Shown here: one piece after another, positions 1 through 64,000 of the stretch
How the letters are laid out: every line of letters begins with the position of its first letter
Numbering within the stretch: position 1 is the stretch's first letter
Virus record (IMG/VR): IMGVR_UViG_3300042891_000711
Coordinates: 124,001 to 188,000 of that record
Source of the DNA: a virus
Reading direction: 5' to 3' (one strand)
Length of the DNA: 64,000 nucleotides
The notes under the pieces: generated by a model
Database searches by the model: none
What the model saw: only the letters and a program-made list of their open reading frames with translations
Told to the model about the DNA's origin: nothing
Made by a program: the position numbers and the translations under genes

Positions 1-1
1 A

Positions 2-625
2 GATATGTACAATGTTAGGGCACGAGAATATGTCAGTGTGCCCACAGCAGAACCTAAATACATATTAGAACCTGTTGCTTGTGGTATTAATGTAGTCTAT
101 CAAAACTTGCGCGAAGTTGCCGAACGTTCTGGTGAAGGTCGTCGCTTGTTAATATTGGGCAGTGGCTTCCTTGCATGGGTAGCGTATAACACCTTGTTAA
201 TTAATCATTTAGAGTTTGATATCACAGTAATTGGTCGCAGTAATCAAGACTTGTGGCAGGGTAAATTATCTCAAGAAATTACTGGTGTTTATGATGTTAT
301 TATTGATTTAACTGAACGCACTGATTATCTACAAGGCGACTGTGTTGCAAATAATGGTTTAATCATTATTGGTACTGACAAACATATTAATCAAACATTT
401 GGACAATTGATTTGGAAAGCCGTTACTATTAGTTTCCCAAGCCCACGAACACCACGCTTTTATGAAGCAATGGTGTTAGCACGTGATTGGGTTGCTTCTG
501 GTCAATTAACCGTTGACAAGTTCTGGACAAAGTCGTATAATAGAAAGATAGAGTGGCAATCTGCATTTGCAGATGGCGTTAATAGACCAGCAGGCTACAG
601 TAGAGGATACATTAAGTGGGATTAA
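2..625 (+). CDS. Medium-chain (zinc-type) alcohol/polyol dehydrogenase, C-terminal part (cut by window edge)
   Basis: The frame is open to the left edge, so the gene starts outside the window; only about 207 residues are visible. They match the Rossmann and C-terminal half of medium-chain dehydrogenases: an EPVACGINVVYQ helix, a nucleotide-binding strand with GSGFLAWVA (around residues 52-60), a VIGR second strand end, YDVIIDLTE, then NNGLIIIGTD and FPSPRTPRFYEAM. The family oxidises or reduces sugar and polyol alcohols with NAD(P); the zinc-binding N-terminal domain is not visible, so zinc dependence and substrate are unknown. It overlaps the next gene by 10 nt. With the glycosyltransferase and DegT protein 2.4 kb downstream it could belong to a sugar or cyclitol pathway (inference). 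Confidence 0.75.
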   Translation, partial: DMYNVRAREYVSVPTAEPKYILEPVACGINVVYQNLREVAERSGEGRRLLILGSGFLAWVAYNTLLINHLEFDITVIGRSNQDLWQGKLSQEITGVYDVIIDLTERTDYLQGDCVANNGLIIIGTDKHINQTFGQLIWKAVTISFPSPRTPRFYEAMVLARDWVASGQLTVDKFWTKSYNRKIEWQSAFADGVNRPAGYSRGYIKWD

Positions 626-1134
626 ACACAGAAGAACGTCAGGAAGTAGTATATTTTACAGGATATGAAGTAGAGCATACAATATGTTATGGTATGAAAA
701 CATTGTTTGTAGTGGGCACTCCACCTGTAGAAGAAATATTTGAAAAAGCTCGGGCAAATGAATGTAGTCACATTTACTTTGGTACTAGTCAAAGTTTTAA
801 TCCGCAAGCAATGACCTATGAAGAATACAAGCCCTGGGATGATGTTATTCTTGAATGTTTAAAGAATGACTACTGGGTCAGCTTAGACTTTGGTGTAGAA
901 CACATCGAAGGTGTTATTGAAAGCGGGTATTCTGAATACGCTAGATTTGTTCCTATGATCAGTGTTAAATTACCCTACATTAATCAACTTAACTACAATG
1001 CTACACTTAAACTTGATGACATTACGTGGGGTAAAACTAATCCTGGCGTGTGGACACATCATTTACAAACGCTAATGGGTAAAGATAAATTTACCTATTG
1101 GGATCAATATACTCAAGATACAGAGATCAAATAA
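616..1134 (+). CDS. Conserved phage hypothetical protein
   Basis: 172 residues, GTG start overlapping the dehydrogenase stop by 10 nt, so probably translationally coupled. I do not recognise a catalytic family. Visible blocks are GMKTLFVVGTPP near residue 28, a central acidic PWDDVILECL helix, and a conserved-looking C-terminal block EYARFVPMISVKLPYI followed by GVWTHHLQTLM. Proteins with this C-terminal block are familiar to me as hypotheticals in T4-like cyanophages (from memory, not searched). The coupling suggests a role next to the dehydrogenase. No signal peptide or membrane segment. Confidence 0.65.
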   Translation: MGLNTEERQEVVYFTGYEVEHTICYGMKTLFVVGTPPVEEIFEKARANECSHIYFGTSQSFNPQAMTYEEYKPWDDVILECLKNDYWVSLDFGVEHIEGVIESGYSEYARFVPMISVKLPYINQLNYNATLKLDDITWGKTNPGVWTHHLQTLMGKDKFTYWDQYTQDTEIK

Positions 1135-1154
1135 TCAAATACAGAAAGGTTGAT

Positions 1155-1643
1155 ATGAACTTACAATTAGTTACAGAAATCTTAAAAAGCAAACATAATA
1201 ATTTAATGAAATTAGTACCAACATCTGCTAAACTTACTAGTCGAGATTATAATGAAGTTTTTGAAACTAACTATCCATGGTATCAAGTAGTCATCGGACT
1301 AAGCGGAAAATGCACTGACAGTAAAAAAAGAGCAGCCAAAATGGGATTTGACTATAATTTAGATTTAAGATATATGACAGATCTATGGATTAAACAAAAA
1401 GGACGATGTCAATTAACTGGTCAAATTATGAGTTTTCAACCAGGAAACCAATGGAATAAAAACCCGCTATCGTGTTCAATTGACCGAATTGATAACAGCC
1501 AAGGGTATATCAAAGGTAATGTTAGATTACTCACTCACTGGGCTAACAATGCTAAAAGCACATGGGATTTTAATGTCTTTGAGAGTATGATTAAAAGTTC
1601 TTCAATAAATTTGGGATTAATAAATGATACAAGCAGAACGTGA
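1155..1643 (+). CDS. HNH endonuclease (homing-type)
   Basis: 162 residues from an ATG at 1155 preceded by GAAAGG; an in-frame ATG 57 nt upstream has no ribosome site and runs into the preceding gene. The C-terminal half carries the HNH beta-beta-alpha-metal signature: GRCQLTGQIM, then SCSIDRIDNSQGYIKGNV, then a helix with THWANNAKSTW. These match phage HNH nucleases in which DRID and GN...N residues position the metal. The N-terminal 80 residues probably bind DNA but show no recognisable motif. It sits between two phage genes, starting 20 nt after one and overlapping the next by 20 nt, as expected of an inserted mobile nuclease. Confidence 0.85.
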   Translation: MNLQLVTEILKSKHNNLMKLVPTSAKLTSRDYNEVFETNYPWYQVVIGLSGKCTDSKKRAAKMGFDYNLDLRYMTDLWIKQKGRCQLTGQIMSFQPGNQWNKNPLSCSIDRIDNSQGYIKGNVRLLTHWANNAKSTWDFNVFESMIKSSSINLGLINDTSRT

Positions 1644-2028
1644 ACAACTAGAACGTATTAAGTCCAATGGAATACGTACAACTTATATTAAAGTTAGAAC
1701 TGAATTTGAAGGGTTTCATTACTACCCTAACGCAGGTACTATTGATTCGCGTATCAAATTTCTTGAGAATGAACATCGACATATATTCAAAGTTGAGGTG
1801 AAAATATCAGTTACGCACCTCGACCGTGAATTAGAATTTTTCTTAGTTAAATGGGCTTTACAAGAATTTATTAAAGCAGGTAATCAAAATCACAAATCGT
1901 GTGAAATGATTGCTGTTAACATTTTAGAAAATCATTTAATACCATTGTATGGTAATAGATCTTATACTGTAGTAGTATCCGAGGATGGGGAATCAGATGG
2001 TATTATTGAATTTGTTCCACAGCTTTAA
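1624..2028 (+). CDS. QueD/PTPS-like T-fold protein lacking the catalytic cysteine (putative)
   Basis: 134 residues. The order FEGFH (His32), EHRHIFKVEV (His51, His53) and CEMIAVNIL matches the layout of 6-pyruvoyl-tetrahydropterin/6-carboxytetrahydropterin synthases, where F-x-A-x-H and H-G-H supply three zinc ligands and an E-N-L block closes the pterin site. The Cys usually three residues before the HGH pair is absent, and so is the TGMV-DF strand, so normal QueD catalysis is unlikely. A true QueD is encoded at 12247. It overlaps both the HNH gene (20 nt) and the opposite-strand HNH gene (26 nt, tail to tail). The fold assignment is an inference from the motif pattern; a plain hypothetical protein is the alternative. 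Confidence 0.5.
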   Translation: MIQAEREQLERIKSNGIRTTYIKVRTEFEGFHYYPNAGTIDSRIKFLENEHRHIFKVEVKISVTHLDRELEFFLVKWALQEFIKAGNQNHKSCEMIAVNILENHLIPLYGNRSYTVVVSEDGESDGIIEFVPQL

Positions 2029-2740
2029 TTAGTTCTTCTAAAGTTATTGAACAACTTATACGTTTAGATCTATTATCAAACTTAGGTAGTAATTCTAAAT
2101 TAGCATAATGCCCTATAATTTCTGGAGAAATATTTTGTTTAAACCCTTCAGTAATGCTAAATTTATGATCTAATTCAAAGTTAGCACCTCGTTCTAAATT
2201 TTGAGGATTAATTTTATTTTGATAGTGTGTCCAACTCTTATAAGTATGATTAAGGACTTGTTCTCTATACAATTCCCACTCAGTTTTTAGTTCCTTGGAA
2301 ATAGCAATACCATTTTTAATTTTTGTATATGTTGCTTCGATGTAGCAAGAAGGATTTCGTTTAATGGCCTTAGCTGATTGTTTTTGTTTAGTCTCATTAC
2401 TATGAGTCTTATTATACATAGGATTATTTTCGCCGGAATGCCCGCCTCTAGTAGCAATTGCTTTCGAAATTTTATTACCCTTTGTAGCAAGCCAACTACG
2501 ATCGTTATGTCGTTCTTTAAGAACAGCATTTCCTCTCTCGCTCATCAGTTTCATATGAGCACGTCGTTGTTCTGGAGTAATTTTACTATCTCTAGATGCT
2601 TGTGCTTTTTTAATAAAACCAGGACATTGAGTAATTTTCTCAACACATCTCATTTTTTTGGAATTATAACTTATGTAAAAGGCTTGACATCCGCACAAAT
2701 AACACGTATTATTAACATTAACATTAGTAAGTTTAGGCAT
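2003..2740 (-). CDS. Zinc-finger/NUMOD3/HNH homing endonuclease
   Basis: 245 residues, the only minus-strand gene in the first 29.8 kb. In order: an N-terminal treble Cys cluster (CYLCG near residue 13, then C-x6-C around 32-39) resembling the zinc-finger head of phage homing nucleases; a basic helical stretch; a NUMOD3-like DNA-binding repeat (GENNPMYNKTHSNETKQK); and a C-terminal HNH core (FELDHKFSITEGF, then HYANLELLPKFDNRSK). The product would cut a specific intron- or gene-free allele and spread by repair. Its 3' end overlaps the QueD-like gene by 26 nt on the opposite strand, suggesting insertion right at that gene's end. Confidence 0.85.
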   Translation of the reverse strand: MPKLTNVNVNNTCYLCGCQAFYISYNSKKMRCVEKITQCPGFIKKAQASRDSKITPEQRRAHMKLMSERGNAVLKERHNDRSWLATKGNKISKAIATRGGHSGENNPMYNKTHSNETKQKQSAKAIKRNPSCYIEATYTKIKNGIAISKELKTEWELYREQVLNHTYKSWTHYQNKINPQNLERGANFELDHKFSITEGFKQNISPEIIGHYANLELLPKFDNRSKRISCSITLEELIKAVEQIQ

Positions 2741-2800
2741 AGTTCTATCTCTCTATTGTTATTATTTATCTCAGCCGTCACTATTTAAGGAGAATTTTCC

Positions 2801-3031
2801 GTGGCAAATCCAGTTTGGCTTAAAAAGTATCTTACTATGAAGCCTGAAGTAAGACAAATCTACAACGACTTAGATGCATGGTGCAACTACTGTCGTTTCC
2901 ACATGATCAAGTATGACGAGGCTGATTTATATGTTAGCCCAGCTTACAAAGAATGGCAGGAAAAACGCAAACGTCGTGAACAATGGCGTCAACAGCAAGG
3001 ACAAACGCAGGGTTATCAAGGACGTAGATAG
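2801..3031 (+). CDS. Small conserved phage protein, aromatic/basic
   Basis: 76 residues from a GTG start with a strong AAGGAGAA ribosome site 8 nt upstream. The N-terminus has MANPVWLKKYLTMKP and two cysteines (WCNYCRFH); the C-terminal third is Lys/Arg/Gln-rich (KRKRREQWRQQQ), suggesting nucleic-acid contact, but I recognise no family. It ends one base before the glycosyltransferase start, so the two are probably co-translated. Confidence 0.65.
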   Translation: MANPVWLKKYLTMKPEVRQIYNDLDAWCNYCRFHMIKYDEADLYVSPAYKEWQEKRKRREQWRQQQGQTQGYQGRR

Positions 3032-3032
3032 C

Positions 3033-4130
3033 ATGACTGTCTACATCGTTGATTTAGAAGCGGTGGATACAAGGTACACGGGTCAATGGAAGACTCATGT
3101 ACCTATGTTACTTGAAGATCATGGGCACGAAGTATTTGTAATTAGCGGCCCTCATGATATTCCTAGTGCTACTACCCCCGGCGCTTTCCTTAACTTTGGT
3201 GGTACTAACATTTACAAAGCCGCACAGGTTGAGCAAATGGCTAGACTATTCACTGAAGGTCAAATTCATAAAGGTGACCACTTCATCTTTACTGATGCTT
3301 GGCATCCTGGCATCATTAACTTAAAGTACATGAGCGAGCTGTTACAGATTCCTGTAACCATACACGCATTATGGCATGCTGGCAGTTATGATCCACAGGA
3401 CTTCTTAGGTCGTTTAATTGGTAATGCTCCGTGGGTACGTCACGCAGAAAAGAGTTTCTTTCATGCTATTGACTATAACTACTTTGCTACAGACTTTCAT
3501 ATCGAGATGTTCTTTACTAATCTATTAAATGATTACCCTAGCGAAAATCCTTGGTTTGACGAGGACTTGGCAGAACTACGTGCAGGTACCTTGACAGATA
3601 AGATTGTACGTACAGGTTGGCCTATGGAATATATGCCTACTACTATTAGTCCGTTCAAGACTGAGAAGCGTGACCTAATCTTATTCCCACATCGTATAGC
3701 ACCAGAAAAGCAAGTTGAAATCTTTAAAGAACTAGCGACTGCATTACCACAATACGAGTGGATTGTTTGCCAAGAACAGAATCTAACTAAAGAAGCATAT
3801 CATACCTTACTGGGCGAAGCTAAGTTGGTGTTTAGTGCCAACCTACAAGAAACTCTAGGCATTAGTATGTATGAAGGTGCCCTAGTAGATGCTATACCTA
3901 TGGTACCAGATAGACTAAGTTATACAGAGATGTATGCTGAGATATGGAAGTATCCTAGTGAGTGGACTGAATCCTATAGTAGTTTCTTACATAATAAGCA
4001 AGCACTATGCGATAAGATTGTAGAGTTCATGACTGACTATGATGAATATGCTAAGTTAGTACCGCAACAGGCACGTAGTCTACATCACGATTTCTTTTCG
4101 GCAACTGGACTATTAAAGAATATTAAGTAA
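3033..4130 (+). CDS. GT-B glycosyltransferase, GT4-like
   Basis: 365 residues from ATG 3033, one base after the preceding stop; an in-frame ATG 120 nt upstream would lie inside the preceding gene and is less likely. The N-terminal half has a VYIVDLEAVDTRYTG strand and the GHEVFVISGPHD acceptor-side Rossmann pattern. The C-terminal half has the nucleotide-sugar side: LFPHRIAPEKQVEIFKEL, YEWIVCQE, then KLVFSANLQETLGISMYEG with the acidic residue spacing (E-x7-E type) that holds the donor sugar in GT4 enzymes. It would transfer a sugar in the cytoplasm to an unknown acceptor. It overlaps the DegT gene by one base (TAATG), so the two form a unit. Confidence 0.75.
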   Translation: MTVYIVDLEAVDTRYTGQWKTHVPMLLEDHGHEVFVISGPHDIPSATTPGAFLNFGGTNIYKAAQVEQMARLFTEGQIHKGDHFIFTDAWHPGIINLKYMSELLQIPVTIHALWHAGSYDPQDFLGRLIGNAPWVRHAEKSFFHAIDYNYFATDFHIEMFFTNLLNDYPSENPWFDEDLAELRAGTLTDKIVRTGWPMEYMPTTISPFKTEKRDLILFPHRIAPEKQVEIFKELATALPQYEWIVCQEQNLTKEAYHTLLGEAKLVFSANLQETLGISMYEGALVDAIPMVPDRLSYTEMYAEIWKYPSEWTESYSSFLHNKQALCDKIVEFMTDYDEYAKLVPQQARSLHHDFFSATGLLKNIK

Positions 4131-4714
4131 TGTCAGCATTTGATCCAATATACCAGTTTGAACGAGCATTAGGTGAGCTTACAGGCGCACCTTTTGTTGT
4201 TATGACAGATTCATGTACACATGCACTAGAACTGTGTCTACGTTACGACAAGGTAAAACGATGTCTTTTTACAGCATTTACCTACCTTAGTGTGCCAATG
4301 ACCATGCATAAATTAGACATTTCTTATGGTTTATTGGGCGATAATGAATGGGTCGGAGAATATCCTATACTTGGTACACGGATATGGGATAGTGCAAGAT
4401 TACTACGTACGGGCATGTATCGTGCGGGGCAGATGCAGTGTTTGAGTTTTGGCCACAGCAAACCATTAGACATCGGTCGTGGTGGTGCAATACTACTAGA
4501 CGATGAAGTTGCCTACAATAAACTTATACAGCAACGTAGCGACGGTAGAGACCTAAAGATAACACCTTGGCAAAGTCAAAAGGTATTTGAAGTTGGCTAT
4601 CACTACCGCCCTACAATAGAAGAAGCACAACAAGCATTAGAAAAATTACCCTCAGTAGATCAATCACCTAAATACTATGAATATCCGGACCTACGTGAAA
4701 TTATTATCAAATAA
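4130..4714 (+). CDS. Short DegT/DnrJ/EryC1-type PLP aminotransferase-like protein
   Basis: 194 residues, about half the usual 360-390 for sugar aminotransferases of this family. Present: FERALGELTGAPFVVMTDSCTHALEL (fold-type I N-terminus), an AFTYLSVPM strand, a WDSARLLR segment at the PLP aspartate position, and the PLP-lysine loop FGHSKPLDIGRGGAILLDD. The C-terminal domain that shapes the substrate site is missing. Start overlaps the glycosyltransferase stop (TAATG). It may be a stand-alone minimal enzyme, a partner subunit, or inactive. A full-length paralogue lies at 28738. The role is likely an amino-sugar step linked to the adjacent glycosyltransferase (inference). Confidence 0.75.
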   Translation: MSAFDPIYQFERALGELTGAPFVVMTDSCTHALELCLRYDKVKRCLFTAFTYLSVPMTMHKLDISYGLLGDNEWVGEYPILGTRIWDSARLLRTGMYRAGQMQCLSFGHSKPLDIGRGGAILLDDEVAYNKLIQQRSDGRDLKITPWQSQKVFEVGYHYRPTIEEAQQALEKLPSVDQSPKYYEYPDLREIIIK

Positions 4715-4715
4715 T

Positions 4716-4745
4716 TTGACACCGCCTAAATAATAGTGTTACACT
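4716..4745 (+). promoter_or_regulatory. Sigma70-like promoter before folE (weaker -10)
   Basis: TTGACA at 4716-4721, then 18 bases, then TACACT at 4740-4745 with an extended -10 TG at 4737-4738. It lies in the 77-nt gap before folE. The -10 is poorer than in the other promoters here. Confidence 0.5.
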
Positions 4746-4791
4746 AATATATCAGTCGCCAATATCCACTGGCTTAACATAGGAGCAATAA

Positions 4792-5493
4792 ATGTCAGAA
4801 ATTAAATATGCAGTAAGCGAACGAATTCGCAGTAACTTAAAAGCGAAGAACAAACGCTTCTGGGCAGGTGACAATGTATCAGAATACATCACCGAAGAAG
4901 ATAAACAACTATTAATCGATGAAGCAACAGAAGCTTTTGAAACTGTATTAGACACATTGCTTATTGATCGTGAGAATGATCCTAACAGTAAAGGTACAGC
5001 ACGTAGACTTGCTAAGATGTACTATCATGAAATTATGGCAGGTAGATATGATCCAGCACCAGATGCAACTGCATTTCCAAATGACAGCACGGATCGCTAT
5101 GAAGGTATGCTAGTGGTACGTAGTGAACTACGTAGTATGTGCAGTCATCACCATCAGCCAGTTAAAGGTGTAGCCTATATTGGTATTATTGCTGCACAAA
5201 AACTAATTGGTCTAAGTAAGTATACACGTATCGCGCAATGGTGTGCTACACGTGGCACATTACAAGAAGAATTGTGTAATGATATTTCAAGAGAGATTAT
5301 GAAGGCAACTGGTAGTAACGATGTTGCTGTATATATTCAAGCAACACATGGTTGCTGTGAGAATCGTGGTATTCTAGCACATAGCTCGCTTACACAAACT
5401 ACAGTACTCAAAGGTGCATTTAATAATGACCCAGGTACTAAACAAGAATTCTTTGATAATGTAAAACTTCAACAGCAGTTTGCACCACGATGA
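4792..5493 (+). CDS. folE: GTP cyclohydrolase I (FolE)
   Basis: 233 residues, a normal length. It opens GTP to 7,8-dihydroneopterin triphosphate, the first step toward folate and toward 7-deazaguanine (queuosine/preQ0) compounds. Signature blocks: RSMCSHHHQPVKGVAYIGI with zinc ligands Cys117 and His120; GLSKYTRIAQWCATR; and THGCCENRG carrying the third zinc ligand Cys188. The ribosome site AGGAG lies 9 nt before the ATG in a context (AGGAGCAATAAATG) repeated exactly at 18287. It begins a run of coupled genes; the next start overlaps by 4 nt. With queE and queD downstream, the 7-deazaguanine route is the likely use. Confidence 0.95.
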   Translation: MSEIKYAVSERIRSNLKAKNKRFWAGDNVSEYITEEDKQLLIDEATEAFETVLDTLLIDRENDPNSKGTARRLAKMYYHEIMAGRYDPAPDATAFPNDSTDRYEGMLVVRSELRSMCSHHHQPVKGVAYIGIIAAQKLIGLSKYTRIAQWCATRGTLQEELCNDISREIMKATGSNDVAVYIQATHGCCENRGILAHSSLTQTTVLKGAFNNDPGTKQEFFDNVKLQQQFAPR

Positions 5494-5834
5494 ACAATAT
5501 CAAACGCACAGTAAAAGAATATTGTTGGGCACTCTGCGACAAGAAGTTAGATAAAGTTGCAGAGTTCTTACACGATGATGTAGTTAGTTACGGTAGATGG
5601 ATCCCTGGACTAATGAAGGCTAATGTATTATCTGCACACGAAAAACTATTTGCACAGTTTGACAAACTACAGGTGTTGCCATTGTACACATACTTTGACG
5701 AAGATACTGTGGCCTGTAGATTTAATGTTCATGAGAATGGTGCGGCCGCATACGAAATGGCAGTGTTCATTACTGTTGACGAGCAAGGGCTGTTCAAAGA
5801 AATTAGAACGTTTAAGAATAGTAATAAGGAATAG
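5490..5834 (+). CDS. NTF2/SnoaL-like small protein
   Basis: 114 residues, ATGA overlap with folE. The pattern VKEYCWALCDKKLDKVAEFLHDDVVSYG, then a beta-rich half ending FITVDEQGLFKEIRTF, is that of the NTF2-like cone fold (SnoaL/ketosteroid-isomerase type): an N-terminal helix pair, then a curved sheet. Members bind small hydrophobic or cyclic ligands, some as isomerases or hydrolases. No catalytic residue can be assigned. Translational coupling to folE suggests a job near pterin metabolism, but this is only context. Confidence 0.7.
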   Translation: MNNIKRTVKEYCWALCDKKLDKVAEFLHDDVVSYGRWIPGLMKANVLSAHEKLFAQFDKLQVLPLYTYFDEDTVACRFNVHENGAAAYEMAVFITVDEQGLFKEIRTFKNSNKE

Positions 5835-5836
5835 TT

Positions 5837-6178
5837 ATGAAATGGTTTGATAATTGGATTCAACGTTGCTACAATCGTGCTCGTGAACGTGATGAACTTA
5901 TTGATGTCGACGGCTGGGATGAACCAAAACGTAGTCGTCGTGGGCGTCTTGGTAAAGGAGGGCCTATAAGTAATGGCACACGTAGAGTAGAGCATAACTA
6001 TGATGATGACAGTGTTATTACATTTAAAATCTATGGTGCCAATGGTGGTAAGATTGTAGAAACATCACGCTACGATGAAAAGAAAGATAACGAAAGTATC
6101 AGACGTTATGTCATTGACGAAAACGCAGATATGGCAGAAAGTTTAAGTAAAATTGTTACTATGGAGTATATGCGATGA
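5837..6178 (+). CDS. Hypothetical protein
   Basis: 113 residues, starting 3 nt after the previous stop; an AAGGA site lies just upstream. It opens MKWFDNWIQRCYNRARERDE, has a very basic KRSRRGRLGKGG linker, and a beta-like second half (SVITFKIYGANGGKIVETSRYDEKK) ending in a helix. No family recognised; similar small proteins occur in T4-like marine phages (from memory). It overlaps the next gene by 4 nt. Confidence 0.6.
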   Translation: MKWFDNWIQRCYNRARERDELIDVDGWDEPKRSRRGRLGKGGPISNGTRRVEHNYDDDSVITFKIYGANGGKIVETSRYDEKKDNESIRRYVIDENADMAESLSKIVTMEYMR

Positions 6179-6723
6179 ATAATGTTGAAAAAGTGTACTA
6201 CGAATATCTACATATACACGATATGGTTGCTAATATTGTATCTCAAATGTACAAGGACAACTGGCGTCCAGACTACATTGTTGGACTTACCCGCGGTGGA
6301 TTGATTCCGGCTGTGGTTATGAGCAATGTTTATCATATTCCAATGGAGACTTTAAAGGTTAGTCTACGTGATAGCGACACCGGTCCGGAAAGTAACTTAT
6401 GGATGGCGGAAGATGCGTTTGGTCAAGTAGTTGATCATGCTGTGGAAGATAGAAAAGTTATGGTACACGGTACACGCAAGAAAATTCTTATCTTAGATGA
6501 CATCAACGATACAGGCGCTACACTAGATTGGATTATCCAAGATTGGCAATCAAGCTGCTTACCCGATGATCCGCTTTGGGAAAGCGTTTGGGGCAACAAC
6601 GTGCGCTTTGCTGTGCTAATTGATAATTTAAGTAGTAACTTTAGTCGTAAAGTTGATTATTCCGCTAAAGAGATTAATAAAGCAGAAAAAGATGTATGGA
6701 TCGTTTATCCATGGGAGAGATAG
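6175..6723 (+). CDS. Phosphoribosyltransferase (type I PRT fold)
   Basis: 182 residues, ATGA overlap with the preceding gene. An early YIVGLTRGGLIPAV strand-loop (34-46) and the PRPP-binding loop KILILDDINDTGATL (103-117) with its two acidic residues and TGATL turn define the type I phosphoribosyltransferase fold, closest by eye to xanthine/hypoxanthine-type enzymes. It would use PRPP in purine or deazapurine base salvage. Base specificity cannot be read. Its place between folE and queE allows a guess that it handles a pterin-derived or deazapurine base, but ordinary purine salvage is as likely. Confidence 0.85.
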   Translation: MNNVEKVYYEYLHIHDMVANIVSQMYKDNWRPDYIVGLTRGGLIPAVVMSNVYHIPMETLKVSLRDSDTGPESNLWMAEDAFGQVVDHAVEDRKVMVHGTRKKILILDDINDTGATLDWIIQDWQSSCLPDDPLWESVWGNNVRFAVLIDNLSSNFSRKVDYSAKEINKAEKDVWIVYPWER

Positions 6724-8738
6724 CTGTTAATAAAAATAAAATCTTTATTGTTAACAGACCCGGTACTACAACTTTTCCTATTCCGTTACTGTGGGCAAGT
6801 GCAAAAACATACTACGAAGAAAATAGTAAGCACTCTGCACAATGGGAGTGGGGCACTCCAGATTTAAATTACAACGACTTTGATCAACTATTGGCATTCT
6901 TGATAGATGAAAGACCTACTGTGGTGGGTTTTAGTCTATATGTATGGAATGAAACATTCTCTCTCAAACTAGCCAAAGAATTAAAACATCATCTTAAAGA
7001 TACTATCATAGTTGTTGGTGGGCCACAAGCTGATATACAATACAACACTGATTATTTTAAACTTCACCCGTATGTTGACTTGGTAATCCCAAGTGATGCT
7101 TATGGAGAAAGATCTATATTAGATATTTTGGATACTATTACAGAATCTACCTCAACTCCAAAGTGGGATAACCTACAATATAGTTATTATCCTGATAGTC
7201 AAGGCAATATAAAATTCAACAGTTTAGCACCAAAGAAAAGAGAATTTAAATGGCCGTCTAATCCATTTAGAGCACAGGAATCATATATAAAATCATTGAT
7301 TGATAATCGTGATTATTTCATTATGATCTTAATTGAGACTTCGAGAGGCTGTCCATATAAATGTAGTTTTTGTGATTGGGGAGGCGGAGTATTTACTAAA
7401 GTAGTTAAAAAAGAATTTGCCACGGTACTTGATGAGATTACATGGGCTGGTGAGAATGCAATCGATATGTTATCTTTTACTGATGCCAATTTTGGTGCAT
7501 TTGATATTGATATAGAATATATAAAACATCTGATTGATGTTAATAAAAAATATGGATTCCCATCAGGCGTTAAAATACAACCCACCAAGTCAAAAATACA
7601 CAATCTATTTAAAATATATTCAATGTTAGCTGATGCTAACTTATTATCACATTATCAAATTTCTATTCAGGACCTAGACGATAATGTAAAGAAGAATGTT
7701 GATCGCATTGATTTTTCTTTCGAAGAGCAAATATCAATGTTCCACCAACTACAACAGCACAAATATCTACCAGTGTATATCGAAATGATTCTTGGATTAC
7801 CAGGTAGTTCGTTGGCCACAGTTAAAGATAGTATACACAAAATCAGCTTAGAAAAATTAGCATCACCAGTAGGGCATTTTTGGGCATTGCTGCCAACAAC
7901 TCCTGCATATAATCCCGTCTATCGAGAAAAATATAAATTAGTCACAGTTAACGGTAAAACATCCTACGGAGCCGATGCCGGTAGCAGCGCACTTAGGGAA
8001 AAATCAATCTGTATTACAGATGATATAACCACTGAATTTGTTGTAGGATCATTTTCTTATACAACAGACGAGTGGATTAATATGCATCTATTACAGCTTT
8101 TTACTGCATCAGTTCAAGGCTCGGAAATCTTAAATTTAATAGCTGATTATTTGTGGCAAACTTATAATATTAAATATGGCGAGTTTTTTGATACATGTAT
8201 GCAGACCTTGTTAACTGACCAACACGTTGATCAAAAATTACAACACGATGTATTGTTATATCGTAATAAACTATTAAATTGGTTAGATGGGGCGACTGGA
8301 GATTTGTATATTGATTATTGCAAGGAATTTTCGTTTTTACTGTCTCCATCGATATACTACATATTTTTAGCGTTAACGCAGACGGACGAGTTTTTTAAAG
8401 GTGTATTACTATCTATATCAAAATTAACACCAGTAACTGATGAAATTATTGATTTATGCGAGTTTTCTAAAAATAGACTTAAAGATATCACGTATCGCCC
8501 AGGAAAAATATTTACCACACAATACAACTGGCCTAAATACATCGAAACTGCTGTATTAGAAAAATCAGCCAAAACCTATCAATTATTAGATACCTCAATT
8601 GATAGATACGGTTACAGTATGCCACTTGATCATATTCAATATTCGAAGAATTCTGTTGAATACATAGTTAAGTATATAGAATTAATAGCCGATGTACACA
8701 AAGGTAAAAAAACGGTTGATCGAATGATAGAAGTATAG
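6711..8738 (+). CDS. B12-binding-domain radical SAM protein
   Basis: About 675 residues. The start is uncertain: ATG 6711 overlaps the PRT gene by 13 nt, ATG 6696 by 28, and neither has a clear ribosome site. The N-terminal part has a cobalamin-binding-like Rossmann pattern (VVGFSLYVWNETF, then IIVVGGPQADI), without the classical DxHxxG. The SAM-cluster motif GCPYKCSFCDWGG gives C-x3-C-x2-C at residues 214/218/221. A long C-terminal helical region (over 250 residues) follows the barrel. Related enzymes methylate or rearrange unactivated carbon. The substrate is unknown. A second member of the class is at 15241. Confidence 0.85.
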   Translation: MGEIAVNKNKIFIVNRPGTTTFPIPLLWASAKTYYEENSKHSAQWEWGTPDLNYNDFDQLLAFLIDERPTVVGFSLYVWNETFSLKLAKELKHHLKDTIIVVGGPQADIQYNTDYFKLHPYVDLVIPSDAYGERSILDILDTITESTSTPKWDNLQYSYYPDSQGNIKFNSLAPKKREFKWPSNPFRAQESYIKSLIDNRDYFIMILIETSRGCPYKCSFCDWGGGVFTKVVKKEFATVLDEITWAGENAIDMLSFTDANFGAFDIDIEYIKHLIDVNKKYGFPSGVKIQPTKSKIHNLFKIYSMLADANLLSHYQISIQDLDDNVKKNVDRIDFSFEEQISMFHQLQQHKYLPVYIEMILGLPGSSLATVKDSIHKISLEKLASPVGHFWALLPTTPAYNPVYREKYKLVTVNGKTSYGADAGSSALREKSICITDDITTEFVVGSFSYTTDEWINMHLLQLFTASVQGSEILNLIADYLWQTYNIKYGEFFDTCMQTLLTDQHVDQKLQHDVLLYRNKLLNWLDGATGDLYIDYCKEFSFLLSPSIYYIFLALTQTDEFFKGVLLSISKLTPVTDEIIDLCEFSKNRLKDITYRPGKIFTTQYNWPKYIETAVLEKSAKTYQLLDTSIDRYGYSMPLDHIQYSKNSVEYIVKYIELIADVHKGKKTVDRMIEV

Positions 8739-8744
8739 TATAAT
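8716..8744 (+). promoter_or_regulatory. Sigma70-like promoter before queE
   Basis: TTGATC at 8716-8721, 17-base spacer, TATAAT at 8739-8744, ending 18 nt before the queE start and overlapping the 3' end of the radical SAM gene. Confidence 0.6.
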
Positions 8745-8762
8745 TAAAATATTAATCGAAGA

Positions 8763-9623
8763 ATGGATAAACAAATGAAATTAAAAGTCAGTGAAATATT
8801 CTACAGTGCGCAAGGTGAAGGACGCTTTATTGGTGTCCCGTCGTTGTTTCTGCGTACATTTGGCTGTAACTTTACCTGCGGTGGATTTGGGATGCCTCGT
8901 GGCGAAGTTAGTACAGAGCGAAATGTAATCAAAGTAGAGCAGTACAAGACATACAATGACCTGCCTTTGGTTAATACAGGCTGTGATAGTTACGCAAGCT
9001 GGGATCCTCGCTTTAAAAGTTTAAGTCCATTGTTATCCGTAGACGAAACAGTTAAACAAATGCTAGATGTTGTTCCTAATAACAATTGGCATCAGGCAAA
9101 TGGTAATAATGTGCATTTGGTTATTACAGGCGGCGAGCCGTTATTAGGTTGGCAACGTGCGTTTCCTAAACTGTTAGCACATGATGATATGTTTAACCTG
9201 CTTAACTTAACATTTGAAACAAATGGTACTCAGGCATTACATGATGACTTTGCGGCCTATTTGAAACTGTGGAAAAGACAAGCACGTGAGATTACATTTA
9301 GTGTAAGTCCAAAGTTAAGTGCCAGTGGTGAAACTTGGGAAGATGCTATTAAGCCCGAAATTGTAGCAAGTTACGAAAAGGTTGGTACAACATATCTCAA
9401 GTTTGTTATCGAAACACCTAAAGACTTCGATGAAGTTGATTGTGCTGTCGTAGCATATAGAGCGGCAGGCTTTACAGGCGTAGTATATGTTATGCCCGTT
9501 GGTGGTGTTGTTAGCGTATATGATGGTAATAAGTTCCATATAGCAGATGAAGCAATGAAACGTGGTTATTATTACAGTCCTAGATTGCACGTTGATCTTT
9601 GGGGCAATTCTTGGGGGAAATAG
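8763..9623 (+). CDS. queE: 7-carboxy-7-deazaguanine synthase (QueE) with a split radical SAM motif
   Basis: 286 residues, longer than the usual 210-230. The radical SAM enzyme turns 6-carboxytetrahydropterin into CDG, a precursor of preQ0. Typical QueE features: VSEIFYSAQGEGRFIGVPSLF (9-29), RTFGCNFTC, ITGGEPLLGW, and a C-terminal YVMPVGG. The cluster motif is unusual: Cys35-x3-Cys39 is followed not by x2-Cys but by a GGFGMPRGE insert, with the probable third ligand at Cys74 in GCDSYASWD. The family's C-D(N)-T-like segment is thus displaced by about 32 residues. Starts at 8763 or 8775 are both possible. It ends one base before the next gene. Confidence 0.9.
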   Translation: MDKQMKLKVSEIFYSAQGEGRFIGVPSLFLRTFGCNFTCGGFGMPRGEVSTERNVIKVEQYKTYNDLPLVNTGCDSYASWDPRFKSLSPLLSVDETVKQMLDVVPNNNWHQANGNNVHLVITGGEPLLGWQRAFPKLLAHDDMFNLLNLTFETNGTQALHDDFAAYLKLWKRQAREITFSVSPKLSASGETWEDAIKPEIVASYEKVGTTYLKFVIETPKDFDEVDCAVVAYRAAGFTGVVYVMPVGGVVSVYDGNKFHIADEAMKRGYYYSPRLHVDLWGNSWGK

Positions 9624-9624
9624 T

Positions 9625-10059
9625 ATGTGGAAGAAAATTAAAGCGTCACTAGGATTAAACAAAGCAGAACTTGCGGCAGAAGCTGAAGCCAAGGCATTAG
9701 CTGCACTTGAAGCAGCGGCTAAACGTGCAGAAGCCAAAGCCAAAGCCAAAGTTAAAGTAGTATCAGCTAAAGATGAAGCAACTGCAAAGGGTGAACCTTG
9801 GGTAAAAATATTAAGTATGGATTTAGATCCTAACGACCCAGGCAACGGAGCATTTGAATTAGATTGGAATGATAAATTCGTAGCTAACTTAATACGTGCA
9901 GGCTATCAAGGTCGAACAGATGCTGATATTGTAGACAACTGGTTCAAAGCAATATGCCGCAATGTAATCACTGAATCATACGAACAAGACCAAGCTGATC
10001 CAGCAAAACGCAATGAACGTAGACGTGATTTAGGTAATGGCCGTACAGAAGTCTCTTGA
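9625..10059 (+). CDS. Conserved phage hypothetical with Ala/Lys/Glu helical head
   Basis: 144 residues from ATG 9625, one base after queE, with GGGGGAA upstream. Residues 14-50 are an Ala-, Glu- and Lys-rich probable coiled coil (KAEAKALAALEAAAKRAEAK style). The rest is a distinct domain: PWVKILSMDLDPNDPGNGAFELDWN, FVANLIRAGYQG, and a polar tail with PAKRNERRRD. The second domain is familiar as a conserved hypothetical from T4-like phages (memory only); no function known. It is probably co-transcribed with queE. Confidence 0.65.
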   Translation: MWKKIKASLGLNKAELAAEAEAKALAALEAAAKRAEAKAKAKVKVVSAKDEATAKGEPWVKILSMDLDPNDPGNGAFELDWNDKFVANLIRAGYQGRTDADIVDNWFKAICRNVITESYEQDQADPAKRNERRRDLGNGRTEVS

Positions 10060-10084
10060 CATTTAACCAAATTGAAAGTATAAT
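10056..10084 (+). promoter_or_regulatory. Sigma70-like promoter before the 5'-3' exonuclease gene
   Basis: TTGACA at 10056-10061, 17-base spacer, TATAAT at 10079-10084: a perfect consensus. The -35 box overlaps the stop codon of the preceding gene, and the start codon follows 7 nt after the -10, so the transcript would be leaderless or nearly so. Confidence 0.8.
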
Positions 10085-10090
10085 AGCTAC

Positions 10091-11113
10091 ATGAGATACT
10101 TAATCGTAGATGCAGCAAACACATTTTTCCGTGCTAGACACAGCGCACATAGACAAAGCGATACTTGGGATAAGTTAGGCTTTGCTATACACGTTACCTT
10201 AGCATCAATTAACAAAGCATGGCGCGATCAACGTGCAGATCACGTTATCGTGTGTCTAGAGGGTCGTAGCTGGCGCAAGGACTTTTATACTCCGTATAAA
10301 GCCAATCGCGCTGTGGCACGTGCTGCCAAGACTGAAGCAGAGCAAGAAGAAGAACAAATGTTCTGGGACGCCTTTGATGCTATGAAAACATTCCTAGCTG
10401 AAAAGACTAACTGTACTGTATTGCAACACAGTGAGCTCGAAGCAGATGATTTGATTGCTGGCTGGATTCAAACACACCCAACTGACCACCATACTATTGT
10501 TAGTAGCGACACAGACTTTTATCAACTGTTAAGTGATAACGTTAATCAGTATAATGGTATTGCAGACGAATTACACACGCTTACTGGTATATATGATAAG
10601 AAAGGTAAACTAGTTATCGATAAGAAAACTAAAGAGCCTAAGAAGATTCCGGACCCTAAGTTTATTCTATTTGAAAAATGTATGCGTGGTGATCCTACTG
10701 ATAATATCTTTAGTGCTTATCCTGGTGTGCGCACTAAAGGCACTAAGAACAAAGTTGGTTTAGAAGAAGCGTTCGGTGATAAGGATCGACAAGGTTATGC
10801 TTGGAATAATCTAATGTTACAACGTTGGACTGATCATAACGGTGATGAACATCGTGTGTTGGATGACTACAATCGTAATGTTACTTTAGTAGACTTGGCG
10901 GCACAGCCTGAAGAATATAAACTTATGATAGAAGAAACTATCAAAGCTAATGCAACTGCACTTAATCGTCCTATGGTAGGTGCACAGTTCTTAAAGTTCT
11001 GCGGCAGATATGACCTAGTTAAACTAAGCGACAATGCCAGCAATATGGCAGAATGGATGTGTGCTAGTTATCCATCGTCAGCAGTAACATTATATCATTT
11101 AATTAATAGTTAG
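10091..11113 (+). CDS. 5'-3' exonuclease / flap endonuclease (T4 RNase H-like)
   Basis: 340 residues. It would remove RNA primers and 5' flaps during phage DNA replication. FEN/PIN-fold acid motifs in order: LIVDAANTFFRARH (Asp7), VCLEGRSWRKDFYTPYKANR, the paired acids of SELEADDLIAGW, IVSSDTDFYQLL, and KCMRGDPTDNIFSAYPGV, which precedes the helix-hairpin-helix region. Length is close to T4 RNase H (305). The start lies 7 nt after a perfect -10 box, so expression may be leaderless. It is followed 10 nt later by a DEDDh exonuclease. Confidence 0.9.
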   Translation: MRYLIVDAANTFFRARHSAHRQSDTWDKLGFAIHVTLASINKAWRDQRADHVIVCLEGRSWRKDFYTPYKANRAVARAAKTEAEQEEEQMFWDAFDAMKTFLAEKTNCTVLQHSELEADDLIAGWIQTHPTDHHTIVSSDTDFYQLLSDNVNQYNGIADELHTLTGIYDKKGKLVIDKKTKEPKKIPDPKFILFEKCMRGDPTDNIFSAYPGVRTKGTKNKVGLEEAFGDKDRQGYAWNNLMLQRWTDHNGDEHRVLDDYNRNVTLVDLAAQPEEYKLMIEETIKANATALNRPMVGAQFLKFCGRYDLVKLSDNASNMAEWMCASYPSSAVTLYHLINS

Positions 11114-11123
11114 AAAGTAAATT

Positions 11124-11708
11124 TTGATAGACAAATCACAGAAGTTTTTAGCGTTAGACTTAGAATTAAACCAACCCAGTGGCAAGATCATTCAGGTTGG
11201 CATTGCCATTGGCAGTGCAAATGATAAGTTTGAAAATTACATAACTAAAAAATGGTATATTGATCCAAACGAACCAATTGACCAATTTATTATTGACTTG
11301 ACTGGTATCACTGATCACGACATTAGATTAAACTGCGTAAGTCATGTTACAGTTGCACGTGAGCTCAGTGACTTAATCAAACAGCACAACACATGGATCA
11401 ATCCTATTACATGGGGTGGTGGCGATAGTAGAGAACTATTAGATGAGTTCTGCAAAAACTATGCCGACTTTCCACACTTTGGTAGACGTTGGATTGATTG
11501 TAAAACATTCTATACGTTTATGATGTTTGCACGTGGTAAGAATCCAAGTGGTGGACTTGCTAGTGCCATGGGCACATTCAAACTGCATTTTAAAGGTACT
11601 GCACACAGAGCAGACGTTGATGCAGTTAATACTCTTGCACTATTCTTTAAGTTCCTCGAACGACAACGTGGTCTTGAAAACTTATTACATGATGCTAAAG
11701 TTATATAG
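11124..11708 (+). CDS. DEDDh 3'-5' exonuclease (DnaQ/RNase T/ExoX-like)
   Basis: 194 residues from a TTG start with GAAAG upstream. The three exonuclease motifs are visible: Exo I ALDLELN (Asp12, Glu14), Exo II WGGGDSREL (Asp101), Exo III AHRADVDAVNTL (His161, Asp166), giving the DEDDh set. It would trim 3' ends of DNA or RNA; the small size and lack of a polymerase domain suggest a proofreading subunit or repair/RNA exonuclease. It overlaps the lipoprotein gene by 20 nt. Confidence 0.85.
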   Translation: MIDKSQKFLALDLELNQPSGKIIQVGIAIGSANDKFENYITKKWYIDPNEPIDQFIIDLTGITDHDIRLNCVSHVTVARELSDLIKQHNTWINPITWGGGDSRELLDEFCKNYADFPHFGRRWIDCKTFYTFMMFARGKNPSGGLASAMGTFKLHFKGTAHRADVDAVNTLALFFKFLERQRGLENLLHDAKVI

Positions 11709-12198
11709 TTCGCTAATACTGGCCGTTATGTTAGTTGGCTGTGCTACTCCAGAAATAACCAAACTCGGTGAGCAGGACTATAAAGTTGTAGGTAAACTTC
11801 ATAAAGAAGAATACGATGAAATAATCACTATAGTTCGACAACACCCCAACCAACCTTTGAATTTTTATGTTACATCAATTGGTGGTACCAGTGAAGATTT
11901 GTTAGATGCTATGGACACTGTACATCAACACGGACAAGTAAATTGGTATGCTGTAGAATACTGCGATAGTGCTTGTGCTATTATGGCATTGGCCACACAT
12001 CATGCCTACGGTGAGTTTAAACTACATTCATTCTATTCTCGAGGTCATCATCAAGTACTGGCGGCACCAGAGTATAACGAACGTATACTAAAAAAGTTAA
12101 ACTCATATGGATATGATACAGATCGTATACATCATATGTTTGATAGTGTAGAACAGTTATGGCCGGTAATTATCGAAGATGGCAAAATAATCAATTGA
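11689..12198 (+). CDS. ClpP/crotonase-fold peptidase-like lipoprotein
   Basis: About 169 residues; start ATG 11689 or the tandem ATG 11692. An N-terminal hydrophobic segment ends in the lipobox L-V-G-C (Cys18), so the mature protein should be lipid-anchored in the host envelope. The rest follows the ClpP-like layout of COG3904-type periplasmic proteins: NFYVTSIGGTSEDLLDAMD for the SxGG oxyanion strand (62-76), then CDSACAIMALA with Ser94 at the nucleophile position, then LHSF with His113. A third residue is not clear. It may cleave peptides in the periplasm, perhaps in superinfection exclusion or lysis (inference). Confidence 0.7.
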   Translation: MMLKLYSSLILAVMLVGCATPEITKLGEQDYKVVGKLHKEEYDEIITIVRQHPNQPLNFYVTSIGGTSEDLLDAMDTVHQHGQVNWYAVEYCDSACAIMALATHHAYGEFKLHSFYSRGHHQVLAAPEYNERILKKLNSYGYDTDRIHHMFDSVEQLWPVIIEDGKIIN

Positions 12199-12223
12199 CT
12201 TTATGCAAAAACCTAAATACAAT
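12195..12223 (+). promoter_or_regulatory. Sigma70-like promoter before queD
   Basis: TTGACT at 12195-12200, 17-base spacer, TACAAT at 12218-12223. The -35 overlaps the stop codon of the lipoprotein gene; queD starts 24 nt downstream behind AAGGAAAA. I see no preQ1-riboswitch-like structure in the short leader. Confidence 0.65.
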
Positions 12224-12246
12224 AGTAATATAGACAAGGAAAACTT

Positions 12247-12798
12247 ATGACACACGTAATTGATAAAACATTTGAATTCTGTTATGGACACAGAGTACAC
12301 ACACAACGACTAAATGGTGAATATGCGGCAGACTTAAAGTGTGCTTGCCGGCACTTACATGGACATGAAGGTAAGATGCAGGTGTTCTTGAAGAGCCCAA
12401 CTGGCGTTTTAGATTCAACAGGTATGGTAACTGACTTTAGACACCTAGAGTGGTTAAAGAAGTGGATCAATGAATACATTGACCATCAATTTATGCTGGA
12501 TGTTAATGATCCATTGTTTAGTCAACTGATTGGCACACGCACAATGATTCCTGTGTACATTCCAGAAACAGATCAATACGCAGGTAGTACGCTTGATTTG
12601 AGTGATTTAGAACCTAATACGCCAGAGTATGAATACTTTGAAGGTTTCTTTATTGTAGACTTTGTTCCTACTAGCGAAAACTTATCAAGTTGGATGGCAG
12701 AGTTAGTGGATGCTAAAATGAAGAAACTAAATGTAACAGTAGATCGCATTGACTGGTGGGAAACTCCCAAGTCGCGTAGTACTTTTATTAGAGGCTAG
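12247..12798 (+). CDS. queD: 6-carboxy-5,6,7,8-tetrahydropterin synthase (QueD)
   Basis: 183 residues, somewhat longer than the 120-140 common for bacterial QueD. It converts dihydroneopterin triphosphate to 6-carboxytetrahydropterin, between FolE and QueE. Motifs: FEFCYGHRVH (zinc ligand His15); C-R-H-L-H-G-H with catalytic Cys34 and zinc ligands His38 and His40; TGMVTDFRHLEWLKKW; DHQFMLD; and PTSENLSSWMAEL. An extra loop around residues 95-130 (PVYIPETDQYAGSTLDL) makes up the added length. The stop is one base before the next gene's GTG start. Confidence 0.93.
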   Translation: MTHVIDKTFEFCYGHRVHTQRLNGEYAADLKCACRHLHGHEGKMQVFLKSPTGVLDSTGMVTDFRHLEWLKKWINEYIDHQFMLDVNDPLFSQLIGTRTMIPVYIPETDQYAGSTLDLSDLEPNTPEYEYFEGFFIVDFVPTSENLSSWMAELVDAKMKKLNVTVDRIDWWETPKSRSTFIRG

Positions 12799-12799
12799 T

Positions 12800-13441
12800 G
12801 TGAAGATTTATTCAATGTTAATTCATCCCTCAGAACACAGTTTCAATAAGGAAATGTTTTCTGCGGCAAATACAGTATTTGCTGATAACGGGCATACTGT
12901 AAAAACTATTGACTTGTATCATAGTCAATTTGACCCACGTGAATTAACCAACAATATAGTAAATTTATCTAATTCATCGTATGATCAAAAATGGACCAGA
13001 GCCGAAAAGTTAGATCTATTGCCAGAATTTACTATAGGAGAATTAGAAAAATTAAAAGAATGTGATATATTGTATATTCAGTCTCCCATATGGTTGTGGA
13101 GCCCACCTGCAATATTAAAATCATATATGGAAAGTGTTTTTATATTTAATACAGTATTTACAACACCACACCATGCATTTGATACTACATTGCCATTTCG
13201 ACTATTTAAAGGCAAACGAGTAATTTTGTCTCTGACTGCGTCGGCTTCTGAAGAAATGATGTTGCAGAACTTTAGAGATAAACACGAATTATTAGTTCAT
13301 TTAAAAAATGTGTTTGAACTTGTTGGGTTTGAATTTATTGATCCTTTTATTGCCTGGGAACAAAATGGTGAAAGTGATCATAGAGAAACTGATATTAATA
13401 ATTTATGTAACTATATACAATCAACTGTACTAAAGGACTAA
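12800..13441 (+). CDS. NAD(P)H quinone reductase-like flavodoxin-fold protein
   Basis: 213 residues from GTG 12800, right after the queD stop. The sequence follows the NQO1/KefF/MdaB family: SMLIHPSEHSFNKEM near the flavin phosphate site, GHTVKTIDLY, FDPRE, YDQKW, then CDILYIQSPIWLWSPPAILKSYMESVF, the typical flavin-ring loop. It would be a cytoplasmic FMN/FAD reductase. Its link to queD is only positional. It ends two bases before the DUF3307 gene. Confidence 0.8.
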   Translation: MKIYSMLIHPSEHSFNKEMFSAANTVFADNGHTVKTIDLYHSQFDPRELTNNIVNLSNSSYDQKWTRAEKLDLLPEFTIGELEKLKECDILYIQSPIWLWSPPAILKSYMESVFIFNTVFTTPHHAFDTTLPFRLFKGKRVILSLTASASEEMMLQNFRDKHELLVHLKNVFELVGFEFIDPFIAWEQNGESDHRETDINNLCNYIQSTVLKD

Positions 13442-13442
13442 C

Positions 13443-13808
13443 ATGACTATAACTGTTTTCATTCTACTGGTGTTATTTGGTATTAAGCATTTTATTGCTG
13501 ACTTTTTAATGCAGTATGAGTATATGCTACGTGAAAAAGGTATATATGGTGCGGAAGGTGGATTGCATCACGCGGCTGTACATGCGGCACTCACTCTCTT
13601 TATTCTTGTATTCTTTGCGCATAGTGCCAATGCTATTATTCTTCTTGCCCTGGCAGATGGAGTTATTCATTACCATATCGATTGGGTTAAACAACAACTA
13701 AATCGAGGGCTAACCTCAGCTGATCGCATGTTTTGGGTCTGGATGGGTGCCGATCAAGGCCTGCATTACTTAACATATATAGGAATTATCTATGTCGGAA
13801 CAATATAA
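13443..13808 (+). CDS. DUF3307-family membrane protein
   Basis: 121 residues. Three to four hydrophobic segments (residues about 3-20, 45-70 and 100-120) indicate an inner-membrane protein. The N-terminal FGIKHFIADFLMQ and the HHAAVHAALTL helix match DUF3307 (PF11750), a small membrane family of unknown function found in bacteria and phages. A 17-nt overlap with the next gene suggests coupling. Confidence 0.7.
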   Translation: MTITVFILLVLFGIKHFIADFLMQYEYMLREKGIYGAEGGLHHAAVHAALTLFILVFFAHSANAIILLALADGVIHYHIDWVKQQLNRGLTSADRMFWVWMGADQGLHYLTYIGIIYVGTI

Positions 13809-14358
13809 ACGTTTTTGTGAATTTGAAAAAACCTGCGCAGATGCAGCTGCCTGCGCTGGACCAACCTTTACGTTATTAGCGAAAACTATTGTAAAAAACA
13901 AATGTTGGGTTGTTGAAAGTGATGGTACTAAGGTTGCTACTATACTTGCTAACGATGGTAACAGCGGAGTCACACTAGTACACGACGGGCAGCGAGAAAG
14001 ATTCAGCAGTTTGAAGTTATTAAGTGCTCGTTATAATATTATCATTGACAAGACCAAAGTAACTAAAGTAGCGAAAGAATCACATGAGGTATACGGTTAT
14101 CCCTGCGAAAACAAACCGCAGAATGCCTTATGGGACGTACAGCACAAGCTACCGGTGTTTACCAAAGGTAGTAAGAGTAAGAGTTTTTTCTGTGCCGGCT
14201 ATTACATTGTACAGTTTAACAATGGTTGGGTTAAGAGTTATTGCCCTAAATTGATTACACTTAATCGATATCCCTATCAAGGTCCGTTTAAAACCCAAGA
14301 AGAAAGAAATATTCAACTAAAAATAGCCAACGGAGGCCACGATGGAGAATCAACTTAG
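13792..14358 (+). CDS. Conserved phage hypothetical protein
   Basis: 188 residues, overlapping its neighbours by 17 nt on both sides. Two parts: an N-terminal region with several cysteines (FCEFEKTCADAAACAGP) and a beta-rich KCWVVESDGTKVATIL segment; and a C-terminal region YGYPCENKPQNALWDV, FFCAGYYIVQFNNGWVKSYCPK that looks like a compact domain. I recognise no family. The cysteine content could mean metal binding, but no spacing matches a known finger. Confidence 0.6.
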   Translation: MSEQYKRFCEFEKTCADAAACAGPTFTLLAKTIVKNKCWVVESDGTKVATILANDGNSGVTLVHDGQRERFSSLKLLSARYNIIIDKTKVTKVAKESHEVYGYPCENKPQNALWDVQHKLPVFTKGSKSKSFFCAGYYIVQFNNGWVKSYCPKLITLNRYPYQGPFKTQEERNIQLKIANGGHDGEST

Positions 14359-14563
14359 TCTACACTTAAAAGCATTTAACAATCGCGTTAAGGTAATGAA
14401 TCAAACTAACAGTAAGGATCTAACACTGTCTGCTGCAGATGTTAGAAATTTACATAACGATATATTTGAATTACTAGCACAAATTGCGGCATTAACTGCT
14501 ATTAAAGAAGCAGAAGAAGCCGAAGCAGTAGTTAACGTTGAGATGGATGGCGGAGGTTTTTAG
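14342..14563 (+). CDS. Small conserved phage protein, coiled-coil
   Basis: 73 residues. Almost wholly helical: LHLKAFNNRVKVMNQTNSKDLTLSAADVRNLHNDIFELLAQIAAL. Similar small proteins with NRVKVxNQT and ADxRNLHxDI are common hypotheticals in T4-like marine phages (memory). The C-terminus is acidic and ends GGGF. It overlaps the preceding gene by 17 nt. Confidence 0.6.
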   Translation: MENQLSLHLKAFNNRVKVMNQTNSKDLTLSAADVRNLHNDIFELLAQIAALTAIKEAEEAEAVVNVEMDGGGF

Positions 14564-14612
14564 AATTATATATGTAGTTAATTGGCATAAATAAACGTAG
14601 CAAGGATACTTT

Positions 14613-14900
14613 ATGTCAAGACCAAAGCCAACAGTACTGTTAGAGCATGTTAATAAAACAAATTACAAGAGTGATCAGATTCTGGATTCAGAAGGTATCT
14701 GGGCAGTCTTCTTCGACAATCAACCAATCAATCTAAAAACACAAAATATCTTAGTAGCCTATCCAGGCCCAAAGTATAAGAAAGTTTCATTTAGTAATCC
14801 CGGTCACGCAATCAATCTCGCTAAGAAACTTAATACGCTGTTTAAGTCAGAAAAGTTTTCAGTTGTGCTACTTAAAGCCGGCGATACCATCTATCCATAA
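14613..14900 (+). CDS. Hypothetical protein
   Basis: 95 residues, preceded by a 49-nt gap with AAGGATACTTT as a probable ribosome site. It has short beta-like segments (IWAVFFDNQPI, KYKKVSFSNPGHAINLAKKLNTLF, FSVVLLKAGDTIYP). No family recognised. The gap also holds an ATAAATAA sequence about 20 nt before the start, similar to T4 late promoter cores. Confidence 0.55.
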   Translation: MSRPKPTVLLEHVNKTNYKSDQILDSEGIWAVFFDNQPINLKTQNILVAYPGPKYKKVSFSNPGHAINLAKKLNTLFKSEKFSVVLLKAGDTIYP

Positions 14901-14902
14901 TC

Positions 14903-15238
14903 ATGTTACAAGCAGAATGGCAGGCTAAGTTTTACGCTTTAACTCCATACTCAGTAAGCCCTAGCAGTTGGTGGTATAATCCAACTAATCACAACAGTTT
15001 ACGTTTAACTCAAAAAGCCTATTTGGAAGTGCGTAAACACATTAAATTCTACAAGTTTGAACTTAGTCACGATATACGTCCTAAAACGTTTATACAGCTA
15101 GAGCGGTGGTTTAAAGAACCATATTACGTACAAAATCGTAAGACTATACACATTGTCAGCGACCGTGATGCTATGATGTTAAGCCTACACGCAAATAATT
15201 TACAACAATACTTAGATAACCAAAGCGGCACCAACTAA
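14903..15238 (+). CDS. Conserved phage hypothetical protein
   Basis: 111 residues, 2 nt after the preceding stop. Features: KFYALTPYSVSP, SLRLTQKAYLEVRKH, a PKTFIQLERWFKEPYYVQ block and VSDRDAMMLSLHANNLQQYL at the C-terminus. The order LRLT..PKT..L...F..PYY..D..A.ML.LH is familiar from small cyanophage hypotheticals (memory). Function unknown. Confidence 0.6.
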   Translation: MLQAEWQAKFYALTPYSVSPSSWWYNPTNHNSLRLTQKAYLEVRKHIKFYKFELSHDIRPKTFIQLERWFKEPYYVQNRKTIHIVSDRDAMMLSLHANNLQQYLDNQSGTN

Positions 15239-15240
15239 AT

Positions 15241-16773
15241 ATGTTAATGAAAGCCCATGATATAGTTATCTGTTCATTGCCACCGTATCCCACAGGGGCA
15301 CCGCCTGCAGCACCCGGTATACTACGAGGGTGTGTAGAACAGCACGGTTTTTCTGCCAGAACAATTGATTTAAATCAATATCTATACGTAACTGAATGTA
15401 AAAAATCTAAGAAAAAATATACTATAGTTGCAGATGCACTCACTCCATTTATTAATTTTACTCAATTACCCCTTAAAGAACAACTAGCTACCCAAAAGTT
15501 CATCGTTAATGCGGCTAATAAAATATTAGAACTCAACCCAACTTATGTTGGGTTAAGTGTGTTTAGTTCATACATGCATAAATCAACTTATTTGTTATGT
15601 CAAAAACTTAAAGAATTATCCCCCAACATAAAGATTATAATCGGTGGTAGAGGAGTTGATGTTCCAATTAAACAAATGAATCAGGATCTTGGGCTACCAA
15701 CTAAAATGAGAGATATGTTCACTCCATTTTGTAAATTTTTAATAGATACTAATCTTGCCGATTACACTATTGTTGGAGATGGTGAAGAAGCTATTGTAAA
15801 AATACTACAGCAAGTTGACAGTATCGACGAGCGACAAACTAATGATATGTTCAGTGTACCTATACCTAACTTCGATGACTATAAATTTGATGACTACGGT
15901 GACGGAGTATGGTTACCCGTAACTGGTAGTAAAGGGTGTGTACGAAATTGTGAATTCTGCGATGTTAATAAACAGTATGGTAAATTTAAATACAGATCAG
16001 GAGTTGACGTAGCCAATGAAATGATTGCTTTAGCTAATAGATATAGTATTTCAAACTTTTTCCTAAATGATAGTCTGGTAAACGGATCCTTAAAAGCATT
16101 TACAGAATTTGTCACAGTTCTGGCAGAATATAATCAAACTGCAACTGATAAAATAACATGGAGCGGACAGTATATATCACGACCACAATCACAGGTCAAA
16201 CGAGAAGTCTATCAGCTTATGCGGCAAAGTGGCGCTATTAATATGCTAATAGGAGTTGAGAGTGGCAGCAACGATGTATTAAAATCAATCAACAAAAAAG
16301 TCACAATCGAAGATGTATTAGATGAACTACGAATTTTTAGTGAGTTTGGAATAACTTGTTCAACTAATATTATCCCTGGATATTGGAATGAGTCGTGGGA
16401 TAACTTTTTAGAAACTGTTAAATTCCTTAAAGATATATACCCCTATGTTAAAGACGGCACAGTTGCTAATATTGCCATATTACTACCTTTGGTAATATAT
16501 GATCGAACACCTTTATGGGATCGACGAGAAGAATATAAATTGCACACCGGTCCATATGCTACTGATCATGCGCACATGTGGTGGAGCGAATTAAATCCTC
16601 GCTTGACATTAAAAGAACGTTATTATAGAAAATTATTATTAGACGCGGTAGTTACTAAATTAAATTATTCACTAGGTGATGCGTTTAGAAGTCATGAACA
16701 TATTATTAAATATTTAAAATCAAATACCAAGGAAATAAATGAATTTTACCAAACTTTATTACCCCACAGCTGA
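15241..16773 (+). CDS. B12-binding-domain radical SAM protein (second copy)
   Basis: 510 residues. The start follows the previous stop by 2 nt. N-terminal cobalamin-domain-like half: VICSLPPYPTGAPPAAPGILRG, NPTYVGLSVFSSYMHKS, IKIIIGGRG, TIVGDGEEAI. Then the cluster motif GCVRNCEFCDV (Cys233, 237, 240) and the barrel, with the SAM-contacting strand NMLIGVESGSNDVLKSINK typical of the MiaB/BchE-like group. The C-terminal 120 residues are helical. It likely modifies a small molecule or polymer by radical chemistry; the substrate is unknown. Not a close copy of the 6711 protein. It overlaps the next gene by 35 nt. Confidence 0.88.
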   Translation: MLMKAHDIVICSLPPYPTGAPPAAPGILRGCVEQHGFSARTIDLNQYLYVTECKKSKKKYTIVADALTPFINFTQLPLKEQLATQKFIVNAANKILELNPTYVGLSVFSSYMHKSTYLLCQKLKELSPNIKIIIGGRGVDVPIKQMNQDLGLPTKMRDMFTPFCKFLIDTNLADYTIVGDGEEAIVKILQQVDSIDERQTNDMFSVPIPNFDDYKFDDYGDGVWLPVTGSKGCVRNCEFCDVNKQYGKFKYRSGVDVANEMIALANRYSISNFFLNDSLVNGSLKAFTEFVTVLAEYNQTATDKITWSGQYISRPQSQVKREVYQLMRQSGAINMLIGVESGSNDVLKSINKKVTIEDVLDELRIFSEFGITCSTNIIPGYWNESWDNFLETVKFLKDIYPYVKDGTVANIAILLPLVIYDRTPLWDRREEYKLHTGPYATDHAHMWWSELNPRLTLKERYYRKLLLDAVVTKLNYSLGDAFRSHEHIIKYLKSNTKEINEFYQTLLPHS

Positions 16774-17293
16774 AGCGGCGGCTGATGACCCAGATTTCTT
16801 AAAGAAAGCTTTAGCAGATGACACTATCTCAATTGACTTAACTATTCAGTCTGAATTAGGGCCAGCAGATATTGTAATAACTCTATTAGATCAAATTTTG
16901 TTCTCGGGAATTATCAATGAAGAATTTTCCTTAGTACAAACTATATCAGCCACTGATTGGCTATGGTCTACTGGTGAGTTGTTAATTCAGTTAATCGACG
17001 GGGATAGTCAACGTAAAATAAAATTAACAAAATGTAAATTACAAGGGATTAATATGTTAGAATATCCTATATCAGAACTAATTACAGTCACGCAGAACAA
17101 TCAACAATGGGTAGATACCTGTGTGGAATCATATGGTATATTGTCATTATCCATATCTAATCCGATTTGTATACAAGCAGAACATATTCTCAGGGCGCAC
17201 TATACTCACCCTGTTGACGAAATTCGAGGATATCTAACCGCTGAACAAGACAATACTATAATTAAAAAATATTTAAAAAAATTGCGAATTTAA
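16739..17293 (+). CDS. Hypothetical protein coupled to the radical SAM gene
   Basis: 184 residues, starting 35 nt inside the end of the radical SAM gene with AAGGAAATAA before the ATG. No recognised family. The middle is beta-rich and acidic (SIDLTIQSELGPADIVITLLDQ, LWSTGELLIQLIDGDSQRKIKL); the C-terminus is helical (IQAEHILRAHYTHPVDEIRGYL, KKYLKKLRI). The overlap suggests an accessory or substrate protein for the radical SAM enzyme, which is only a guess from position. Confidence 0.55.
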   Translation: MNFTKLYYPTAEAAADDPDFLKKALADDTISIDLTIQSELGPADIVITLLDQILFSGIINEEFSLVQTISATDWLWSTGELLIQLIDGDSQRKIKLTKCKLQGINMLEYPISELITVTQNNQQWVDTCVESYGILSLSISNPICIQAEHILRAHYTHPVDEIRGYLTAEQDNTIIKKYLKKLRI

Positions 17294-17298
17294 GTTGA

Positions 17299-17327
17299 TT
17301 GACTTTTGAATATGTTTATGTTATAAT
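17299..17327 (+). promoter_or_regulatory. Sigma70-like promoter before the secreted peptide gene
   Basis: TTGACT at 17299-17304, 17-base spacer, TATAAT at 17322-17327, 37 nt before the start codon; an AAGGAAT ribosome site lies between. Confidence 0.75.
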
Positions 17328-17363
17328 TGCTGTGTATTAAATACAATCCAAGGAATAACTATT

Positions 17364-17657
17364 ATGAAGAAAACACTTTTAGCATTACTATTAGCAACGC
17401 TTAGTACCACAGCAATAGCAGATGGATACCATAATCGAAACTATCATGGTAACGGTAATGACGTGTTACTTCCACTAATTGTCGGTGGCACACTCGGTTA
17501 TATTATAGCCCAACCTCGTACTATAGTAGTACAGCAACCACAATACACACCGCTACCAAGCTATGTGCCAGCTAACAACGAACCAATCTATCAATATCAG
17601 AACATTTATGATGGTAATTGTGCTTGTTATCGTCGAGTTTTGGTTCAAATCAATTAA
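17364..17657 (+). CDS. Small exported protein with signal peptide
   Basis: 97 residues. A clear Sec signal: MKKTLLALLLATLSTTAIADG, with likely cleavage after A-I-A (about residue 19). The mature part has a His/Asn-rich head, a hydrophobic Gly-containing segment LLPLIVGGTLGYIIAQP and a Pro/Gln-rich tail (VVQQPQYTPLPSYVP) with CAC near the end. It resembles small proteobacterial periplasmic or outer-membrane-associated peptides. Its own promoter makes it a one-gene unit, perhaps acquired from a host to alter the envelope. Confidence 0.65.
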   Translation: MKKTLLALLLATLSTTAIADGYHNRNYHGNGNDVLLPLIVGGTLGYIIAQPRTIVVQQPQYTPLPSYVPANNEPIYQYQNIYDGNCACYRRVLVQIN

Positions 17658-17660
17658 CGA

Positions 17661-17688
17661 TTGACTTCTACTACAAAGAGTGTATAAT
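17661..17688 (+). promoter_or_regulatory. Sigma70-like promoter before the HD hydrolase gene
   Basis: TTGACT at 17661-17666, 16-base spacer, TATAAT at 17683-17688. A TAGGAG ribosome site precedes the ATG at 17717. Confidence 0.75.
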
Positions 17689-17716
17689 AGCACTATTAGT
17701 TAAGTAGGAGTTAATC

Positions 17717-18244
17717 ATGACAGACCTTGTAGCCAGAGCAGACGCATTTGCTGCTGCCGCACATGGCGCAATCAAACACAAACGAAAATACACAGGTGAC
17801 GACTACATTGTTCACCCTCGTGAAGTTGCGGCTATTGTTGCCACTGTTCCCCACACAGCTGAAATGTTAGCGGCGGCCTTGTTGCACGACACCGTAGAGG
17901 ACACGGGTGTAGCCATTGAAACTATCCGTGAGGAGTTTGGTCCAATTGTTGCAATGTATGTAGCAGACCTAACTGATGTTAGCCGTGCCGATGATGGCAA
18001 CAGGGCTGTACGCAAGGCCATTGATTTAGCACATACTGCCAAGGCCTGCGCCGATGCTAAAACAATTAAACTTGCCGACTTGCTGTCAAACACTGCTAGT
18101 ATTGTTGCCTACGACCCTGGCTTTGCCCGTGTGTATCTTAAAGAAAAAACAGCCTTACTCAAAGTATTAACGGAAGGTGATGCAACTTTGTTGGCTCGCG
18201 CCACTGATACACTGTCTAAATCACTTGACAAATTGGTAAAATGA
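17717..18244 (+). CDS. RelA/SpoT-type HD hydrolase (Mesh1-like (p)ppGpp pyrophosphohydrolase)
   Basis: 175 residues, the size of single-domain small alarmone hydrolases; no synthetase or TGS domain. HD residues: the KYTGDDYIVHPREVA helix (His33), LAAALLHDTVEDTG (His57, Asp58, then Glu61/Asp62), and KTIKLADLLSNT (Asp121), matching the Mn-dependent SpoT/Mesh1 site. The likely reaction is removal of the 3' pyrophosphate of (p)ppGpp, which would dampen the host stringent response during infection. Some relatives act on other nucleotides such as NADPH, so the substrate is not settled. It has its own promoter. Confidence 0.85.
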   Translation: MTDLVARADAFAAAAHGAIKHKRKYTGDDYIVHPREVAAIVATVPHTAEMLAAALLHDTVEDTGVAIETIREEFGPIVAMYVADLTDVSRADDGNRAVRKAIDLAHTAKACADAKTIKLADLLSNTASIVAYDPGFARVYLKEKTALLKVLTEGDATLLARATDTLSKSLDKLVK

Positions 18245-18253
18245 CTGTATAAT
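18225..18253 (+). promoter_or_regulatory. Sigma70-like promoter before the LPD29-like gene
   Basis: TTGACA at 18225-18230, 17-base spacer, TATAAT at 18248-18253: perfect consensus. It starts inside the last codons of the HD hydrolase gene and lies 33 nt before the next ATG. Confidence 0.8.
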
Positions 18254-18286
18254 GTTACACATACACTAACAACACAGGAGCAATAA

Positions 18287-18697
18287 ATGGCTTATATTAA
18301 CGCACAAGATGTTAAAGCAATACGTGACGAACTTAAAGCAACTTTTCCTAAATTCAAGTTTGGTGTACGTAAAGGTTATGAAGGCAGTTCAGTTGATGTA
18401 ACTATTAAACAAGGTCCAGTTGACTTTGCTGAAGTGTTCAACGAAGGCCATTTACCTACTAAACGTAAATATGTTCAAATCAACGAATATCATTTATATA
18501 ACTATGGCAAGTACGAAGCGTTCTTTGAACAAGTATTAGAAATTATCAAGTGTGCTCCGGCTCGCGCTGGTGGTCGTGCTTGGTTTGATAAAAGTGATTC
18601 GCAAATAGATTATTTCCATATTGCCTATTACATTCATTTAAACGTAGGTGAGTGGGACGAGCCATATACCTGCACAAAAGAAAAGGAGTTTGCATAA
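18287..18697 (+). CDS. LPD29-like domain protein
   Basis: 136 residues with ribosome site AGGAG in the same context as folE. The pattern INAQDVKAIRDELKATFPKFKFGVRKGY, then SVDVTIKQGPVDF, then QINEYHLYNYGKYEAFFEQVLEII fits the LPD29 domain (large polyvalent protein-associated), an uncharacterised domain common in mobile elements and phages. Its stop overlaps the start of the small membrane protein gene by one base. Confidence 0.6.
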   Translation: MAYINAQDVKAIRDELKATFPKFKFGVRKGYEGSSVDVTIKQGPVDFAEVFNEGHLPTKRKYVQINEYHLYNYGKYEAFFEQVLEIIKCAPARAGGRAWFDKSDSQIDYFHIAYYIHLNVGEWDEPYTCTKEKEFA

Positions 18698-18861
18698 TGA
18701 GTAAAAATTTACAACGTATTTTAATTTCAGTGATGTTAATCATTGGTTATGTAACATTAGGATTACTTGGTGAGAATGGTTTGATGTTACATGACCTACT
18801 AGGTAACTTTGCTGTCGGTTGGGTAGTTTGGGAAATTGCCGCAGGTATTGTTGGTGATTAA
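18697..18861 (+). CDS. Small membrane protein
   Basis: 54 residues from ATG 18697 in a TAATG overlap, AAAAGGAG site upstream. Two hydrophobic helices (about residues 7-25 and 32-50, the second VGWVVWEIAAGIVGD-like) separated by a short loop. Size and topology fit a small phage membrane protein such as a holin-like or exclusion factor, but no family is recognised. Confidence 0.6.
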   Translation: MSKNLQRILISVMLIIGYVTLGLLGENGLMLHDLLGNFAVGWVVWEIAAGIVGD

Positions 18862-18868
18862 CGAGCAC

Positions 18869-18897
18869 TTGACAAAACAAAAATTTGATAGTACAAT
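18869..18897 (+). promoter_or_regulatory. Sigma70-like promoter before the MoxR gene
   Basis: TTGACA at 18869-18874, 17-base spacer, TACAAT at 18892-18897. The MoxR start is at 18929 behind TAGGAG. Confidence 0.75.
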
Positions 18898-18928
18898 GTG
18901 GTTTTACATTAATTATTAGGAGTGACAA

Positions 18929-20026
18929 ATGGCGGCAATTACTGAAAATAGAACTGTTACTGCAACAGAAGCAAAGGCGGCAATACTACGTTGCTTTACA
19001 AAACAACGCCCATTATTTTTATGGGGTCCTCCCGGTATTGGTAAAAGTGAATTAGTAGAAGGTATTACTAAGGACATGGGCGGGTTGATGATTGACTTGC
19101 GCTTGGCACAGATGGACCCGACGGACATACGTGGTATTCCTTATTTTAATAAAGACTTGGGTGTAATGGATTGGGCTCCGCCAATTGATTTGCCCACAGA
19201 AGAACTTGCGGCACAATATCCGATTGTGGTGTTGTTTTTAGATGAGATGAACAGTGCGGCGCCGAGTGTGCAGGCAGTTGCTTATCAACTTGTACTAAAC
19301 AGACGTGTAGGCAAGTACAAACTGCCTGATAACGTTGTTATGGTAGCGGCAGGTAACAGGGATGGTGACAAAGGTGTTAGCTACAGAATGCCAAGTCCAC
19401 TTGCTAACAGGTTTGTGCATTTGGAAATGCGTGTAGACTTTGAGAGCTGGTTAGGTTGGGCTACTGAAAATCGTATTAACAAAGACGTGATTGGTTACAT
19501 TAGTTTTGCTAAACAAGACTTGTATGACTTTGATCCAAAAAGTTCAAGTCGTAGTTTTGCAACACCTCGTAGCTGGACATTTGTTAGTGAATTGTTAGAC
19601 GATGGCATGGCAGATGGCACTACTACAGATATTGTAGCAGGTACTATTGGTGAAGGTACTGCGGTTAAGTTTATGGCACATAGAAAAATTTCTGCTAAAA
19701 TGCCTAACCCAAGTGACATTTTAAATGGTAAGGTTACAGAACTTGCTGTTAAAGAAATTAGTGCTATGTATAGTTTGACAATGAGTATGTGTTACGAGTT
19801 GAAAGATGCGTACACTAAAATTGGCAAGGAAGACAATGCTAAATGGCACACTATGGCAGATTACTTCTTTAAGTTTATGATGGAGAACTTTACTACAGAA
19901 GTTACTGTTATGGGCGCACGTGTAGCGTTAACAACTTTTAACTTGCCTTTTGTGCCTAACAAGTTGAAAAACTTTGATGAGTTCCACAAACGCTTTGGCA
20001 AATATGTTGTGGCTGCGGTCGCATAA
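18929..20026 (+). CDS. MoxR-type AAA+ ATPase
   Basis: 365 residues. Walker A GPPGIGKS (33-40), Walker B VVLFLDEMN (Asp105, Glu106), an AAGNRDGD sensor 1 block, and the LANRF arginine-finger-type segment define a MoxR/RavA-like AAA+ ATPase. Such proteins are chaperones that usually work with a VWA-domain partner to assemble or activate metal-containing complexes; the partner gene lies at 20429, with a terminator and one small gene between. The C-terminal 100 residues are helical. It has its own promoter and terminator, so it is a single-gene unit. Confidence 0.88.
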   Translation: MAAITENRTVTATEAKAAILRCFTKQRPLFLWGPPGIGKSELVEGITKDMGGLMIDLRLAQMDPTDIRGIPYFNKDLGVMDWAPPIDLPTEELAAQYPIVVLFLDEMNSAAPSVQAVAYQLVLNRRVGKYKLPDNVVMVAAGNRDGDKGVSYRMPSPLANRFVHLEMRVDFESWLGWATENRINKDVIGYISFAKQDLYDFDPKSSSRSFATPRSWTFVSELLDDGMADGTTTDIVAGTIGEGTAVKFMAHRKISAKMPNPSDILNGKVTELAVKEISAMYSLTMSMCYELKDAYTKIGKEDNAKWHTMADYFFKFMMENFTTEVTVMGARVALTTFNLPFVPNKLKNFDEFHKRFGKYVVAAVA

Positions 20027-20031
20027 TAAGG

Positions 20032-20054
20032 AAAAGCCCCGCAAGGGGCTTTTT
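20032..20054 (+). terminator. Rho-independent terminator after the MoxR gene
   Basis: Stem AAAAGCCCC paired with GGGGCTTTT around a short GCAA-type loop, ending in a run of T, 6 nt after the MoxR stop. The clearest plus-strand terminator in the window. Confidence 0.9.
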
Positions 20055-20060
20055 ACATGT

Positions 20061-20372
20061 ATGAGTAATTATAAAATAACTAAGATGGATGGTAGACATA
20101 CAGGTCACGAACTGTTTAATCATTATATAAATTATAATGTTTATACTCGTAGAAACTTTAATCCTGTCTCTGAGAATGAAGTAAACTTTCTCAAAGCCCG
20201 TGTTTGGTTTTGGGAAAAGTTTGGTCCAAGTAGCGAACTTGGTAAATGTCATCGACTAAACAGTATCGATCACCAAACCCCATTATGGGCTTGGCAAACT
20301 GAACATAACCTACTAAGAATATATGTATCAGAAAAGGCCCTAGACTTCTTTCTGTTAACACATTCAGCTTGA
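20061..20372 (+). CDS. Hypothetical protein directly after the terminator
   Basis: 103 residues from ATG 20061, only 6 nt after the terminator T-run. The sole ribosome-site-like sequence (AAGGGG) is the 3' arm of the terminator stem, so initiation may depend on readthrough and unfolding. The protein is aromatic and polar (DGRHTGHELFNHYINY, FLKARVWFWEKFGPSSELGKCHRL, LWAWQTEHNLLRIYV); no family recognised. It ends at the next promoter. Confidence 0.5.
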   Translation: MSNYKITKMDGRHTGHELFNHYINYNVYTRRNFNPVSENEVNFLKARVWFWEKFGPSSELGKCHRLNSIDHQTPLWAWQTEHNLLRIYVSEKALDFFLLTHSA

Positions 20373-20397
20373 CAAACTTCACATTTGAATGTATAAT
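20369..20397 (+). promoter_or_regulatory. Sigma70-like promoter before the VWA/metallopeptidase gene
   Basis: TTGACA at 20369-20374, 17-base spacer, TATAAT at 20392-20397: perfect consensus. It overlaps the stop codon of the preceding gene; the next ATG is at 20429 behind TAGGAG. Confidence 0.8.
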
Positions 20398-20428
20398 AGC
20401 TGTTATAGTAAACAATTAGGAGTAACAT

Positions 20429-21700
20429 ATGGCAACAGCAACGGCAACAACTAGTGCAGAAAAGAAAAAAGTAGTTACTGTAACAGATGCACGTATTGAT
20501 GCGGCTGTACGTGAAAAACTTATTACGGCACGTATTGCGCTATTACTTAAAGCGCCGTTTTTTGGTAACTTAGCAACACGTTTAAAATTAATTAACGCAG
20601 ACGAGTGGTGTAGCACTGCGGCTACAGACGGGCGTAATTTTTACTATAATAGTGAATTTGTAAACAAACTGCCTCAGAAACAAGTGGAGTTTTTAGTAGG
20701 GCATGAAGTGTTACACGTAGTTTACGATCACATGGGACGTAGGCAGGATAGAGATGGGCAGTTGTATAACGTTGCGGCAGACTATTGTGTTAATGCTGAT
20801 TTAATTGACAGCAAGATTGGTGAGAAAATTACAAGTGTGCCTATTTTGTATGATAGAAAATACGCTGGCATGAGCTCGGAAGAAGTGTACGACTTGCTGT
20901 ACGAAAATGCTGAAAAAATTAACGTCGACGATTTGATTAAACAAATGTTAGATGAACATTTAGATGACGGCGACGACGACAGCGAAGAAGGTGAAGGTGC
21001 GGGAGAAGGTGGACGTCCGGGTAAAATGACTGCTGAAGAAAAGAAAGCATTGCGTGACGAAATACGCGAAGCTGTACTACAGGCGGCAGAAGCGGCGGGT
21101 GCTGGTAACTTGCCAGCAGGTGTTAAACGTATGATTAACACACTGACGAACCCACAGTTAAACTGGCGTGAACTTATTAGACAACAGGTACAGAGTTTAG
21201 TACGTGCTGACTTTACTTGGGCACGTATGAATAGAAAAGGGCAACATTTAGATGCAATTTTGCCAGGTAGCAACTTTGCAGAAACAATTGATGTTAGTGT
21301 TAGTATTGATGCGTCGGGCAGTATGAGTGAAGGTATGTTGCGTGATATCCTAAGTGAAGTTAAAGGTATTATGGAGTCGTTTGACGACTTTAAACTTGAT
21401 GTATGGTCTTTTGATACAGATGTTTATGGTTACGAAAAATTCACACCAGACAACATTGACGATATTGACACTTACGAACTACAAGGTGGTGGCGGTACAG
21501 ACTTTGAATGTAATTGGGAATTTATGCGTGAAAATGAAATTGCGCCAAAATTGTTTATTATGTTTACAGATGGTTACCCAGGTGGTGGGTGGGGTGACGA
21601 AAGTTACGCAGACACCTTATTTGTAATACACGGTACTACTAGTATTGAAGCACCATTTGGTATTACAGCTTATTATGATTTATCGAAAGGATCCAATTAA
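20429..21700 (+). CDS. VWA-like domain protein with metallopeptidase motif (DUF2201 type)
   Basis: 423 residues. The N-terminal putative metallopeptidase domain has the zinc motif HEVLH (His92-Glu93-x2-His96) and a downstream ADYCVNADLI that could give the third ligand. An acidic low-complexity linker follows (about 178-200). The C-terminal half is a VWA-like domain with a MIDAS D-A-S-G-S (294-298) and IMFTDGYPGG near the end. This PF13203/PF09967-type protein is the usual partner of MoxR ATPases. Together they may remodel or activate a phage or host complex. It starts a chain of coupled genes. Confidence 0.85.
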   Translation: MATATATTSAEKKKVVTVTDARIDAAVREKLITARIALLLKAPFFGNLATRLKLINADEWCSTAATDGRNFYYNSEFVNKLPQKQVEFLVGHEVLHVVYDHMGRRQDRDGQLYNVAADYCVNADLIDSKIGEKITSVPILYDRKYAGMSSEEVYDLLYENAEKINVDDLIKQMLDEHLDDGDDDSEEGEGAGEGGRPGKMTAEEKKALRDEIREAVLQAAEAAGAGNLPAGVKRMINTLTNPQLNWRELIRQQVQSLVRADFTWARMNRKGQHLDAILPGSNFAETIDVSVSIDASGSMSEGMLRDILSEVKGIMESFDDFKLDVWSFDTDVYGYEKFTPDNIDDIDTYELQGGGGTDFECNWEFMRENEIAPKLFIMFTDGYPGGGWGDESYADTLFVIHGTTSIEAPFGITAYYDLSKGSN

Positions 21701-22035
21701 TGTCAGTATATCAAAGTTTTAGTTATAGTCCTACAGAGTTAGCAGAGCAAATGTCTAGTGCTACACACGACACACTGGCTTATCTGTGGAAGTACAAATA
21801 CATCACTACCGAACAGTATAATGAATTGTCAGGTAAAATAATGGTTATGGCTGTACCAAATCGTAAAGGGTTTGGTAAGAAACTGTTAGAATACTTTTTT
21901 GGTGATAATAAAGAAGAGAATTCTTGGGTATTCCCTATTGTAGAAGTGGCGACCCACTATAGACCTGCTACACCAGAAAAGCCAAAGAATGTAACTAAAC
22001 TTAACAGTAAACCTAAGTTAGAGATTGTTGAGTAA
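21700..22035 (+). CDS. Hypothetical protein in the VWA operon
   Basis: 111 residues; ATG overlaps the VWA stop by one base (TAATG). A helical N-terminus (SPTELAEQMSSATHDTLAYLWKYKYITTEQYNEL), a KGFGKKLLEYFFGDN segment and a Pro/Lys-rich tail. No family recognised. Strict coupling suggests it acts with the VWA protein. Confidence 0.6.
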   Translation: MSVYQSFSYSPTELAEQMSSATHDTLAYLWKYKYITTEQYNELSGKIMVMAVPNRKGFGKKLLEYFFGDNKEENSWVFPIVEVATHYRPATPEKPKNVTKLNSKPKLEIVE

Positions 22036-22493
22036 TGAGCACAGGTAGAATGAAAGACCAAAAAGACTTTGATCTTGAACAGATCGTTCAAGTAATAGAT
22101 CAAGCACTAGAGTCAGATGATCAACGCATTAAGGACGCCTTACGTGCGCTTATGACTATAACTGTGCTGTGTACCGCAGAACATCCTGATCAAATGCTAC
22201 GCAACGGTCCGCTGGCACGTGTGTTTGAGGACATGCGCAATCTTAATCAGCGTTTAGGTCGTTTAGAAGATGACCTAAACAAGATTAAATGGGATCAACA
22301 AAAGCGTCAAGTTGAACCATTTACACCACCATATAATCCAGGCAGTCCGTTTGGTCCGGTTGGTACACCAACTACTTCTAAACCAACTCCTATGTGGGGA
22401 CCGAGTTGGAGTGCCGGTGATGATCCTAACTATAAAGGCGCAAGTTCTGGTATGCTTGCTGAAGACTTCATAAAAGAATTGGAAAAACGATAA
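22035..22493 (+). CDS. Hypothetical protein, helical head and Pro/Gly tail
   Basis: 152 residues, one-base overlap with the previous gene. Residues 10-95 are helical with a likely coiled coil (FEDMRNLNQRLGRLEDDLNKIKW). Residues 97-135 are rich in Pro, Gly, Thr and Ser (PPYNPGSPFGPVGTPT), a probable flexible linker, before a short helix at the C-terminus. No family recognised. Confidence 0.6.
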   Translation: MSTGRMKDQKDFDLEQIVQVIDQALESDDQRIKDALRALMTITVLCTAEHPDQMLRNGPLARVFEDMRNLNQRLGRLEDDLNKIKWDQQKRQVEPFTPPYNPGSPFGPVGTPTTSKPTPMWGPSWSAGDDPNYKGASSGMLAEDFIKELEKR

Positions 22494-22939
22494 TGGCCTT
22501 AGGTTGGGAAGATGTACAGCGTGTAAAGCGTGTAGAAGCTCGAGCAGAAGAGCTTGGGTTTAAGTTTTCTTCTTCAGCTAATTATAACTACGGTAGTAAC
22601 AACAATATAAGTTATATCTGTTTAAAACCCAAGGAAGATTGTTTACCACACTACAGTCGTGATGCCGATGTCTTTATAGGCACACTTGAGGAGATCAATA
22701 CCTGGTTAACTGGCGTTGAATGGGCTCGTGGCTACGAAGAGATGCTTAAACTCGGCAATGATAAGAAACGTAAGGAAAAAGAACAAGTTGAGCGTAATCG
22801 ACAATTACTACGCACCATTAAAACTGGTCGTGAAGTTAAAGGTACTATTGGATGTACCAGTGTTGACGAATGGCGCTTGCATCTTGAAGAAGAGTACGAT
22901 ATCGACGATGACGTCGATTACGATGCAATACCATTTTAG
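22493..22939 (+). CDS. Hypothetical protein
   Basis: 148 residues, one-base overlap with the previous gene. It has an N-terminal RVEARAEELGFKFSSS helix, a beta-like central part ending FIGTLEEINTWLTGVEWARGYEEM, a basic helix (KKRKEKEQVERNRQLLRTIK) and an acidic tail (EEEYDIDDDVDYDAIPF). The acidic C-terminus recalls protein-interaction tails of phage replication proteins, but no family is recognised. Confidence 0.6.
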   Translation: MALGWEDVQRVKRVEARAEELGFKFSSSANYNYGSNNNISYICLKPKEDCLPHYSRDADVFIGTLEEINTWLTGVEWARGYEEMLKLGNDKKRKEKEQVERNRQLLRTIKTGREVKGTIGCTSVDEWRLHLEEEYDIDDDVDYDAIPF

Positions 22940-22948
22940 GAGAATATA

Positions 22949-23422
22949 ATGACAAAAGTAATGACTATGACAAAAATAATCGAATCATTGCCGTATGAAT
23001 TAAGCGAGTGTACTACAGAGCAAGCACCGTGGACTACATTAGTAGAAGAAGATTTCCATATTGCTATTTTTAAAGACGGCTTTCCTGTTAGTAACGGACA
23101 CCTGCTGTTTGTGCCCAAGTATAATACCGCAGACGTATTAGCCGATGCAGTGGCAGATGCTATTGCGCACGGACAACGTATAGTTGCTGAAGGTAACTGT
23201 GATGGATATAACATTGGCATTAACGTTGGCGAAGCGGCCGGACAAACAGTTGCTTGGCCACATGTACACATGATTCCACGACGTGTGGGTGATGTAACTG
23301 ATCCACGCGGTGGTGTGCGCAATGTCATTCCACGTTTTGGCAATTATTTTAAAGACAGGGTTACTGATGCCTACGACGAAGTAAACAAATGGTATGGCGA
23401 TTTTGGTGATGCGAGAGACTAG
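22949..23422 (+). CDS. HIT-family nucleotide hydrolase/transferase
   Basis: 157 residues; AGGAGA ribosome site fixes the start at 22949. HIT-fold signatures: FHIAIFKDGFPVSNGHLLFVPK, GYNIGINVGEAAGQTVAWPHVHMIPR. The triad region reads H-V-H-M-I rather than the standard H-x-H-x-H, so the third histidine of the motif is replaced. The first two, including the nucleophile position, are kept. The family splits Ap4A, AMP-lysine and similar nucleoside phosphates. The C-terminus RGGVRNVIPRFGNY is also typical. Confidence 0.85.
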   Translation: MTKVMTMTKIIESLPYELSECTTEQAPWTTLVEEDFHIAIFKDGFPVSNGHLLFVPKYNTADVLADAVADAIAHGQRIVAEGNCDGYNIGINVGEAAGQTVAWPHVHMIPRRVGDVTDPRGGVRNVIPRFGNYFKDRVTDAYDEVNKWYGDFGDARD

Positions 23423-23426
23423 TTAA

Positions 23427-23717
23427 ATGCTCAAGCATAACGAACCAAATCCCCTAAACGTACACGGGCTAAGACAGCTAGGTCATTGCCCGCCACACTT
23501 CACTCCCGTGATATTTGATCTTGCTGTGCAAGACAAAGACCTAGTAGATTGGCTGTATGAAAACTTAGAAGGACGTTTCTATTCTGGACAAATTGACGTT
23601 AGGCAAGAGTCCGGTGTTATTGCACGTCAACATTGCATTGCCTTCGAACTGGCTTCTGAGGCCAGTTACTTTGCCTTATTCCTGCCCCAACTTAATCAAT
23701 CCAATATTATGTGGTAA
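23427..23717 (+). CDS. Hypothetical protein
   Basis: 96 residues, 4 nt after the HIT gene, without a clear ribosome site. The sequence (PPHFTPVIFDLAVQDKDLVDWLYENLEGRFYSG, HCIAFELASEASYFALFLPQL) looks like a compact alpha-beta domain. No family recognised. Confidence 0.55.
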   Translation: MLKHNEPNPLNVHGLRQLGHCPPHFTPVIFDLAVQDKDLVDWLYENLEGRFYSGQIDVRQESGVIARQHCIAFELASEASYFALFLPQLNQSNIMW

Positions 23718-23777
23718 TAAAATATTTCCACCTGTTTAGACCATGGTAAATAAAGTTATCCCAAGGAGAACTTTTTA

Positions 23778-24026
23778 ATGGCCAAAGCAGAAACAACCGC
23801 AACAGAAGATTCAACGCCTGTTGCATCCACAGAAGCACAACAACCAGCACCGAGTTTAACGCTGCAAGATTTAGTTCTTGTTGCACAAATCATCCAACTT
23901 ACCTCACAACGCGGCGCTTATCGTGCCGAAGAGTTAGCCAACGTTGGTGCGTTATACAATAAATTAATTGCATTTTTAGACAGCGTTGGTGCAATTTCTA
24001 AACCAGAAACTGCTGCACAGGAGTAA
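23778..24026 (+). CDS. Small conserved phage protein
   Basis: 82 residues with a strong AAGGAG site. The first 25 residues are disordered (Thr, Ala, Glu, Pro). The rest is helical: LTLQDLVLVAQIIQLTSQRGAYRAEELANVGALYNKLIAFLDSVGAI. Such a domain is a frequent T4-like phage hypothetical (memory). It is followed after 4 nt by the next gene. Confidence 0.65.
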   Translation: MAKAETTATEDSTPVASTEAQQPAPSLTLQDLVLVAQIIQLTSQRGAYRAEELANVGALYNKLIAFLDSVGAISKPETAAQE

Positions 24027-24030
24027 TACT

Positions 24031-24735
24031 ATGATTAAGCACGTAGGTAGACATAATAACAAGCGAGTTGTTATTGCATATAGACAAGTACCAGATGAAG
24101 ATCACATGTGTTTGGTGATCTACAGTGAAACATTACCAATGCGTATTCATGATGAAGTAATGAAAGTATTAGAAAGCGATATTGGTCAACAGGCCAACGA
24201 CTTTGCCGATGCACTATTCCGTCATACTATGGCAGATGGTGTTAATTGCTTAAATGCAATTCACCGTGGTGGCTTATTATCCAAAGTACCAACTAACCAA
24301 GTTATTGTAACACCAACTTCAGCTAGTTCAGTACGCTTAGATGAGTTAAACACACTATTAAATGAAATTGCCAAAGGCGAAGCCGCAACTGAAAAATTAG
24401 CCAAGGCAGATGCAGGACAAAGATGGGAAGGCAGAGAGTTAGGTGAGCCGGCAAGAACTACAGCAGAAAGTGTAAATACTACATCAGCTAGTGTTAATAC
24501 AGATGGCGTGTTGTCTGATGCTGATATTGCAAATCAACGCATAGCACAAGCTACAAAAATGGAAGCTGAAGCTAAAAGTTTATTAGCTGAAGCTAAACGT
24601 TTAAAAGAAGAAGCAAACGCACTAGCACCTAAGGTAACTAAGGCAAAAGTAGCAAAAGCAACTACAAATACAACAACTACTGCGAAGAAAACAAATGCCA
24701 GAAAACCTACCACAACCAAAAAAGCCGCGGCGTAA
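24031..24735 (+). CDS. Conserved phage protein with Lys/Ala-rich tail
   Basis: 234 residues from ATG 24031 behind CAGGAGTAA. The N-terminal domain (IKHVGRHNNKRVVIAYRQVPDEDHMCLVIYSETLP, QANDFADALFRHTMADGVNCL, HRGGLLSKVPTNQVIVTP) resembles a conserved T4-like cyanophage hypothetical (memory). Residues 165-200 form a coiled coil (KMEAEAKSLLAEAKRLKEEANAL). The last 30 residues are Thr-, Lys- and Ala-rich like a histone-type tail, suggesting DNA or RNA contact. Function unknown. Confidence 0.65.
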   Translation: MIKHVGRHNNKRVVIAYRQVPDEDHMCLVIYSETLPMRIHDEVMKVLESDIGQQANDFADALFRHTMADGVNCLNAIHRGGLLSKVPTNQVIVTPTSASSVRLDELNTLLNEIAKGEAATEKLAKADAGQRWEGRELGEPARTTAESVNTTSASVNTDGVLSDADIANQRIAQATKMEAEAKSLLAEAKRLKEEANALAPKVTKAKVAKATTNTTTTAKKTNARKPTTTKKAAA

Positions 24736-25051
24736 GGCTACACCAGGCAAAAAACTTAACATGAGTGTTAAGAAACGTTGGCAAGATATTGTTAGAGACG
24801 TTGATAAAAAGGAAGTGCCAGTTACTGTGCTACAGCGTATTATCGTTAAGCTCGTTGATGGCACTGACCTTAGTATTGACGTTAAACAATTACTCGATGA
24901 TGGACAAGATCCAGATGAAATCGAAGAGTTACTCAATGCCAAGTTTCAAGACCTAGATGAGTATATCGAAACTGTAGACTTCTTTATCGACATTGATAAA
25001 GTAGTTGGTGCAGTTCAACCTGAGACTGACAAGGTACTAAAGAATCTATGA
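24695..25051 (+). CDS. Hypothetical protein
   Basis: 118 residues, beginning 41 nt inside the previous gene. A basic N-terminus (PKKPRRKATPGKK) is followed by an acidic domain (VTVLQRIIVKLVDGTDLSIDVKQLLDDG, DEIEELLNAKFQDLDEYIETVDFFIDIDKV). No family recognised; it could pair with the basic-tailed neighbour. It ends in an ATGA overlap with the DHFR gene. Confidence 0.6.
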   Translation: MPENLPQPKKPRRKATPGKKLNMSVKKRWQDIVRDVDKKEVPVTVLQRIIVKLVDGTDLSIDVKQLLDDGQDPDEIEELLNAKFQDLDEYIETVDFFIDIDKVVGAVQPETDKVLKNL

Positions 25052-25551
25052 TTATATCTATTCTAGCTAGCACCAGTACCGGCGGTATTGGTAATAGAGG
25101 TACCTTGCCTTGGCCTCATAATAAAGAAGACATGCGGTGGTTTGCTCAACACACTACAGGTAATATTGTAGTCATGGGTCGTAACACCTGGGATGATCCT
25201 AAGATGCCCAAACCATTGCCTAATCGTGAAAACTATGTTGTCAGTAGTCGACATGTAGCACAACAATATCAACACTTGGTTAAATGGATTCCTAGTAATC
25301 CTGTAGAGAATATACTACAGTTACAAAAGGATAATCCCGCTAAGGATGTGTATGTTATTGGTGGTCGACAGTTATACGAAGCAACAGAAAGTATTGTTGA
25401 TCGAGTTTATCTTACACGTATCAAAGGTGCTTGGTTTACTGATACACGTATTCAATTAGAAAGTATGCTGGCATGCTTTCAAATCAAATCAGTCAAGCCT
25501 GGCGATAACTGTACCTACGAAACGTGGGATCGCATAATGTTTTTTAAGTAG
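25048..25551 (+). CDS. folA: Dihydrofolate reductase
   Basis: 167 residues, standard length. It reduces dihydrofolate to tetrahydrofolate with NADPH, regenerating the cofactor oxidised by thymidylate synthase, encoded next. Motifs: STGGIGNRGTLPWP (substrate loop), DMRWF with the active-site Asp, NIVVMGRNTWDD, and DVYVIGGRQLYE near the NADPH site. Coupled to the previous gene by ATGA. A promoter for the TS gene starts at its stop codon. Confidence 0.93.
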   Translation: MIISILASTSTGGIGNRGTLPWPHNKEDMRWFAQHTTGNIVVMGRNTWDDPKMPKPLPNRENYVVSSRHVAQQYQHLVKWIPSNPVENILQLQKDNPAKDVYVIGGRQLYEATESIVDRVYLTRIKGAWFTDTRIQLESMLACFQIKSVKPGDNCTYETWDRIMFFK

Positions 25552-25580
25552 TTGACTTATAGAACTATCTCTGTTATACT
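25552..25580 (+). promoter_or_regulatory. Sigma70-like promoter before the thymidylate synthase gene
   Basis: TTGACT at 25552-25557, 17-base spacer, TATACT at 25575-25580, immediately after the DHFR stop. The TS ATG follows only 6 nt after the -10, so a leaderless transcript is likely from this promoter. Confidence 0.7.
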
Positions 25581-25586
25581 AATAAT

Positions 25587-26420
25587 ATGAAAACATATCT
25601 TGATTCTTTAAAATTTGTCCTAGACAATGGTACAATAAGACCAGACCGTACATCAACAGGTACTGTTGGTGTGTTTGGTATGCAACAACGCTATGATTTA
25701 AGTAAGGGCTTTCCAGCTGTTACTACCAAGCGATTAGCGTTCAAAGCCTGTCTCAGTGAGTTGTTGTGGTTTATTGAAGGTTCAGGTGATGAAAAGCGCC
25801 TACGAGAGTTATTACATGGTAGTAGGGACTCTGAAAAGAGTACCATCTGGACTGCCAATGCTACAGCAACTTACTGGACTCCTAAAGCAAAGTTCGACGG
25901 TGACCTAGGTCGTGTCTACGGAGTACAATGGCGTGACTTTGGTGGCGTAGACCAACTACTGCAATTGGTAGAAGGCATTAAAAAGGATCCGTTTGGTCGT
26001 AGACACATTCTAACAGCGTGGAACCCGGGCGAATTGGATCAAATGGCCTTACCTCCATGTCATTGTTTTGCACAGTTTTATGTCAGTGCAGATAATAAGT
26101 TGTCGTGTCAAATGTATCAGCGATCATGCGATATGTTCTTAGGAGTTCCTTTTAACATAGCATCCTACAGCCTGCTAACGCATATGGTAGCCCAAGTGTG
26201 TGGCCTTGGGGTAGGCGAATTCGTTCACGTACTCGGTGATGCTCATATATATTTGAATCATATAGATCAGGTAAACGAACAATTGAAACGTGAACCCTTA
26301 CCTGCACCACAACTTTGGATTAACCCAGATGTTCGAGACATCACTAAATTTACCATGGAAGACTTTAAATTAAATGGCTATGAATCATACGCAAGCATTA
26401 AAGCACCAATGGCAGTCTAA
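25587..26420 (+). CDS. thyA: Thymidylate synthase (ThyA type)
   Basis: 277 residues, near the usual 264. It methylates dUMP to dTMP using methylene-tetrahydrofolate. Motifs: RPDRTSTGTVGVFGMQQRYDL, LSELLWFIEG, GRVYGVQWRDFGG, the catalytic loop LPPCHCFAQF (Cys158), SCQMYQRSCDMFLGVPFNIASY and DAHIYLNH. Together with DHFR upstream and dCMP deaminase at 32421 it supplies dTMP for phage DNA. It overlaps the next gene by 47 nt. Confidence 0.95.
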   Translation: MKTYLDSLKFVLDNGTIRPDRTSTGTVGVFGMQQRYDLSKGFPAVTTKRLAFKACLSELLWFIEGSGDEKRLRELLHGSRDSEKSTIWTANATATYWTPKAKFDGDLGRVYGVQWRDFGGVDQLLQLVEGIKKDPFGRRHILTAWNPGELDQMALPPCHCFAQFYVSADNKLSCQMYQRSCDMFLGVPFNIASYSLLTHMVAQVCGLGVGEFVHVLGDAHIYLNHIDQVNEQLKREPLPAPQLWINPDVRDITKFTMEDFKLNGYESYASIKAPMAV

Positions 26421-26694
26421 GAAACCCGATACCCATCGTGTAAGATTCTTTACCAGCACATTCACTGACGATGTTGACACACAAATGTCTGACAGATTCT
26501 GGCGGATTGCTGAAGAATTTAAACTAACTCCACAGGCCCAATGGGTTAAAGATAATGATATTACACTAGCGTGGATGGAAGATGACATATACTACTCATT
26601 CGGCAAGATGTGTATTATATACGGTGACTTAACTGAAAGACAATATGTAGATTATAGTCTACGATTCTTTCAACATCAGTCTGAGTGGAAATGA
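26374..26694 (+). CDS. Hypothetical protein
   Basis: 106 residues, starting 47 nt inside the thymidylate synthase gene (ATG 26374 or 26380). Polar with many aromatics: VRFFTSTFTDDVDTQMSDRFWRIAEEF, ITLAWMEDDIYYSFGKMCIIYGDL. No family recognised. It is kept because its stop forms an ATGA overlap with the next gene. Confidence 0.55.
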   Translation: MAMNHTQALKHQWQSKKPDTHRVRFFTSTFTDDVDTQMSDRFWRIAEEFKLTPQAQWVKDNDITLAWMEDDIYYSFGKMCIIYGDLTERQYVDYSLRFFQHQSEWK

Positions 26695-27758
26695 ACAAGA
26701 TATTTTGCGTAACGTCAACTGACTCAGTTGGGTGTACATTTTTAGATTGGAGTATTCACTATCTATCAGGTTCTACTAAATTTTATAATGTTGAATCTGG
26801 CTGGAGTGATTTAGTAACTACTCCTTTAGACTCGTCCAACGCTCACGCACACCCAAAGAATCATCCTAACGGTGTTGAATTAACCAACAAAGTAATAGAC
26901 AAATTAACTAATGTTAGTGCTACAGTACCGCTTTCATTTTATCCTGTTCCAATACACGAAGAACTAGCGGCTAAACAAATAAATCTCGTAATAAATCAAC
27001 CTACTGACTTTTATGATGATAAAATAACACAATATCAACAACATGACTATGCCGACATTTGGCAGCAATTGGCAGTTAATAATATCTCTATTGTTTATAT
27101 TAAATTAACTAGTAATTGTTTATACACCCAATCAGTTAGACAGCTGGATAGAAATGCTCCAAATTTATCCAATCAATTACAAACAACAAAAGAAGTACAA
27201 GCTAACTATTTAAATACATTTTTTAAAGACAGTCAACTATACTGGAATAAACTTGGTCTAACTAATAACTGGGATCACCGTGAATTTATTGCATTAAATA
27301 TTCGTCCCTATTATTACAACGACATTGACAAATATATTGATTTTTCTGCCTCGCATTATTATGTAGATGCTCAAGAATTATGGTACAACGGAAAAAATAC
27401 ACTAATTAATATTATGCAGTATCTAGGTTTAACTGTAGACGCTGGCAGATTAACATCGTGGTTACCTGTATATTATGAATGGCAACAAAAACAATTAGGT
27501 ATTTTAAAATTTAGTTGGAACATCGACCATATATGTAATTGTATCGTTAATAATTATTATTATGATATTAGCTCATATAATTTAGACCTATGGCACGAAG
27601 CAATTATACAACACAATTTAATTTATAAACACAATGTAACATTTAAAGCCTGGGGATTAGAAACATTGCCAACTAATACACAAGAATTACATCTGTTACT
27701 AGAACCAAATATTCACCCGGTGGAAGATGTATATGGCATGTTAAAAGGGCTATCATGA
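26691..27758 (+). CDS. Sulfotransferase-like protein (putative)
   Basis: 355 residues from ATG 26691 in an ATGA overlap; an ATG 6 nt upstream is possible. The N-terminus FCVTSTDSVGCTFLDWSIHYLSG has the spacing of a phosphosulfate-binding loop and matches the start of the protein at 33353 (DRVGSTLLQRLL). The middle is aromatic and Asn/Tyr-rich without clear motifs. Sulfotransferases move sulfate from PAPS to an acceptor; an APS-kinase-like protein at 32840 could supply PAPS. The assignment is tentative. It overlaps the epimerase gene by 4 nt. Confidence 0.5.
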   Translation: MNKIFCVTSTDSVGCTFLDWSIHYLSGSTKFYNVESGWSDLVTTPLDSSNAHAHPKNHPNGVELTNKVIDKLTNVSATVPLSFYPVPIHEELAAKQINLVINQPTDFYDDKITQYQQHDYADIWQQLAVNNISIVYIKLTSNCLYTQSVRQLDRNAPNLSNQLQTTKEVQANYLNTFFKDSQLYWNKLGLTNNWDHREFIALNIRPYYYNDIDKYIDFSASHYYVDAQELWYNGKNTLINIMQYLGLTVDAGRLTSWLPVYYEWQQKQLGILKFSWNIDHICNCIVNNYYYDISSYNLDLWHEAIIQHNLIYKHNVTFKAWGLETLPTNTQELHLLLEPNIHPVEDVYGMLKGLS

Positions 27759-28741
27759 AAATACTAATCACAGGTGGTGCAGGATTCATTGGACACAATG
27801 TAACTCGCATATTAGAACAGCAAGGTCACGAATGTTATGTCATTGACACCGCAACAGACTATGGCTTTATACCAAAAAAGGAATTAACTTATCTCAAATC
27901 TTCGCGTAAAGAACGTTTTAACTCACGTGTTATACATACTGATATATGTAGCGTTAATCATATCGACAGTATTTTTAGCGCAGTACGTCCAGAGCTAGTA
28001 ATACATCTTGCTAGCTTTCCTAGACAAAAAATAGTCAGTCAGGATCCAATACTTGGGTCAGAAGTAATGACCACTGGATTGATTAATCTGCTGGAAGCCA
28101 GCACACGTTATAACATCAATAAGTTTGTCTACATTAGTTCAAGTATGGTCTACGGTGACTTCAATAATGAATCGTTTGATGGCATCGGTGAATATGTTGA
28201 ATGCAATCCAATTGGGCAGTATGGCATTATGAAATACATGGGCGAGAAACTTGTAGCTGATTATACTCGACGTGTTTGTTTTTCGCACACTATCATTCGT
28301 CCTAGTGCTGTATACGGACCGTGGGACGTTGAAGACAGAGTTGTTAGTAAGTTTATGCTAGCGGCCCTACGTGGAGAAGTATTAAAAGTCAAAGGTGCCA
28401 ATGAAGTTCTGGACTTTACATACGTTGAAGATACTGCCATGGGTATTGCACAGGCCGCACTAAGCGACAATGCCAACAATAAAATTTATAATATAACACG
28501 TTCATCGGACGTAGAATATACACTACTAGATGCTGCTCAGCTTGCTGTTAAGATTGCAGGCAAGGGTAGTATAGAAATTGCAGACCGTGACTTGGCATTT
28601 CCTACACGTGGTAGATTGAATATTATGAATGCAAGAGCAGACTTTGGGTATAATCCCCTAGTTAACGTAGAAGATGGTTTTGCTCGTTATCATGAATGGT
28701 TTACTACATCACCTTTTTGGAACAAACAACTCGCAAAATGA
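27755..28741 (+). CDS. NAD-dependent epimerase/dehydratase (extended SDR)
   Basis: 328 residues. The extended short-chain dehydrogenase features are all present: ILITGGAGFIGHNV (NAD loop), HTDICSV, VIHLASFPRQ, the active-site YISSSMVYGD, and the QYGIMKYMGEK Tyr-x3-Lys pair, then RPSAVYGPWD. It would act on a nucleotide sugar (4-epimerase or 4,6-dehydratase type). The product could feed the following aminotransferase. Overlaps of 4 nt on both sides put it in a tight operon with the sulfotransferase-like gene and the DegT gene. Confidence 0.88.
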   Translation: MKILITGGAGFIGHNVTRILEQQGHECYVIDTATDYGFIPKKELTYLKSSRKERFNSRVIHTDICSVNHIDSIFSAVRPELVIHLASFPRQKIVSQDPILGSEVMTTGLINLLEASTRYNINKFVYISSSMVYGDFNNESFDGIGEYVECNPIGQYGIMKYMGEKLVADYTRRVCFSHTIIRPSAVYGPWDVEDRVVSKFMLAALRGEVLKVKGANEVLDFTYVEDTAMGIAQAALSDNANNKIYNITRSSDVEYTLLDAAQLAVKIAGKGSIEIADRDLAFPTRGRLNIMNARADFGYNPLVNVEDGFARYHEWFTTSPFWNKQLAK

Positions 28742-29829
28742 TTCCATTCTTCGGTGTAGATCGTCAATATAAAACAATACGTGAAGAGATACTCGATGTA
28801 ACAGATCTTGTATACTCTAGCGGACAGGTCTTAGACGGACAATATACCAATACGTTTGAACAGACTATAGCCAAACTAACAGAACGCAAGTATGGTGTGG
28901 CTGTTAATAGTTGTACACAGGCATTAGTGTTTGCCCTACGATCAATTGACTTTTATTCCTTATTTCACAAAAACAAAGTATTAATTCCAAGTCAAAGTTT
29001 TGCCGCTACAGTTAATGTTGTATACGAAGCCGGCTTTGAACCTGTGTTCTGTGATGTTGATCCTATCTCAGGATTAATTGATCTTAACAGTATTCCAGTT
29101 AAACCAGATGAAGTTGCAGCTGTTATGTATGTTAACTTGTTTGGCAATATCATCGACTACGATAAATTACAAACGTATGTTACGTTCTTTAATAATCATC
29201 GCATACCTGTAATCGAAGATGCCGCACAATCATTTGGTGCTTACTATCGAGGAGTACCCAGTGGCAAGTTGGGAGACCTTAGTTGTTTAAGTTTTGACCC
29301 AACTAAGAATTTCCCTAACTACGGATCGGGAGGAATGATACTCACAGACGACTACGAATTAGCTGAGCTGTGTATTAATATGCGCGACAACGGCAAGGTG
29401 TCAGAGCATTATACAGTTGGCACTAATAGTAAGATGAGTGAAGTCGATTGTGCGCAGATGCTGGTCAAGTTAAGACACTTTGATGCATGGCAACAGCGTC
29501 GTAAAAACATTGCAGAATATTACACAGAAGAACTAGATGGCCCTGTGCAGATGATTCCTGTAGACCATAATGTTGAACATGCATGGCATAAGTTTGTTAT
29601 ACACTATCCAGAACGTTCGCGTTTATTCTCAGATTTACACTATATGGGTATAGAAACTAAAATACATTATACTGCACCATTGCACATGATGGGTGTTGTC
29701 GGTGGACATGAAGTACTAGTAGGTGCCGAACAGTTTAGTAAAACTTGTTTGAGTTTGCCCATCTATCCAGAGATGACTGATGCAGAAGTTGAAGCAGTTG
29801 TTGATGCTATTAAAGAGTGTACTTGGTAG
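28738..29829 (+). CDS. DegT/DnrJ/EryC1/StrS aminotransferase
   Basis: 363 residues from ATG 28738 (ATGA overlap with the epimerase), full family length. N-terminal PFFGVDRQYKTIREEI, the SCTQALVFALRS helix dipole at the PLP phosphate, PSQSFAATVN, VIEDAAQSFGAYY with the PLP-ring Asp, and SFDPTKNFPNYGSGGMI containing the Schiff-base lysine. It transfers an amino group, typically from glutamate, to a keto-sugar made by an SDR, so it forms a logical pair with the preceding gene. Its 3' end overlaps the opposite-strand 872-residue gene by 20 nt. Confidence 0.9.
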   Translation: MIPFFGVDRQYKTIREEILDVTDLVYSSGQVLDGQYTNTFEQTIAKLTERKYGVAVNSCTQALVFALRSIDFYSLFHKNKVLIPSQSFAATVNVVYEAGFEPVFCDVDPISGLIDLNSIPVKPDEVAAVMYVNLFGNIIDYDKLQTYVTFFNNHRIPVIEDAAQSFGAYYRGVPSGKLGDLSCLSFDPTKNFPNYGSGGMILTDDYELAELCINMRDNGKVSEHYTVGTNSKMSEVDCAQMLVKLRHFDAWQQRRKNIAEYYTEELDGPVQMIPVDHNVEHAWHKFVIHYPERSRLFSDLHYMGIETKIHYTAPLHMMGVVGGHEVLVGAEQFSKTCLSLPIYPEMTDAEVEAVVDAIKECTW

Positions 29830-32428
29830 CGTAATACTGTTTCAACCACGCCCATTCAAACGTCAGCATTAGTTTAGCGTAATCACCAGCAACATCATTA
29901 TAATATTCTAGTGCGTCCTGTGCACCTTGTAAACTCGATTCTGCACAGTTACCTTCAGCTGTTGTTAACCATCTGTCCAATCGATAACGACTTTCGATAC
30001 TGCCAGTGCGTTCGACATCATCTTTAAGTTTAATACACTCTCTAAACGCAGTACGCCATGTTAGCTCAGGTGTAGTATTATAATGCGCTGTAGCACTTAG
30101 TAGAGGCACTACAGCATGTGCTTTGCTCAATGTGAAGTCTAGTCCCGTGTCTGTTGTTTCGATTACTAGGCGTTTGTTATACGCAATTACACCCATGTGT
30201 CCGTACTCTAATCCGTTAACCGGATTCTTACTATGGAATATGTAGTGCTTAGGACCTTGTAAGTAGTCTGGTTGCCAATTCCAATCAAACGCTGTGTTAA
30301 CTTCTAATTTAGCAAACACAGCAAAGAACCAAGGTGTTGTACTAAGTTCAGCGGCGGCTTTGTAAGCGTTAGCTCGACCATCAACATTTTGCACACGTTT
30401 AACTGATCTACGTGTCAGGTCTACGGTACTAATTAAATGTTCATACCAACGTTCTGCATCTGGCTCACCATTGCTGATGTAGATAATATCCAATGCATGT
30501 TCATCGAACATAGGCATTTTAGTAATATAAGGATAATCGTATGCTTGTGTATTGATGGCAGATTTGGCGTCTCTAGGGGCTAAAATATAGCTGTTTCCGG
30601 CTGAAAAACCAACGATTTGACGGTCTTTTGCGTACCAAATGCTGGGATTATACTGTACACCACGATCATAGTTAAAAAAGTATGTAAACGGATGTTTAAA
30701 TTCATGCGACTTAATTGCCGCAATTAAATTGTCACCTTCATACTGTTGTCCGGGGATAGGCAAGCGGGGCACTCGTTGTTCTTCGCAGTAGTTAATAACA
30801 TTAAACCAATCCAACATCTCGAGCTCAACCATTTGCAGTTTAAAACTTTCTACGTGTATGTAGAATGTATCACCACGTGCTTGATTGGCACTAGGAAACA
30901 CGTGTATCATTTCTTTCTGCCAGGGTTCTGGTTGCCAGCTAAAGTCAAAGCGGGCATAATCACATAGACTGCTGATTATCCATACGTGTTCTGTTGAGGC
31001 AGTTGCCATAATACGTTTAAAGGTATCAAGGTAGTTGTCAACATATCGAGTCGATTTAATATCGGGGTGTTTCTTTTGTAGTTGCTCAAGTTGATCATTA
31101 TCATTGCCATGATCCACAAAGTAAATGTCATGCAGGTCGTCTGGTATTATAATACTTTGATCTTGTACAAAGTTTAGGTTTGGAAATTCTTCTAAGCTGT
31201 TAGCCCATGCGGATGTACGTTCAAATTCCCAACGATTAATTAAATAGGTATCACTCCACTTTTGATGTTGTGAACCAAATACATGTGTCATGTAACTTTG
31301 CCACGGTTCAGCATGCCATGCAAAGTTAAAGTCATCGTAGACGTTTTCACTACTGATAACCCAAAACTTACTGGTCTTTGCTCGTGCTACACAACGACGA
31401 ATTGTGTCAATCATTGAATTAACATAGCGTACTCGTTGTACCTGTGGATACTGTTCAACTAATTTTTCATAACGTGCGGCCGAACTAGCATTGCTCCGGT
31501 CAATAAAGAATATATCTAATACTTGTATCACCGGGTTATCGTGTTGTCCTATAGTAGGAATATCTCCAGCAAACTTAACTTCGGTTGCACCCGGCGCAGT
31601 ATAGGTCAGTCCGATACTAGATTGAAACTCTGAGCCAAAATGATAGATGTAGGGAGGATCCTGCGGATGCGGCACCCATCCAAAGTCTACAGTATCTGCA
31701 TTGACTTCTTCTGGTATAGTCCATAAGGTACGATCAGGTAAGGTACGTGCTACCACTACATCAATATATTTTTCTTGTGTAGCACCCGGTACGTGATATT
31801 CAGGACCGCCCACTGCATTCCACACTGTAGGGAATTTATATATATAGGGTTCTTCTGCTGGGTGTGGTACCCAACTAAAGTCAAATGATTCTTTGTCTAT
31901 ATTAGCAGGTACCTGCCAACGACTCATGTCACTGAGTGTGCGAGCAAAGAAATCATCTACAAACTTAACAGCAGTTGCACCAGGTACACGATATTCTGGA
32001 CCACCAATACGCTCCCATCCCCACTTAACAGGGAACTGATATACGTATGGTGGATCCAATGGATCAGGTGCCCATCTTTGATCAATACTGGCGGGATCTA
32101 TGTTATCAGGTACATGCCAATAGTCTAAATTAGGCAGACGATGTGTGTATGTTTCTTTATGGTAGTTGTGTACTTTATCTTGTACAGTATACTTGTTAGC
32201 AAAGTAGGTGCCACCATCCTGTTGCCATTGGTTTGCCCACGTATGTATTTGATGCTGTTCCCAAGGCACTGCACGGAAATTAAAATCAAATCCTGTGTAG
32301 TCATTCTGTCCATCTATGTACCAAAAGAATTTAGTGCGACTTAGTTCAGCCGCTTTGGCTAGTGTATCGGCCGGCAGTTCAAAAGGAAATAAGTTGGGCT
32401 TAGGGCCCTTATAGAATACATCAAACAT
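29810..32428 (-). CDS. 872-residue repeat protein with degenerate GT-A-like modules
   Basis: Two kinds of internal repeat are visible. Module A (about 22-82, 304-403, 434-530 and 648-755) follows the pattern D-I-x-F-I-D, an RYVN/RYVD segment, a helix, then a KFWVISS/WIISS strand and DDFNFAWHAEPWQ-type end. It recalls the donor half of GT-A glycosyltransferases, but the DxD-type acids are mostly lost (FWYIDGQND near residue 35 is closest). Module B occurs three times (about 97-160, 161-231, 232-290) with W-x-V-P, DF-x-WVPHP, PPYIY, GGPEY-x-VPGAT. The C-terminal 110 residues are helical. No known protein matches. It may be a scaffold or multi-site glycan-binding protein of the decoration cassette (inference). 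Confidence 0.6.
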   Translation of the reverse strand: MFDVFYKGPKPNLFPFELPADTLAKAAELSRTKFFWYIDGQNDYTGFDFNFRAVPWEQHQIHTWANQWQQDGGTYFANKYTVQDKVHNYHKETYTHRLPNLDYWHVPDNIDPASIDQRWAPDPLDPPYVYQFPVKWGWERIGGPEYRVPGATAVKFVDDFFARTLSDMSRWQVPANIDKESFDFSWVPHPAEEPYIYKFPTVWNAVGGPEYHVPGATQEKYIDVVVARTLPDRTLWTIPEEVNADTVDFGWVPHPQDPPYIYHFGSEFQSSIGLTYTAPGATEVKFAGDIPTIGQHDNPVIQVLDIFFIDRSNASSAARYEKLVEQYPQVQRVRYVNSMIDTIRRCVARAKTSKFWVISSENVYDDFNFAWHAEPWQSYMTHVFGSQHQKWSDTYLINRWEFERTSAWANSLEEFPNLNFVQDQSIIIPDDLHDIYFVDHGNDNDQLEQLQKKHPDIKSTRYVDNYLDTFKRIMATASTEHVWIISSLCDYARFDFSWQPEPWQKEMIHVFPSANQARGDTFYIHVESFKLQMVELEMLDWFNVINYCEEQRVPRLPIPGQQYEGDNLIAAIKSHEFKHPFTYFFNYDRGVQYNPSIWYAKDRQIVGFSAGNSYILAPRDAKSAINTQAYDYPYITKMPMFDEHALDIIYISNGEPDAERWYEHLISTVDLTRRSVKRVQNVDGRANAYKAAAELSTTPWFFAVFAKLEVNTAFDWNWQPDYLQGPKHYIFHSKNPVNGLEYGHMGVIAYNKRLVIETTDTGLDFTLSKAHAVVPLLSATAHYNTTPELTWRTAFRECIKLKDDVERTGSIESRYRLDRWLTTAEGNCAESSLQGAQDALEYYNDVAGDYAKLMLTFEWAWLKQYYATKYTL

Positions 32429-32843
32429 CTAACTGTTCTACTTCCACTCCCGAAGCCTTAAGGAAATTGACTCCACTATCATCGCGATAACTAGTAGCGT
32501 AGTAAACTCGTTTGATACCACTTTGGTATATGAGCTTGGCACAATCCAAACAAGGACTATGAGTAACAAATAAGTCAGCATCAAGTCCAGACTCAGTGCT
32601 CCTGGCTAGTTTTGCAAGTGCGTTAGTTTCAGCATGTAGGACTTCCGGTTTAGTTTTAATCGTGCCATCGTCAAGTTCATACTCGCAGTTATTATCCCAA
32701 CCAGTAGGCATACCATTGTAGCCAATTGAAATAATTCTGTCGTCTTTAACTACTAGTGCACCAACTTTAAGTCTACGTGCTGTGCTTAGATCACTGTAGA
32801 GATGTGCAGCTCGCATGTGTGCTAGTTTATATTTTGTTTTCAT
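32421..32843 (-). CDS. Deoxycytidylate (dCMP) deaminase
   Basis: 140 residues from ATG at 32843 (ATGA overlap with the upstream kinase); a start 12 nt further upstream is possible. It converts dCMP to dUMP, the thymidylate synthase substrate. Zinc and catalytic residues: VLHAETNAL (His70, Glu72) and SPCLDCAKL (Cys98, Cys101). The VVKDDRIISIGYNGMPTGWDN block is typical of T4-type dCMP deaminases. It overlaps the 872-residue gene by 8 nt. Confidence 0.93.
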   Translation of the reverse strand: MKTKYKLAHMRAAHLYSDLSTARRLKVGALVVKDDRIISIGYNGMPTGWDNNCEYELDDGTIKTKPEVLHAETNALAKLARSTESGLDADLFVTHSPCLDCAKLIYQSGIKRVYYATSYRDDSGVNFLKASGVEVEQLDV

Positions 32844-33274
32844 TCTAGTATCCAAACTAAATCAGCCAAGGTCTTACTCCATTGATCAATATCATCAAAT
32901 GTAGTAATACGGAAATCATATTCTTCAATGGACAAAGGTTCAAACAATTGATTAGTATCTTCGTAACGACCAGACCGAATAGTATCCATCCAAACCACTA
33001 GATCAGCATCAAATATTTTTCTCAGTTCCCGTGTGGGACAGACAAAATCGCATATGGCAATTATATCTCGTTGCTCAATTGCAGTTGCGATATGTCGCAT
33101 GCGATGTGCTTGTCGTAGTCTACCTTCACTGGTAAAATCCCAATCGTTGGTGGCCTGTCGGACTTCGTCGGCATTAACCCACTCTACAGCAAAGTTATTG
33201 GCTATTTCTTCTGTTAACCGTTCAGCTAACGTAGTTTTACCTGAGCCGGGTAGGCCACAAATTAAGATTTTCAT
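32840..33274 (-). CDS. Adenylylsulfate (APS) kinase-like P-loop protein
   Basis: 144 residues from ATG 33274; upstream in-frame codons lie within or before the promoter. The P-loop CGLPGSGKTT (6-15) starts the protein. VNADEVRQATNDWDFTSEGRLRQAHRM matches the APS-binding block of CysC enzymes, DFVCPTRELR replaces the usual fourth block, and VVWMDTIRSGRYEDTNQLFEP is the lid region. It is short (CysC is about 200), so a related small-molecule kinase is possible. If it makes PAPS, the sulfotransferase-like proteins at 26691 and 33353 would be natural users. Confidence 0.7.
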   Translation of the reverse strand: MKILICGLPGSGKTTLAERLTEEIANNFAVEWVNADEVRQATNDWDFTSEGRLRQAHRMRHIATAIEQRDIIAICDFVCPTRELRKIFDADLVVWMDTIRSGRYEDTNQLFEPLSIEEYDFRITTFDDIDQWSKTLADLVWILE

Positions 33275-33281
33275 ATTAGTT

Positions 33282-33310
33282 ATTATACAACCATTTTTAA
33301 TGTACGTCAA
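33282..33310 (-). promoter_or_regulatory. Sigma70-like promoter for the minus-strand kinase/dCMP deaminase operon
   Basis: On the minus strand: TTGACG (33310-33305), 17-base spacer, TATAAT (33287-33282), 8 nt before the kinase ATG. It sits in the 78-nt divergent gap with the plus-strand gene at 33353. Confidence 0.75.
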
Positions 33311-33352
33311 GTATTTAATATCATGTAGCTGCCCCAAATAATAAATACAAGC

Positions 33353-34594
33353 ATGAATGTACTAATTCTTACACCCGACAGAGTTGGGTCAACCCTGCTA
33401 CAAAGATTGCTTACCGTGTATATGTTAAGAAAAGGGTTTGATAAACCAGTAATTAACCTACATGAGTTAACCAACGGACTAGTACAATATTACAATACTA
33501 CCATAAATCAAACTGTTCTGGGTAAACCCGAAGGTCAAGACTGGGGATACCATCAATCCTTGTCCGAAGTTATTGAATTGCTATCTTCAACAGACCATTA
33601 TAAAACTAGTAGACTAGCACACTATCATATTGTTAATAGACAGGATTCTATTGCCGAACAATTAAAGTTTTATGATTATCTCAATAAGAATTTTTATATA
33701 ATCAGCTGTCGTAGAGAAAATCTATTGGAGCATGCACTAAGCTGGTCAATTAATGCGCATAGTAAAAAATTAAATGTATACAGTCCACACGAAAAGATTA
33801 ATTCATTTTATGATATCTATCGTAACGGTATAGAAGTTCAACGAGATACTATGTATGCTCATTTAAAAAAATATAAAGAATATATCGATTGGTCTGACAG
33901 ATATTTTAACATACAGTCACATTTTTATTATGAAAATGATGTGCCTAAGATTGAAGATTATATTTTAAATTTAGATTTTATGCAAGGGCACGCCAACAAC
34001 TCCTGGCAGGATATGTTTGGGCAAAGCTTCGTCGACTATAATACCTGTCACAAACTTATTCCAGATTTATTGTTGTCTAATAATGTTACTGCCGATACAA
34101 CAAAAATCAGTCGTCCACAGTGGGCGTGGAATTCTGAGTCGCTTAATGAATTAAATTGGAATACTGTTAAAGGGAAAGATTGGCCAGAGTACGATGATGT
34201 AACTGTTGAATCATTTAATAAACTGCCAGCACCTATACAATCAGAACTTACTGAATTTGGCTATAACCCAAACAAGTATTCAGTATCAGTTACTGCTGAT
34301 GTTTACAATTTTTTAAACCAGCATGTTGCACAGTATAAAGACACAGATGACCAACTGAACAAACTAGTACAAGATGGATTCTTAGTAACAGGCATTCCAA
34401 TTAAACTACAGTCGTTCAGTGAAAAGAAATCTATTGTTAGAAACTTTAACGAATGTGTCGATTGGTATAATGAGTGGACTGTGGATAATTCCTATGGAAA
34501 GAAATATTCTGCGGAAGACATAAGTCAATTATGCATCATTGAAGATACTCGATTGACATTGCCTTTAGTGACTGTTAGTAAATTACTTTCATAA
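33353..34594 (+). CDS. Sulfotransferase-like protein
   Basis: 413 residues; no clear ribosome site. The N-terminus ILTPDRVGSTLLQRLLTVYML has the G-S-T loop typical of phage and bacterial sulfotransferases, and FYIISCRRENLLEHALSW matches the family's second 3'-phosphate-binding strand (R-x6-S type). The rest is helical and poorly conserved. It likely transfers sulfate from PAPS to a glycan or protein. It stands alone on the plus strand between two minus-strand operons, and its 3' end overlaps the SGNH gene by 20 nt. Confidence 0.65.
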   Translation: MNVLILTPDRVGSTLLQRLLTVYMLRKGFDKPVINLHELTNGLVQYYNTTINQTVLGKPEGQDWGYHQSLSEVIELLSSTDHYKTSRLAHYHIVNRQDSIAEQLKFYDYLNKNFYIISCRRENLLEHALSWSINAHSKKLNVYSPHEKINSFYDIYRNGIEVQRDTMYAHLKKYKEYIDWSDRYFNIQSHFYYENDVPKIEDYILNLDFMQGHANNSWQDMFGQSFVDYNTCHKLIPDLLLSNNVTADTTKISRPQWAWNSESLNELNWNTVKGKDWPEYDDVTVESFNKLPAPIQSELTEFGYNPNKYSVSVTADVYNFLNQHVAQYKDTDDQLNKLVQDGFLVTGIPIKLQSFSEKKSIVRNFNECVDWYNEWTVDNSYGKKYSAEDISQLCIIEDTRLTLPLVTVSKLLS

Positions 34595-35423
34595 GGTCTG
34601 ACACAAAATTAGTTGCAGTAGCTTTGTCATAATGGTGACCATCTCTTGCTAGATCAACCTGTGTCAACTGAATAATATTATTACGAATTGCCGAATCGGT
34701 TAGATGTATGTACTCGTAGTAATCATTATAAAAATCATACGTACTTAACTCTTCTTTAATGTTCACAGGAAGGGAATCAAATTCTAGTTTTGTGCGAGGT
34801 GCAGTGGGCCATGTATCTCCACTAAGTTTTTTCCATTTAATATTGAAAAATTCTTCATTTTCTATACGGTACGCACCAGGAATCATTGAATGAATTAATT
34901 TAGTAGTGGTTACAGCGGTATTAACGGCATCTAAATTTTTATCAAAATTATGTAAATAAACTTTATTATCTAAATCAGTATATGCCAGGCGGCGATTCTC
35001 GTCAATCTTAGTGTCATCTGTGTCTTCAGCTCGTTCAACATAAGTCCACTGGATAATTATACATCGAGGAGTTATAGTTTCTAACAAGCGTAGTACTTTT
35101 CTTGCGATCCAATCATTGCTGGCGCCGTCCATACTAACATTAATACACCGAATGTTAGTTTTATTTTGTAATATGTTTACCCAAGTATGCTCTAATGGGC
35201 TACCCAATCCTACTGTAAAACTATCACCAAAGCACCATATTGCATCGGTTATGTTATCGGGCCATTCACTGTCTCTGAATCCTCGAGAATTGTAATTGTA
35301 TTCAATGGCATAAGGATAAGAATTAAAATGATGTTTATCCGTGCAATATTTCTCAGAATCTATACCAGATTCATTCCATACTTTATGTTGTCTGGTAGTT
35401 AATATAAAATCTGGTAGTATCAA
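34575..35423 (-). CDS. SGNH/GDSL-type hydrolase
   Basis: 282 residues. Catalytic blocks: AIWCFGDSFTVGLG (Ser68), NVSMDGASNDWI for the oxyanion Gly and Asn, and RDGHHYDKATA with Asp-x2-His near residue 268. A NYNSRGFRD segment before the nucleophile is common in phage and surface-glycan SGNH proteins. Likely a deacetylase or esterase/acyltransferase on a carbohydrate. It overlaps the carbamoyltransferase gene by 4 nt; two more SGNH genes follow upstream in the operon. Confidence 0.82.
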   Translation of the reverse strand: MILPDFILTTRQHKVWNESGIDSEKYCTDKHHFNSYPYAIEYNYNSRGFRDSEWPDNITDAIWCFGDSFTVGLGSPLEHTWVNILQNKTNIRCINVSMDGASNDWIARKVLRLLETITPRCIIIQWTYVERAEDTDDTKIDENRRLAYTDLDNKVYLHNFDKNLDAVNTAVTTTKLIHSMIPGAYRIENEEFFNIKWKKLSGDTWPTAPRTKLEFDSLPVNIKEELSTYDFYNDYYEYIHLTDSAIRNNIIQLTQVDLARDGHHYDKATATNFVSDLMKVIY

Positions 35424-36910
35424 GATAAAACTCGAATTCCGTATAACTGCTCAAAGCGGTCAGCATCTGCACGATCGTTAACCATCGGTTCACCACGTAC
35501 ATTTAAACTTGTATTAAGTAACATAGGACAACCTGTCCAAGTATACCACAAGCACAATAGTTCACGTATACCACTGCCATCTCTGGGCACAGTCTGTACA
35601 CGACTTGTACCATCTACATGTATTATAGCAGGAAATTCATCGGGTCGCAGGCACTTTGCAGTTGTTTGCATGTATCTGCTTGTGGCAAATCCGTTGGGCA
35701 TTTCAAAATACTCATCAACAAACTCCTCTAGTATTATAGGAGCGAATGGTCTAAACTTCTGTCTACGTTTAATTTGATTAACTGCATCTTTAATGTCAGG
35801 GCCACGTGGGTCGGCTAATAAACTACGATTGCCCAATGCTCTAGGGCCAAACTCTGCACGGCCGCTAGCAACGCCAACGATCTTATTGGTCATTAGCTCA
35901 GAGACAACATCGGTGACAGGATAACTGCCACTAATATTATGGCCAAGAAAAGCATTATTCCAATTAAGTTTACCCCCGTGTGCCAATGCCGCCGCTCCAA
36001 GGCTGCTACCAGCATCACCAGGATTAGGCATAATCCATATTTCATCAAAGTATTCTCCTAGATCTCTATTAGCACTGCAATTAAGAGCAACTCCGCCAGC
36101 ATATACTAAATTACTATTAGGTGCTAGCTTCTTTGCCTTGTACATAATATTATGTATCAATTGTTCTGTTAATGTCTGTGCCGCATTAGCAATTTCAAAA
36201 TCATTCCAACGAGCTCGCATGTCATTATCGGGTAGACCAATATGTAGATTGTGTTTTAATGTTAGATTAAACTCATGGTCAACTAACCAAGTTGACAGTT
36301 GATCACTTAGACGTGTGGTATTTTGTTTTGCCCAACCTGCCATACCCATCAAGATGTATTCTTCATCTAGTGGTTTAAGTCCAACTTCTTTAGTAAATGC
36401 ACTGTACATCAAGCCGATGCTGTGTGGATATAGTTGTCGCCATACTCGGGTGTATTCAGCACGGCCATTGACATACTTAGCTGACCATATGCTTATGGTG
36501 TCCCACTCGCCGATGGCATCGATTACCACAACTGTTGCGCTGTCAAACGGGCTAGTTTGAAAGCCGGCCGCTGCATGACTTAAATGATGATTGTATGTAT
36601 TAATCGGAGTAGAACTCAACCACGGAGCGACTTTGTGTATCATGTTGCGCACACTCCAGCCTTTAGTTAGTTCGCTGTACTGGCCAGCATAGAGTTGACG
36701 TGTCTTTTTAACCCAGGGTCTTTCGTAGTAGGCAATTAGATCAGGTTCGCCATGATTAAATATGCAATCTTTAAACAGTTCACTGTTTAAATTTGGATCG
36801 TGTTTAATCTTGCTGTAACGTTCAGCATGGCCCGCAAAGACAATGTCATCGCCTTTGATTAATGTAATTGCTGCGTCATGAAACCCAGCCGAGATGCCTA
36901 ATATGTTCAT
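35420..36910 (-). CDS. NodU/CmcH-type carbamoyltransferase
   Basis: 496 residues. It would transfer carbamoyl from carbamoyl phosphate, through carbamoyl-AMP, to a sugar or alcohol hydroxyl. N-terminal Kae1-like domain: ILGISAGFHDAAITLIKG, YNHHLSHAAAGF with the metal-binding histidines, VVVIDAIGEW. C-terminal TobZ-like part: VASGRAEFGPRALGNRSLLADPR, RRQKFRPFAPIIL, LLNTSLNVRGEP. Slightly shorter than the usual 550-600. It lies between SGNH hydrolase genes, with overlaps of 4 and 35 nt, pointing to modification of the same glycan. Confidence 0.92.
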   Translation of the reverse strand: MNILGISAGFHDAAITLIKGDDIVFAGHAERYSKIKHDPNLNSELFKDCIFNHGEPDLIAYYERPWVKKTRQLYAGQYSELTKGWSVRNMIHKVAPWLSSTPINTYNHHLSHAAAGFQTSPFDSATVVVIDAIGEWDTISIWSAKYVNGRAEYTRVWRQLYPHSIGLMYSAFTKEVGLKPLDEEYILMGMAGWAKQNTTRLSDQLSTWLVDHEFNLTLKHNLHIGLPDNDMRARWNDFEIANAAQTLTEQLIHNIMYKAKKLAPNSNLVYAGGVALNCSANRDLGEYFDEIWIMPNPGDAGSSLGAAALAHGGKLNWNNAFLGHNISGSYPVTDVVSELMTNKIVGVASGRAEFGPRALGNRSLLADPRGPDIKDAVNQIKRRQKFRPFAPIILEEFVDEYFEMPNGFATSRYMQTTAKCLRPDEFPAIIHVDGTSRVQTVPRDGSGIRELLCLWYTWTGCPMLLNTSLNVRGEPMVNDRADADRFEQLYGIRVLS

Positions 36911-37424
36911 TGATTACTTCCGCTATTCGTTGATGCCCTAGTTCCAGTGGATGTCCACCCGGTCCTTTTGGACAATCACCCATCCATTCTACTATGCCTT
37001 GGTTTGGCCAGCCTAGCCAACATGATAATCCTGTGTCAGTTGCTTGTTGTTGTATATCAAAGGTACTTACAAACACGTGTGGTATATTGTGTAAATAGGC
37101 ATCTAATAACTTAGTCTGTACTATAAATTTTTTATAAGCCCATGCAGTGTCCCAGTCAGCAAATACACTATTGACTACAGGACCATATTTTTTATAACTA
37201 GCCGATGTTAAATGTTTGCCAGGCAATTCAATACGGTTAGGACTAGTCCATGCTACGATTACATAATCAACTGAATGTGTGTCGACATAGTCAACTGTTG
37301 ATCTAAGTATGTAATCATTACTAGCACCAGGAACACTAATGTTTACAGTGCCACTGATTAAATCAGGCCATGCAACTTCGCTTTCTTCACCTGCGGTAAA
37401 ACTATCGCCATTGACTAAAATCAT
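36876..37424 (-). CDS. SGNH-type hydrolase, small
   Basis: 182 residues. The nucleophile block is at the very N-terminus (ILVNGDSFTAGEE, Ser8), followed by VPGASNDYILR (Gly and Asn blocks) and a C-terminal GGHPLELGHQRIAE where a histidine supplies the dyad. Its ATG overlaps the stop of a 33-codon gene (ATGA). Paralogue of the SGNH gene at 37494. Substrate unknown, probably acyl groups on sugars. Confidence 0.78.
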   Translation of the reverse strand: MILVNGDSFTAGEESEVAWPDLISGTVNISVPGASNDYILRSTVDYVDTHSVDYVIVAWTSPNRIELPGKHLTSASYKKYGPVVNSVFADWDTAWAYKKFIVQTKLLDAYLHNIPHVFVSTFDIQQQATDTGLSCWLGWPNQGIVEWMGDCPKGPGGHPLELGHQRIAEVINEHIRHLGWVS

Positions 37425-37522
37425 TTATAGATAAAAGGATCGCGTTTACGTAATTCTTTTAATTTTTTACGATAGTTTATTTCTAATCGAATTCTACTGT
37501 ATAAATTCTTTAACCAGTTCAT
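37421..37522 (-). CDS. Tiny conserved-looking basic protein (33 residues)
   Basis: Start ATG at 37522-37520 with GGGAG 8-9 nt upstream, stop TGA at 37423-37421. The peptide begins MNWLKNLYSRIRLEIN and ends KRDPFIYK. It is strongly basic and amphipathic, ending in a distinctive DPFIYK tail. It overlaps the 3' end of the upstream SGNH gene by 29 nt and forms an ATGA overlap with the downstream SGNH gene, so coupling fills the otherwise empty 69-nt gap. Similar miniature proteins with this tail are familiar from T4-like marine phages (memory). Function unknown. Confidence 0.7.
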   Translation of the reverse strand: MNWLKNLYSRIRLEINYRKKLKELRKRDPFIYK

Positions 37523-38321
37523 GATAATTCTCCCGAATATATTTTGCAGCATCAATATGCGCAGGTTCCAACGGATGTGTTGTGCCTATAGGATATTTAA
37601 AGTCTCTTGCCCAGGTATAAAATCCTTGATTATTTGGGAAAGTAATCCAACGATCGAAGTCAATTTGATTGTATAATAATGCTATACTTTCATCATTCAT
37701 TAGATGCATACAGTTATTTAATAGTGCTTCATCCACCATTGAAAATATATAGGGTATCTTTCTTAACTGTAGATATTGCTGTAACATAATTATTTCTGTC
37801 AGCGAATTATAAGTTTCCCAATACTGTTCTTTTGATGCACCGATGTGCTTATAAAATGTTTTGGCAAATTCAGTTACGCCTGAACGTTTTGCTCGATTTA
37901 AATGTGTAACGTGATGTTCGAGTATATCAGGATCATCTGTTTTAAATTCGCGTTTAATATCTTCTATATCATCAATGATTGACCAAGAAGTAAGGTTGTA
38001 CCAATTACCCCAACGTTCTTCTGTATCATAATTAAATCTAAATTCGTATCTACCAGGAAAGGTCCATGTCACAATCACTAATCCAACGTCTTGTAATTTT
38101 TCACAGGCGTTCATCGTAGTCCGACGAATAGCACTGTTACTAAATCCGGGATATGCTGCACATTCATAGTGCATACCAAAGTTTTGGGCTAAGAGTGCCG
38201 GGTAAGTACTTAAACTGACTATCTGATGGGCAGGGTCAGGGTTAGTAGTATCTCTATGAGTAACACTATCGGTTAGTTCACTGCCATAAGTAAAACTATC
38301 ACCGCCTGATAGTAAAATCAT
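37494..38321 (-). CDS. SGNH-type hydrolase
   Basis: 275 residues. ILLSGGDSFTYGSEL gives the nucleophile Ser9, YPGFSNSAIRR the Gly/Asn block, VIVTWTFPGRYEF a core strand and IGTTHPLEPAHIDAAKYI the C-terminal His region. It resembles the 182-residue paralogue but carries an extra helical insert (about residues 110-200). It ends one base after the next gene's region and is co-directional with it. Acyl-glycan hydrolase or transferase by family; substrate unknown. Confidence 0.78.
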   Translation of the reverse strand: MILLSGGDSFTYGSELTDSVTHRDTTNPDPAHQIVSLSTYPALLAQNFGMHYECAAYPGFSNSAIRRTTMNACEKLQDVGLVIVTWTFPGRYEFRFNYDTEERWGNWYNLTSWSIIDDIEDIKREFKTDDPDILEHHVTHLNRAKRSGVTEFAKTFYKHIGASKEQYWETYNSLTEIIMLQQYLQLRKIPYIFSMVDEALLNNCMHLMNDESIALLYNQIDFDRWITFPNNQGFYTWARDFKYPIGTTHPLEPAHIDAAKYIRENYHELVKEFIQ

Positions 38322-38322
38322 C

Positions 38323-39408
38323 TTAGGATATCCTTAGGATCTGTTGATCTCGATAGTCACTGTCTGACCAATCGTATGTATAAGTTACAGTAGCACTACT
38401 AGTTCGTATGCTGTGTACATTTAAGTGTAGGCCGAGCTGTGCCCATATAACGTTATAGTCTGTTGATCCAAAACTTCTAATTAAATCAACTTGTCCGACC
38501 TGTGGGTGACCAATTGTTAATGTTTTATCTTCTGGATCGAATCCATTGTCAATTAACCATGTTCTAAACGCTTCAAGACTTCGTATTTGCCAATGATATT
38601 TGCCCGGGTCATTGGCCCATTCAATATCAAAGTCTCCGGCGGCTTCTGTTTGCGAACGCAATGTTGTAGTAGTCAATTCATCTATTCTATGCCCTGCTGC
38701 GCCTTCATCTCGAAATACTTCATAATGATGTTTGCCCACTGCTTTGTTGACTCCAGCGAATACACCACCCAGTGGTCGGTTTATGCTGTTAATTCCAAAC
38801 AATTCAAAATCATCTGCATCTAATACAAATCTTGGTGCATTTAACCAACACATTAGCTGACTTGGTCTTCGCCATTCTGGTGCGTGCGCGGCTTTGCGCA
38901 TGCTCAACACCAGCGATTCGTATTCATGACATAATAAATTTAATTGTCGAATGTGCCATTTAGTTTGATTATCAGCACGGTTGTAATATTCTGTCATATG
39001 GCCGCTAGTGCCCTGCAGGTCTTCAAAATATCGATGCAATTGATTTAATTTATCATGTATAATCATACCACCTGGTAAATCATCACCTACCGGTCCGGGC
39101 ATTATTGTATTAGCCACTGTGAAATGATCATCAATTTGATAGCCAATATTAGCTTGATTAATTGCAGCAATTGACTGATTCATTTGATCAGTTATATACT
39201 CTGCATTACGTTCAGATTCGATAAAGCCGTGAAAACAATAATTCTTTTCTAAGTGATAGTTATTTTCTACTAGATGATTTAATGCTGATAACCATTTACG
39301 ACTAAGTGAGCTGTCAAATACATCAATGTATACAGTTAACAGTTCGTTGGTTTTATTGTTTTTTAAATCAATTTCAATTTGATCAAGCAATGTTGTTGTA
39401 CCATTCAT
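38323..39408 (-). CDS. Conserved phage hypothetical in the decoration cassette
   Basis: 361 residues, no recognised family. Features: SLSRKWLSALNHLVENNYHLEKNYCFHGF near the N-terminus, a MPGPVGDDLPGGMIIHDKLNQLHRYFEDLQG block, LCWLNAPRF-like segment (MCWLNAPRFVLDADDFELFG), and a His/Asp-rich C-terminal half (GKHHYEVFRDEGAAG, TIGHPQVGQVDLI). The scattered His and Asp residues could bind metal. It overlaps the radical SAM gene by 26 nt, which suggests it serves the same pathway. Confidence 0.6.
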   Translation of the reverse strand: MNGTTTLLDQIEIDLKNNKTNELLTVYIDVFDSSLSRKWLSALNHLVENNYHLEKNYCFHGFIESERNAEYITDQMNQSIAAINQANIGYQIDDHFTVANTIMPGPVGDDLPGGMIIHDKLNQLHRYFEDLQGTSGHMTEYYNRADNQTKWHIRQLNLLCHEYESLVLSMRKAAHAPEWRRPSQLMCWLNAPRFVLDADDFELFGINSINRPLGGVFAGVNKAVGKHHYEVFRDEGAAGHRIDELTTTTLRSQTEAAGDFDIEWANDPGKYHWQIRSLEAFRTWLIDNGFDPEDKTLTIGHPQVGQVDLIRSFGSTDYNVIWAQLGLHLNVHSIRTSSATVTYTYDWSDSDYRDQQILRIS

Positions 39409-40672
39409 ATACAGCCGGTCTCTCTTTTAATATGTCTGCTAGCGTATAGGTATCTTTACGTATACTTTCTAATTGTAGCACACGAGCCTTACCTTTTGCA
39501 AGACTTACTTTATATGTATCTGGCCATTGCTCATCAAACGTTGGTCGTGATTTTAACTGCACAAGTATATCCTGCATAGCACCAGAAGTTTGTGGTATTA
39601 GTTCATCTAGCCAAGGATGTAGTAAGTCGCGTGGTAGTGCCAGCGGACTAAGGATGATGTCAGGGCTAAAGCTAAAAATAACTTTAGCCAAGACATCTAC
39701 GTTTTCTTTTTCAGCAAGCTGGGTAATGTTTGTGACTTCAAACATGCCGGGCAGTGTGAGAGTAAAGTCAATTCGCATTTGCCTTCTATGACTTGCTGTT
39801 CTAACTCCTTCACGGAAATTTGCAAGCCATGTATTGTAGTCAAGTCCTGTTCTAATATATTCTCCAATTCGACCAGTTCCGTCGAGGCTTGCACAGATTT
39901 GCCAGTCACGTAGCCCAGATAGAATATCCCTATAGAGATTGATGCCACGATAGTCGACGCGGCTAAGATTTGTATTGTATCTTGCGTAAACATTTTTACC
40001 ATATCCTAGTTCAACAATGCGTTGCATATAACGCCAATGTTGTTCATACATCAAGGGTTCACCACCCACCCAATATACTTCTTCTACTTGATGATCTTCA
40101 ACTGCTTGAGCAAACTCCTGTTCAATTTGACTATCTTGAAATTTTGATATTTCATTTCTTACTTCGGGCCGCATCCAATTGTTCTTTGGATTATGCCAGT
40201 TAATCATGTCATATTGTCTTTGTTCAGACTCCCATGCACTGCTTAACATATCACCACACATACGACATTTGAAATTGCATAAGTTACTAAAGCGATAATC
40301 CCAGCTTACAGGACGAAGTGTAGTAGTTCCGTCTGGTTGGGTATTCTCTAGTACTTGCAAATACTTATGGCCAAACAGACTATCAAAATAACTACGGTAA
40401 ATGCTAGTGTTAAGTAATTTGTCATTGCACACTTCGCACTCAGGTAGTGTTTCACCTGCCATCATACGGCGACGTACACTTTTCATGTGTTCGCTATTCC
40501 AATGTTCTTCAAGTGTAATAGGAATATATGTGCCAGTACCAGCTTTAGTATCTATGTACTGTTCAAAGTTCTGTGCGGGCTCGCGACTAGCACAGCACAT
40601 ACGTCGCTCAGTTTGCGGACTAAGATATGTATGTACCCACGGTGCTAGACAAAGTGTACTAGGCTTCGACAT
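39383..40672 (-). CDS. Radical SAM protein with N-terminal Cys-rich (twitch/SPASM-like) region
   Basis: 429 residues. The N-terminal region has CLAPWVHTYL (Cys8), MCCAS (Cys26/27) and ECEVC (Cys79, Cys82), a pattern suiting an auxiliary iron-sulfur cluster. The core motif FSNLCNFKCRMCG gives Cys132-x3-Cys136-x2-Cys139, followed by YWVGGEPLMYEQHW and ASLDGTGRIGEYIR of the partial TIM barrel. Enzymes of this kind usually act on peptides or proteins. It overlaps its neighbours by 26 and 14 nt. It is one of five such modules in 6.5 kb. Confidence 0.85.
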   Translation of the reverse strand: MSKPSTLCLAPWVHTYLSPQTERRMCCASREPAQNFEQYIDTKAGTGTYIPITLEEHWNSEHMKSVRRRMMAGETLPECEVCNDKLLNTSIYRSYFDSLFGHKYLQVLENTQPDGTTTLRPVSWDYRFSNLCNFKCRMCGDMLSSAWESEQRQYDMINWHNPKNNWMRPEVRNEISKFQDSQIEQEFAQAVEDHQVEEVYWVGGEPLMYEQHWRYMQRIVELGYGKNVYARYNTNLSRVDYRGINLYRDILSGLRDWQICASLDGTGRIGEYIRTGLDYNTWLANFREGVRTASHRRQMRIDFTLTLPGMFEVTNITQLAEKENVDVLAKVIFSFSPDIILSPLALPRDLLHPWLDELIPQTSGAMQDILVQLKSRPTFDEQWPDTYKVSLAKGKARVLQLESIRKDTYTLADILKERPAVYEWYNNIA

Positions 40673-43214
40673 AGCCCATTGCTACAGCAATCTCTCTATG
40701 AGTAGTTAACATACTCTGCTCACGGTATGCGTCTGTCTGTTGCATCTTATGTAGGAATTCTGTGCCATCACTACCACCACCATTTTCGATAAATTGAATT
40801 ATCTTATCAATTTCAACTCGATGCTTAACATTAAATGGATAAGCAGATAATCTATCAATTACTAACTTTTGTGCATCCGTTGTCATTCGATTGATACACA
40901 TAACACTCGGGTCATGCAACATATTAAAATGCACCATATCAAATTGTTGAGTATTAACCCAGTCACATAGCTCGGGCAGATAATAAACATTTTGTATGTT
41001 AACGGTCATGCAAACCTGTGTCTGAATTAAATTAGTTTTCATGGCATTAAATTTTATAACATTAGTTTTTACTTCTTCCCACACAGCACCATAGCGTTCG
41101 TATTCAAAACGTGCTTCGGTATTATCAATACTAACTGCAATTTCAACATTTCTAAATTTACTCCATAAGGCAACTTCTTCGTCGCTTGGGTATACTGTAC
41201 CGTTAGTATTATAGTGTATATCAATACGTTTACTATATCCATGCTCAACTGCATAGCGTAATAGTTTAAAATGCTCTTCGATTAGGAATGGTTCGCCGCC
41301 TGTGAATTCAAAGTACTTAATGTTTGGTAATAGTTCTTTTAAATTTTCCCAAAATACTTCGCTTTCCCTCGGCCAGGTTCCTTCTTGTAGGAACATATAT
41401 GCACCGTGTTGTTTACGGTCATATCCCTGCACGTCTTTATATTTTCTAGCTTCGTAATCAATTTCTTCTTTAGCCCATTTACTGCTACTCCATGATCCGC
41501 ATATACGACATTTAAGATTACAGATGTTGCCTAGTTTAAGATCAATGAACCAAAGTTGATCCGGTGTATCATTACGCCAATCAACTATTGGATAGAATTC
41601 TTTAAGTCTAATTCTGCTGTTGATACGTTTACTAACTATGCCCGCATCTTCTTCACTCCAGCAACGATTGCATGTACTAGGCTTTTCACCTCGACGGAAT
41701 TGTTGGCGCAGGTCCTGCATGTATTCACTATTGTAAATTTCAGCCAAGGAGCTTTCTCTAAGTTTATACGGAGTACCATCGGGTTTAGTAATTTCATCTT
41801 TAGCCAGACAACACGGACGGGCTGTGCCGACTGGACTTGCTTCAATACTGACCCACGGCAACATACAGATATTATCATGTGTCTTATTGATTCCCAAATG
41901 GTCTCTCAACTCTTGATATTCTGGAAACACTTCTTCGAATGTTTCTTTTCTAAACTCATCGGTTTGATCATTTATCTTAAAAAATTCTTTTAATAAATGG
42001 CTCTTATCGTCTTGATACATAAATGTGATAATAGCTCGATAACCCGATATAGCTCGTTGTAAATGATCCTGTGGGTCAAGCCAAGCAATATGTTCTTCAA
42101 CACGTTGCTTAATTCTATCTTTAAACTGAATTGGTAATACATCGATTCGATCACGTTCTGGACTTTGTAGAATGTTAACATTCCAATCCATTGCTTTAAT
42201 TAAGCCAAGTTCAACCCATTCTTTATGAAATTCAGTTAAATGCCAAGCATTAAGTATACTAACTGTACTGCTGACATAAAAGTCAACTTTAGGACAAATT
42301 TCAATCATTTTGCGTCGATTTTCTACTGTTTCTGCCCAGTCTGTGCCCTTGCGGATGTATTCTCCGCGAAGATATGAATCATCTAAACTAGCACCCACAC
42401 TTACTACATCAAACAGTTTCCAATATTCAAATACCATCTTATCTTTAAGACGTATGTGACTGAAGTTTGTGTTGTAGATTAACCTAACATGGAACATTTC
42501 ACGCTTAACCAGTTCTTCTAATATGCGATAATGTTCTTCCATGATTAATGGCTCGCCGCCGGCAAAGTAAATCTGTTCTAGATAGGGAATGTGTTCCTGC
42601 ATCTGTTCCCACATGTCATCTTTATTTTTACCTGCAAACATAATCTGCGGATGATTTAATTTACCGAATAGTTTAGTTTCTTCTGCAAACCAACTACTGC
42701 TGAATAAACTACCACAAGTACGGCAACTAAAGTTACATAGATTACTAAAACGTACATCATAGTAGCGTAGTTTAAAGTCATCTAAACTACCGTCGGCATT
42801 AGTTTTATCTGCTAAGGCAATATGATGTCCAAAGTTCTTATTTTGACTGTTGCGCATCGAAAAGAATCCGTTGTCTTCTTGTTCGTAACAACGTGTACAT
42901 TCTTTACTGGGTTTATCCTCTAACATATTTAGACGCATCTGTTTGTATGGGGTTCCATTCCATACTTCTGCCATGGTATTCTCTTTGAAGTTACCAATCG
43001 GCAAATGCATTTCACCTAAACAACATGGATATGCACGACCATCGGGAATTCCATGCATGTGCGTCCATGGTATCATACAGAAGTGCTTGCTTTCTATTAG
43101 TTTATATGTTTGATCTTCTGTTAACTCATCTTCATGTATATACACAGGTTTACGTGTATTGTAATTGTGATTTTTATGATGTACAGTTAATTTTTTGCTT
43201 GGCTCATCGCTCAT
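40659..43214 (-). CDS. Tandem double radical SAM protein (two complete modules)
   Basis: 851 residues made of two full copies of the same enzyme layout. Module 1: FCMIPWTHMH (Cys46), PCCLGE (64/65), ECTRC (106/109), then FSNLCNFSCRTCG (Cys160, 164, 167) and FAGGEPLIMEEHY. Module 2: NICMLPWVSIE (Cys450), PCCLAK (468/469), TCNRC (515/518), then LGNICNLKCRICG (Cys565, 569, 572) and FTGGEPFLIEEHF. All cluster cysteines are kept in both halves, so both may be active. Fusion of two such units is unusual and could allow successive or paired modification of one substrate. Overlaps of 14 and 4 nt link it to its neighbours. Confidence 0.88.
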   Translation of the reverse strand: MSDEPSKKLTVHHKNHNYNTRKPVYIHEDELTEDQTYKLIESKHFCMIPWTHMHGIPDGRAYPCCLGEMHLPIGNFKENTMAEVWNGTPYKQMRLNMLEDKPSKECTRCYEQEDNGFFSMRNSQNKNFGHHIALADKTNADGSLDDFKLRYYDVRFSNLCNFSCRTCGSLFSSSWFAEETKLFGKLNHPQIMFAGKNKDDMWEQMQEHIPYLEQIYFAGGEPLIMEEHYRILEELVKREMFHVRLIYNTNFSHIRLKDKMVFEYWKLFDVVSVGASLDDSYLRGEYIRKGTDWAETVENRRKMIEICPKVDFYVSSTVSILNAWHLTEFHKEWVELGLIKAMDWNVNILQSPERDRIDVLPIQFKDRIKQRVEEHIAWLDPQDHLQRAISGYRAIITFMYQDDKSHLLKEFFKINDQTDEFRKETFEEVFPEYQELRDHLGINKTHDNICMLPWVSIEASPVGTARPCCLAKDEITKPDGTPYKLRESSLAEIYNSEYMQDLRQQFRRGEKPSTCNRCWSEEDAGIVSKRINSRIRLKEFYPIVDWRNDTPDQLWFIDLKLGNICNLKCRICGSWSSSKWAKEEIDYEARKYKDVQGYDRKQHGAYMFLQEGTWPRESEVFWENLKELLPNIKYFEFTGGEPFLIEEHFKLLRYAVEHGYSKRIDIHYNTNGTVYPSDEEVALWSKFRNVEIAVSIDNTEARFEYERYGAVWEEVKTNVIKFNAMKTNLIQTQVCMTVNIQNVYYLPELCDWVNTQQFDMVHFNMLHDPSVMCINRMTTDAQKLVIDRLSAYPFNVKHRVEIDKIIQFIENGGGSDGTEFLHKMQQTDAYREQSMLTTHREIAVAMGYVEA

Positions 43215-44563
43215 AAGGTGTCGTACCAGTTAGTTAATTGTGTAAATGTATATTTAAAGTCTTTGCCTCGACGTTGGTCGTATTGCTGATAAAATTGTTT
43301 AAAATCGTTTTGTAATTTAGGCAAATCAAATGCTTCAGCATGCGGAATATCTACCATGGTCAAATATTCAATTAGTCGTTTAATGTGCTCAAATTCGTGC
43401 TCATGAAATACTGTATTCTTATTATTGTTAGCTAAAAAAGTTTCAAGTTCTAAACTATATTTTTTACGTAGTTCTAAGGGTAATATTAAAGGGCTTTGGA
43501 AACTTGGAAAGCGCAGAATATTTAGAGTAAACGACAATGAATCACGTCCGTATTTCTCTTTGAGTTTCATTATATTGTACAAAAATTCACTGAGGCTTGA
43601 TAAACACAGGGCATTGATTGTGCCCATGATATGCACGCCGCGCACCTGTTTGGATTCTAATAGAAATACTAAATTTTTGACCCATTGTTTCCATTCTAAT
43701 CCATCACGTATATACTCTGCTTGTGCGCCCATAGCTTCGTTACTGGTGTAGATATCAAGTTCGATACCCTGTGTGCTATCCAGCAAGCGTTCGAGTACAT
43801 CACGTTTAAAGCCAAGATTACTATTGATAGCTAGGCGTGTAGTACTGGCACCTTTATGTTCTTTAAACCAATCTATTAGACGCCATGTATAACCCGACAT
43901 CAAGGGTTCACCACCTGTGATGCGCAGTTCTTTTAACGTCTTGTGTAGGTCTGTTTCCCACCACTTAAAGAACGCTTCCACATAAGGATTAACTTCATTG
44001 AGTGTGTAAAGTTGACTACTATCATGAACATGAGTAAAGTGATTCCTACCGTCTGATACCAAGTTTGTGTAAGCACCATTTGTTTTAATATCTCTGACCC
44101 AGGCGCTACTAAAAGCAGGATTGCAGTAACTACAAGCAAATTGACAAGTACGGTCAAAAGAAATTTCCAATGTCTGCAGATCCACGTCTTGGTCCGCGGG
44201 TAAATTATATGCATAATCTAAATCCTCATCTTTATAAATTACAGTTTTGTACACACGGTCACTGACTGCCGCTGTGCCCATGTCTTCAATCTTCCAGCAG
44301 TATTCACAGCCCGCGGGTCGTTCACCTTGTTGCATCATACGACGTTCTTCTTTCTTACGTATGCTGTTGTGCAGGGCTTTGGGATTAGCAGCAATATCCT
44401 CAAGTGACACTTTGTGCGGTAGTGGATGATGACAGCTAGTAGTCATACCCGAACCCAACCATATAGTAGCATTGTACCACTTGGCCGCACAGAATGATTC
44501 TGACTTAATGTCAATTACTCTACGCTTGTATTCTAAGTCTGTTTCGTTATTAATTTTCGGCAT
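43211..44563 (-). CDS. Radical SAM protein, Cys-rich N-terminus (group B)
   Basis: 450 residues. N-terminal FCAAKWYNATIWL (Cys25), SCHHPLPH (Cys44), GCEYCW (Cys86, Cys89), then the cluster motif FDRTCQFACSYCNP (Cys140, 144, 147), LRITGGEPLMSGYTW and a barrel strand DIYTSNEAMGAQAEYIRDG. The C-terminal region (KFLANNNK, YQQYDQRRGKDF) is shared with the next protein upstream, so the two are paralogues. Likely peptide or protein modification; substrate unknown. ATGA-type overlap with the double radical SAM gene. Confidence 0.85.
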   Translation of the reverse strand: MPKINNETDLEYKRRVIDIKSESFCAAKWYNATIWLGSGMTTSCHHPLPHKVSLEDIAANPKALHNSIRKKEERRMMQQGERPAGCEYCWKIEDMGTAAVSDRVYKTVIYKDEDLDYAYNLPADQDVDLQTLEISFDRTCQFACSYCNPAFSSAWVRDIKTNGAYTNLVSDGRNHFTHVHDSSQLYTLNEVNPYVEAFFKWWETDLHKTLKELRITGGEPLMSGYTWRLIDWFKEHKGASTTRLAINSNLGFKRDVLERLLDSTQGIELDIYTSNEAMGAQAEYIRDGLEWKQWVKNLVFLLESKQVRGVHIMGTINALCLSSLSEFLYNIMKLKEKYGRDSLSFTLNILRFPSFQSPLILPLELRKKYSLELETFLANNNKNTVFHEHEFEHIKRLIEYLTMVDIPHAEAFDLPKLQNDFKQFYQQYDQRRGKDFKYTFTQLTNWYDTL

Positions 44564-45932
44564 GATATTTGCATTCGTTCCAAAATTCTCGCATCTGTGG
44601 GAATATGTCTGTAAAATGTCCTATGTCAGTTTCGTATGCGCCGCGACGTTTATCGTATTCGCTAAAGAATCGATAGAAGTCCGCACGTTGTAGTGTAACA
44701 TACTTTGCATCTAACTTGCTACCATCTCGCATCCAAAGTAAGTTGCGTTCCATACGCTGTATTTCATAATCTTTAAAGCCAACAAAACTATCGTTGGGCA
44801 TTAGGTTAGCCCGCATAAATGCTATAACATCTTCTAATACTGTCTGGTAACTTGCTGGAAGTATCTGTAAACTTTGCCAAGTTGGACTACGTAGTAAAGG
44901 TGTATCAAACCAAACACGTTGATAAGTTTCGCTATACAATTCACGTTGATCTAATACAGTCTGCAATAATTGTTTTAGTCCTAAAATATTTAAATTACTC
45001 ATCGTGATGATATAGGTTAGGCTATTGCGATAAGGTATATGTGTAAGATAACGATGTACATATGAATTTACTCTATGTTGATTTAAACCACGACGAATAT
45101 ACTCCGACTGTCTGGTGTCACCCGAATCTAAACTAACATACTGCATAAAGTGTTCGATGCGTTCACCTTCGCATAGCTGTTTTACTTTGTCTAGATACTT
45201 GTCAAACAGTTCAGGCTCGACACTAAAGTTACTGGTTACATCAACGTGCAAGTCACTCTTAGGCAAGGCAAGTATGTAGTCAAACACACGATGCGTATTC
45301 TTATCCATAAGTGGTTCGCCACCTGTCATACGGAAGTGTTTTAGTTTAGGATATAGTTCAGGCCACCAAGACCAAAATGCATCTACATAAGGATTTTCTG
45401 CACGTACTGGAATTGGCTTACGTCGACCTTCAAAATGTTCAGGCGCATTGTGCGGAGTACTAGTTGGATATGCTCCCCATCGGTCAATATCTGTACCCCA
45501 CTTAGTACTGTACTGCGGACTGCAATAGCTACATGCCAAATTACAGCCATGACTGAAGTTTACTTCTACATAACTTGGCGTAACGTCCTGATCCCAAGGT
45601 GCATTAACTATAGTTTCGTAGTGTTCAGCAGCCCATGGTTCGCCACTGCGATAATGCCTATCGCTTAGTTGCTGGTTATCTTCTGCACTCCAACAGTAGC
45701 TGCATTCTGCCGGACGTGTTTGCTCTAGCATAAGTTTACGTTGCTGTTTCTTATAGTCAGTATTGTGTAAGGCACTGGGATTGAATAGTAATGGTGCGCT
45801 ATCAATTTCATGTAAAGGCGGATGATAACAACTGTTAGTTAAGCCCGTTGGTAAATGTAGACTTACCTGTTGCCACTTAGCCAAGCAGAGTGCCGGACCT
45901 AACTTGTCCTTCATTTCTTCTGCGGCAGACAT
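44550..45932 (-). CDS. Radical SAM protein, Cys-rich N-terminus (group B paralogue)
   Basis: 460 residues from ATG 45932, 7 nt after the upstream stop; an ATG 45 nt earlier lies inside that gene and is less likely. N-terminal LCLAKWQQVSLHL (Cys16), SCYHPPLHE (Cys35), ECSYCW (Cys77, Cys80), then FSHGCNLACSYCSP (Cys130, 134, 137), FRMTGGEPLMDKNTHRVF and SLDSGDTRQSEYIRRG. It shares the C-terminal pattern FFSEYDKRRG with its paralogue at 43211. It overlaps that gene by 14 nt. Confidence 0.85.
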   Translation of the reverse strand: MSAAEEMKDKLGPALCLAKWQQVSLHLPTGLTNSCYHPPLHEIDSAPLLFNPSALHNTDYKKQQRKLMLEQTRPAECSYCWSAEDNQQLSDRHYRSGEPWAAEHYETIVNAPWDQDVTPSYVEVNFSHGCNLACSYCSPQYSTKWGTDIDRWGAYPTSTPHNAPEHFEGRRKPIPVRAENPYVDAFWSWWPELYPKLKHFRMTGGEPLMDKNTHRVFDYILALPKSDLHVDVTSNFSVEPELFDKYLDKVKQLCEGERIEHFMQYVSLDSGDTRQSEYIRRGLNQHRVNSYVHRYLTHIPYRNSLTYIITMSNLNILGLKQLLQTVLDQRELYSETYQRVWFDTPLLRSPTWQSLQILPASYQTVLEDVIAFMRANLMPNDSFVGFKDYEIQRMERNLLWMRDGSKLDAKYVTLQRADFYRFFSEYDKRRGAYETDIGHFTDIFPQMREFWNECKYHAEN

Positions 45933-45939
45933 GAAATTA

Positions 45940-46836
45940 CTACTCACGTGACATTGGGCCTCGGTTTTTAAACACACTTTTGTAGTGATGTTTAAAGAAT
46001 CTACTTTGATCAGCTGTGAAATGTGGAGCAGGTAATCCTAGTTTTACGCTTAATGTATGTGACATTTCACTACATTCTTCTACTAGATTATATACTTTAT
46101 GTTGATGCCATATATTGTTTAGTGCATCGAAGTCCTGCACTTCTCTATAATCCCAATCTGTAATCATAGTCATGTATGTGCCTAGTTTAGCACCGTACAT
46201 GGCCCAGTCACCGTTCTCTACATCTATGCCCACATTGTGCCATATGCTTAGATGATCATAGTTACGTTCGTGTACACGTTTTTCAAATTCTTGTAGTGTA
46301 GGTTTGGCACCACGATCCAAACACATCTTAACACCTTCTCTAAAGCCAGCTCGCCATGCTTGATAAGGACTTTGATTTGGATATGTTGTGCTGTAGCAAT
46401 CATTCATTGCCCAATATCGTGGATCAAAACAAAACTCAACTGCGGTATCATCTGCACCATCGCTGGCTTCGTGTGTACGCATATTGTTTACAAAATCCTT
46501 GGTCCAGCAACTCATACCACCATTGCCGTACATAAGTCCGTTGATAATGTTACGTGCTTTCCAACGGAATACTACATCTCGATTAGTATCATCCAGTGTA
46601 AGCTGTAGGTTAAAGAACTCTGGATCGGGTAAGTTATCACCATCTATTAATACAAAGCGTTCAGTATCACTTGCGGCGGCCGCGGCTTTATGTGCAGCAT
46701 CACTGCCCTTGACACCGTCTACTCGTTTAGCCCACGGCACCATGTTTTGAATTTTAATCCAAAACTCTTCTTTTTTAGGTTCATCGTAACTTAGGTAGAT
46801 GCAGTCTAAATCTGCAATATCAACGATTTGTGTCAT
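45940..46836 (-). CDS. GT-A-like glycosyltransferase
   Basis: 298 residues. The N-terminal half has CIYLSYDEPKKEEFW, AAHKAAAAASDTERFVLIDGDNLPDPEFF, where D-G-D-N fits the metal-binding DxD of GT-A enzymes, and WKARNIINGLMYGNGGMSCWTKDF, a typical acceptor loop. The C-terminal half is helical. It probably transfers a sugar from a nucleotide donor. The same N-terminal design, in decayed form, repeats in the 872-residue protein at 29810. It overlaps the next gene by 17 nt. Confidence 0.72.
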   Translation of the reverse strand: MTQIVDIADLDCIYLSYDEPKKEEFWIKIQNMVPWAKRVDGVKGSDAAHKAAAAASDTERFVLIDGDNLPDPEFFNLQLTLDDTNRDVVFRWKARNIINGLMYGNGGMSCWTKDFVNNMRTHEASDGADDTAVEFCFDPRYWAMNDCYSTTYPNQSPYQAWRAGFREGVKMCLDRGAKPTLQEFEKRVHERNYDHLSIWHNVGIDVENGDWAMYGAKLGTYMTMITDWDYREVQDFDALNNIWHQHKVYNLVEECSEMSHTLSVKLGLPAPHFTADQSRFFKHHYKSVFKNRGPMSRE

Positions 46837-47176
46837 AGTATTCTATATCCTGGTAGGTGTCAGTTGATTCTATTATTAGTCCTGCATGTTTCTTTACAGT
46901 AGCGTAGCCTGTGATACTACTAGTTAATTGTACACGATAACCCGGGTTGTTGTCAATCTTTTTTAGACGGCAGTCTACAATTGTATAGCGGAAATAATTC
47001 TCATATTCATCTTGACTAACAACAACATACTGCGTATCTGCTGGGTGGTTCATCATTGTACACATTGTAATGATTCCAAGTTCATTGTAGTGTAATCTAT
47101 ATTCTTTAACTTCTTCTACAGTAGGTTTGAGCATTGCCAATGCTTTTTCAAATTCACTTAAAGAGTTCATGTTCAT
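46820..47176 (-). CDS. Hypothetical protein between glycosyltransferase genes
   Basis: 118 residues (start 47176, or 47170 by the second Met). A helical N-terminus (SEFEKALAMLKPTVEEVKEYRLHYN), then a beta-rich domain: GIITMCTMMNHPADTQYVVVSQDEYENYFRYTIVDC, YRVQL, and an acidic YQDIEYYD end. Familiar as a small phage hypothetical (memory); no function. Overlaps both neighbours (23 and 17 nt). Confidence 0.6.
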   Translation of the reverse strand: MNMNSLSEFEKALAMLKPTVEEVKEYRLHYNELGIITMCTMMNHPADTQYVVVSQDEYENYFRYTIVDCRLKKIDNNPGYRVQLTSSITGYATVKKHAGLIIESTDTYQDIEYYDTNR

Positions 47177-48011
47177 ACTCCTTGACTAATTGATCCGTTA
47201 CCCAAGACTTTTCATGATAGTGAACGGGGTGATATTGATTGGTGTTTGCTATGCGTATCATTGGCAGTTCTGTTTCACACATGACTAACTCGGGCCAGGG
47301 TGTACTAGTCCATGCATTAATTGCTGGCTTCATATGCACAAAATTAATAAAGTCTAGGCTAGGTAGTGTACAATCTTCTACACCAAGTAACTTTGCAGCT
47401 AGAGCATAGACAACATCAGTAGTGGGATTATCATCACGGCAGTTAAGTAATACATTGTCACGTATGTAGGCCCAATTTTTAAATATTTGTTCTGCTAAGG
47501 CAAAGAATTGCGTAGCTTCACGACTGTATCTAAAATACATTAGCCCATTGTAGGTATCGGGCAATTCATTATCGTCAAATAACTTTCTGTATTCTCGTGA
47601 TACGCTTAACTCCTGCTGATAGTTTCTACAGCCGGTGCTTAGTACAACATTTTTTAATCTAAAAGCAGTCCACCAATGTGCAATACTTCTAGTGAATACA
47701 ATGTCACTTTCAAGTTTAATTGTTTCTTTGAATGGAGTGAGATAAAATGCCTGCCATTCATTTGATAACTTCCATGTTTCGTTTTCAGCTAGGTCATTCT
47801 CAATAGTAACAACATAATCAAACACCCGTCGATGTTGTTCTGTTATCTGTTCAAGTGTATGTTTATCAACTGCTACTGCGTATAAACTATCAGGCATGGT
47901 CAGTTTAATACTCATTGCTTGCACGTAAGCAAGCTGTAAGTAATCAACCTCTGTGGTATTCTGCGCAATGGTCATAAAACCCTGCTGTGCTTGATGTGGT
48001 GTTATGCGCAT
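47154..48011 (-). CDS. GT8-like glycosyltransferase (copy 1)
   Basis: 285 residues. It starts with YLQLAYVQAMSIKLTMPDSLYAVAVDKHT, the nucleotide-sugar half of GT8-like enzymes, has WQAFYLTPFKETIKLESDIVF where E-S-D-I fills the DxD position, and LPDTYNGLMYFRYS as acceptor loop. An SPSLDFINFVHMKP-like segment follows. The first acid of DxD is Glu, so metal binding may differ. It is a paralogue of the gene at 48002, which it overlaps by 10 nt. Confidence 0.7.
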   Translation of the reverse strand: MRITPHQAQQGFMTIAQNTTEVDYLQLAYVQAMSIKLTMPDSLYAVAVDKHTLEQITEQHRRVFDYVVTIENDLAENETWKLSNEWQAFYLTPFKETIKLESDIVFTRSIAHWWTAFRLKNVVLSTGCRNYQQELSVSREYRKLFDDNELPDTYNGLMYFRYSREATQFFALAEQIFKNWAYIRDNVLLNCRDDNPTTDVVYALAAKLLGVEDCTLPSLDFINFVHMKPAINAWTSTPWPELVMCETELPMIRIANTNQYHPVHYHEKSWVTDQLVKEYEHELFK

Positions 48012-48778
48012 ACTGTATCTACCAACTGATTAAAATTTTCACTAAGCAAATAATCTTTATCCATCACGTGTATGTTTTGCAGGGCAATGACATGTGCAGA
48101 ATTTTCTTCGCGTATAATCATCTTTTCGCCCGTTATTTCAATGTTTTTAATTAGTTTATCCAGGGTTAACATAGTCCAAGGTATACTTTGTGTGGTGTTA
48201 GTAGTGTACCCATTAATGATGTTGTTAGCAATAGCAAACGCATAATCATTGCGGAAATTACGTTCTCTTAAGTGATATAGTTTTTGATAGTAAGCATAGT
48301 TACGTTCAATACGACCAACTAAATCAAATAACATTTGTGTTTTATCTGTACGCTTAAATGTTATAGCAGTTGCCCATACATAATCTAAACTTAACTGACC
48401 CATGTTGCCCGACATTGACTGTTCAGGGCTTTGATTATTGTGCATTAACTTATAATCAACTGTTGTATCAAGTATAGTTAATAAACTTGAGTCTAACTGT
48501 AGATAGTCACTGTCAAGTAAGATAGTTTCGTCATAAGGGCTAAGTTCGTATGCACGATATCTACCACCATTCTTCCATTCTGTACCACCAGCATAGCCAG
48601 TGCGATAGTTAGCTAAACTAGGTACGCCCAGATCTGTGATAATGGTAGTAGGTAAGTTTAATGTATGTTTTATTAGTCGTGCGGCTTGCTCAGCGATTCT
48701 AACATAATCAACTGTGGCAGTGTTAACAGCAAATAGTACAACACCTTTAGACTTTGCGGGCACGTCGAATTTCTTCAT
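48002..48778 (-). CDS. GT8-like glycosyltransferase (copy 2)
   Basis: 258 residues. VVLFAVNTATVDYVRIAEQAARLIKHTLNLPTTIITD, GRYRAYELSPYDETILLDSDYLQ with an intact D-S-D, LSLDYVWATAITFKRT and ALQNIHVMDKDYL. The layout parallels copy 1, so a duplication is likely. It would add a sugar to a protein or glycan. Gene overlaps: 10 nt with copy 1 and 32 nt with the upstream small gene. Confidence 0.72.
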   Translation of the reverse strand: MKKFDVPAKSKGVVLFAVNTATVDYVRIAEQAARLIKHTLNLPTTIITDLGVPSLANYRTGYAGGTEWKNGGRYRAYELSPYDETILLDSDYLQLDSSLLTILDTTVDYKLMHNNQSPEQSMSGNMGQLSLDYVWATAITFKRTDKTQMLFDLVGRIERNYAYYQKLYHLRERNFRNDYAFAIANNIINGYTTNTTQSIPWTMLTLDKLIKNIEITGEKMIIREENSAHVIALQNIHVMDKDYLLSENFNQLVDTVCA

Positions 48779-49064
48779 ATTGAATATGCCATGCGTTCAT
48801 TACTTGTTGATAGTGTTGCTGACACAATTCTAAAAATGCTAGTCGTTGTATTTCTATAGGATTTTCGTAGGTATCTTCAAGATATAGTGTATCAGCAGTC
48901 CAAGTTGATAGGAATGCTATAAGTTCCGGTGTTACTTTAAAGAGTCCATTGTTATACGGAACATGTAAGTCCGTTTGTATTTTTTCTTTAAGTATGCGTT
49001 TGTTGGTTTGATAATCCGTTGCTTGTTTAATTTGAGCAACTAGTTGAGTAATTTCTGTTGTCAT
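48747..49064 (-). CDS. Conserved phage hypothetical, first gene of the decoration operon
   Basis: 105 residues from ATG 49064; an in-frame ATG at 49097 would put the terminator hairpin inside the coding region. Helical: MTTEITQLVAQIKQATDYQ, LKEKIQTDLHVPYNNGLFKVTPELIAFLSTW, LYLEDTYENPIEIQRLAFLELCQQHYQQVMNAWH. A protein very like this is recurrent in T4-like cyanophages next to structural genes (memory), possibly a virion-associated or assembly factor. It lies directly downstream of the 49112 promoter. Confidence 0.7.
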   Translation of the reverse strand: MTTEITQLVAQIKQATDYQTNKRILKEKIQTDLHVPYNNGLFKVTPELIAFLSTWTADTLYLEDTYENPIEIQRLAFLELCQQHYQQVMNAWHIQYEEIRRARKV

Positions 49065-49079
49065 AATAGTAATTAGCCA

Positions 49080-49111
49080 TAAAAATAGGTAAGTCAAAAT
49101 AACTTACCTAT
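49080..49111 (-). terminator. Minus-strand rho-independent terminator hairpin after the structural operon
   Basis: On the minus strand the stem ATAGGTAAGT (49111-49102) pairs with ACTTACCTAT (49094-49085) around a 7-nt loop and is followed by a T-run (TTTTTAT). It ends transcripts from the structural genes. The promoter at 49112-49140 abuts it directly. Confidence 0.8.
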
Positions 49112-49140
49112 AGTATAAGACATTTGTATTAAGTTGTCAA
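49112..49140 (-). promoter_or_regulatory. Sigma70-like promoter for the decoration operon
   Basis: On the minus strand: TTGACA (49140-49135), 17-base spacer, TATACT (49117-49112). It begins right after the stop codon of the last structural gene. Predicted transcription would start inside the 5' arm of the adjacent hairpin. Confidence 0.75.
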
Positions 49141-50082
49141 CTAAGTTATAGTTGGTGTACCCCATGCATTAGTTGTAAGATACGTTGATTCTGGGTATAC
49201 AACGTCAACTGCCATTCTGTAGGTTAAACTTAATGTGTCATTCCAGGTTTTGTCAGCAACAGTGAACACAGTGCGGAAAACTACGTTTAATCCGTTTGAG
49301 CCGTTAGTAGTGTCACTACTGCTTGTATACACTTGTAAATACCCAGTGCTTGCTGTGTAACTTGCTGTGGTATCAGTTACTTGCACTATAGTAGCCGGTG
49401 TGTTAAGTACGTTAGTTCTATAACCAAGTGCTGTATTGTTGGTATTTAAGGTAATACCAGACCCAGTGCGTCCTGTGTTCGTGGTATTTCTAAATCCAAC
49501 ACCGCCTAGGCCAGTTACTAGTCTAGCAAAACTACTTTCTGATCCGTTGTCAGCCGCATTAAGTGTGCTTAGTCGTAAATTTAATTGGCCACCAGCATTA
49601 AAGAAATAGCGTGCTTGATTGGCGCTGCCAAATGTCACTACACGGTCTACTGTATAACTACTTAAACCTGTTGAACCAGTTACTGATGCATCAAAGTTGG
49701 CGCCAGTTAGTGTAGAACCTTGCGCACTATATAAAGCCGCATTTGTATTAATTGTTGTTACCGCTGTTGCTACGTTGGCAAAGTATGTAATAGTTTGTCC
49801 GGCAGTATAGTTACCACTTAATTGTGCGCCGGCACCACTTTGATGTCCCAATGCACCATTAAGTAGTGTTAGTAATCCACTCCATTGTGTGGCTGTTACA
49901 GTTGCGGCAGCTGCAACTGTATTAATAGCAGTAACAGTTTGACCATATCCTGTGGCACCTGTGCCTACACCCATAACATACGCAATGTTTTTAGTAACAT
50001 TGGTATAGGTACCCTGGGTACCGCCCCATGCTAGGTTGTTATAGTCTGTTGCTGAAATTAATCCACCTGATGCGTATGCCAT
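49141..50082 (-). CDS. Virion structural protein (tail-fibre/adhesin-like)
   Basis: 313 residues, Gly-, Thr-, Asn- and Ala-rich with almost no Lys or Cys, typical of beta-structured fibre proteins. It opens GGLISATDYNNLAWGGTQGTY, then helical repeats (VTAINTVAAAATVTATQWSGLLTLLNGAL) and beta-strands (RYFFNAGGQLNLRLS; TASTGYLQVYTSSSD). The NAGGQLNLRLS type of segment is familiar from cyanophage structural proteins (memory). Last gene of the structural operon; its stop abuts the promoter and terminator. Confidence 0.7.
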   Translation of the reverse strand: MAYASGGLISATDYNNLAWGGTQGTYTNVTKNIAYVMGVGTGATGYGQTVTAINTVAAAATVTATQWSGLLTLLNGALGHQSGAGAQLSGNYTAGQTITYFANVATAVTTINTNAALYSAQGSTLTGANFDASVTGSTGLSSYTVDRVVTFGSANQARYFFNAGGQLNLRLSTLNAADNGSESSFARLVTGLGGVGFRNTTNTGRTGSGITLNTNNTALGYRTNVLNTPATIVQVTDTTASYTASTGYLQVYTSSSDTTNGSNGLNVVFRTVFTVADKTWNDTLSLTYRMAVDVVYPESTYLTTNAWGTPTIT

Positions 50083-50092
50083 TCTTTATTCC

Positions 50093-51550
50093 TTAACTGT
50101 TTAATTTGACTATTGCCTCAACAGTGCCTTCGCCTGTTGATGTTTTATTCTCTAACGCACGTCCGATAACATTAAATGCTGTCATTTCGCTACGTGTTGC
50201 GGCGCGAGCTAGCCCGCGTCCTGCACTTACTAATCTATCGCCTTTGGTTACACTACCAATTACTCTAACGGGTACACGCCCATTAACTGCCACTGGCGGG
50301 TGAGTGGCGTTATCACCTGCACTACCATTCATTAGGAAGCCTGCGTTAGTACTTATCACACCAAAAACTGCTTCACTTAATTCTTGAACTGCGGCAGTAA
50401 TTTCTTTAACTCCGCCAAGTTCAACTACTGTGCCCGGTAATAATGGTGTATCTGTTTCAAATCGTTCTGCCAAGTCAGCGTAACTTGCTGTAATTGCCTG
50501 ACCAATAAAAAATGTACCATGTACGTTAGCAAATCTACTCGATGTACTACCAATGTTAATTGTAGCATTACCGTTAGGTAGTATTGAGTTAGATACAACT
50601 GTAATACCTTGATTTAAAGTATAGCCAGTAACTGTTAAATTACCCGCAACACTTGCTGCACCCTGCGCAATTAAACTACCTGGTAATGTAACTGCTGCAG
50701 TAGTACCGCTAATACCGATTGCTTTAGTATCGCCGCCACTACTTCTTTTAACCCATAAATTCATATCACCATTAACAAAACTATTAGTTAAACTAATTGT
50801 ACCAGTTGCTGAACGAATAGCTAGATTACCAACATCAACTCCGCCGCCAGCGGCAATATTATATGCAGTTTCAGTATCTTGGTCTGAACGTAAATACGAT
50901 CCGCCGGCAACACCGCCTACTTGTAATGCATTACTAGCCGATCCAGTAAATTGTGCCCCGGTTAATACAGTTGGACTAATTAAATTCATACCAGGTTTAA
51001 TTGAATCAAAACCTGTAATCGATGTCTGCGGAGTAAATTCGCTGTCTTTGCTCAGAATAGCAATTACACTATTTGAAATATAAAATTTAACAATAACGTG
51101 ACTAATTGTATTACTGTCTAAAATAGTTTCAACTACTGCTCCGCTGGTGCCAGATGTTGTTGTATACGATGGGCCAATTGTTACCCATGCACTGCCGCTC
51201 CATACTTTAAGTTGTGCATTGCTAGTGTCCCACCATAAGTCGCCTGTTACAGGTCCTGTTGGTGAACTGCTAGATGCTGCTGAACTGCTGATAGGCTTCC
51301 ACAAACTACCACTATATACTTTTAATACATTATTTGTACTATCATACCATAACTGACCGGTGCGTGCATTTAATGGTGCTACTGTGTTGGTAAAATTTTC
51401 AAGTAATTTAACATAATTCTCATTAAGGAACAAACCATAACCGGCATAGTTTTTACCAATCAGAGTTAAACTTGTAGCAGATGTATTCACTGTTCCATCT
51501 GCTATACTTGCAATAGTTACTCCTGCTGTTGTAGTTACTGTATATGACAT
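50093..51550 (-). CDS. Tail-fibre-like structural protein
   Basis: 485 residues. The N-terminal module has TSLTLIGKNYAGYGLFLNENYVKLLENF, then two copies of a carbohydrate-like W-Y-D-S/W-W-D-T repeat: GQLWYDSTNNVLKVYSGSLWKPIS and GDLWWDTSNAQLKVWSGSAWVTIG. A low-complexity beta region follows, then a C-terminal YADLAERFETDTPLLPGTVVELGG and KGDRLVSAGRGLARAA domain like those at the ends of cyanophage fibre proteins. It is a paralogue of the next gene upstream and probably forms trimers. Confidence 0.8.
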   Translation of the reverse strand: MSYTVTTTAGVTIASIADGTVNTSATSLTLIGKNYAGYGLFLNENYVKLLENFTNTVAPLNARTGQLWYDSTNNVLKVYSGSLWKPISSSAASSSSPTGPVTGDLWWDTSNAQLKVWSGSAWVTIGPSYTTTSGTSGAVVETILDSNTISHVIVKFYISNSVIAILSKDSEFTPQTSITGFDSIKPGMNLISPTVLTGAQFTGSASNALQVGGVAGGSYLRSDQDTETAYNIAAGGGVDVGNLAIRSATGTISLTNSFVNGDMNLWVKRSSGGDTKAIGISGTTAAVTLPGSLIAQGAASVAGNLTVTGYTLNQGITVVSNSILPNGNATINIGSTSSRFANVHGTFFIGQAITASYADLAERFETDTPLLPGTVVELGGVKEITAAVQELSEAVFGVISTNAGFLMNGSAGDNATHPPVAVNGRVPVRVIGSVTKGDRLVSAGRGLARAATRSEMTAFNVIGRALENKTSTGEGTVEAIVKLNS

Positions 51551-51582
51551 TGTTTTTACCTATTATATATTATTTATCTGTT

Positions 51583-52941
51583 CTATACAGTGTATTGGAA
51601 CCAGAAATCGCCATCATTACCCTGTCCAGAATCCGGAGCTGATGTGCTTACAAATTTAGCACTGCCGCCCCACCATTGGCCGGCTGTTCTTACATATTGT
51701 GTAGTTGCTACTGCACCATTACCTGCACTTGTATAAGTCTGCGCCTGAGTTGTCGCAGTTGCACCAGATGCTAAAAATACACCACTTGCACTTGCAGTTA
51801 ATACACTTGTACCATCGATGGCTAAATTTGCACTGCCTGTTCCGCTATCAAGAATTTCTAAGAAACTATTTCCTTGATATATTTTATTTTTTAAGAAACC
51901 AGAATTATTAACAACAAATTCAGTAGTCGCAATTGCAGTATTTGCTGTCAAAGCTGGCATTGTAATTGCTGTCGAAATTCCAGTTAATGTAGCATCAACA
52001 AAACTGCCGTCAACATAATTTTTTGTAGCAACACCCAATGTAGTTGTTGGATCTGCGGCAACTTCGATAGTGCCGGTTGTGCCATTAACTGTTAAATAAG
52101 TTGTGCTGTTAGTAACTAAATTAATATCACCATTGGTAGAATTGTTTATTATCGATGCGTTAACTCCGCTAACTGATAACGATAAGTCCAGTCCAGCACC
52201 AATTGTAATTCCACTATCATTTATAATGCGCAGATTACCGGTGCTACTGTTATTAGTGTCTGTACGTAGATAATTGCTAGCAATAACACCACCTAAATAA
52301 CTAGCATTATTAGCAGTACCCCATAGTGTGTGACTACTACGTAAATTATGTCCAGTTTTAATAGAAGTAAATCCAGTAATTGCAGTCTGCGGGGTAAATT
52401 CACTATCTTGATTAATAATTGCTGTACGTGTGCCATCTATGTACAATGATACAACATTATGAGTTATAGAACTAGTGTCTATAATTTGTTCCCATAAGGC
52501 GCCGCTCTCACCGTTCCTTATGCTCCATACCGGTCCAACTAATTTCCAGCCTGCGACATTATACGGAGTAGTACCATCATATACGTATAATTGTTCGGCA
52601 TAGGTATCCCACCAGATATCTCCTGCAACGACTGTTGACGGTGCACCAACGGTATCACTATTTTGTGCAGTTGCACTGCTGATAATTTTAAAATATGTAC
52701 CAGTGTATACTTTTAATAATTTAGCTGAAGTATCCCACCACAATTGTCCATCTAGTGGATTACTAGGTTCAATGTCATAGGCAAAATTTTCAATTAATGC
52801 TACTAAGTTATCAGTCATTATCTGACCGTAGTTACTGTAGTTACGACCAACTAATGTTAAACTAGTCTGCGCAGTATCTACAGTACCATCTAGGATAGTA
52901 CCAAGTGTTGTTCCGTTTGTTTTTCTTATTATATACGCCAT
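51583..52941 (-). CDS. Tail-fibre-like structural protein (paralogue)
   Basis: 452 residues. The N-terminus repeats the layout of the neighbouring fibre: TSLTLVGRNYSNYGQIMTDNLVALIENF, GQLWWDTSAKLLKVYTGTYFKIIS, GDIWWDTYAEQLYVYDG, and FTPQTAITGFTSIKTGHNL. The middle is an Asn/Thr/Ser-rich beta region, and the C-terminus differs (FVSTSAPDSGQGNDGDFWFQYTV), ending in a W-x-x-Y tip. The distinct tips suggest different receptor specificity or a shaft/tip pair. Confidence 0.8.
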   Translation of the reverse strand: MAYIIRKTNGTTLGTILDGTVDTAQTSLTLVGRNYSNYGQIMTDNLVALIENFAYDIEPSNPLDGQLWWDTSAKLLKVYTGTYFKIISSATAQNSDTVGAPSTVVAGDIWWDTYAEQLYVYDGTTPYNVAGWKLVGPVWSIRNGESGALWEQIIDTSSITHNVVSLYIDGTRTAIINQDSEFTPQTAITGFTSIKTGHNLRSSHTLWGTANNASYLGGVIASNYLRTDTNNSSTGNLRIINDSGITIGAGLDLSLSVSGVNASIINNSTNGDINLVTNSTTYLTVNGTTGTIEVAADPTTTLGVATKNYVDGSFVDATLTGISTAITMPALTANTAIATTEFVVNNSGFLKNKIYQGNSFLEILDSGTGSANLAIDGTSVLTASASGVFLASGATATTQAQTYTSAGNGAVATTQYVRTAGQWWGGSAKFVSTSAPDSGQGNDGDFWFQYTV

Positions 52942-52954
52942 TTTATTATCCTAG

Positions 52955-53671
52955 TTATGCAGTGGTACTTAAATTAGTCAGTGTTTGTATGCGCACTGTG
53001 TAATCAATTTGAATCAATCTGTTTAGTGATTTTTGTACTGGGCTAAAAATCACGTGTGTTAGTAATTTACCAAGTCCTTCGCCCGAAGAACTAAATCCTT
53101 TTAAGCCTAGTTCATCAAATACAAATTGATCGTTTAAATCTTGGCTGTTATCAAATACCGCTTGTCCGTTTGGTTCACCGTAATCTAATAGACAGCTAAC
53201 AATGATGTCTGAATAAATTTGCCCCGGTACGTGAGTAATCACCATTTTATTGCGTAATGGGTCACCGTTGGCAGCGTTGGTATCATCAACAATCTTAAAA
53301 TATTGTGGACTGTATAAGTCAGCATTTTGTACGTTGGTGTTTGTGGGCAAGTATGTAATAACACCAGTGGGGTCAACTGTAGTACCACCGTTACCGAAAT
53401 GCATTTCAGTAATAAATTGTGTACCTTTATTACTTAAACTTTGTGCAATTGCTTCACTCATGTTTTCATAATGAATAGCGTTGCGTTTGTTTACAAAGAC
53501 TTCGTTAGTCTCAGGATCAAATATCTTAATATGACCTTGAAGGTGTATACCACCACGCTCATCAGGTTGTTTAGCTGGTGCAGCAGTTGGTTGTGAGTTC
53601 ATTGTTGAATCTTGCATTTTTTTATCCATATACTTATTTATTTCATTATCATTCATAGGTCTTTCTACCAT
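52955..53671 (-). CDS. Virion structural protein (baseplate/fibre-attachment type)
   Basis: 238 residues (start 53671, or 53656 by Met6). After a disordered head (residues 1-40) comes a beta-rich domain: GGIHLQGHIKIFDPETNEVFVNKRNAIHYENMSEAIAQSL, FITEMHFGNGGTTVDPTG, VFDELGLKGFSS. This order is familiar from T4-like cyanophage structural hypotheticals (memory). It overlaps the upstream fibre gene by 7 nt and is probably part of the tail or baseplate. Confidence 0.7.
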   Translation of the reverse strand: MVERPMNDNEINKYMDKKMQDSTMNSQPTAAPAKQPDERGGIHLQGHIKIFDPETNEVFVNKRNAIHYENMSEAIAQSLSNKGTQFITEMHFGNGGTTVDPTGVITYLPTNTNVQNADLYSPQYFKIVDDTNAANGDPLRNKMVITHVPGQIYSDIIVSCLLDYGEPNGQAVFDNSQDLNDQFVFDELGLKGFSSSGEGLGKLLTHVIFSPVQKSLNRLIQIDYTVRIQTLTNLSTTA

Positions 53672-55293
53672 GCGTCACGTGCAGCTCTAATCCATTGATC
53701 GGTTTCAACACAGATATAAATGTAACTAGCATCGTATACAATGTCACCTTTAATACCAGTATCAGTGGCACTAGCTGGAGTTACATTGGCTAATGTTGCT
53801 GTATATGCTGTTTGCTGATTTGTACTATCAGGAAAACTAATTACTCCCACATTAGCAACTGTAGTAAATAACCAACTGTAACTTACATTACCGTCAATTT
53901 GGTCACCTATTATAATAGCGGCATTGTATTCATTAACAGTAACTTGGTTGAATACTCCGTTAATCGCTGTAATATTTGAACTAATGGCTGCAATGGACAC
54001 ACCACCATTGATTCCAGACGACAGACTTACCGATGGCATTCCTGGGGTATCTTCGTTTGTTTCTAATACACTGCCGTTTGGTAAATTAATATCGCCATCT
54101 TTAGTGAACTGCCAAGTGTGTGTCACCGCTGTGTTTGCATTATATATTAAAACATTAGCTTGGGTTTGAGTAACTGCTACATAATTATTACTAGCAGTTA
54201 TTGCCGCTCCGCCAATATTCGATCCGTTTAATACTGAATAATCTGTTCCTTCAAATAATACACTAGTTAGTGTGCCATTTAATGGTAAGTTTATAGTTGA
54301 TACTGAAATAGTATTAGTATATAAACTAGTCCATTGATACGACATGTTACCCAACGAATACAAACCATCTACAGATGGTATAATATTTCCAAATCCTATC
54401 GATCCGTTAGTAATGTTTTCAATTGATGTTAATTGAGTTGCATTATTAGCATCGACATAGCCCTTCATATTGGTGTTGGCTGTTGTAATTGTATTAGTTA
54501 ACGTAACCGAAAGATTGGCATCATTTCCTAATGCCGCTGCTATTTCATTTAATGTGTCAAGTGCCGACGGTGCGCCACCTATCAATGAGGTAAGTTGTCC
54601 ATCAACGTAGCCCTTCATGTTGGTGTTGGCTGTTACAATAGCGGCATTAGCACCAGTTACTGAATTACTAACGACTGTGATTTCATTTGATTGAATTGTA
54701 TTAGCCGCATCAACATAGCCTTTCATATTGGTGTTGGCTGTTACAATAGCGGCATTAGCACCAGTTACTGAATTGCTAATTATAGTATCTTGTGCATCAA
54801 CATAACCTTTAAGTGCTGTATTAGCTGTTACAATAGCAGCATTGGCACCAGTTACTGAATTGCTAATTATAGTATCTTGTGCATCAACATAACCTTTAAG
54901 TGCTGTATTAGCTGTTACAATAGCAGCATTGGCAGCTATAACCGAATTACTGATTATAGTATCTTGTGCATCAACATAACCTTTAAGTGCTGTATTAGCT
55001 GTTACAATAGCAGCATTGGCAGCTGTTATCTGACTTAATTGTGTTTCGGCATTGGCCTGCCAGGCAGCACTAACGTCAGCAATTGCGCCACTTTGTACTG
55101 CAGCATTAGCTGTAGTTGACGCAGTTAAATTTGCTAAATCTGTAACTACAGTTCCGAGGATGTATGTTTGTAATTGTGCAACATTACTTTGTACTGTTGT
55201 CAATGTTCCGGCAATATTACCAACTACAGGAATTATTACATTCCCCTGCACCGTGGTTAAATTTCCTAATTGGCTAATCTTAATCGTCGACAT
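53665..55293 (-). CDS. Repeat-bearing tail-fibre protein
   Basis: 542 residues. The first quarter is an Ala/Thr/Val-rich helical stalk. A 29-residue unit, N-A-A-I-V-T-A-N-T-A-L-K-G-Y-V-D-A-Q-D-T-I-I-S-N-S-V, repeats about five times, encoded by near-identical 87-bp repeats. One copy carries 7 extra residues. The rest is beta-structured and ends SYIYICVETDQWIRAARDAW, the type of tip that closes many phage fibres. Likely a trimeric coiled-coil shaft with a beta tip. Confidence 0.8.
   Translation of the reverse strand: MSTIKISQLGNLTTVQGNVIIPVVGNIAGTLTTVQSNVAQLQTYILGTVVTDLANLTASTTANAAVQSGAIADVSAAWQANAETQLSQITAANAAIVTANTALKGYVDAQDTIISNSVIAANAAIVTANTALKGYVDAQDTIISNSVTGANAAIVTANTALKGYVDAQDTIISNSVTGANAAIVTANTNMKGYVDAANTIQSNEITVVSNSVTGANAAIVTANTNMKGYVDGQLTSLIGGAPSALDTLNEIAAALGNDANLSVTLTNTITTANTNMKGYVDANNATQLTSIENITNGSIGFGNIIPSVDGLYSLGNMSYQWTSLYTNTISVSTINLPLNGTLTSVLFEGTDYSVLNGSNIGGAAITASNNYVAVTQTQANVLIYNANTAVTHTWQFTKDGDINLPNGSVLETNEDTPGMPSVSLSSGINGGVSIAAISSNITAINGVFNQVTVNEYNAAIIIGDQIDGNVSYSWLFTTVANVGVISFPDSTNQQTAYTATLANVTPASATDTGIKGDIVYDASYIYICVETDQWIRAARDAW
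54597..55041 (-). repeat. Tandem 87-bp repeats in the fibre gene (about five copies)
   Basis: The motif TATAGTATCTTGTGCATC starts at 54781 or nearby, 54868 and 54955, exactly 87 nt apart (plus-strand view). Two more diverged units lie at about 54600-54780. Copies 1-3 are almost identical at DNA level, so recent expansion or gene conversion is likely. It is coding sequence, not a CRISPR array. Confidence 0.85.
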
Positions 55294-55295
55294 TC

Positions 55296-58200
55296 TTAAT
55301 CCTCAATAATTGTTTTACTATCTTCAGTAGTTAGTGTATTTACCGCATCTTCTGTTGTAATCATATCTTTAATCGCTGTAATTACGATATTTGTTGCTGT
55401 ACTGCCTTTTAAGAATGTCACTGGTACAGTTGTTGAACCGTCAAATCCAGTACCATCAGTTGCTACTCCACTGCCCAAATTATACCATACATTTGTTGTG
55501 TGTAATTCTATATTTGCTGCAATAGTTACGTTACCGTTATTATCAACAAACGGAATTCCGTTATCGTTTCTACCAACCGGAACAATACTTAACGGGTAAA
55601 CATTTCCGGTGTTAGTACCATTTATTATTATTTCCGAATTAAGTGTGATATTACCAGTTATAGTAGTTGGATAAACTGCAACATTGGATCCATTTATTGC
55701 AATATTACCACTAGCTCTGCCTGTATTCAATGTTGTAATGCCGTAGTAACTTACTTCAACGTTGCTAACATTGGCACCAGTAGTCAATACTGTTACATTA
55801 GCACCTGTTGATGATTGTGTTATGTAATCACCACTAGATACTGTAACATTTCCGCTTAGTTTTAAATAATTATCTTGGAACGTTAAGCTGTTTGAATTAT
55901 TCCGCACAACCAATAATACTCTGGCTACTGAATCAATACCAGCTACCGTTAGTGATGCACCAGATGCAGTTTGTGTTATTACATCACCCACGTTAGCAGT
56001 TATACTTTCAGTTAGTGAAAGATAGTATGAACGAGTCGATGTCACAGTATACGGTGTAGTTGTACTAAGAACTACATTAGACACTGTTCCTGGAACAATT
56101 TGGTCAACACTACCATCAGTTACAACTGCACCGGCGTATTGAATTACTGGAGTAGCAGTACCTTGTGTACCACGACGTATTTGCCCAAGTGTATTAGTAA
56201 TTAAATCACGAGTGTAGTAAGTTATACGTTCACCGTTAATAAACACTACTCCTGGAATAGATATTTGTGCTATACCAATTGCATCCATAAATGGTTCAGC
56301 CAGTTTGCTAGCATCCGCTACGACAATTTCAGTATCAGTTAAGCCCAACGGAGCCGCAAGTGTCGTTGCGTGTGCATCAGCAATACGCAAGTAACTTTCT
56401 TCACGCATCATGTTACTAAACATTCTGTAGGCAATTACATCAACGTTGCTGTTAATTTTAGTATAGACCTGCATGTCTAGTGTGTCAAATACAATACCAG
56501 GAACCATTTCTTCTGGAGCATGGCTCGAGTATGTGTCTACATAAGCACCACCGACAACATCGATATCTTCTGCACGTGTGCCAAGAGCTAAGTCAGTATA
56601 GTTACTCTGTATAATTGTATCAACGGTTGCATCATCTAATAATGGTAAGCCATCTGCATCATATTGTATTTGGTCAAACAAGCCGGTATCAAATGGTGTT
56701 GCTCCACTGAACCCAGGTGCTTGATCAAATCCAAGTCCTTGTACTCGTACACCTGGATAATCAATTCCACGTAGTAGTTGATTCAAATCACGTGCTGGCA
56801 TTGAAGCACCAGGCTCATAATATCCCACAATACGATCGTTAGCAGTAGTAAAATTAGCCGAGTTATATTCAGTATAATCATCCGTATGTACAAAAGTAGA
56901 GCCTGATGTTATATTTGCTGTTACTATAAATGCATGACGAACAGCACCTGCCAGTGAGCCCACATGAGTCACGATATCGCCAACGGTATAAGCAGTATTT
57001 GCTGTCCATTCCTGCACGCTACTTGTATAGCTAATTCTATCAAATTTTAGTGTTGTATCAAATGTTCTGACTTGATTATTTTTAAGCACAGCATACGCAG
57101 TTGCTGGTGTTGTATTTGTACCATTGATTAACACAGTTGGAGTTAAGAAATATCCAGTGCCACGAGTTAAGATTTCAATACTGGTTACGGTACCTAAATC
57201 AAAATCAATAATTGCACGTGCTGTTGCTCCCGTAGCTGCGAGGCCGCCGCCAACAATAGTAACGATTGGTTCAGCAGTGTATCCACTACCGCCATATTCC
57301 ACAATGATATTCTCGACACGGTGATTTCTATTCGCATACCATTGATTATACGTATCAGTTTGCCACAATGCTTCATCTTTAATTACATTTTCGCCACTTG
57401 GACTACGGAATACTTTTGTTTCAGTATCGTAATAAGCCGGTAAATCAAAGTCAGTTACACTACCTGCAAATTCATCATTACTGTCATAATTAATAGAATA
57501 TTCACGTATTTTAGTTGAATATGGTTTAACTTCTGTAATGTAATTTTCGTAATACGTTTGATTATCTTTAATATAATTAGGATATTGCAATAGTGAACGT
57601 AACTTATGTGATACACTAATAAAGCTGGTTTTAAATATCCAATCAACATATTTTTGCTCATTGAATAGATAGTTAATCATTACAAAGAATAATTTGTTAA
57701 ATTCTGTATCTAATTCGCCAACAAAAATATCATCTTTAAGTGCGTTAATTATATAACGAACTTCAGTGGTCGGAGTTGTATTATTAATAAAATTCCCAGA
57801 CGATGTTTTTAATTGTATAGTGCCGTCTTGTATTCCTACAACGTCAAATTGGTTATTGCTGTTAAGAACTAGTAGGTTCCACCCACGACTATTGCCAGTA
57901 CTTACTCTGACCAGTACTTCTTCACCGACAGCCACTGGTAATTTTAAGGCATCTGTTAATGTTTCAACTACATACTCGAGTTGAGTGTCTGTGCCATAAC
58001 CAGGAGCATACCAATCAACATACTCCCAATACAAGTCAGTTTTATAACTTTGAATTCGAATTATTTCCCAAATTTTAGTAGTAGACAACTCGTATAGCAC
58101 CCACAGGTTATCTCGGGTAGTATCTTGATTTACTAGAACTTTATACCCAACAGCCAATACACTCACATCGAGATATTGTAACTCTATTTCTGTTGCTATT

Positions 58201-61200
58201 TTTAAATTGTATTCACCTAATTTAATATTAGGTTGTGCTTCGGCTGAACTAATAGTAGTCAAATCACAATTTCTTGCTATCGGTTTAGTTATCAATATAC
58301 TATTCGCATAGTCCACTAAGTTAGCATAGGCTGCAAATCTATCAGCAAATATAGCCTGACGTGGTCTAGTGCCCAGGCCAAATTTATCAGCCTGGCTGAG
58401 TGCAGGATCAGGAACTTCTGCACCTAATATATCAATACCAGCTAGACTATCAATTAGCTTATTAATAATTTTAGGAGATATAATACTATTTGCATTACCT
58501 TTTTCTACTAGTTCATACTCACTGTGAATAATATTAGTGTTCTTAACTGTGTTATAGTCAAGGTGCAAAATAGTATTTTTCGCAGAAAGATAACTACCCA
58601 CGTTGTATACAACAAATGCATTGTTTTGTATAATTGCTGCATAAGGTGTACCTTGATTTTTAGGATTTTCAATTATATCTTTTATTGCGGCAATTGGTAA
58701 ACGTCTAGTTTCGTTGTTTAGATCAACTGTAGTTTTATCTTTAACCCAGTAAAAATATTTGATACTGATAATATTAGTAACTTGGTCAACATACACAAGT
58801 TCAACATAGGCACTATCGTCGGCATATTTTGGAATGCCTTCACCACCGTTGGCAACATACGCACTTGGTAAGTAATCACTTTCTACCCACTCTAATAATT
58901 CGACAGTTGAGCCAGGGAATAATCGACCCCAGTTAATACTACGATATGTTAATGTATCTTGCTCATAGTCAATATAACTAAGTTGACTTAGGTTCCACCA
59001 TACTTGTCCAACTTGCTCGCCATTCCAGAATATAGTATCATTTAAACTAACTGCACTATTTGTGCCGCGATTATACACAGCTGGATCGTAGCCGGTTTTG
59101 TATGATATTTCTTGATCTGCACGGCCAAGTATTTTACCTTTTGCAGGATCAATAAATTCTAATGTTGTTAGAATAGTGTTTGACAGATTGCTGTATAGAT
59201 ACATTCTATTAACTGATTCTATATCCACTGTCGGTTGCTGATATCTAATTAAACTCCAACCACGTTTGTTTATTGTATTATTAAATAGATATATACTACC
59301 TGTGTTTTCAACAACATTATTAATATAAGTTGATGTAGCAACACCATTAATCCAAATTGGATATACAACTTCAACTCCGTCAACTATTACTGTACCCGTC
59401 ACAAAATGATCTGTCCCAGCCGGTGATACTGTAATATTTGTACTAGCAGTGGCATCAGCACTAACAATATATCTAATATTATCTGACGCTTTTTGGGTAA
59501 TTATATCCCCAGCACGTACAGTTACCGCTGTAGATAATGTAAGATTGGTTATAGTGTCATCGCTTGGTGCACTTACTATAATGTGTCCGCCAATTATGTC
59601 AATTGCTGCGCCAAAGCCGTCGCCTGTGTTTAAATCAGTTGGATTAAGTTGTTGACAGAATGCATAACGTCCAGGATGTTCAACCATATCACGAGGGTCA
59701 TCGTACAATTCATATGTATACACACTACCGCTGGCTTTAACACTATCAACAAACGGCGTAGAATCATCATCAATTACTGTGGTATCGCTGTCAAAGGTAG
59801 TAAACGTATTGGTTGTTCCTCCATCACTGCTGATAACCAACATGTATGCGTTACGAGCTAATATAACTTTAGTACCAAAATATTCATTGTTACTACTGTA
59901 TGGATTAACAATAATCTGCATGAACGCAAATATAGCCAAGCCTGCGTCAGCATACACTGCACCACTACCTGATAGAACACGTAAACGATTTTTAGCTACA
60001 GTTTTATCACTGTCTAATCTTAAGTATCCATTTTCATTGACTGCCGTAATACCCAATAGTTTAGCATCATTGATATCTTTTATTAAACTATCAAGACTTG
60101 ACATAGGCAATCCGGTAATAGGATCATTATGCAATGGTTGTACAGTAATTTGGAAGTTATCCAACCGAATTGTATCGCCCGGAGTAAATGTTGGATTTTT
60201 CGTAAATCCTCTGTTGATACCGTATAGCGTACCTTTGTTATGGAATTTCCACACAGCACCAGTATTATAAACTGTATCTGCATTATAGAATGGAGCACCG
60301 ATATAGAATGCACAATTATTTGAACAAATAGTCAGCGATGTTCCGAATCGTGCACCTTGTTGGATAGCACTTAAACTTCCACCTAAGCTGTCAACCCCAA
60401 TTAATTTTTCTAATAGAGTAAATTGATTAGTTTCAATTTTTACATTTTTACCTACCCCAAGCGGTACAAATAGTGTTATTTCGTTTGCGCCAGTCTTAGT
60501 ATAATTAAATGTTTCGATATCATCAACTGTTACTGCATGCACAGGTGCAATATTCCCTTCTGTAGTATACACTGTGCCATTTGTACTATTGAATGCCTCA
60601 ATTACCCGATCGTAAACATAAACAGCACCAGCACTTACATTTTCAACATAAGATATACGCGGTAATACATTACCATCTACAGTAATCGATGCAGTATTAG
60701 TTCCTACAGGAATTGATCGGTCAACTGTTGTTATTCCATCACTAAACACTGCTACGTTAACAGTATCTGCAGGTGCGCCTACACCAAGTTGTGCACCATT
60801 TAAACTTGCATCAATACAAAAACCAAATTCACTGCCTGCCGGTCCAACAAGTGGATAAAGTGGATCAGTTGGATCACCGATTAACGCATAGTACGGACCT
60901 TGTGAAATTGTCAGCGTATCGTTAACGTTTCCGGATATAAATGTTATCGTTGTTCCGGATAAGGTGTAATCAATATTTGGAATGTATGTACGTGTCGCAC
61001 TAGTAACTACTAATGAATTAGCATCATCAGTTACTTCGGGTGTGAATGGTACTGTTATAGATGATACTGAACCAGATGTAGTAACTGTTCCATTTGCTTC
61101 AGTTACAAATCGTTTTAAACCGTAGACATAAACTTTAGGAGTCGATTCATAAGGTGCACCGACATATAACCAGTGACCCAATTCATCAAACGCAAAGCCA

Positions 61201-63971
61201 TAGCCGAACTGTCCGTTAACGGCGCTGACATTGCCTGCAATAACCTGTCCTCGATTCCATACAGTTTCGCCTTCAAGTTTATTATAGGTATAGATTAAAC
61301 CAACATTAGCAGCACCAGCTAAACCAGAACTTGTCGGTGCATTAACTGCTAGACGTACCTGTGTACCATCAACGGCTGTATCGATATGTGAACCATAGGT
61401 AAATGTGTTTACACCGTCGGGTATTATTGTAGTTGATGTACTATATATGTTTGCAGTATTTTTATCAAATACATTAACTGCACCCGTATTAGTCGAAACA
61501 GATAAGTTTGCATATAACGTAGTACCAACAAAAATAGTTTGCTCGGCATTATCAATCATTTTTAATGCTCGACCGTAGCCAATGTTTGCAGAATATTCAT
61601 TATTAGTTGTCAATGAAGATACTGTAGTGTTTGCTGGGAATATATTATTAGTACTAACTATCTGACTTGCGCTTACAGAAAAAGCATTTGCACTAGTAAG
61701 GAAATTTGATATAATACCCACAGCATTACCTGTAATAGTTGTGATATTAGTTACAACGTTGCCGCCAATAGTTAATGTACTTGTGGCATTGGCCAATGCT
61801 ACATTACTAAATGTAATGTACATGTCATTGGTTTTTACCAAGCGTTGATCTATTTCCCATGGATGTGTTTTTTCGTAGACTTTCCATGTGCCACTAGGTT
61901 GCGTACCATATGGTTGACCCTGCACTGCATTAGTTTCGGCATCATCGTCGATCCAAATCTTTTCACCAACTTTCCATTGATGTTTAGGAGAATATAATCG
62001 TGCATCTTCCATGTATTGAAATCGTATGCTATCTAAAATAAACAACATACCGTCGCCATCAAGTGTGGTTAATTGTGTTGTATCACCAGAATATTTGACT
62101 AATATATTATTGAGGTCAACTATTTCTTCAACTTGGTAGAATCCATCAAATTCTGTAGTAAAACTACGAATTAGGAATATATCGCCAGCGGCCAATCCGT
62201 GTGGATCATCGGTGGTAAATGTCACATATCCATCGAGTGAGTTTGACACCAACAATACATGATTGTTAGTTTCTGATACTCGATAAACATTCCAGTTTTG
62301 CGAAAAGTCTTTTGCACACCATATAGTATATCCAGTACCTATTGCACTTAAAGAATTGTTTAAATCTATAAAATTAGCCAAATCAAATATAGTAGTATCA
62401 ACATCGTCGATGTTTACATATCCGGCGGTGGCAATATCATTATTATAATCACTAGCTGCATCTCTGTTTAATGCAATAGTACCTGCATATTGTTCAGTTG
62501 ATTTATATAGTTGTGATTTATTAAATGTAGTTACACCGTCACTGCCATCAGCAGTCACAAAAGTAGCAATTGCAGGATTAACCGAAAATGCTTTTTCGTC
62601 GAGTGCAATTTCAACATACGGGTTAGTATCTAACGCACCGTATTCACCCACACGTATTGCCCATTCTTCGTAGAAATTTATAGCACTACTTAAATTGTTA
62701 AATTCTGCATTTGATAATTGATTAATTGCATTTGCAGAACCTTTTTGTTTAATGAATCCTTTATACAATTCAATTTGTGTAGTGTCACTTAGGCCCAGAT
62801 CTGCTAGATATTGACGTGGTTTAAATCCGATTAAGCCGTGACTATATTTGATTTGGTCTGCATCTTTAAAGTTTGTATATGAATCATAATATACCTGCGA
62901 CTTAGCAGCTATAGTGGCAAAGTTTGGTAACAACCCCTTTTTAATTTCAGTTGTAGAAATTTGTTTCCAGTAAGCAAATACAAATTCAGTTGTTGCTGCA
63001 ACATTTTGTAGGGCAACATAATATTGATTTTTATATTGTACCAGATCACCTTTTAAATAATCCTTGCCGCCTTGCCAGGCATCTACATCACCAGAATTAT
63101 AAATAAAGCCCGGAGCACTTAAACTGCCATCCCAATCTGCTGTTTTTTGTCCAATTAATTTTAATCTAAATTGTCTATTACCTAGTTCTGGTTTGTAAAT
63201 AATATCGTTGAACACTGTTGTATTATCAAATATCAATACATGTTCATATTGCACCAAATTTAATTCAATGTAGCCTATAACTGCATCGTTAGTTAATGTC
63301 AGTTTAAAAGCAGTTGGACTACGCAATACGTTATAGTTTGTAGTCTTAACCAGGGCAAAATTTTGATCTAATACTTTAGAACCGTATTGACTATCTGTAA
63401 TAGCATCCGTAATTGCGCCAACGGTAACTGCATTTATTACATTAGCCACCGGACTTAGTACCAAGATACTACCAGGTGCCCACCCTTGTTGCGCCCAGAA
63501 TAAGAATTCCTTAGTTGATAGTTTCCAATTACGAGTTTCACCAAGTTGTTCATCGGTATCATTGAACGTAAAGCCTTGTGCCATTAAATGTCTTTCGTAA
63601 CTAATTAAAAAATCAGCTACTTGTTGTTGAGTATTAAATTCGTAGCCGTATGGCACTGTTAGTTTTAAGTTTTGATAATCTTTAAACACAGTCACTGAAT
63701 TGTTTAATACAGTAATTTTATATGCGTTTGTGTTTATAACACTTGGAATAATAGTAAAGTATGGATTGGATAAATTATATCCACGTACACTATACCCGTT
63801 TGTAGTTTTTTCAACAATTACACCGCTGTAGACTATCCTATCAACCGGAGTTGATTTATACAAATGTACATTATAATTTTCATTTGGGATAATAATACTA
63901 TCATTTGTACTAGTCGGTGAACTTTGCTCTGCCAACACCTGCAGATATTTTTGATCACTGAATCCAGCCAT
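55296..63971 (-). CDS. Giant structural protein (2891 residues) with FG-GAP-like repeats
   Basis: The start lies 29 nt from the window edge, with no clear ribosome site. Beta-rich and Asn/Thr-rich throughout. Around residues 860-1460 at least four FG-GAP-like units occur, such as FGYGFAFDELGHWLYVGAPY, FGFCIDASLNGAQLGVGAP, FGTSLTICSNNCAFYIGAPF and FGAAIDIIGGHIIVSAPS, as in integrin-type beta-propellers. Around 2230-2290 are two G-S-G-Y repeats (GGSGYTAEPIVTIVGGG; GTGYFLTPTVLI). A IVVADASKLAEPF and GVVFINGERITYY module is typical of T4-like structural giants. Probably a long tail or baseplate fibre for host contact. Confidence 0.75.
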   Translation of the reverse strand: MAGFSDQKYLQVLAEQSSPTSTNDSIIIPNENYNVHLYKSTPVDRIVYSGVIVEKTTNGYSVRGYNLSNPYFTIIPSVINTNAYKITVLNNSVTVFKDYQNLKLTVPYGYEFNTQQQVADFLISYERHLMAQGFTFNDTDEQLGETRNWKLSTKEFLFWAQQGWAPGSILVLSPVANVINAVTVGAITDAITDSQYGSKVLDQNFALVKTTNYNVLRSPTAFKLTLTNDAVIGYIELNLVQYEHVLIFDNTTVFNDIIYKPELGNRQFRLKLIGQKTADWDGSLSAPGFIYNSGDVDAWQGGKDYLKGDLVQYKNQYYVALQNVAATTEFVFAYWKQISTTEIKKGLLPNFATIAAKSQVYYDSYTNFKDADQIKYSHGLIGFKPRQYLADLGLSDTTQIELYKGFIKQKGSANAINQLSNAEFNNLSSAINFYEEWAIRVGEYGALDTNPYVEIALDEKAFSVNPAIATFVTADGSDGVTTFNKSQLYKSTEQYAGTIALNRDAASDYNNDIATAGYVNIDDVDTTIFDLANFIDLNNSLSAIGTGYTIWCAKDFSQNWNVYRVSETNNHVLLVSNSLDGYVTFTTDDPHGLAAGDIFLIRSFTTEFDGFYQVEEIVDLNNILVKYSGDTTQLTTLDGDGMLFILDSIRFQYMEDARLYSPKHQWKVGEKIWIDDDAETNAVQGQPYGTQPSGTWKVYEKTHPWEIDQRLVKTNDMYITFSNVALANATSTLTIGGNVVTNITTITGNAVGIISNFLTSANAFSVSASQIVSTNNIFPANTTVSSLTTNNEYSANIGYGRALKMIDNAEQTIFVGTTLYANLSVSTNTGAVNVFDKNTANIYSTSTTIIPDGVNTFTYGSHIDTAVDGTQVRLAVNAPTSSGLAGAANVGLIYTYNKLEGETVWNRGQVIAGNVSAVNGQFGYGFAFDELGHWLYVGAPYESTPKVYVYGLKRFVTEANGTVTTSGSVSSITVPFTPEVTDDANSLVVTSATRTYIPNIDYTLSGTTITFISGNVNDTLTISQGPYYALIGDPTDPLYPLVGPAGSEFGFCIDASLNGAQLGVGAPADTVNVAVFSDGITTVDRSIPVGTNTASITVDGNVLPRISYVENVSAGAVYVYDRVIEAFNSTNGTVYTTEGNIAPVHAVTVDDIETFNYTKTGANEITLFVPLGVGKNVKIETNQFTLLEKLIGVDSLGGSLSAIQQGARFGTSLTICSNNCAFYIGAPFYNADTVYNTGAVWKFHNKGTLYGINRGFTKNPTFTPGDTIRLDNFQITVQPLHNDPITGLPMSSLDSLIKDINDAKLLGITAVNENGYLRLDSDKTVAKNRLRVLSGSGAVYADAGLAIFAFMQIIVNPYSSNNEYFGTKVILARNAYMLVISSDGGTTNTFTTFDSDTTVIDDDSTPFVDSVKASGSVYTYELYDDPRDMVEHPGRYAFCQQLNPTDLNTGDGFGAAIDIIGGHIIVSAPSDDTITNLTLSTAVTVRAGDIITQKASDNIRYIVSADATASTNITVSPAGTDHFVTGTVIVDGVEVVYPIWINGVATSTYINNVVENTGSIYLFNNTINKRGWSLIRYQQPTVDIESVNRMYLYSNLSNTILTTLEFIDPAKGKILGRADQEISYKTGYDPAVYNRGTNSAVSLNDTIFWNGEQVGQVWWNLSQLSYIDYEQDTLTYRSINWGRLFPGSTVELLEWVESDYLPSAYVANGGEGIPKYADDSAYVELVYVDQVTNIISIKYFYWVKDKTTVDLNNETRRLPIAAIKDIIENPKNQGTPYAAIIQNNAFVVYNVGSYLSAKNTILHLDYNTVKNTNIIHSEYELVEKGNANSIISPKIINKLIDSLAGIDILGAEVPDPALSQADKFGLGTRPRQAIFADRFAAYANLVDYANSILITKPIARNCDLTTISSAEAQPNIKLGEYNLKIATEIELQYLDVSVLAVGYKVLVNQDTTRDNLWVLYELSTTKIWEIIRIQSYKTDLYWEYVDWYAPGYGTDTQLEYVVETLTDALKLPVAVGEEVLVRVSTGNSRGWNLLVLNSNNQFDVVGIQDGTIQLKTSSGNFINNTTPTTEVRYIINALKDDIFVGELDTEFNKLFFVMINYLFNEQKYVDWIFKTSFISVSHKLRSLLQYPNYIKDNQTYYENYITEVKPYSTKIREYSINYDSNDEFAGSVTDFDLPAYYDTETKVFRSPSGENVIKDEALWQTDTYNQWYANRNHRVENIIVEYGGSGYTAEPIVTIVGGGLAATGATARAIIDFDLGTVTSIEILTRGTGYFLTPTVLINGTNTTPATAYAVLKNNQVRTFDTTLKFDRISYTSSVQEWTANTAYTVGDIVTHVGSLAGAVRHAFIVTANITSGSTFVHTDDYTEYNSANFTTANDRIVGYYEPGASMPARDLNQLLRGIDYPGVRVQGLGFDQAPGFSGATPFDTGLFDQIQYDADGLPLLDDATVDTIIQSNYTDLALGTRAEDIDVVGGAYVDTYSSHAPEEMVPGIVFDTLDMQVYTKINSNVDVIAYRMFSNMMREESYLRIADAHATTLAAPLGLTDTEIVVADASKLAEPFMDAIGIAQISIPGVVFINGERITYYTRDLITNTLGQIRRGTQGTATPVIQYAGAVVTDGSVDQIVPGTVSNVVLSTTTPYTVTSTRSYYLSLTESITANVGDVITQTASGASLTVAGIDSVARVLLVVRNNSNSLTFQDNYLKLSGNVTVSSGDYITQSSTGANVTVLTTGANVSNVEVSYYGITTLNTGRASGNIAINGSNVAVYPTTITGNITLNSEIIINGTNTGNVYPLSIVPVGRNDNGIPFVDNNGNVTIAANIELHTTNVWYNLGSGVATDGTGFDGSTTVPVTFLKGSTATNIVITAIKDMITTEDAVNTLTTEDSKTIIED

Positions 63972-64000
63972 TTTATATGCAAGATTAACTTCGTAATTTT

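Follow-up and report, generated by a model that had tools for sequence, protein, structure and literature searches.

Host-recognition clusters of pelagimyophages bring together fibre genes, glycosyltransferases and radical SAM cassettes, and have been read as serving O-chain modification (PMC7029224). Phage modification of the O-antigen is also represented by gtrABC, and virion glycosylation is established in mycobacteriophages (PMC12619734, PMC12363180). In addition, 5hmC is modified by a phage-type carbamoyltransferase, which is found alongside thymidylate synthase and dCMP deaminase (PMC8670742).

We analysed a 64-kb window (the whole stretch of DNA under study) of a 219-kb virus record, for which the original prediction proposed a pathway modifying virion fibres or a host surface polymer. 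Sugar-polymer chemistry is the best reading of this locus, but the sulfation part of the proposal is unproven. The genes may form a cytosolic sugar-tailoring operon, most likely rewriting a host envelope glycan precursor, a reading to which we assign a probability of about 0.45.

Gene order and the junction with fibre genes

Features of the locus are listed in Table 1. The anticipated overlapping minus-strand chain is borne out by the ORF list of the window as an operon running from ~ 49064 down to 34575. The radical SAM and carbamoyltransferase entries of the earlier gene list also stand, but its sulfotransferase and APS kinase labels are weak. Not in that list were the dCMP deaminase-like gene (32421–32855), the 361-aa protein (U361, 38323–39408), and the neighbouring genes for an epimerase and a DegT aminotransferase (27755–29829, plus strand).

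Table 1. Annotated features of the cluster and its surroundings, in window coordinates
Feature	Position	Strand	Description
fib313	49141..50082	-	Thr-rich virion-like protein and candidate acceptor; directly upstream in almost every relative
Predicted sigma70-type promoter and hairpin	49085..49140	-	TTGACA-N17-TATACT (49140-49112), then hairpin (49111-49085); between fibre genes and operon
u116	48747..49064	-	small protein whose ATG (49064) opens the operon
GT2	48002..48778	-	glycosyltransferase candidate, DSD motif
GT1	47154..48011	-	glycosyltransferase candidate, KLESD
u118	46820..47176	-	small, conserved, function unassigned
rep298	45940..46836	-	GT-A-like, invariant DGD; homologous to C-terminal unit of REP
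rSAM4	44550..45977	-	N_Twi_rSAM
rSAM3	43211..44563	-	N_Twi_rSAM
rSAM2	40659..43214	-	two fused N_Twi_rSAM modules
rSAM1	39383..40672	-	N_Twi_rSAM
U361	38323..39408	-	conserved 361-aa protein; confident model without solved-fold match
SGNH-like 3	37494..38321	-	GDSF
SGNH-like 2	36876..37424	-	GDSF
CARB	35420..36910	-	O-carbamoyltransferase, NodU/novobiocin/TobZ superfamily
SGNH-like 1	34575..35423	-	GDSF
413-aa protein	33353..34594	+	putative sulfotransferase (unproven), variable cargo
P-loop kinase	32840..33274	-	variable cargo of the APS_kinase/AAA_33 kind, with a sigma70-like promoter of its own (33310-33282)
dCMP deaminase-like	32421..32855	-	variable cargo; sequence motifs only
REP	29810..32428	-	872 aa, tandem GT-A-like; length differs among relatives
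DegT sugar aminotransferase	28696..29829	+	solved relatives include QdtB and WbpE
NDP-sugar epimerase/dehydratase	27755..28741	+	family match

The same gene order is repeated across 56 non-redundant relatives, so the concentration of these genes is not due to chance and the gene set itself is real. Carriers are large aquatic phages, with the enzyme set directly behind the tail-fibre genes. Order and orientation of the backbone, u116-GT2-GT1-u118-rep298-rSAM4-rSAM3-rSAM2-rSAM1-U361-CARB-REP, are kept across non-redundant freshwater loci and largely also in marine phage contigs (e.g. L172). Genes of SGNH-like proteins, the kinase, the deaminase, the 413-aa protein and GT-like proteins vary in presence among relatives. 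The variable genes of relatives include a large GT-like family, found in 51 of 56 loci, as well as PIG-L, GFO/IDH, cytidylyltransferase and a weak Stf0 match.

A search for the same gene set beside fibre genes in other phages had been proposed as a check, and the segment fib313-u116-GT2-GT1 is indeed common to 54 of 55 distinct relatives. At the operon head, a sigma70-type promoter is predicted in 31/54 relatives (1.7 by shuffling), often together with a hairpin. The T4-late motif occurs there in 4/54 relatives, and before fibre genes in 64/94 cases. The suggestion of expression shared with the fibres is not upheld, as the junction has its own predicted promoter and hairpin, and co-transcription with fibre genes was rejected on these predictions. 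The promoter sequences make early transcription of the operon by the host RNA polymerase probable. The 413-aa gene is preceded at 13 nt by a late-type motif, which was discarded because so short a distance makes it unreliable. An ATAAATA-like motif was unsupported as a ribosome-binding element; Shine-Dalgarno-like sequences precede 66 of 99 starts.

Enzymes of the cluster and their bacterial relatives

The four radical SAM ORFs with five modules (39383–45977, minus strand) were confirmed, each module carrying CX3CX2C and four N-terminal cysteines. By score and cysteine pattern, all five belong to a single family, NF033640 (N_Twi_rSAM, N-terminal twitch), the ORFs scoring 274–717 bits at a curated cut-off of 170 bits. 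Eight domains exceed this cut-off in the whole genome. The NF033640 model beats every peptide-maturase model by a wide score margin, and Pfam SPASM matches are present in these ORFs as well. The model names no substrate; here, its five modules adjoin one another and U361. In most relatives, the counterpart of rSAM2 is two separate genes. Searches of isolated-phage records disclosed distant radical SAM relatives only, and tblastn found in them no relative of U361 or of the 872-aa protein.

The structural model of U361 is predicted with confidence and has no match among solved folds; sequence and profile searches against solved structures gave nothing useful. Phages and several Bdellovibrionota loci link U361 to N_Twi_rSAM; bacterial U361 genes are often solitary. 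We consider it a candidate partner of the N_Twi_rSAM enzymes.

Bdellovibrionota possess proteins related to the radical SAM enzymes, CARB and U361, and many of their genomes have at least 13 N_Twi_rSAM matches. Neighbours of the bacterial N_Twi_rSAM genes (n = 117) include GDSL (6), GT2 (5) and DegT (3) families. Among the families listed for distant control genes (n = 117), GT2 appears twice, and GDSL and DegT are missing; the enrichment of sugar genes beside N_Twi_rSAM is small. One locus (L208) encodes a 934-aa fusion of CARB with SPASM/radical SAM, along with DegT, a U361 homologue and a Wzm/Wzt exporter; among solved proteins, this exporter is most closely related to O-antigen/LPS transporters. 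Such a surface-sugar locus in bacteria points to the host coat or the phage's own fibres as the target, and not to DNA. Using the earlier remark that radical SAM enzymes of this kind usually act on peptides to guess the substrate is not supported: in bacteria, the related genes adjoin those for GT2, SGNH, DegT and carbamoyltransferase and, in one case, the exporter.

The carbamoyltransferase assignment (35420–36910) proved correct, with both Pfam domains (Carbam_trans_N/C) far over cut-off. CARB has the His metal motif and the EFGPRALG motif, and the metal and carbamoyl motifs are kept in 48–49 of 49 relatives. Its nearest solved proteins are the novobiocin and GdmN carbamoyltransferases and TobZ. 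Both domains and these motifs are common to CARB, TobZ, novobiocin carbamoyltransferase, GdmN and NodU, while CARB differs in being phage-borne and 496 aa long.

For the proposed GT-A-like enzymes, DGD is invariant in rep298 and DxD-like motifs are present in GT1 and GT2, but Pfam matches none of the three, which leaves this assignment inferential. Neither Pfam nor solved sequences matched GT1, GT2, rep298 or REP, and solved structures yielded no useful hit in sequence and profile searches with REP, GT1, rep298 and a 371-aa family. REP, formerly described as a repeat protein, is better seen as probable tandem GT-A-like domains: its AF2 model (pLDDT 89) has K4 chondroitin polymerase as the best Foldseek hit (E 3e-6, prob 1.0, low TM). 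At the level of motifs, GT1, GT2 and the 371-aa family are glycosyltransferase candidates.

Three SGNH hydrolases had been proposed, and all three ORFs do carry GDSF, but with a single weak Pfam match (E 0.0095). The sulfotransferase-like label of 33353–34594 is weak, with no useful family match and no sulfotransferase profile found in Pfam, NCBIfam or PHROGs. The APS-kinase-like protein (32840–33337) matches APS_kinase over residues 22–107 only, and generic P-loop kinase families match it too.

Acceptor of the modification and alternative readings

In the proposed pathway, the epimerase and DegT aminotransferase would supply an activated amino sugar, which GT1, GT2, rep298 and perhaps REP would attach, as their DxD motifs and fold suggest. 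Acting with U361, the N-terminal-twitch radical SAM enzymes may alter sugar carbons by epimerization, oxidation or deoxygenation, CARB would add O-carbamoyl, and the SGNH proteins may add or remove acyl groups. A glycan precursor of the host envelope would be a likelier acceptor than a fibre. An altered host glycan would prevent re-adsorption of progeny and keep rivals out, and the need for fibres to match receptor chemistry would keep the module next to them. Core families have no transmembrane segment, with one DegT exception, and no hydrophobic segment above 1.9 (KD, 19 aa) was found in the cluster proteins of the window. The cluster encodes neither flippase nor membrane transferase, unlike gtr cassettes, which speaks against a host acceptor; the acceptor would need to be host lipid-linked precursors. 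The fixed place beside fib313, a virion gene, is just as consistent with an acceptor in the virion. Against an early host-directed action, its timing is predicted only, and 4 relatives have a late-type motif.

Decoration of a virion protein (the fibres or fib313) by the same enzymes, as in mycobacteriophages, is a possible though less likely reading. It would agree with the conserved fib313-u116-GT2-GT1 segment, the 18.5% Thr of fib313, and core enzymes without membrane segments, as cytosolic protein glycosylation needs. However, the operon has its own predicted promoter and hairpin as opposed to the T4-late motif of the fibres, the homologous bacterial set adjoins a polysaccharide exporter, and T4-like structural modules commonly keep synteny in any case. 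The SPASM-type auxiliary cluster domain is familiar chiefly from peptide maturases, and the SPASM matches could indicate RiPP-like cyclization or epimerization of fibre or host peptides, with the sugar enzymes as mere neighbours. This is improbable given the NF033640 scores, the CARB-radical-SAM fusion in a polysaccharide locus, and inspection of the ORFs, in which no precursor peptide was recognized. Twitch enzymes with carbohydrate substrates exist, as exemplified by BtrN.

Hypermodification of nucleic acid, with carbamoylated or glycosylated bases made via radical SAM, P-loop kinase and dCMP deaminase, has the 5hmC enzyme as precedent, and the window does contain a kinase and a deaminase-like ORF. 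Both occur only in a minority of relatives, however. The single thymidylate synthase of the 219-kb record (PFNIA) has Asn at the dUMP/dCMP switch and is of the dUMP type, as are 26/26 matched in relatives' loci; the Asp-177 partner of the DNA-modification type is absent from both. At TobZ positions 408/421/423, CARB has V, G and R, as do 47/48 relatives, and the 5hmC enzyme has I, C and T (PMC8670742). With the 5hmC enzyme, CARB scores 24.5% (87 bits), compared with up to 34% (267 bits) for its nearer relatives, the CARBs adjoining bacterial radical SAM genes. Because of the dUMP-type synthase and the TobZ-type residues, DNA modification is disfavoured and appears very unlikely. Equally little credit is due to a loose assemblage of unconnected auxiliary genes within a hypervariable region: genes for SGNH and GT-like proteins, the kinase, the deaminase and the 413-aa protein do come and go, but this reading is largely refuted by the conserved backbone.

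Returning to sugar tailoring, we tentatively suggest that N-terminal-twitch radical SAM enzymes, U361 and CARB constitute an undescribed radical-based glycan-tailoring system of aquatic T4-like phages and Bdellovibrionota, diversifying surface sugars in step with fibres. If so, an ordered, widespread gene set would lie behind the glycosyltransferase and radical SAM genes near aquatic phage fibres, an abundant radical SAM family would gain a testable substrate class, and U361, a protein without matched fold, would be its probable partner. The early-type promoter makes host- versus virion-directed action directly testable.

Comparison with described systems

The 5hmC carbamoyltransferase (PMC8670742) is phage-found and of the same superfamily as CARB, which differs in diagnostic residues and in having no dCMP-type thymidylate synthase partner. 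Mycobacteriophage virion glycosylation shares phage-encoded glycosyltransferases and a possible virion acceptor with the window, but one or two transferases are named there, compared with ten or more predicted tailoring enzymes here. The proposed outcome, receptor change, is as in gtrABC O-antigen modification, which works with a membrane flippase and membrane transferases in place of a multi-enzyme cytosolic set. A further counterpart is the host-recognition cluster of pelagimyophages and cyanomyophages (PMC7029224), also from T4-like aquatic phages: fibre, glycosyltransferase and radical SAM genes likewise occupy one region here, the glycosyltransferases being recognized by motifs and fold. 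That cluster is described as hypervariable, whereas ours has a fixed backbone, and adds U361, CARB, DegT/epimerase, a tandem GT-A-like protein and a separate predicted sigma70-type promoter.

Gene content and order of the operon

Among the relatives, 56 non-redundant loci retrieved with U361 (a 361-aa protein) as query share the backbone rSAM4-rSAM3-rSAM2-rSAM2-rSAM1-U361-CARB-REP with opposing DegT and epimerase genes, interspersed with variable genes. U361 adjoins rSAM1 in nearly all; because the loci were found through U361 itself, the informative part is the presence of rSAM1. The two rSAM2 genes of most relatives are fused in the window. The commonest variable family, a 371-aa protein with a TEKxFKPI motif (51/56 loci), gave no match in Pfam. 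This order recurs in marine phage contigs that had been binned with bacterial MAGs, reaching CARB, DegT, REP and epimerase (L172). From u116 to SGNH1 neighbouring genes overlap or almost abut, and a single transcript is therefore plausible.

The original prediction suggested looking for the gene set beside fibre genes in other phages, and this was confirmed: the virion-like fib313, the small protein u116 and the glycosyltransferase candidates GT2 and GT1 follow one another in 54 of 55 distinct GT1-centred loci, once with a 98-aa ORF between fib313 and u116, while the remaining locus is cut off by a contig end. The small protein u118 and the GT-A-like rep298 come next in nearly all of them.

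Coordinates of features in the window, the virus genome and relatives
Feature	Position	Strand	Remark
Operon, u116 (ATG) to SGNH1	window 49064-34575	-	
Radical SAM, five modules in four ORFs	window 39383-45977	-	NF033640, well over cut-off
U361	window 38323-39408		
QueE-like radical SAM, QueD-like, GTP cyclohydrolase	window 2913-26420 (approximate)		gene matches
U361 paralogue, ClpP-like protease (between), N_Twi_rSAM	L164:2935-5749 (genome 37935-40749)		row of genes
Porin-like (outer-membrane), peroxiredoxin, cytochrome c, adenylate cyclase-like, GroES, GroEL	L163, L164 (genome 15001-55000)		host-like genes, read from sequence
Amidinotransferase-like protein, 26 relatives	incl. L151:12626-13669	opposite	sequence resemblance, no Pfam match
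ORF resembling it, this genome	L163:19031-19945		

Four radical SAM proteins with five modules had been predicted, and NF033640 (N_Twi_rSAM) scores together with the cysteine pattern (CX3CX2C plus four N-terminal cysteines in every module) bear this out; three further family members reside elsewhere in the genome. The identity of the carbamoyltransferase (CARB) is certain. GDSF motifs are the basis for labelling all three proteins SGNH-like, the APS-kinase-like label is only generic, and the sulfotransferase-like protein found no profile support.

The 872-residue repeat protein (REP) is reread here, from its AlphaFold2 model (pLDDT 89, 35 aligned sequences) and Foldseek, as a tandem series of GT-A-like units; the majority of them lack a clear DxD, which makes catalysis uncertain. 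Its matches are multi-domain GT-A enzymes at low TM-scores, the best being K4 chondroitin polymerase (E 3e-6, probability 1.0, low TM-score). REP relatives are 600-1019 aa long, and rep298 (298 aa) is homologous to REP. The U361 model is confident (pLDDT 88, pTM 0.85); a fold search of PDB gave no match (best E 0.29), and BFVD solely uncharacterised phage proteins.

Promoter classes

The window covers bases 124001-188000 of a 218,902 bp IMG/VR record, and judged from its promoters the virus looks like a large T4-like phage. Upstream of genes, ATAAATAC is over-represented (8 observed, 0.19 expected), its copies preceding structural genes, and TTGACA-N17-TATAAT lies mostly ahead of metabolic genes. 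Over window positions 1-64000 the T4 late consensus TATAAATA is far rarer than expected (1 match against 10.8, sd 3.2), which fits ATAAATA being a live late promoter element.

Sigma70-type sites were counted at ≥ 10/12 matching positions, with background from 50 shuffles. At the fib313-u116 junction such a site is predicted in 31 of 54 distinct relatives (shuffled mean 1.7, maximum 7), and ATAAATA occurs in only four (shuffled mean 1.7). Upstream of fibre genes, consensus matches are instead to the late motif (64/94; sigma70-type 5/94). Thus the operon adjoins the fibres but is probably transcribed apart from them, and its expression is predicted to be earlier. At many junctions an inverted repeat overlaps the -10 region; long ones that overlap the -10 hexamer or have it at their centre occur upstream of u116 in L285, L288, L302 and others. 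These may represent either a terminator with embedded promoter or an operator.

Bacterial relatives

Scanning species genomes revealed numerous N_Twi_rSAM loci, chiefly in Bdellovibrionota; within a single order, 61 of 125 genomes score above the NF033640 cut-off, many with at least 13 matches. Arrays of many such genes within 20 kb were seen in Bdellovibrionota and other bacteria (L199, L205, L231 and others). Immediate neighbours (n=117) include GDSL hydrolases (6), GT2 (5) and DegT (3); among distant genes of the same loci (n=117) GT2 occurs twice, and GDSL and DegT are absent among the families listed, an enrichment that is suggestive only. Of 129 genomes in one Bdellovibrionota order, 21 carry U361 homologues; these are at most ~3 kb from a radical SAM gene in ~6 of ~15 loci inspected and overlap it in one operon. 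CARB homologues, mostly one to four per bacterial genome, have a radical SAM gene no more than five genes away in nine of ~65 loci, several from related genomes. In the best case, L208, carbamoyltransferase and SPASM/radical SAM are fused into one 934-aa protein. The locus also encodes DegT, alcohol dehydrogenase, two N_Twi_rSAM proteins, a U361 homologue and an exporter of the Wzm/Wzt type, which among solved proteins is closest to O-antigen/LPS transporters.

Proposed pathway and known systems

We propose that the operon enzymes act on a sugar substrate: DegT and epimerase would provide an amino sugar, the glycosyltransferase candidates would transfer it, and radical SAM proteins with U361, CARB and SGNH would tailor it. 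As acceptor we prefer a host envelope precursor (probability about 0.45) over a virion protein, which appears less likely. Phage carbamoyltransferases can also modify 5hmC, and are then accompanied by a dCMP-type thymidylate synthase (PMC8670742); here, the sole thymidylate synthase carries the dUMP-type Asn, as do 26/26 from the loci of relatives, and at the positions occupied by C and T in the 5hmC enzyme CARB carries G and R, all of which speaks against DNA modification by the operon.

Outside the operon, the QueE-like, QueD-like and GTP cyclohydrolase matches listed in the table suggest a 7-deazaguanine (preQ0-type) DNA modification pathway.

The nearest precedents to the operon are a pelagimyophage cluster that combines fibres with glycosyltransferases and radical SAM cassettes (PMC7029224) and a marine T4-like genome with 12 radical SAM genes (PMC5332604), so this kind of system is already known. 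Judged by these searches, the new elements are the fixed order of the backbone, the separation of its promoter from those of the fibres, U361 as a partner and the bacterial fusion.
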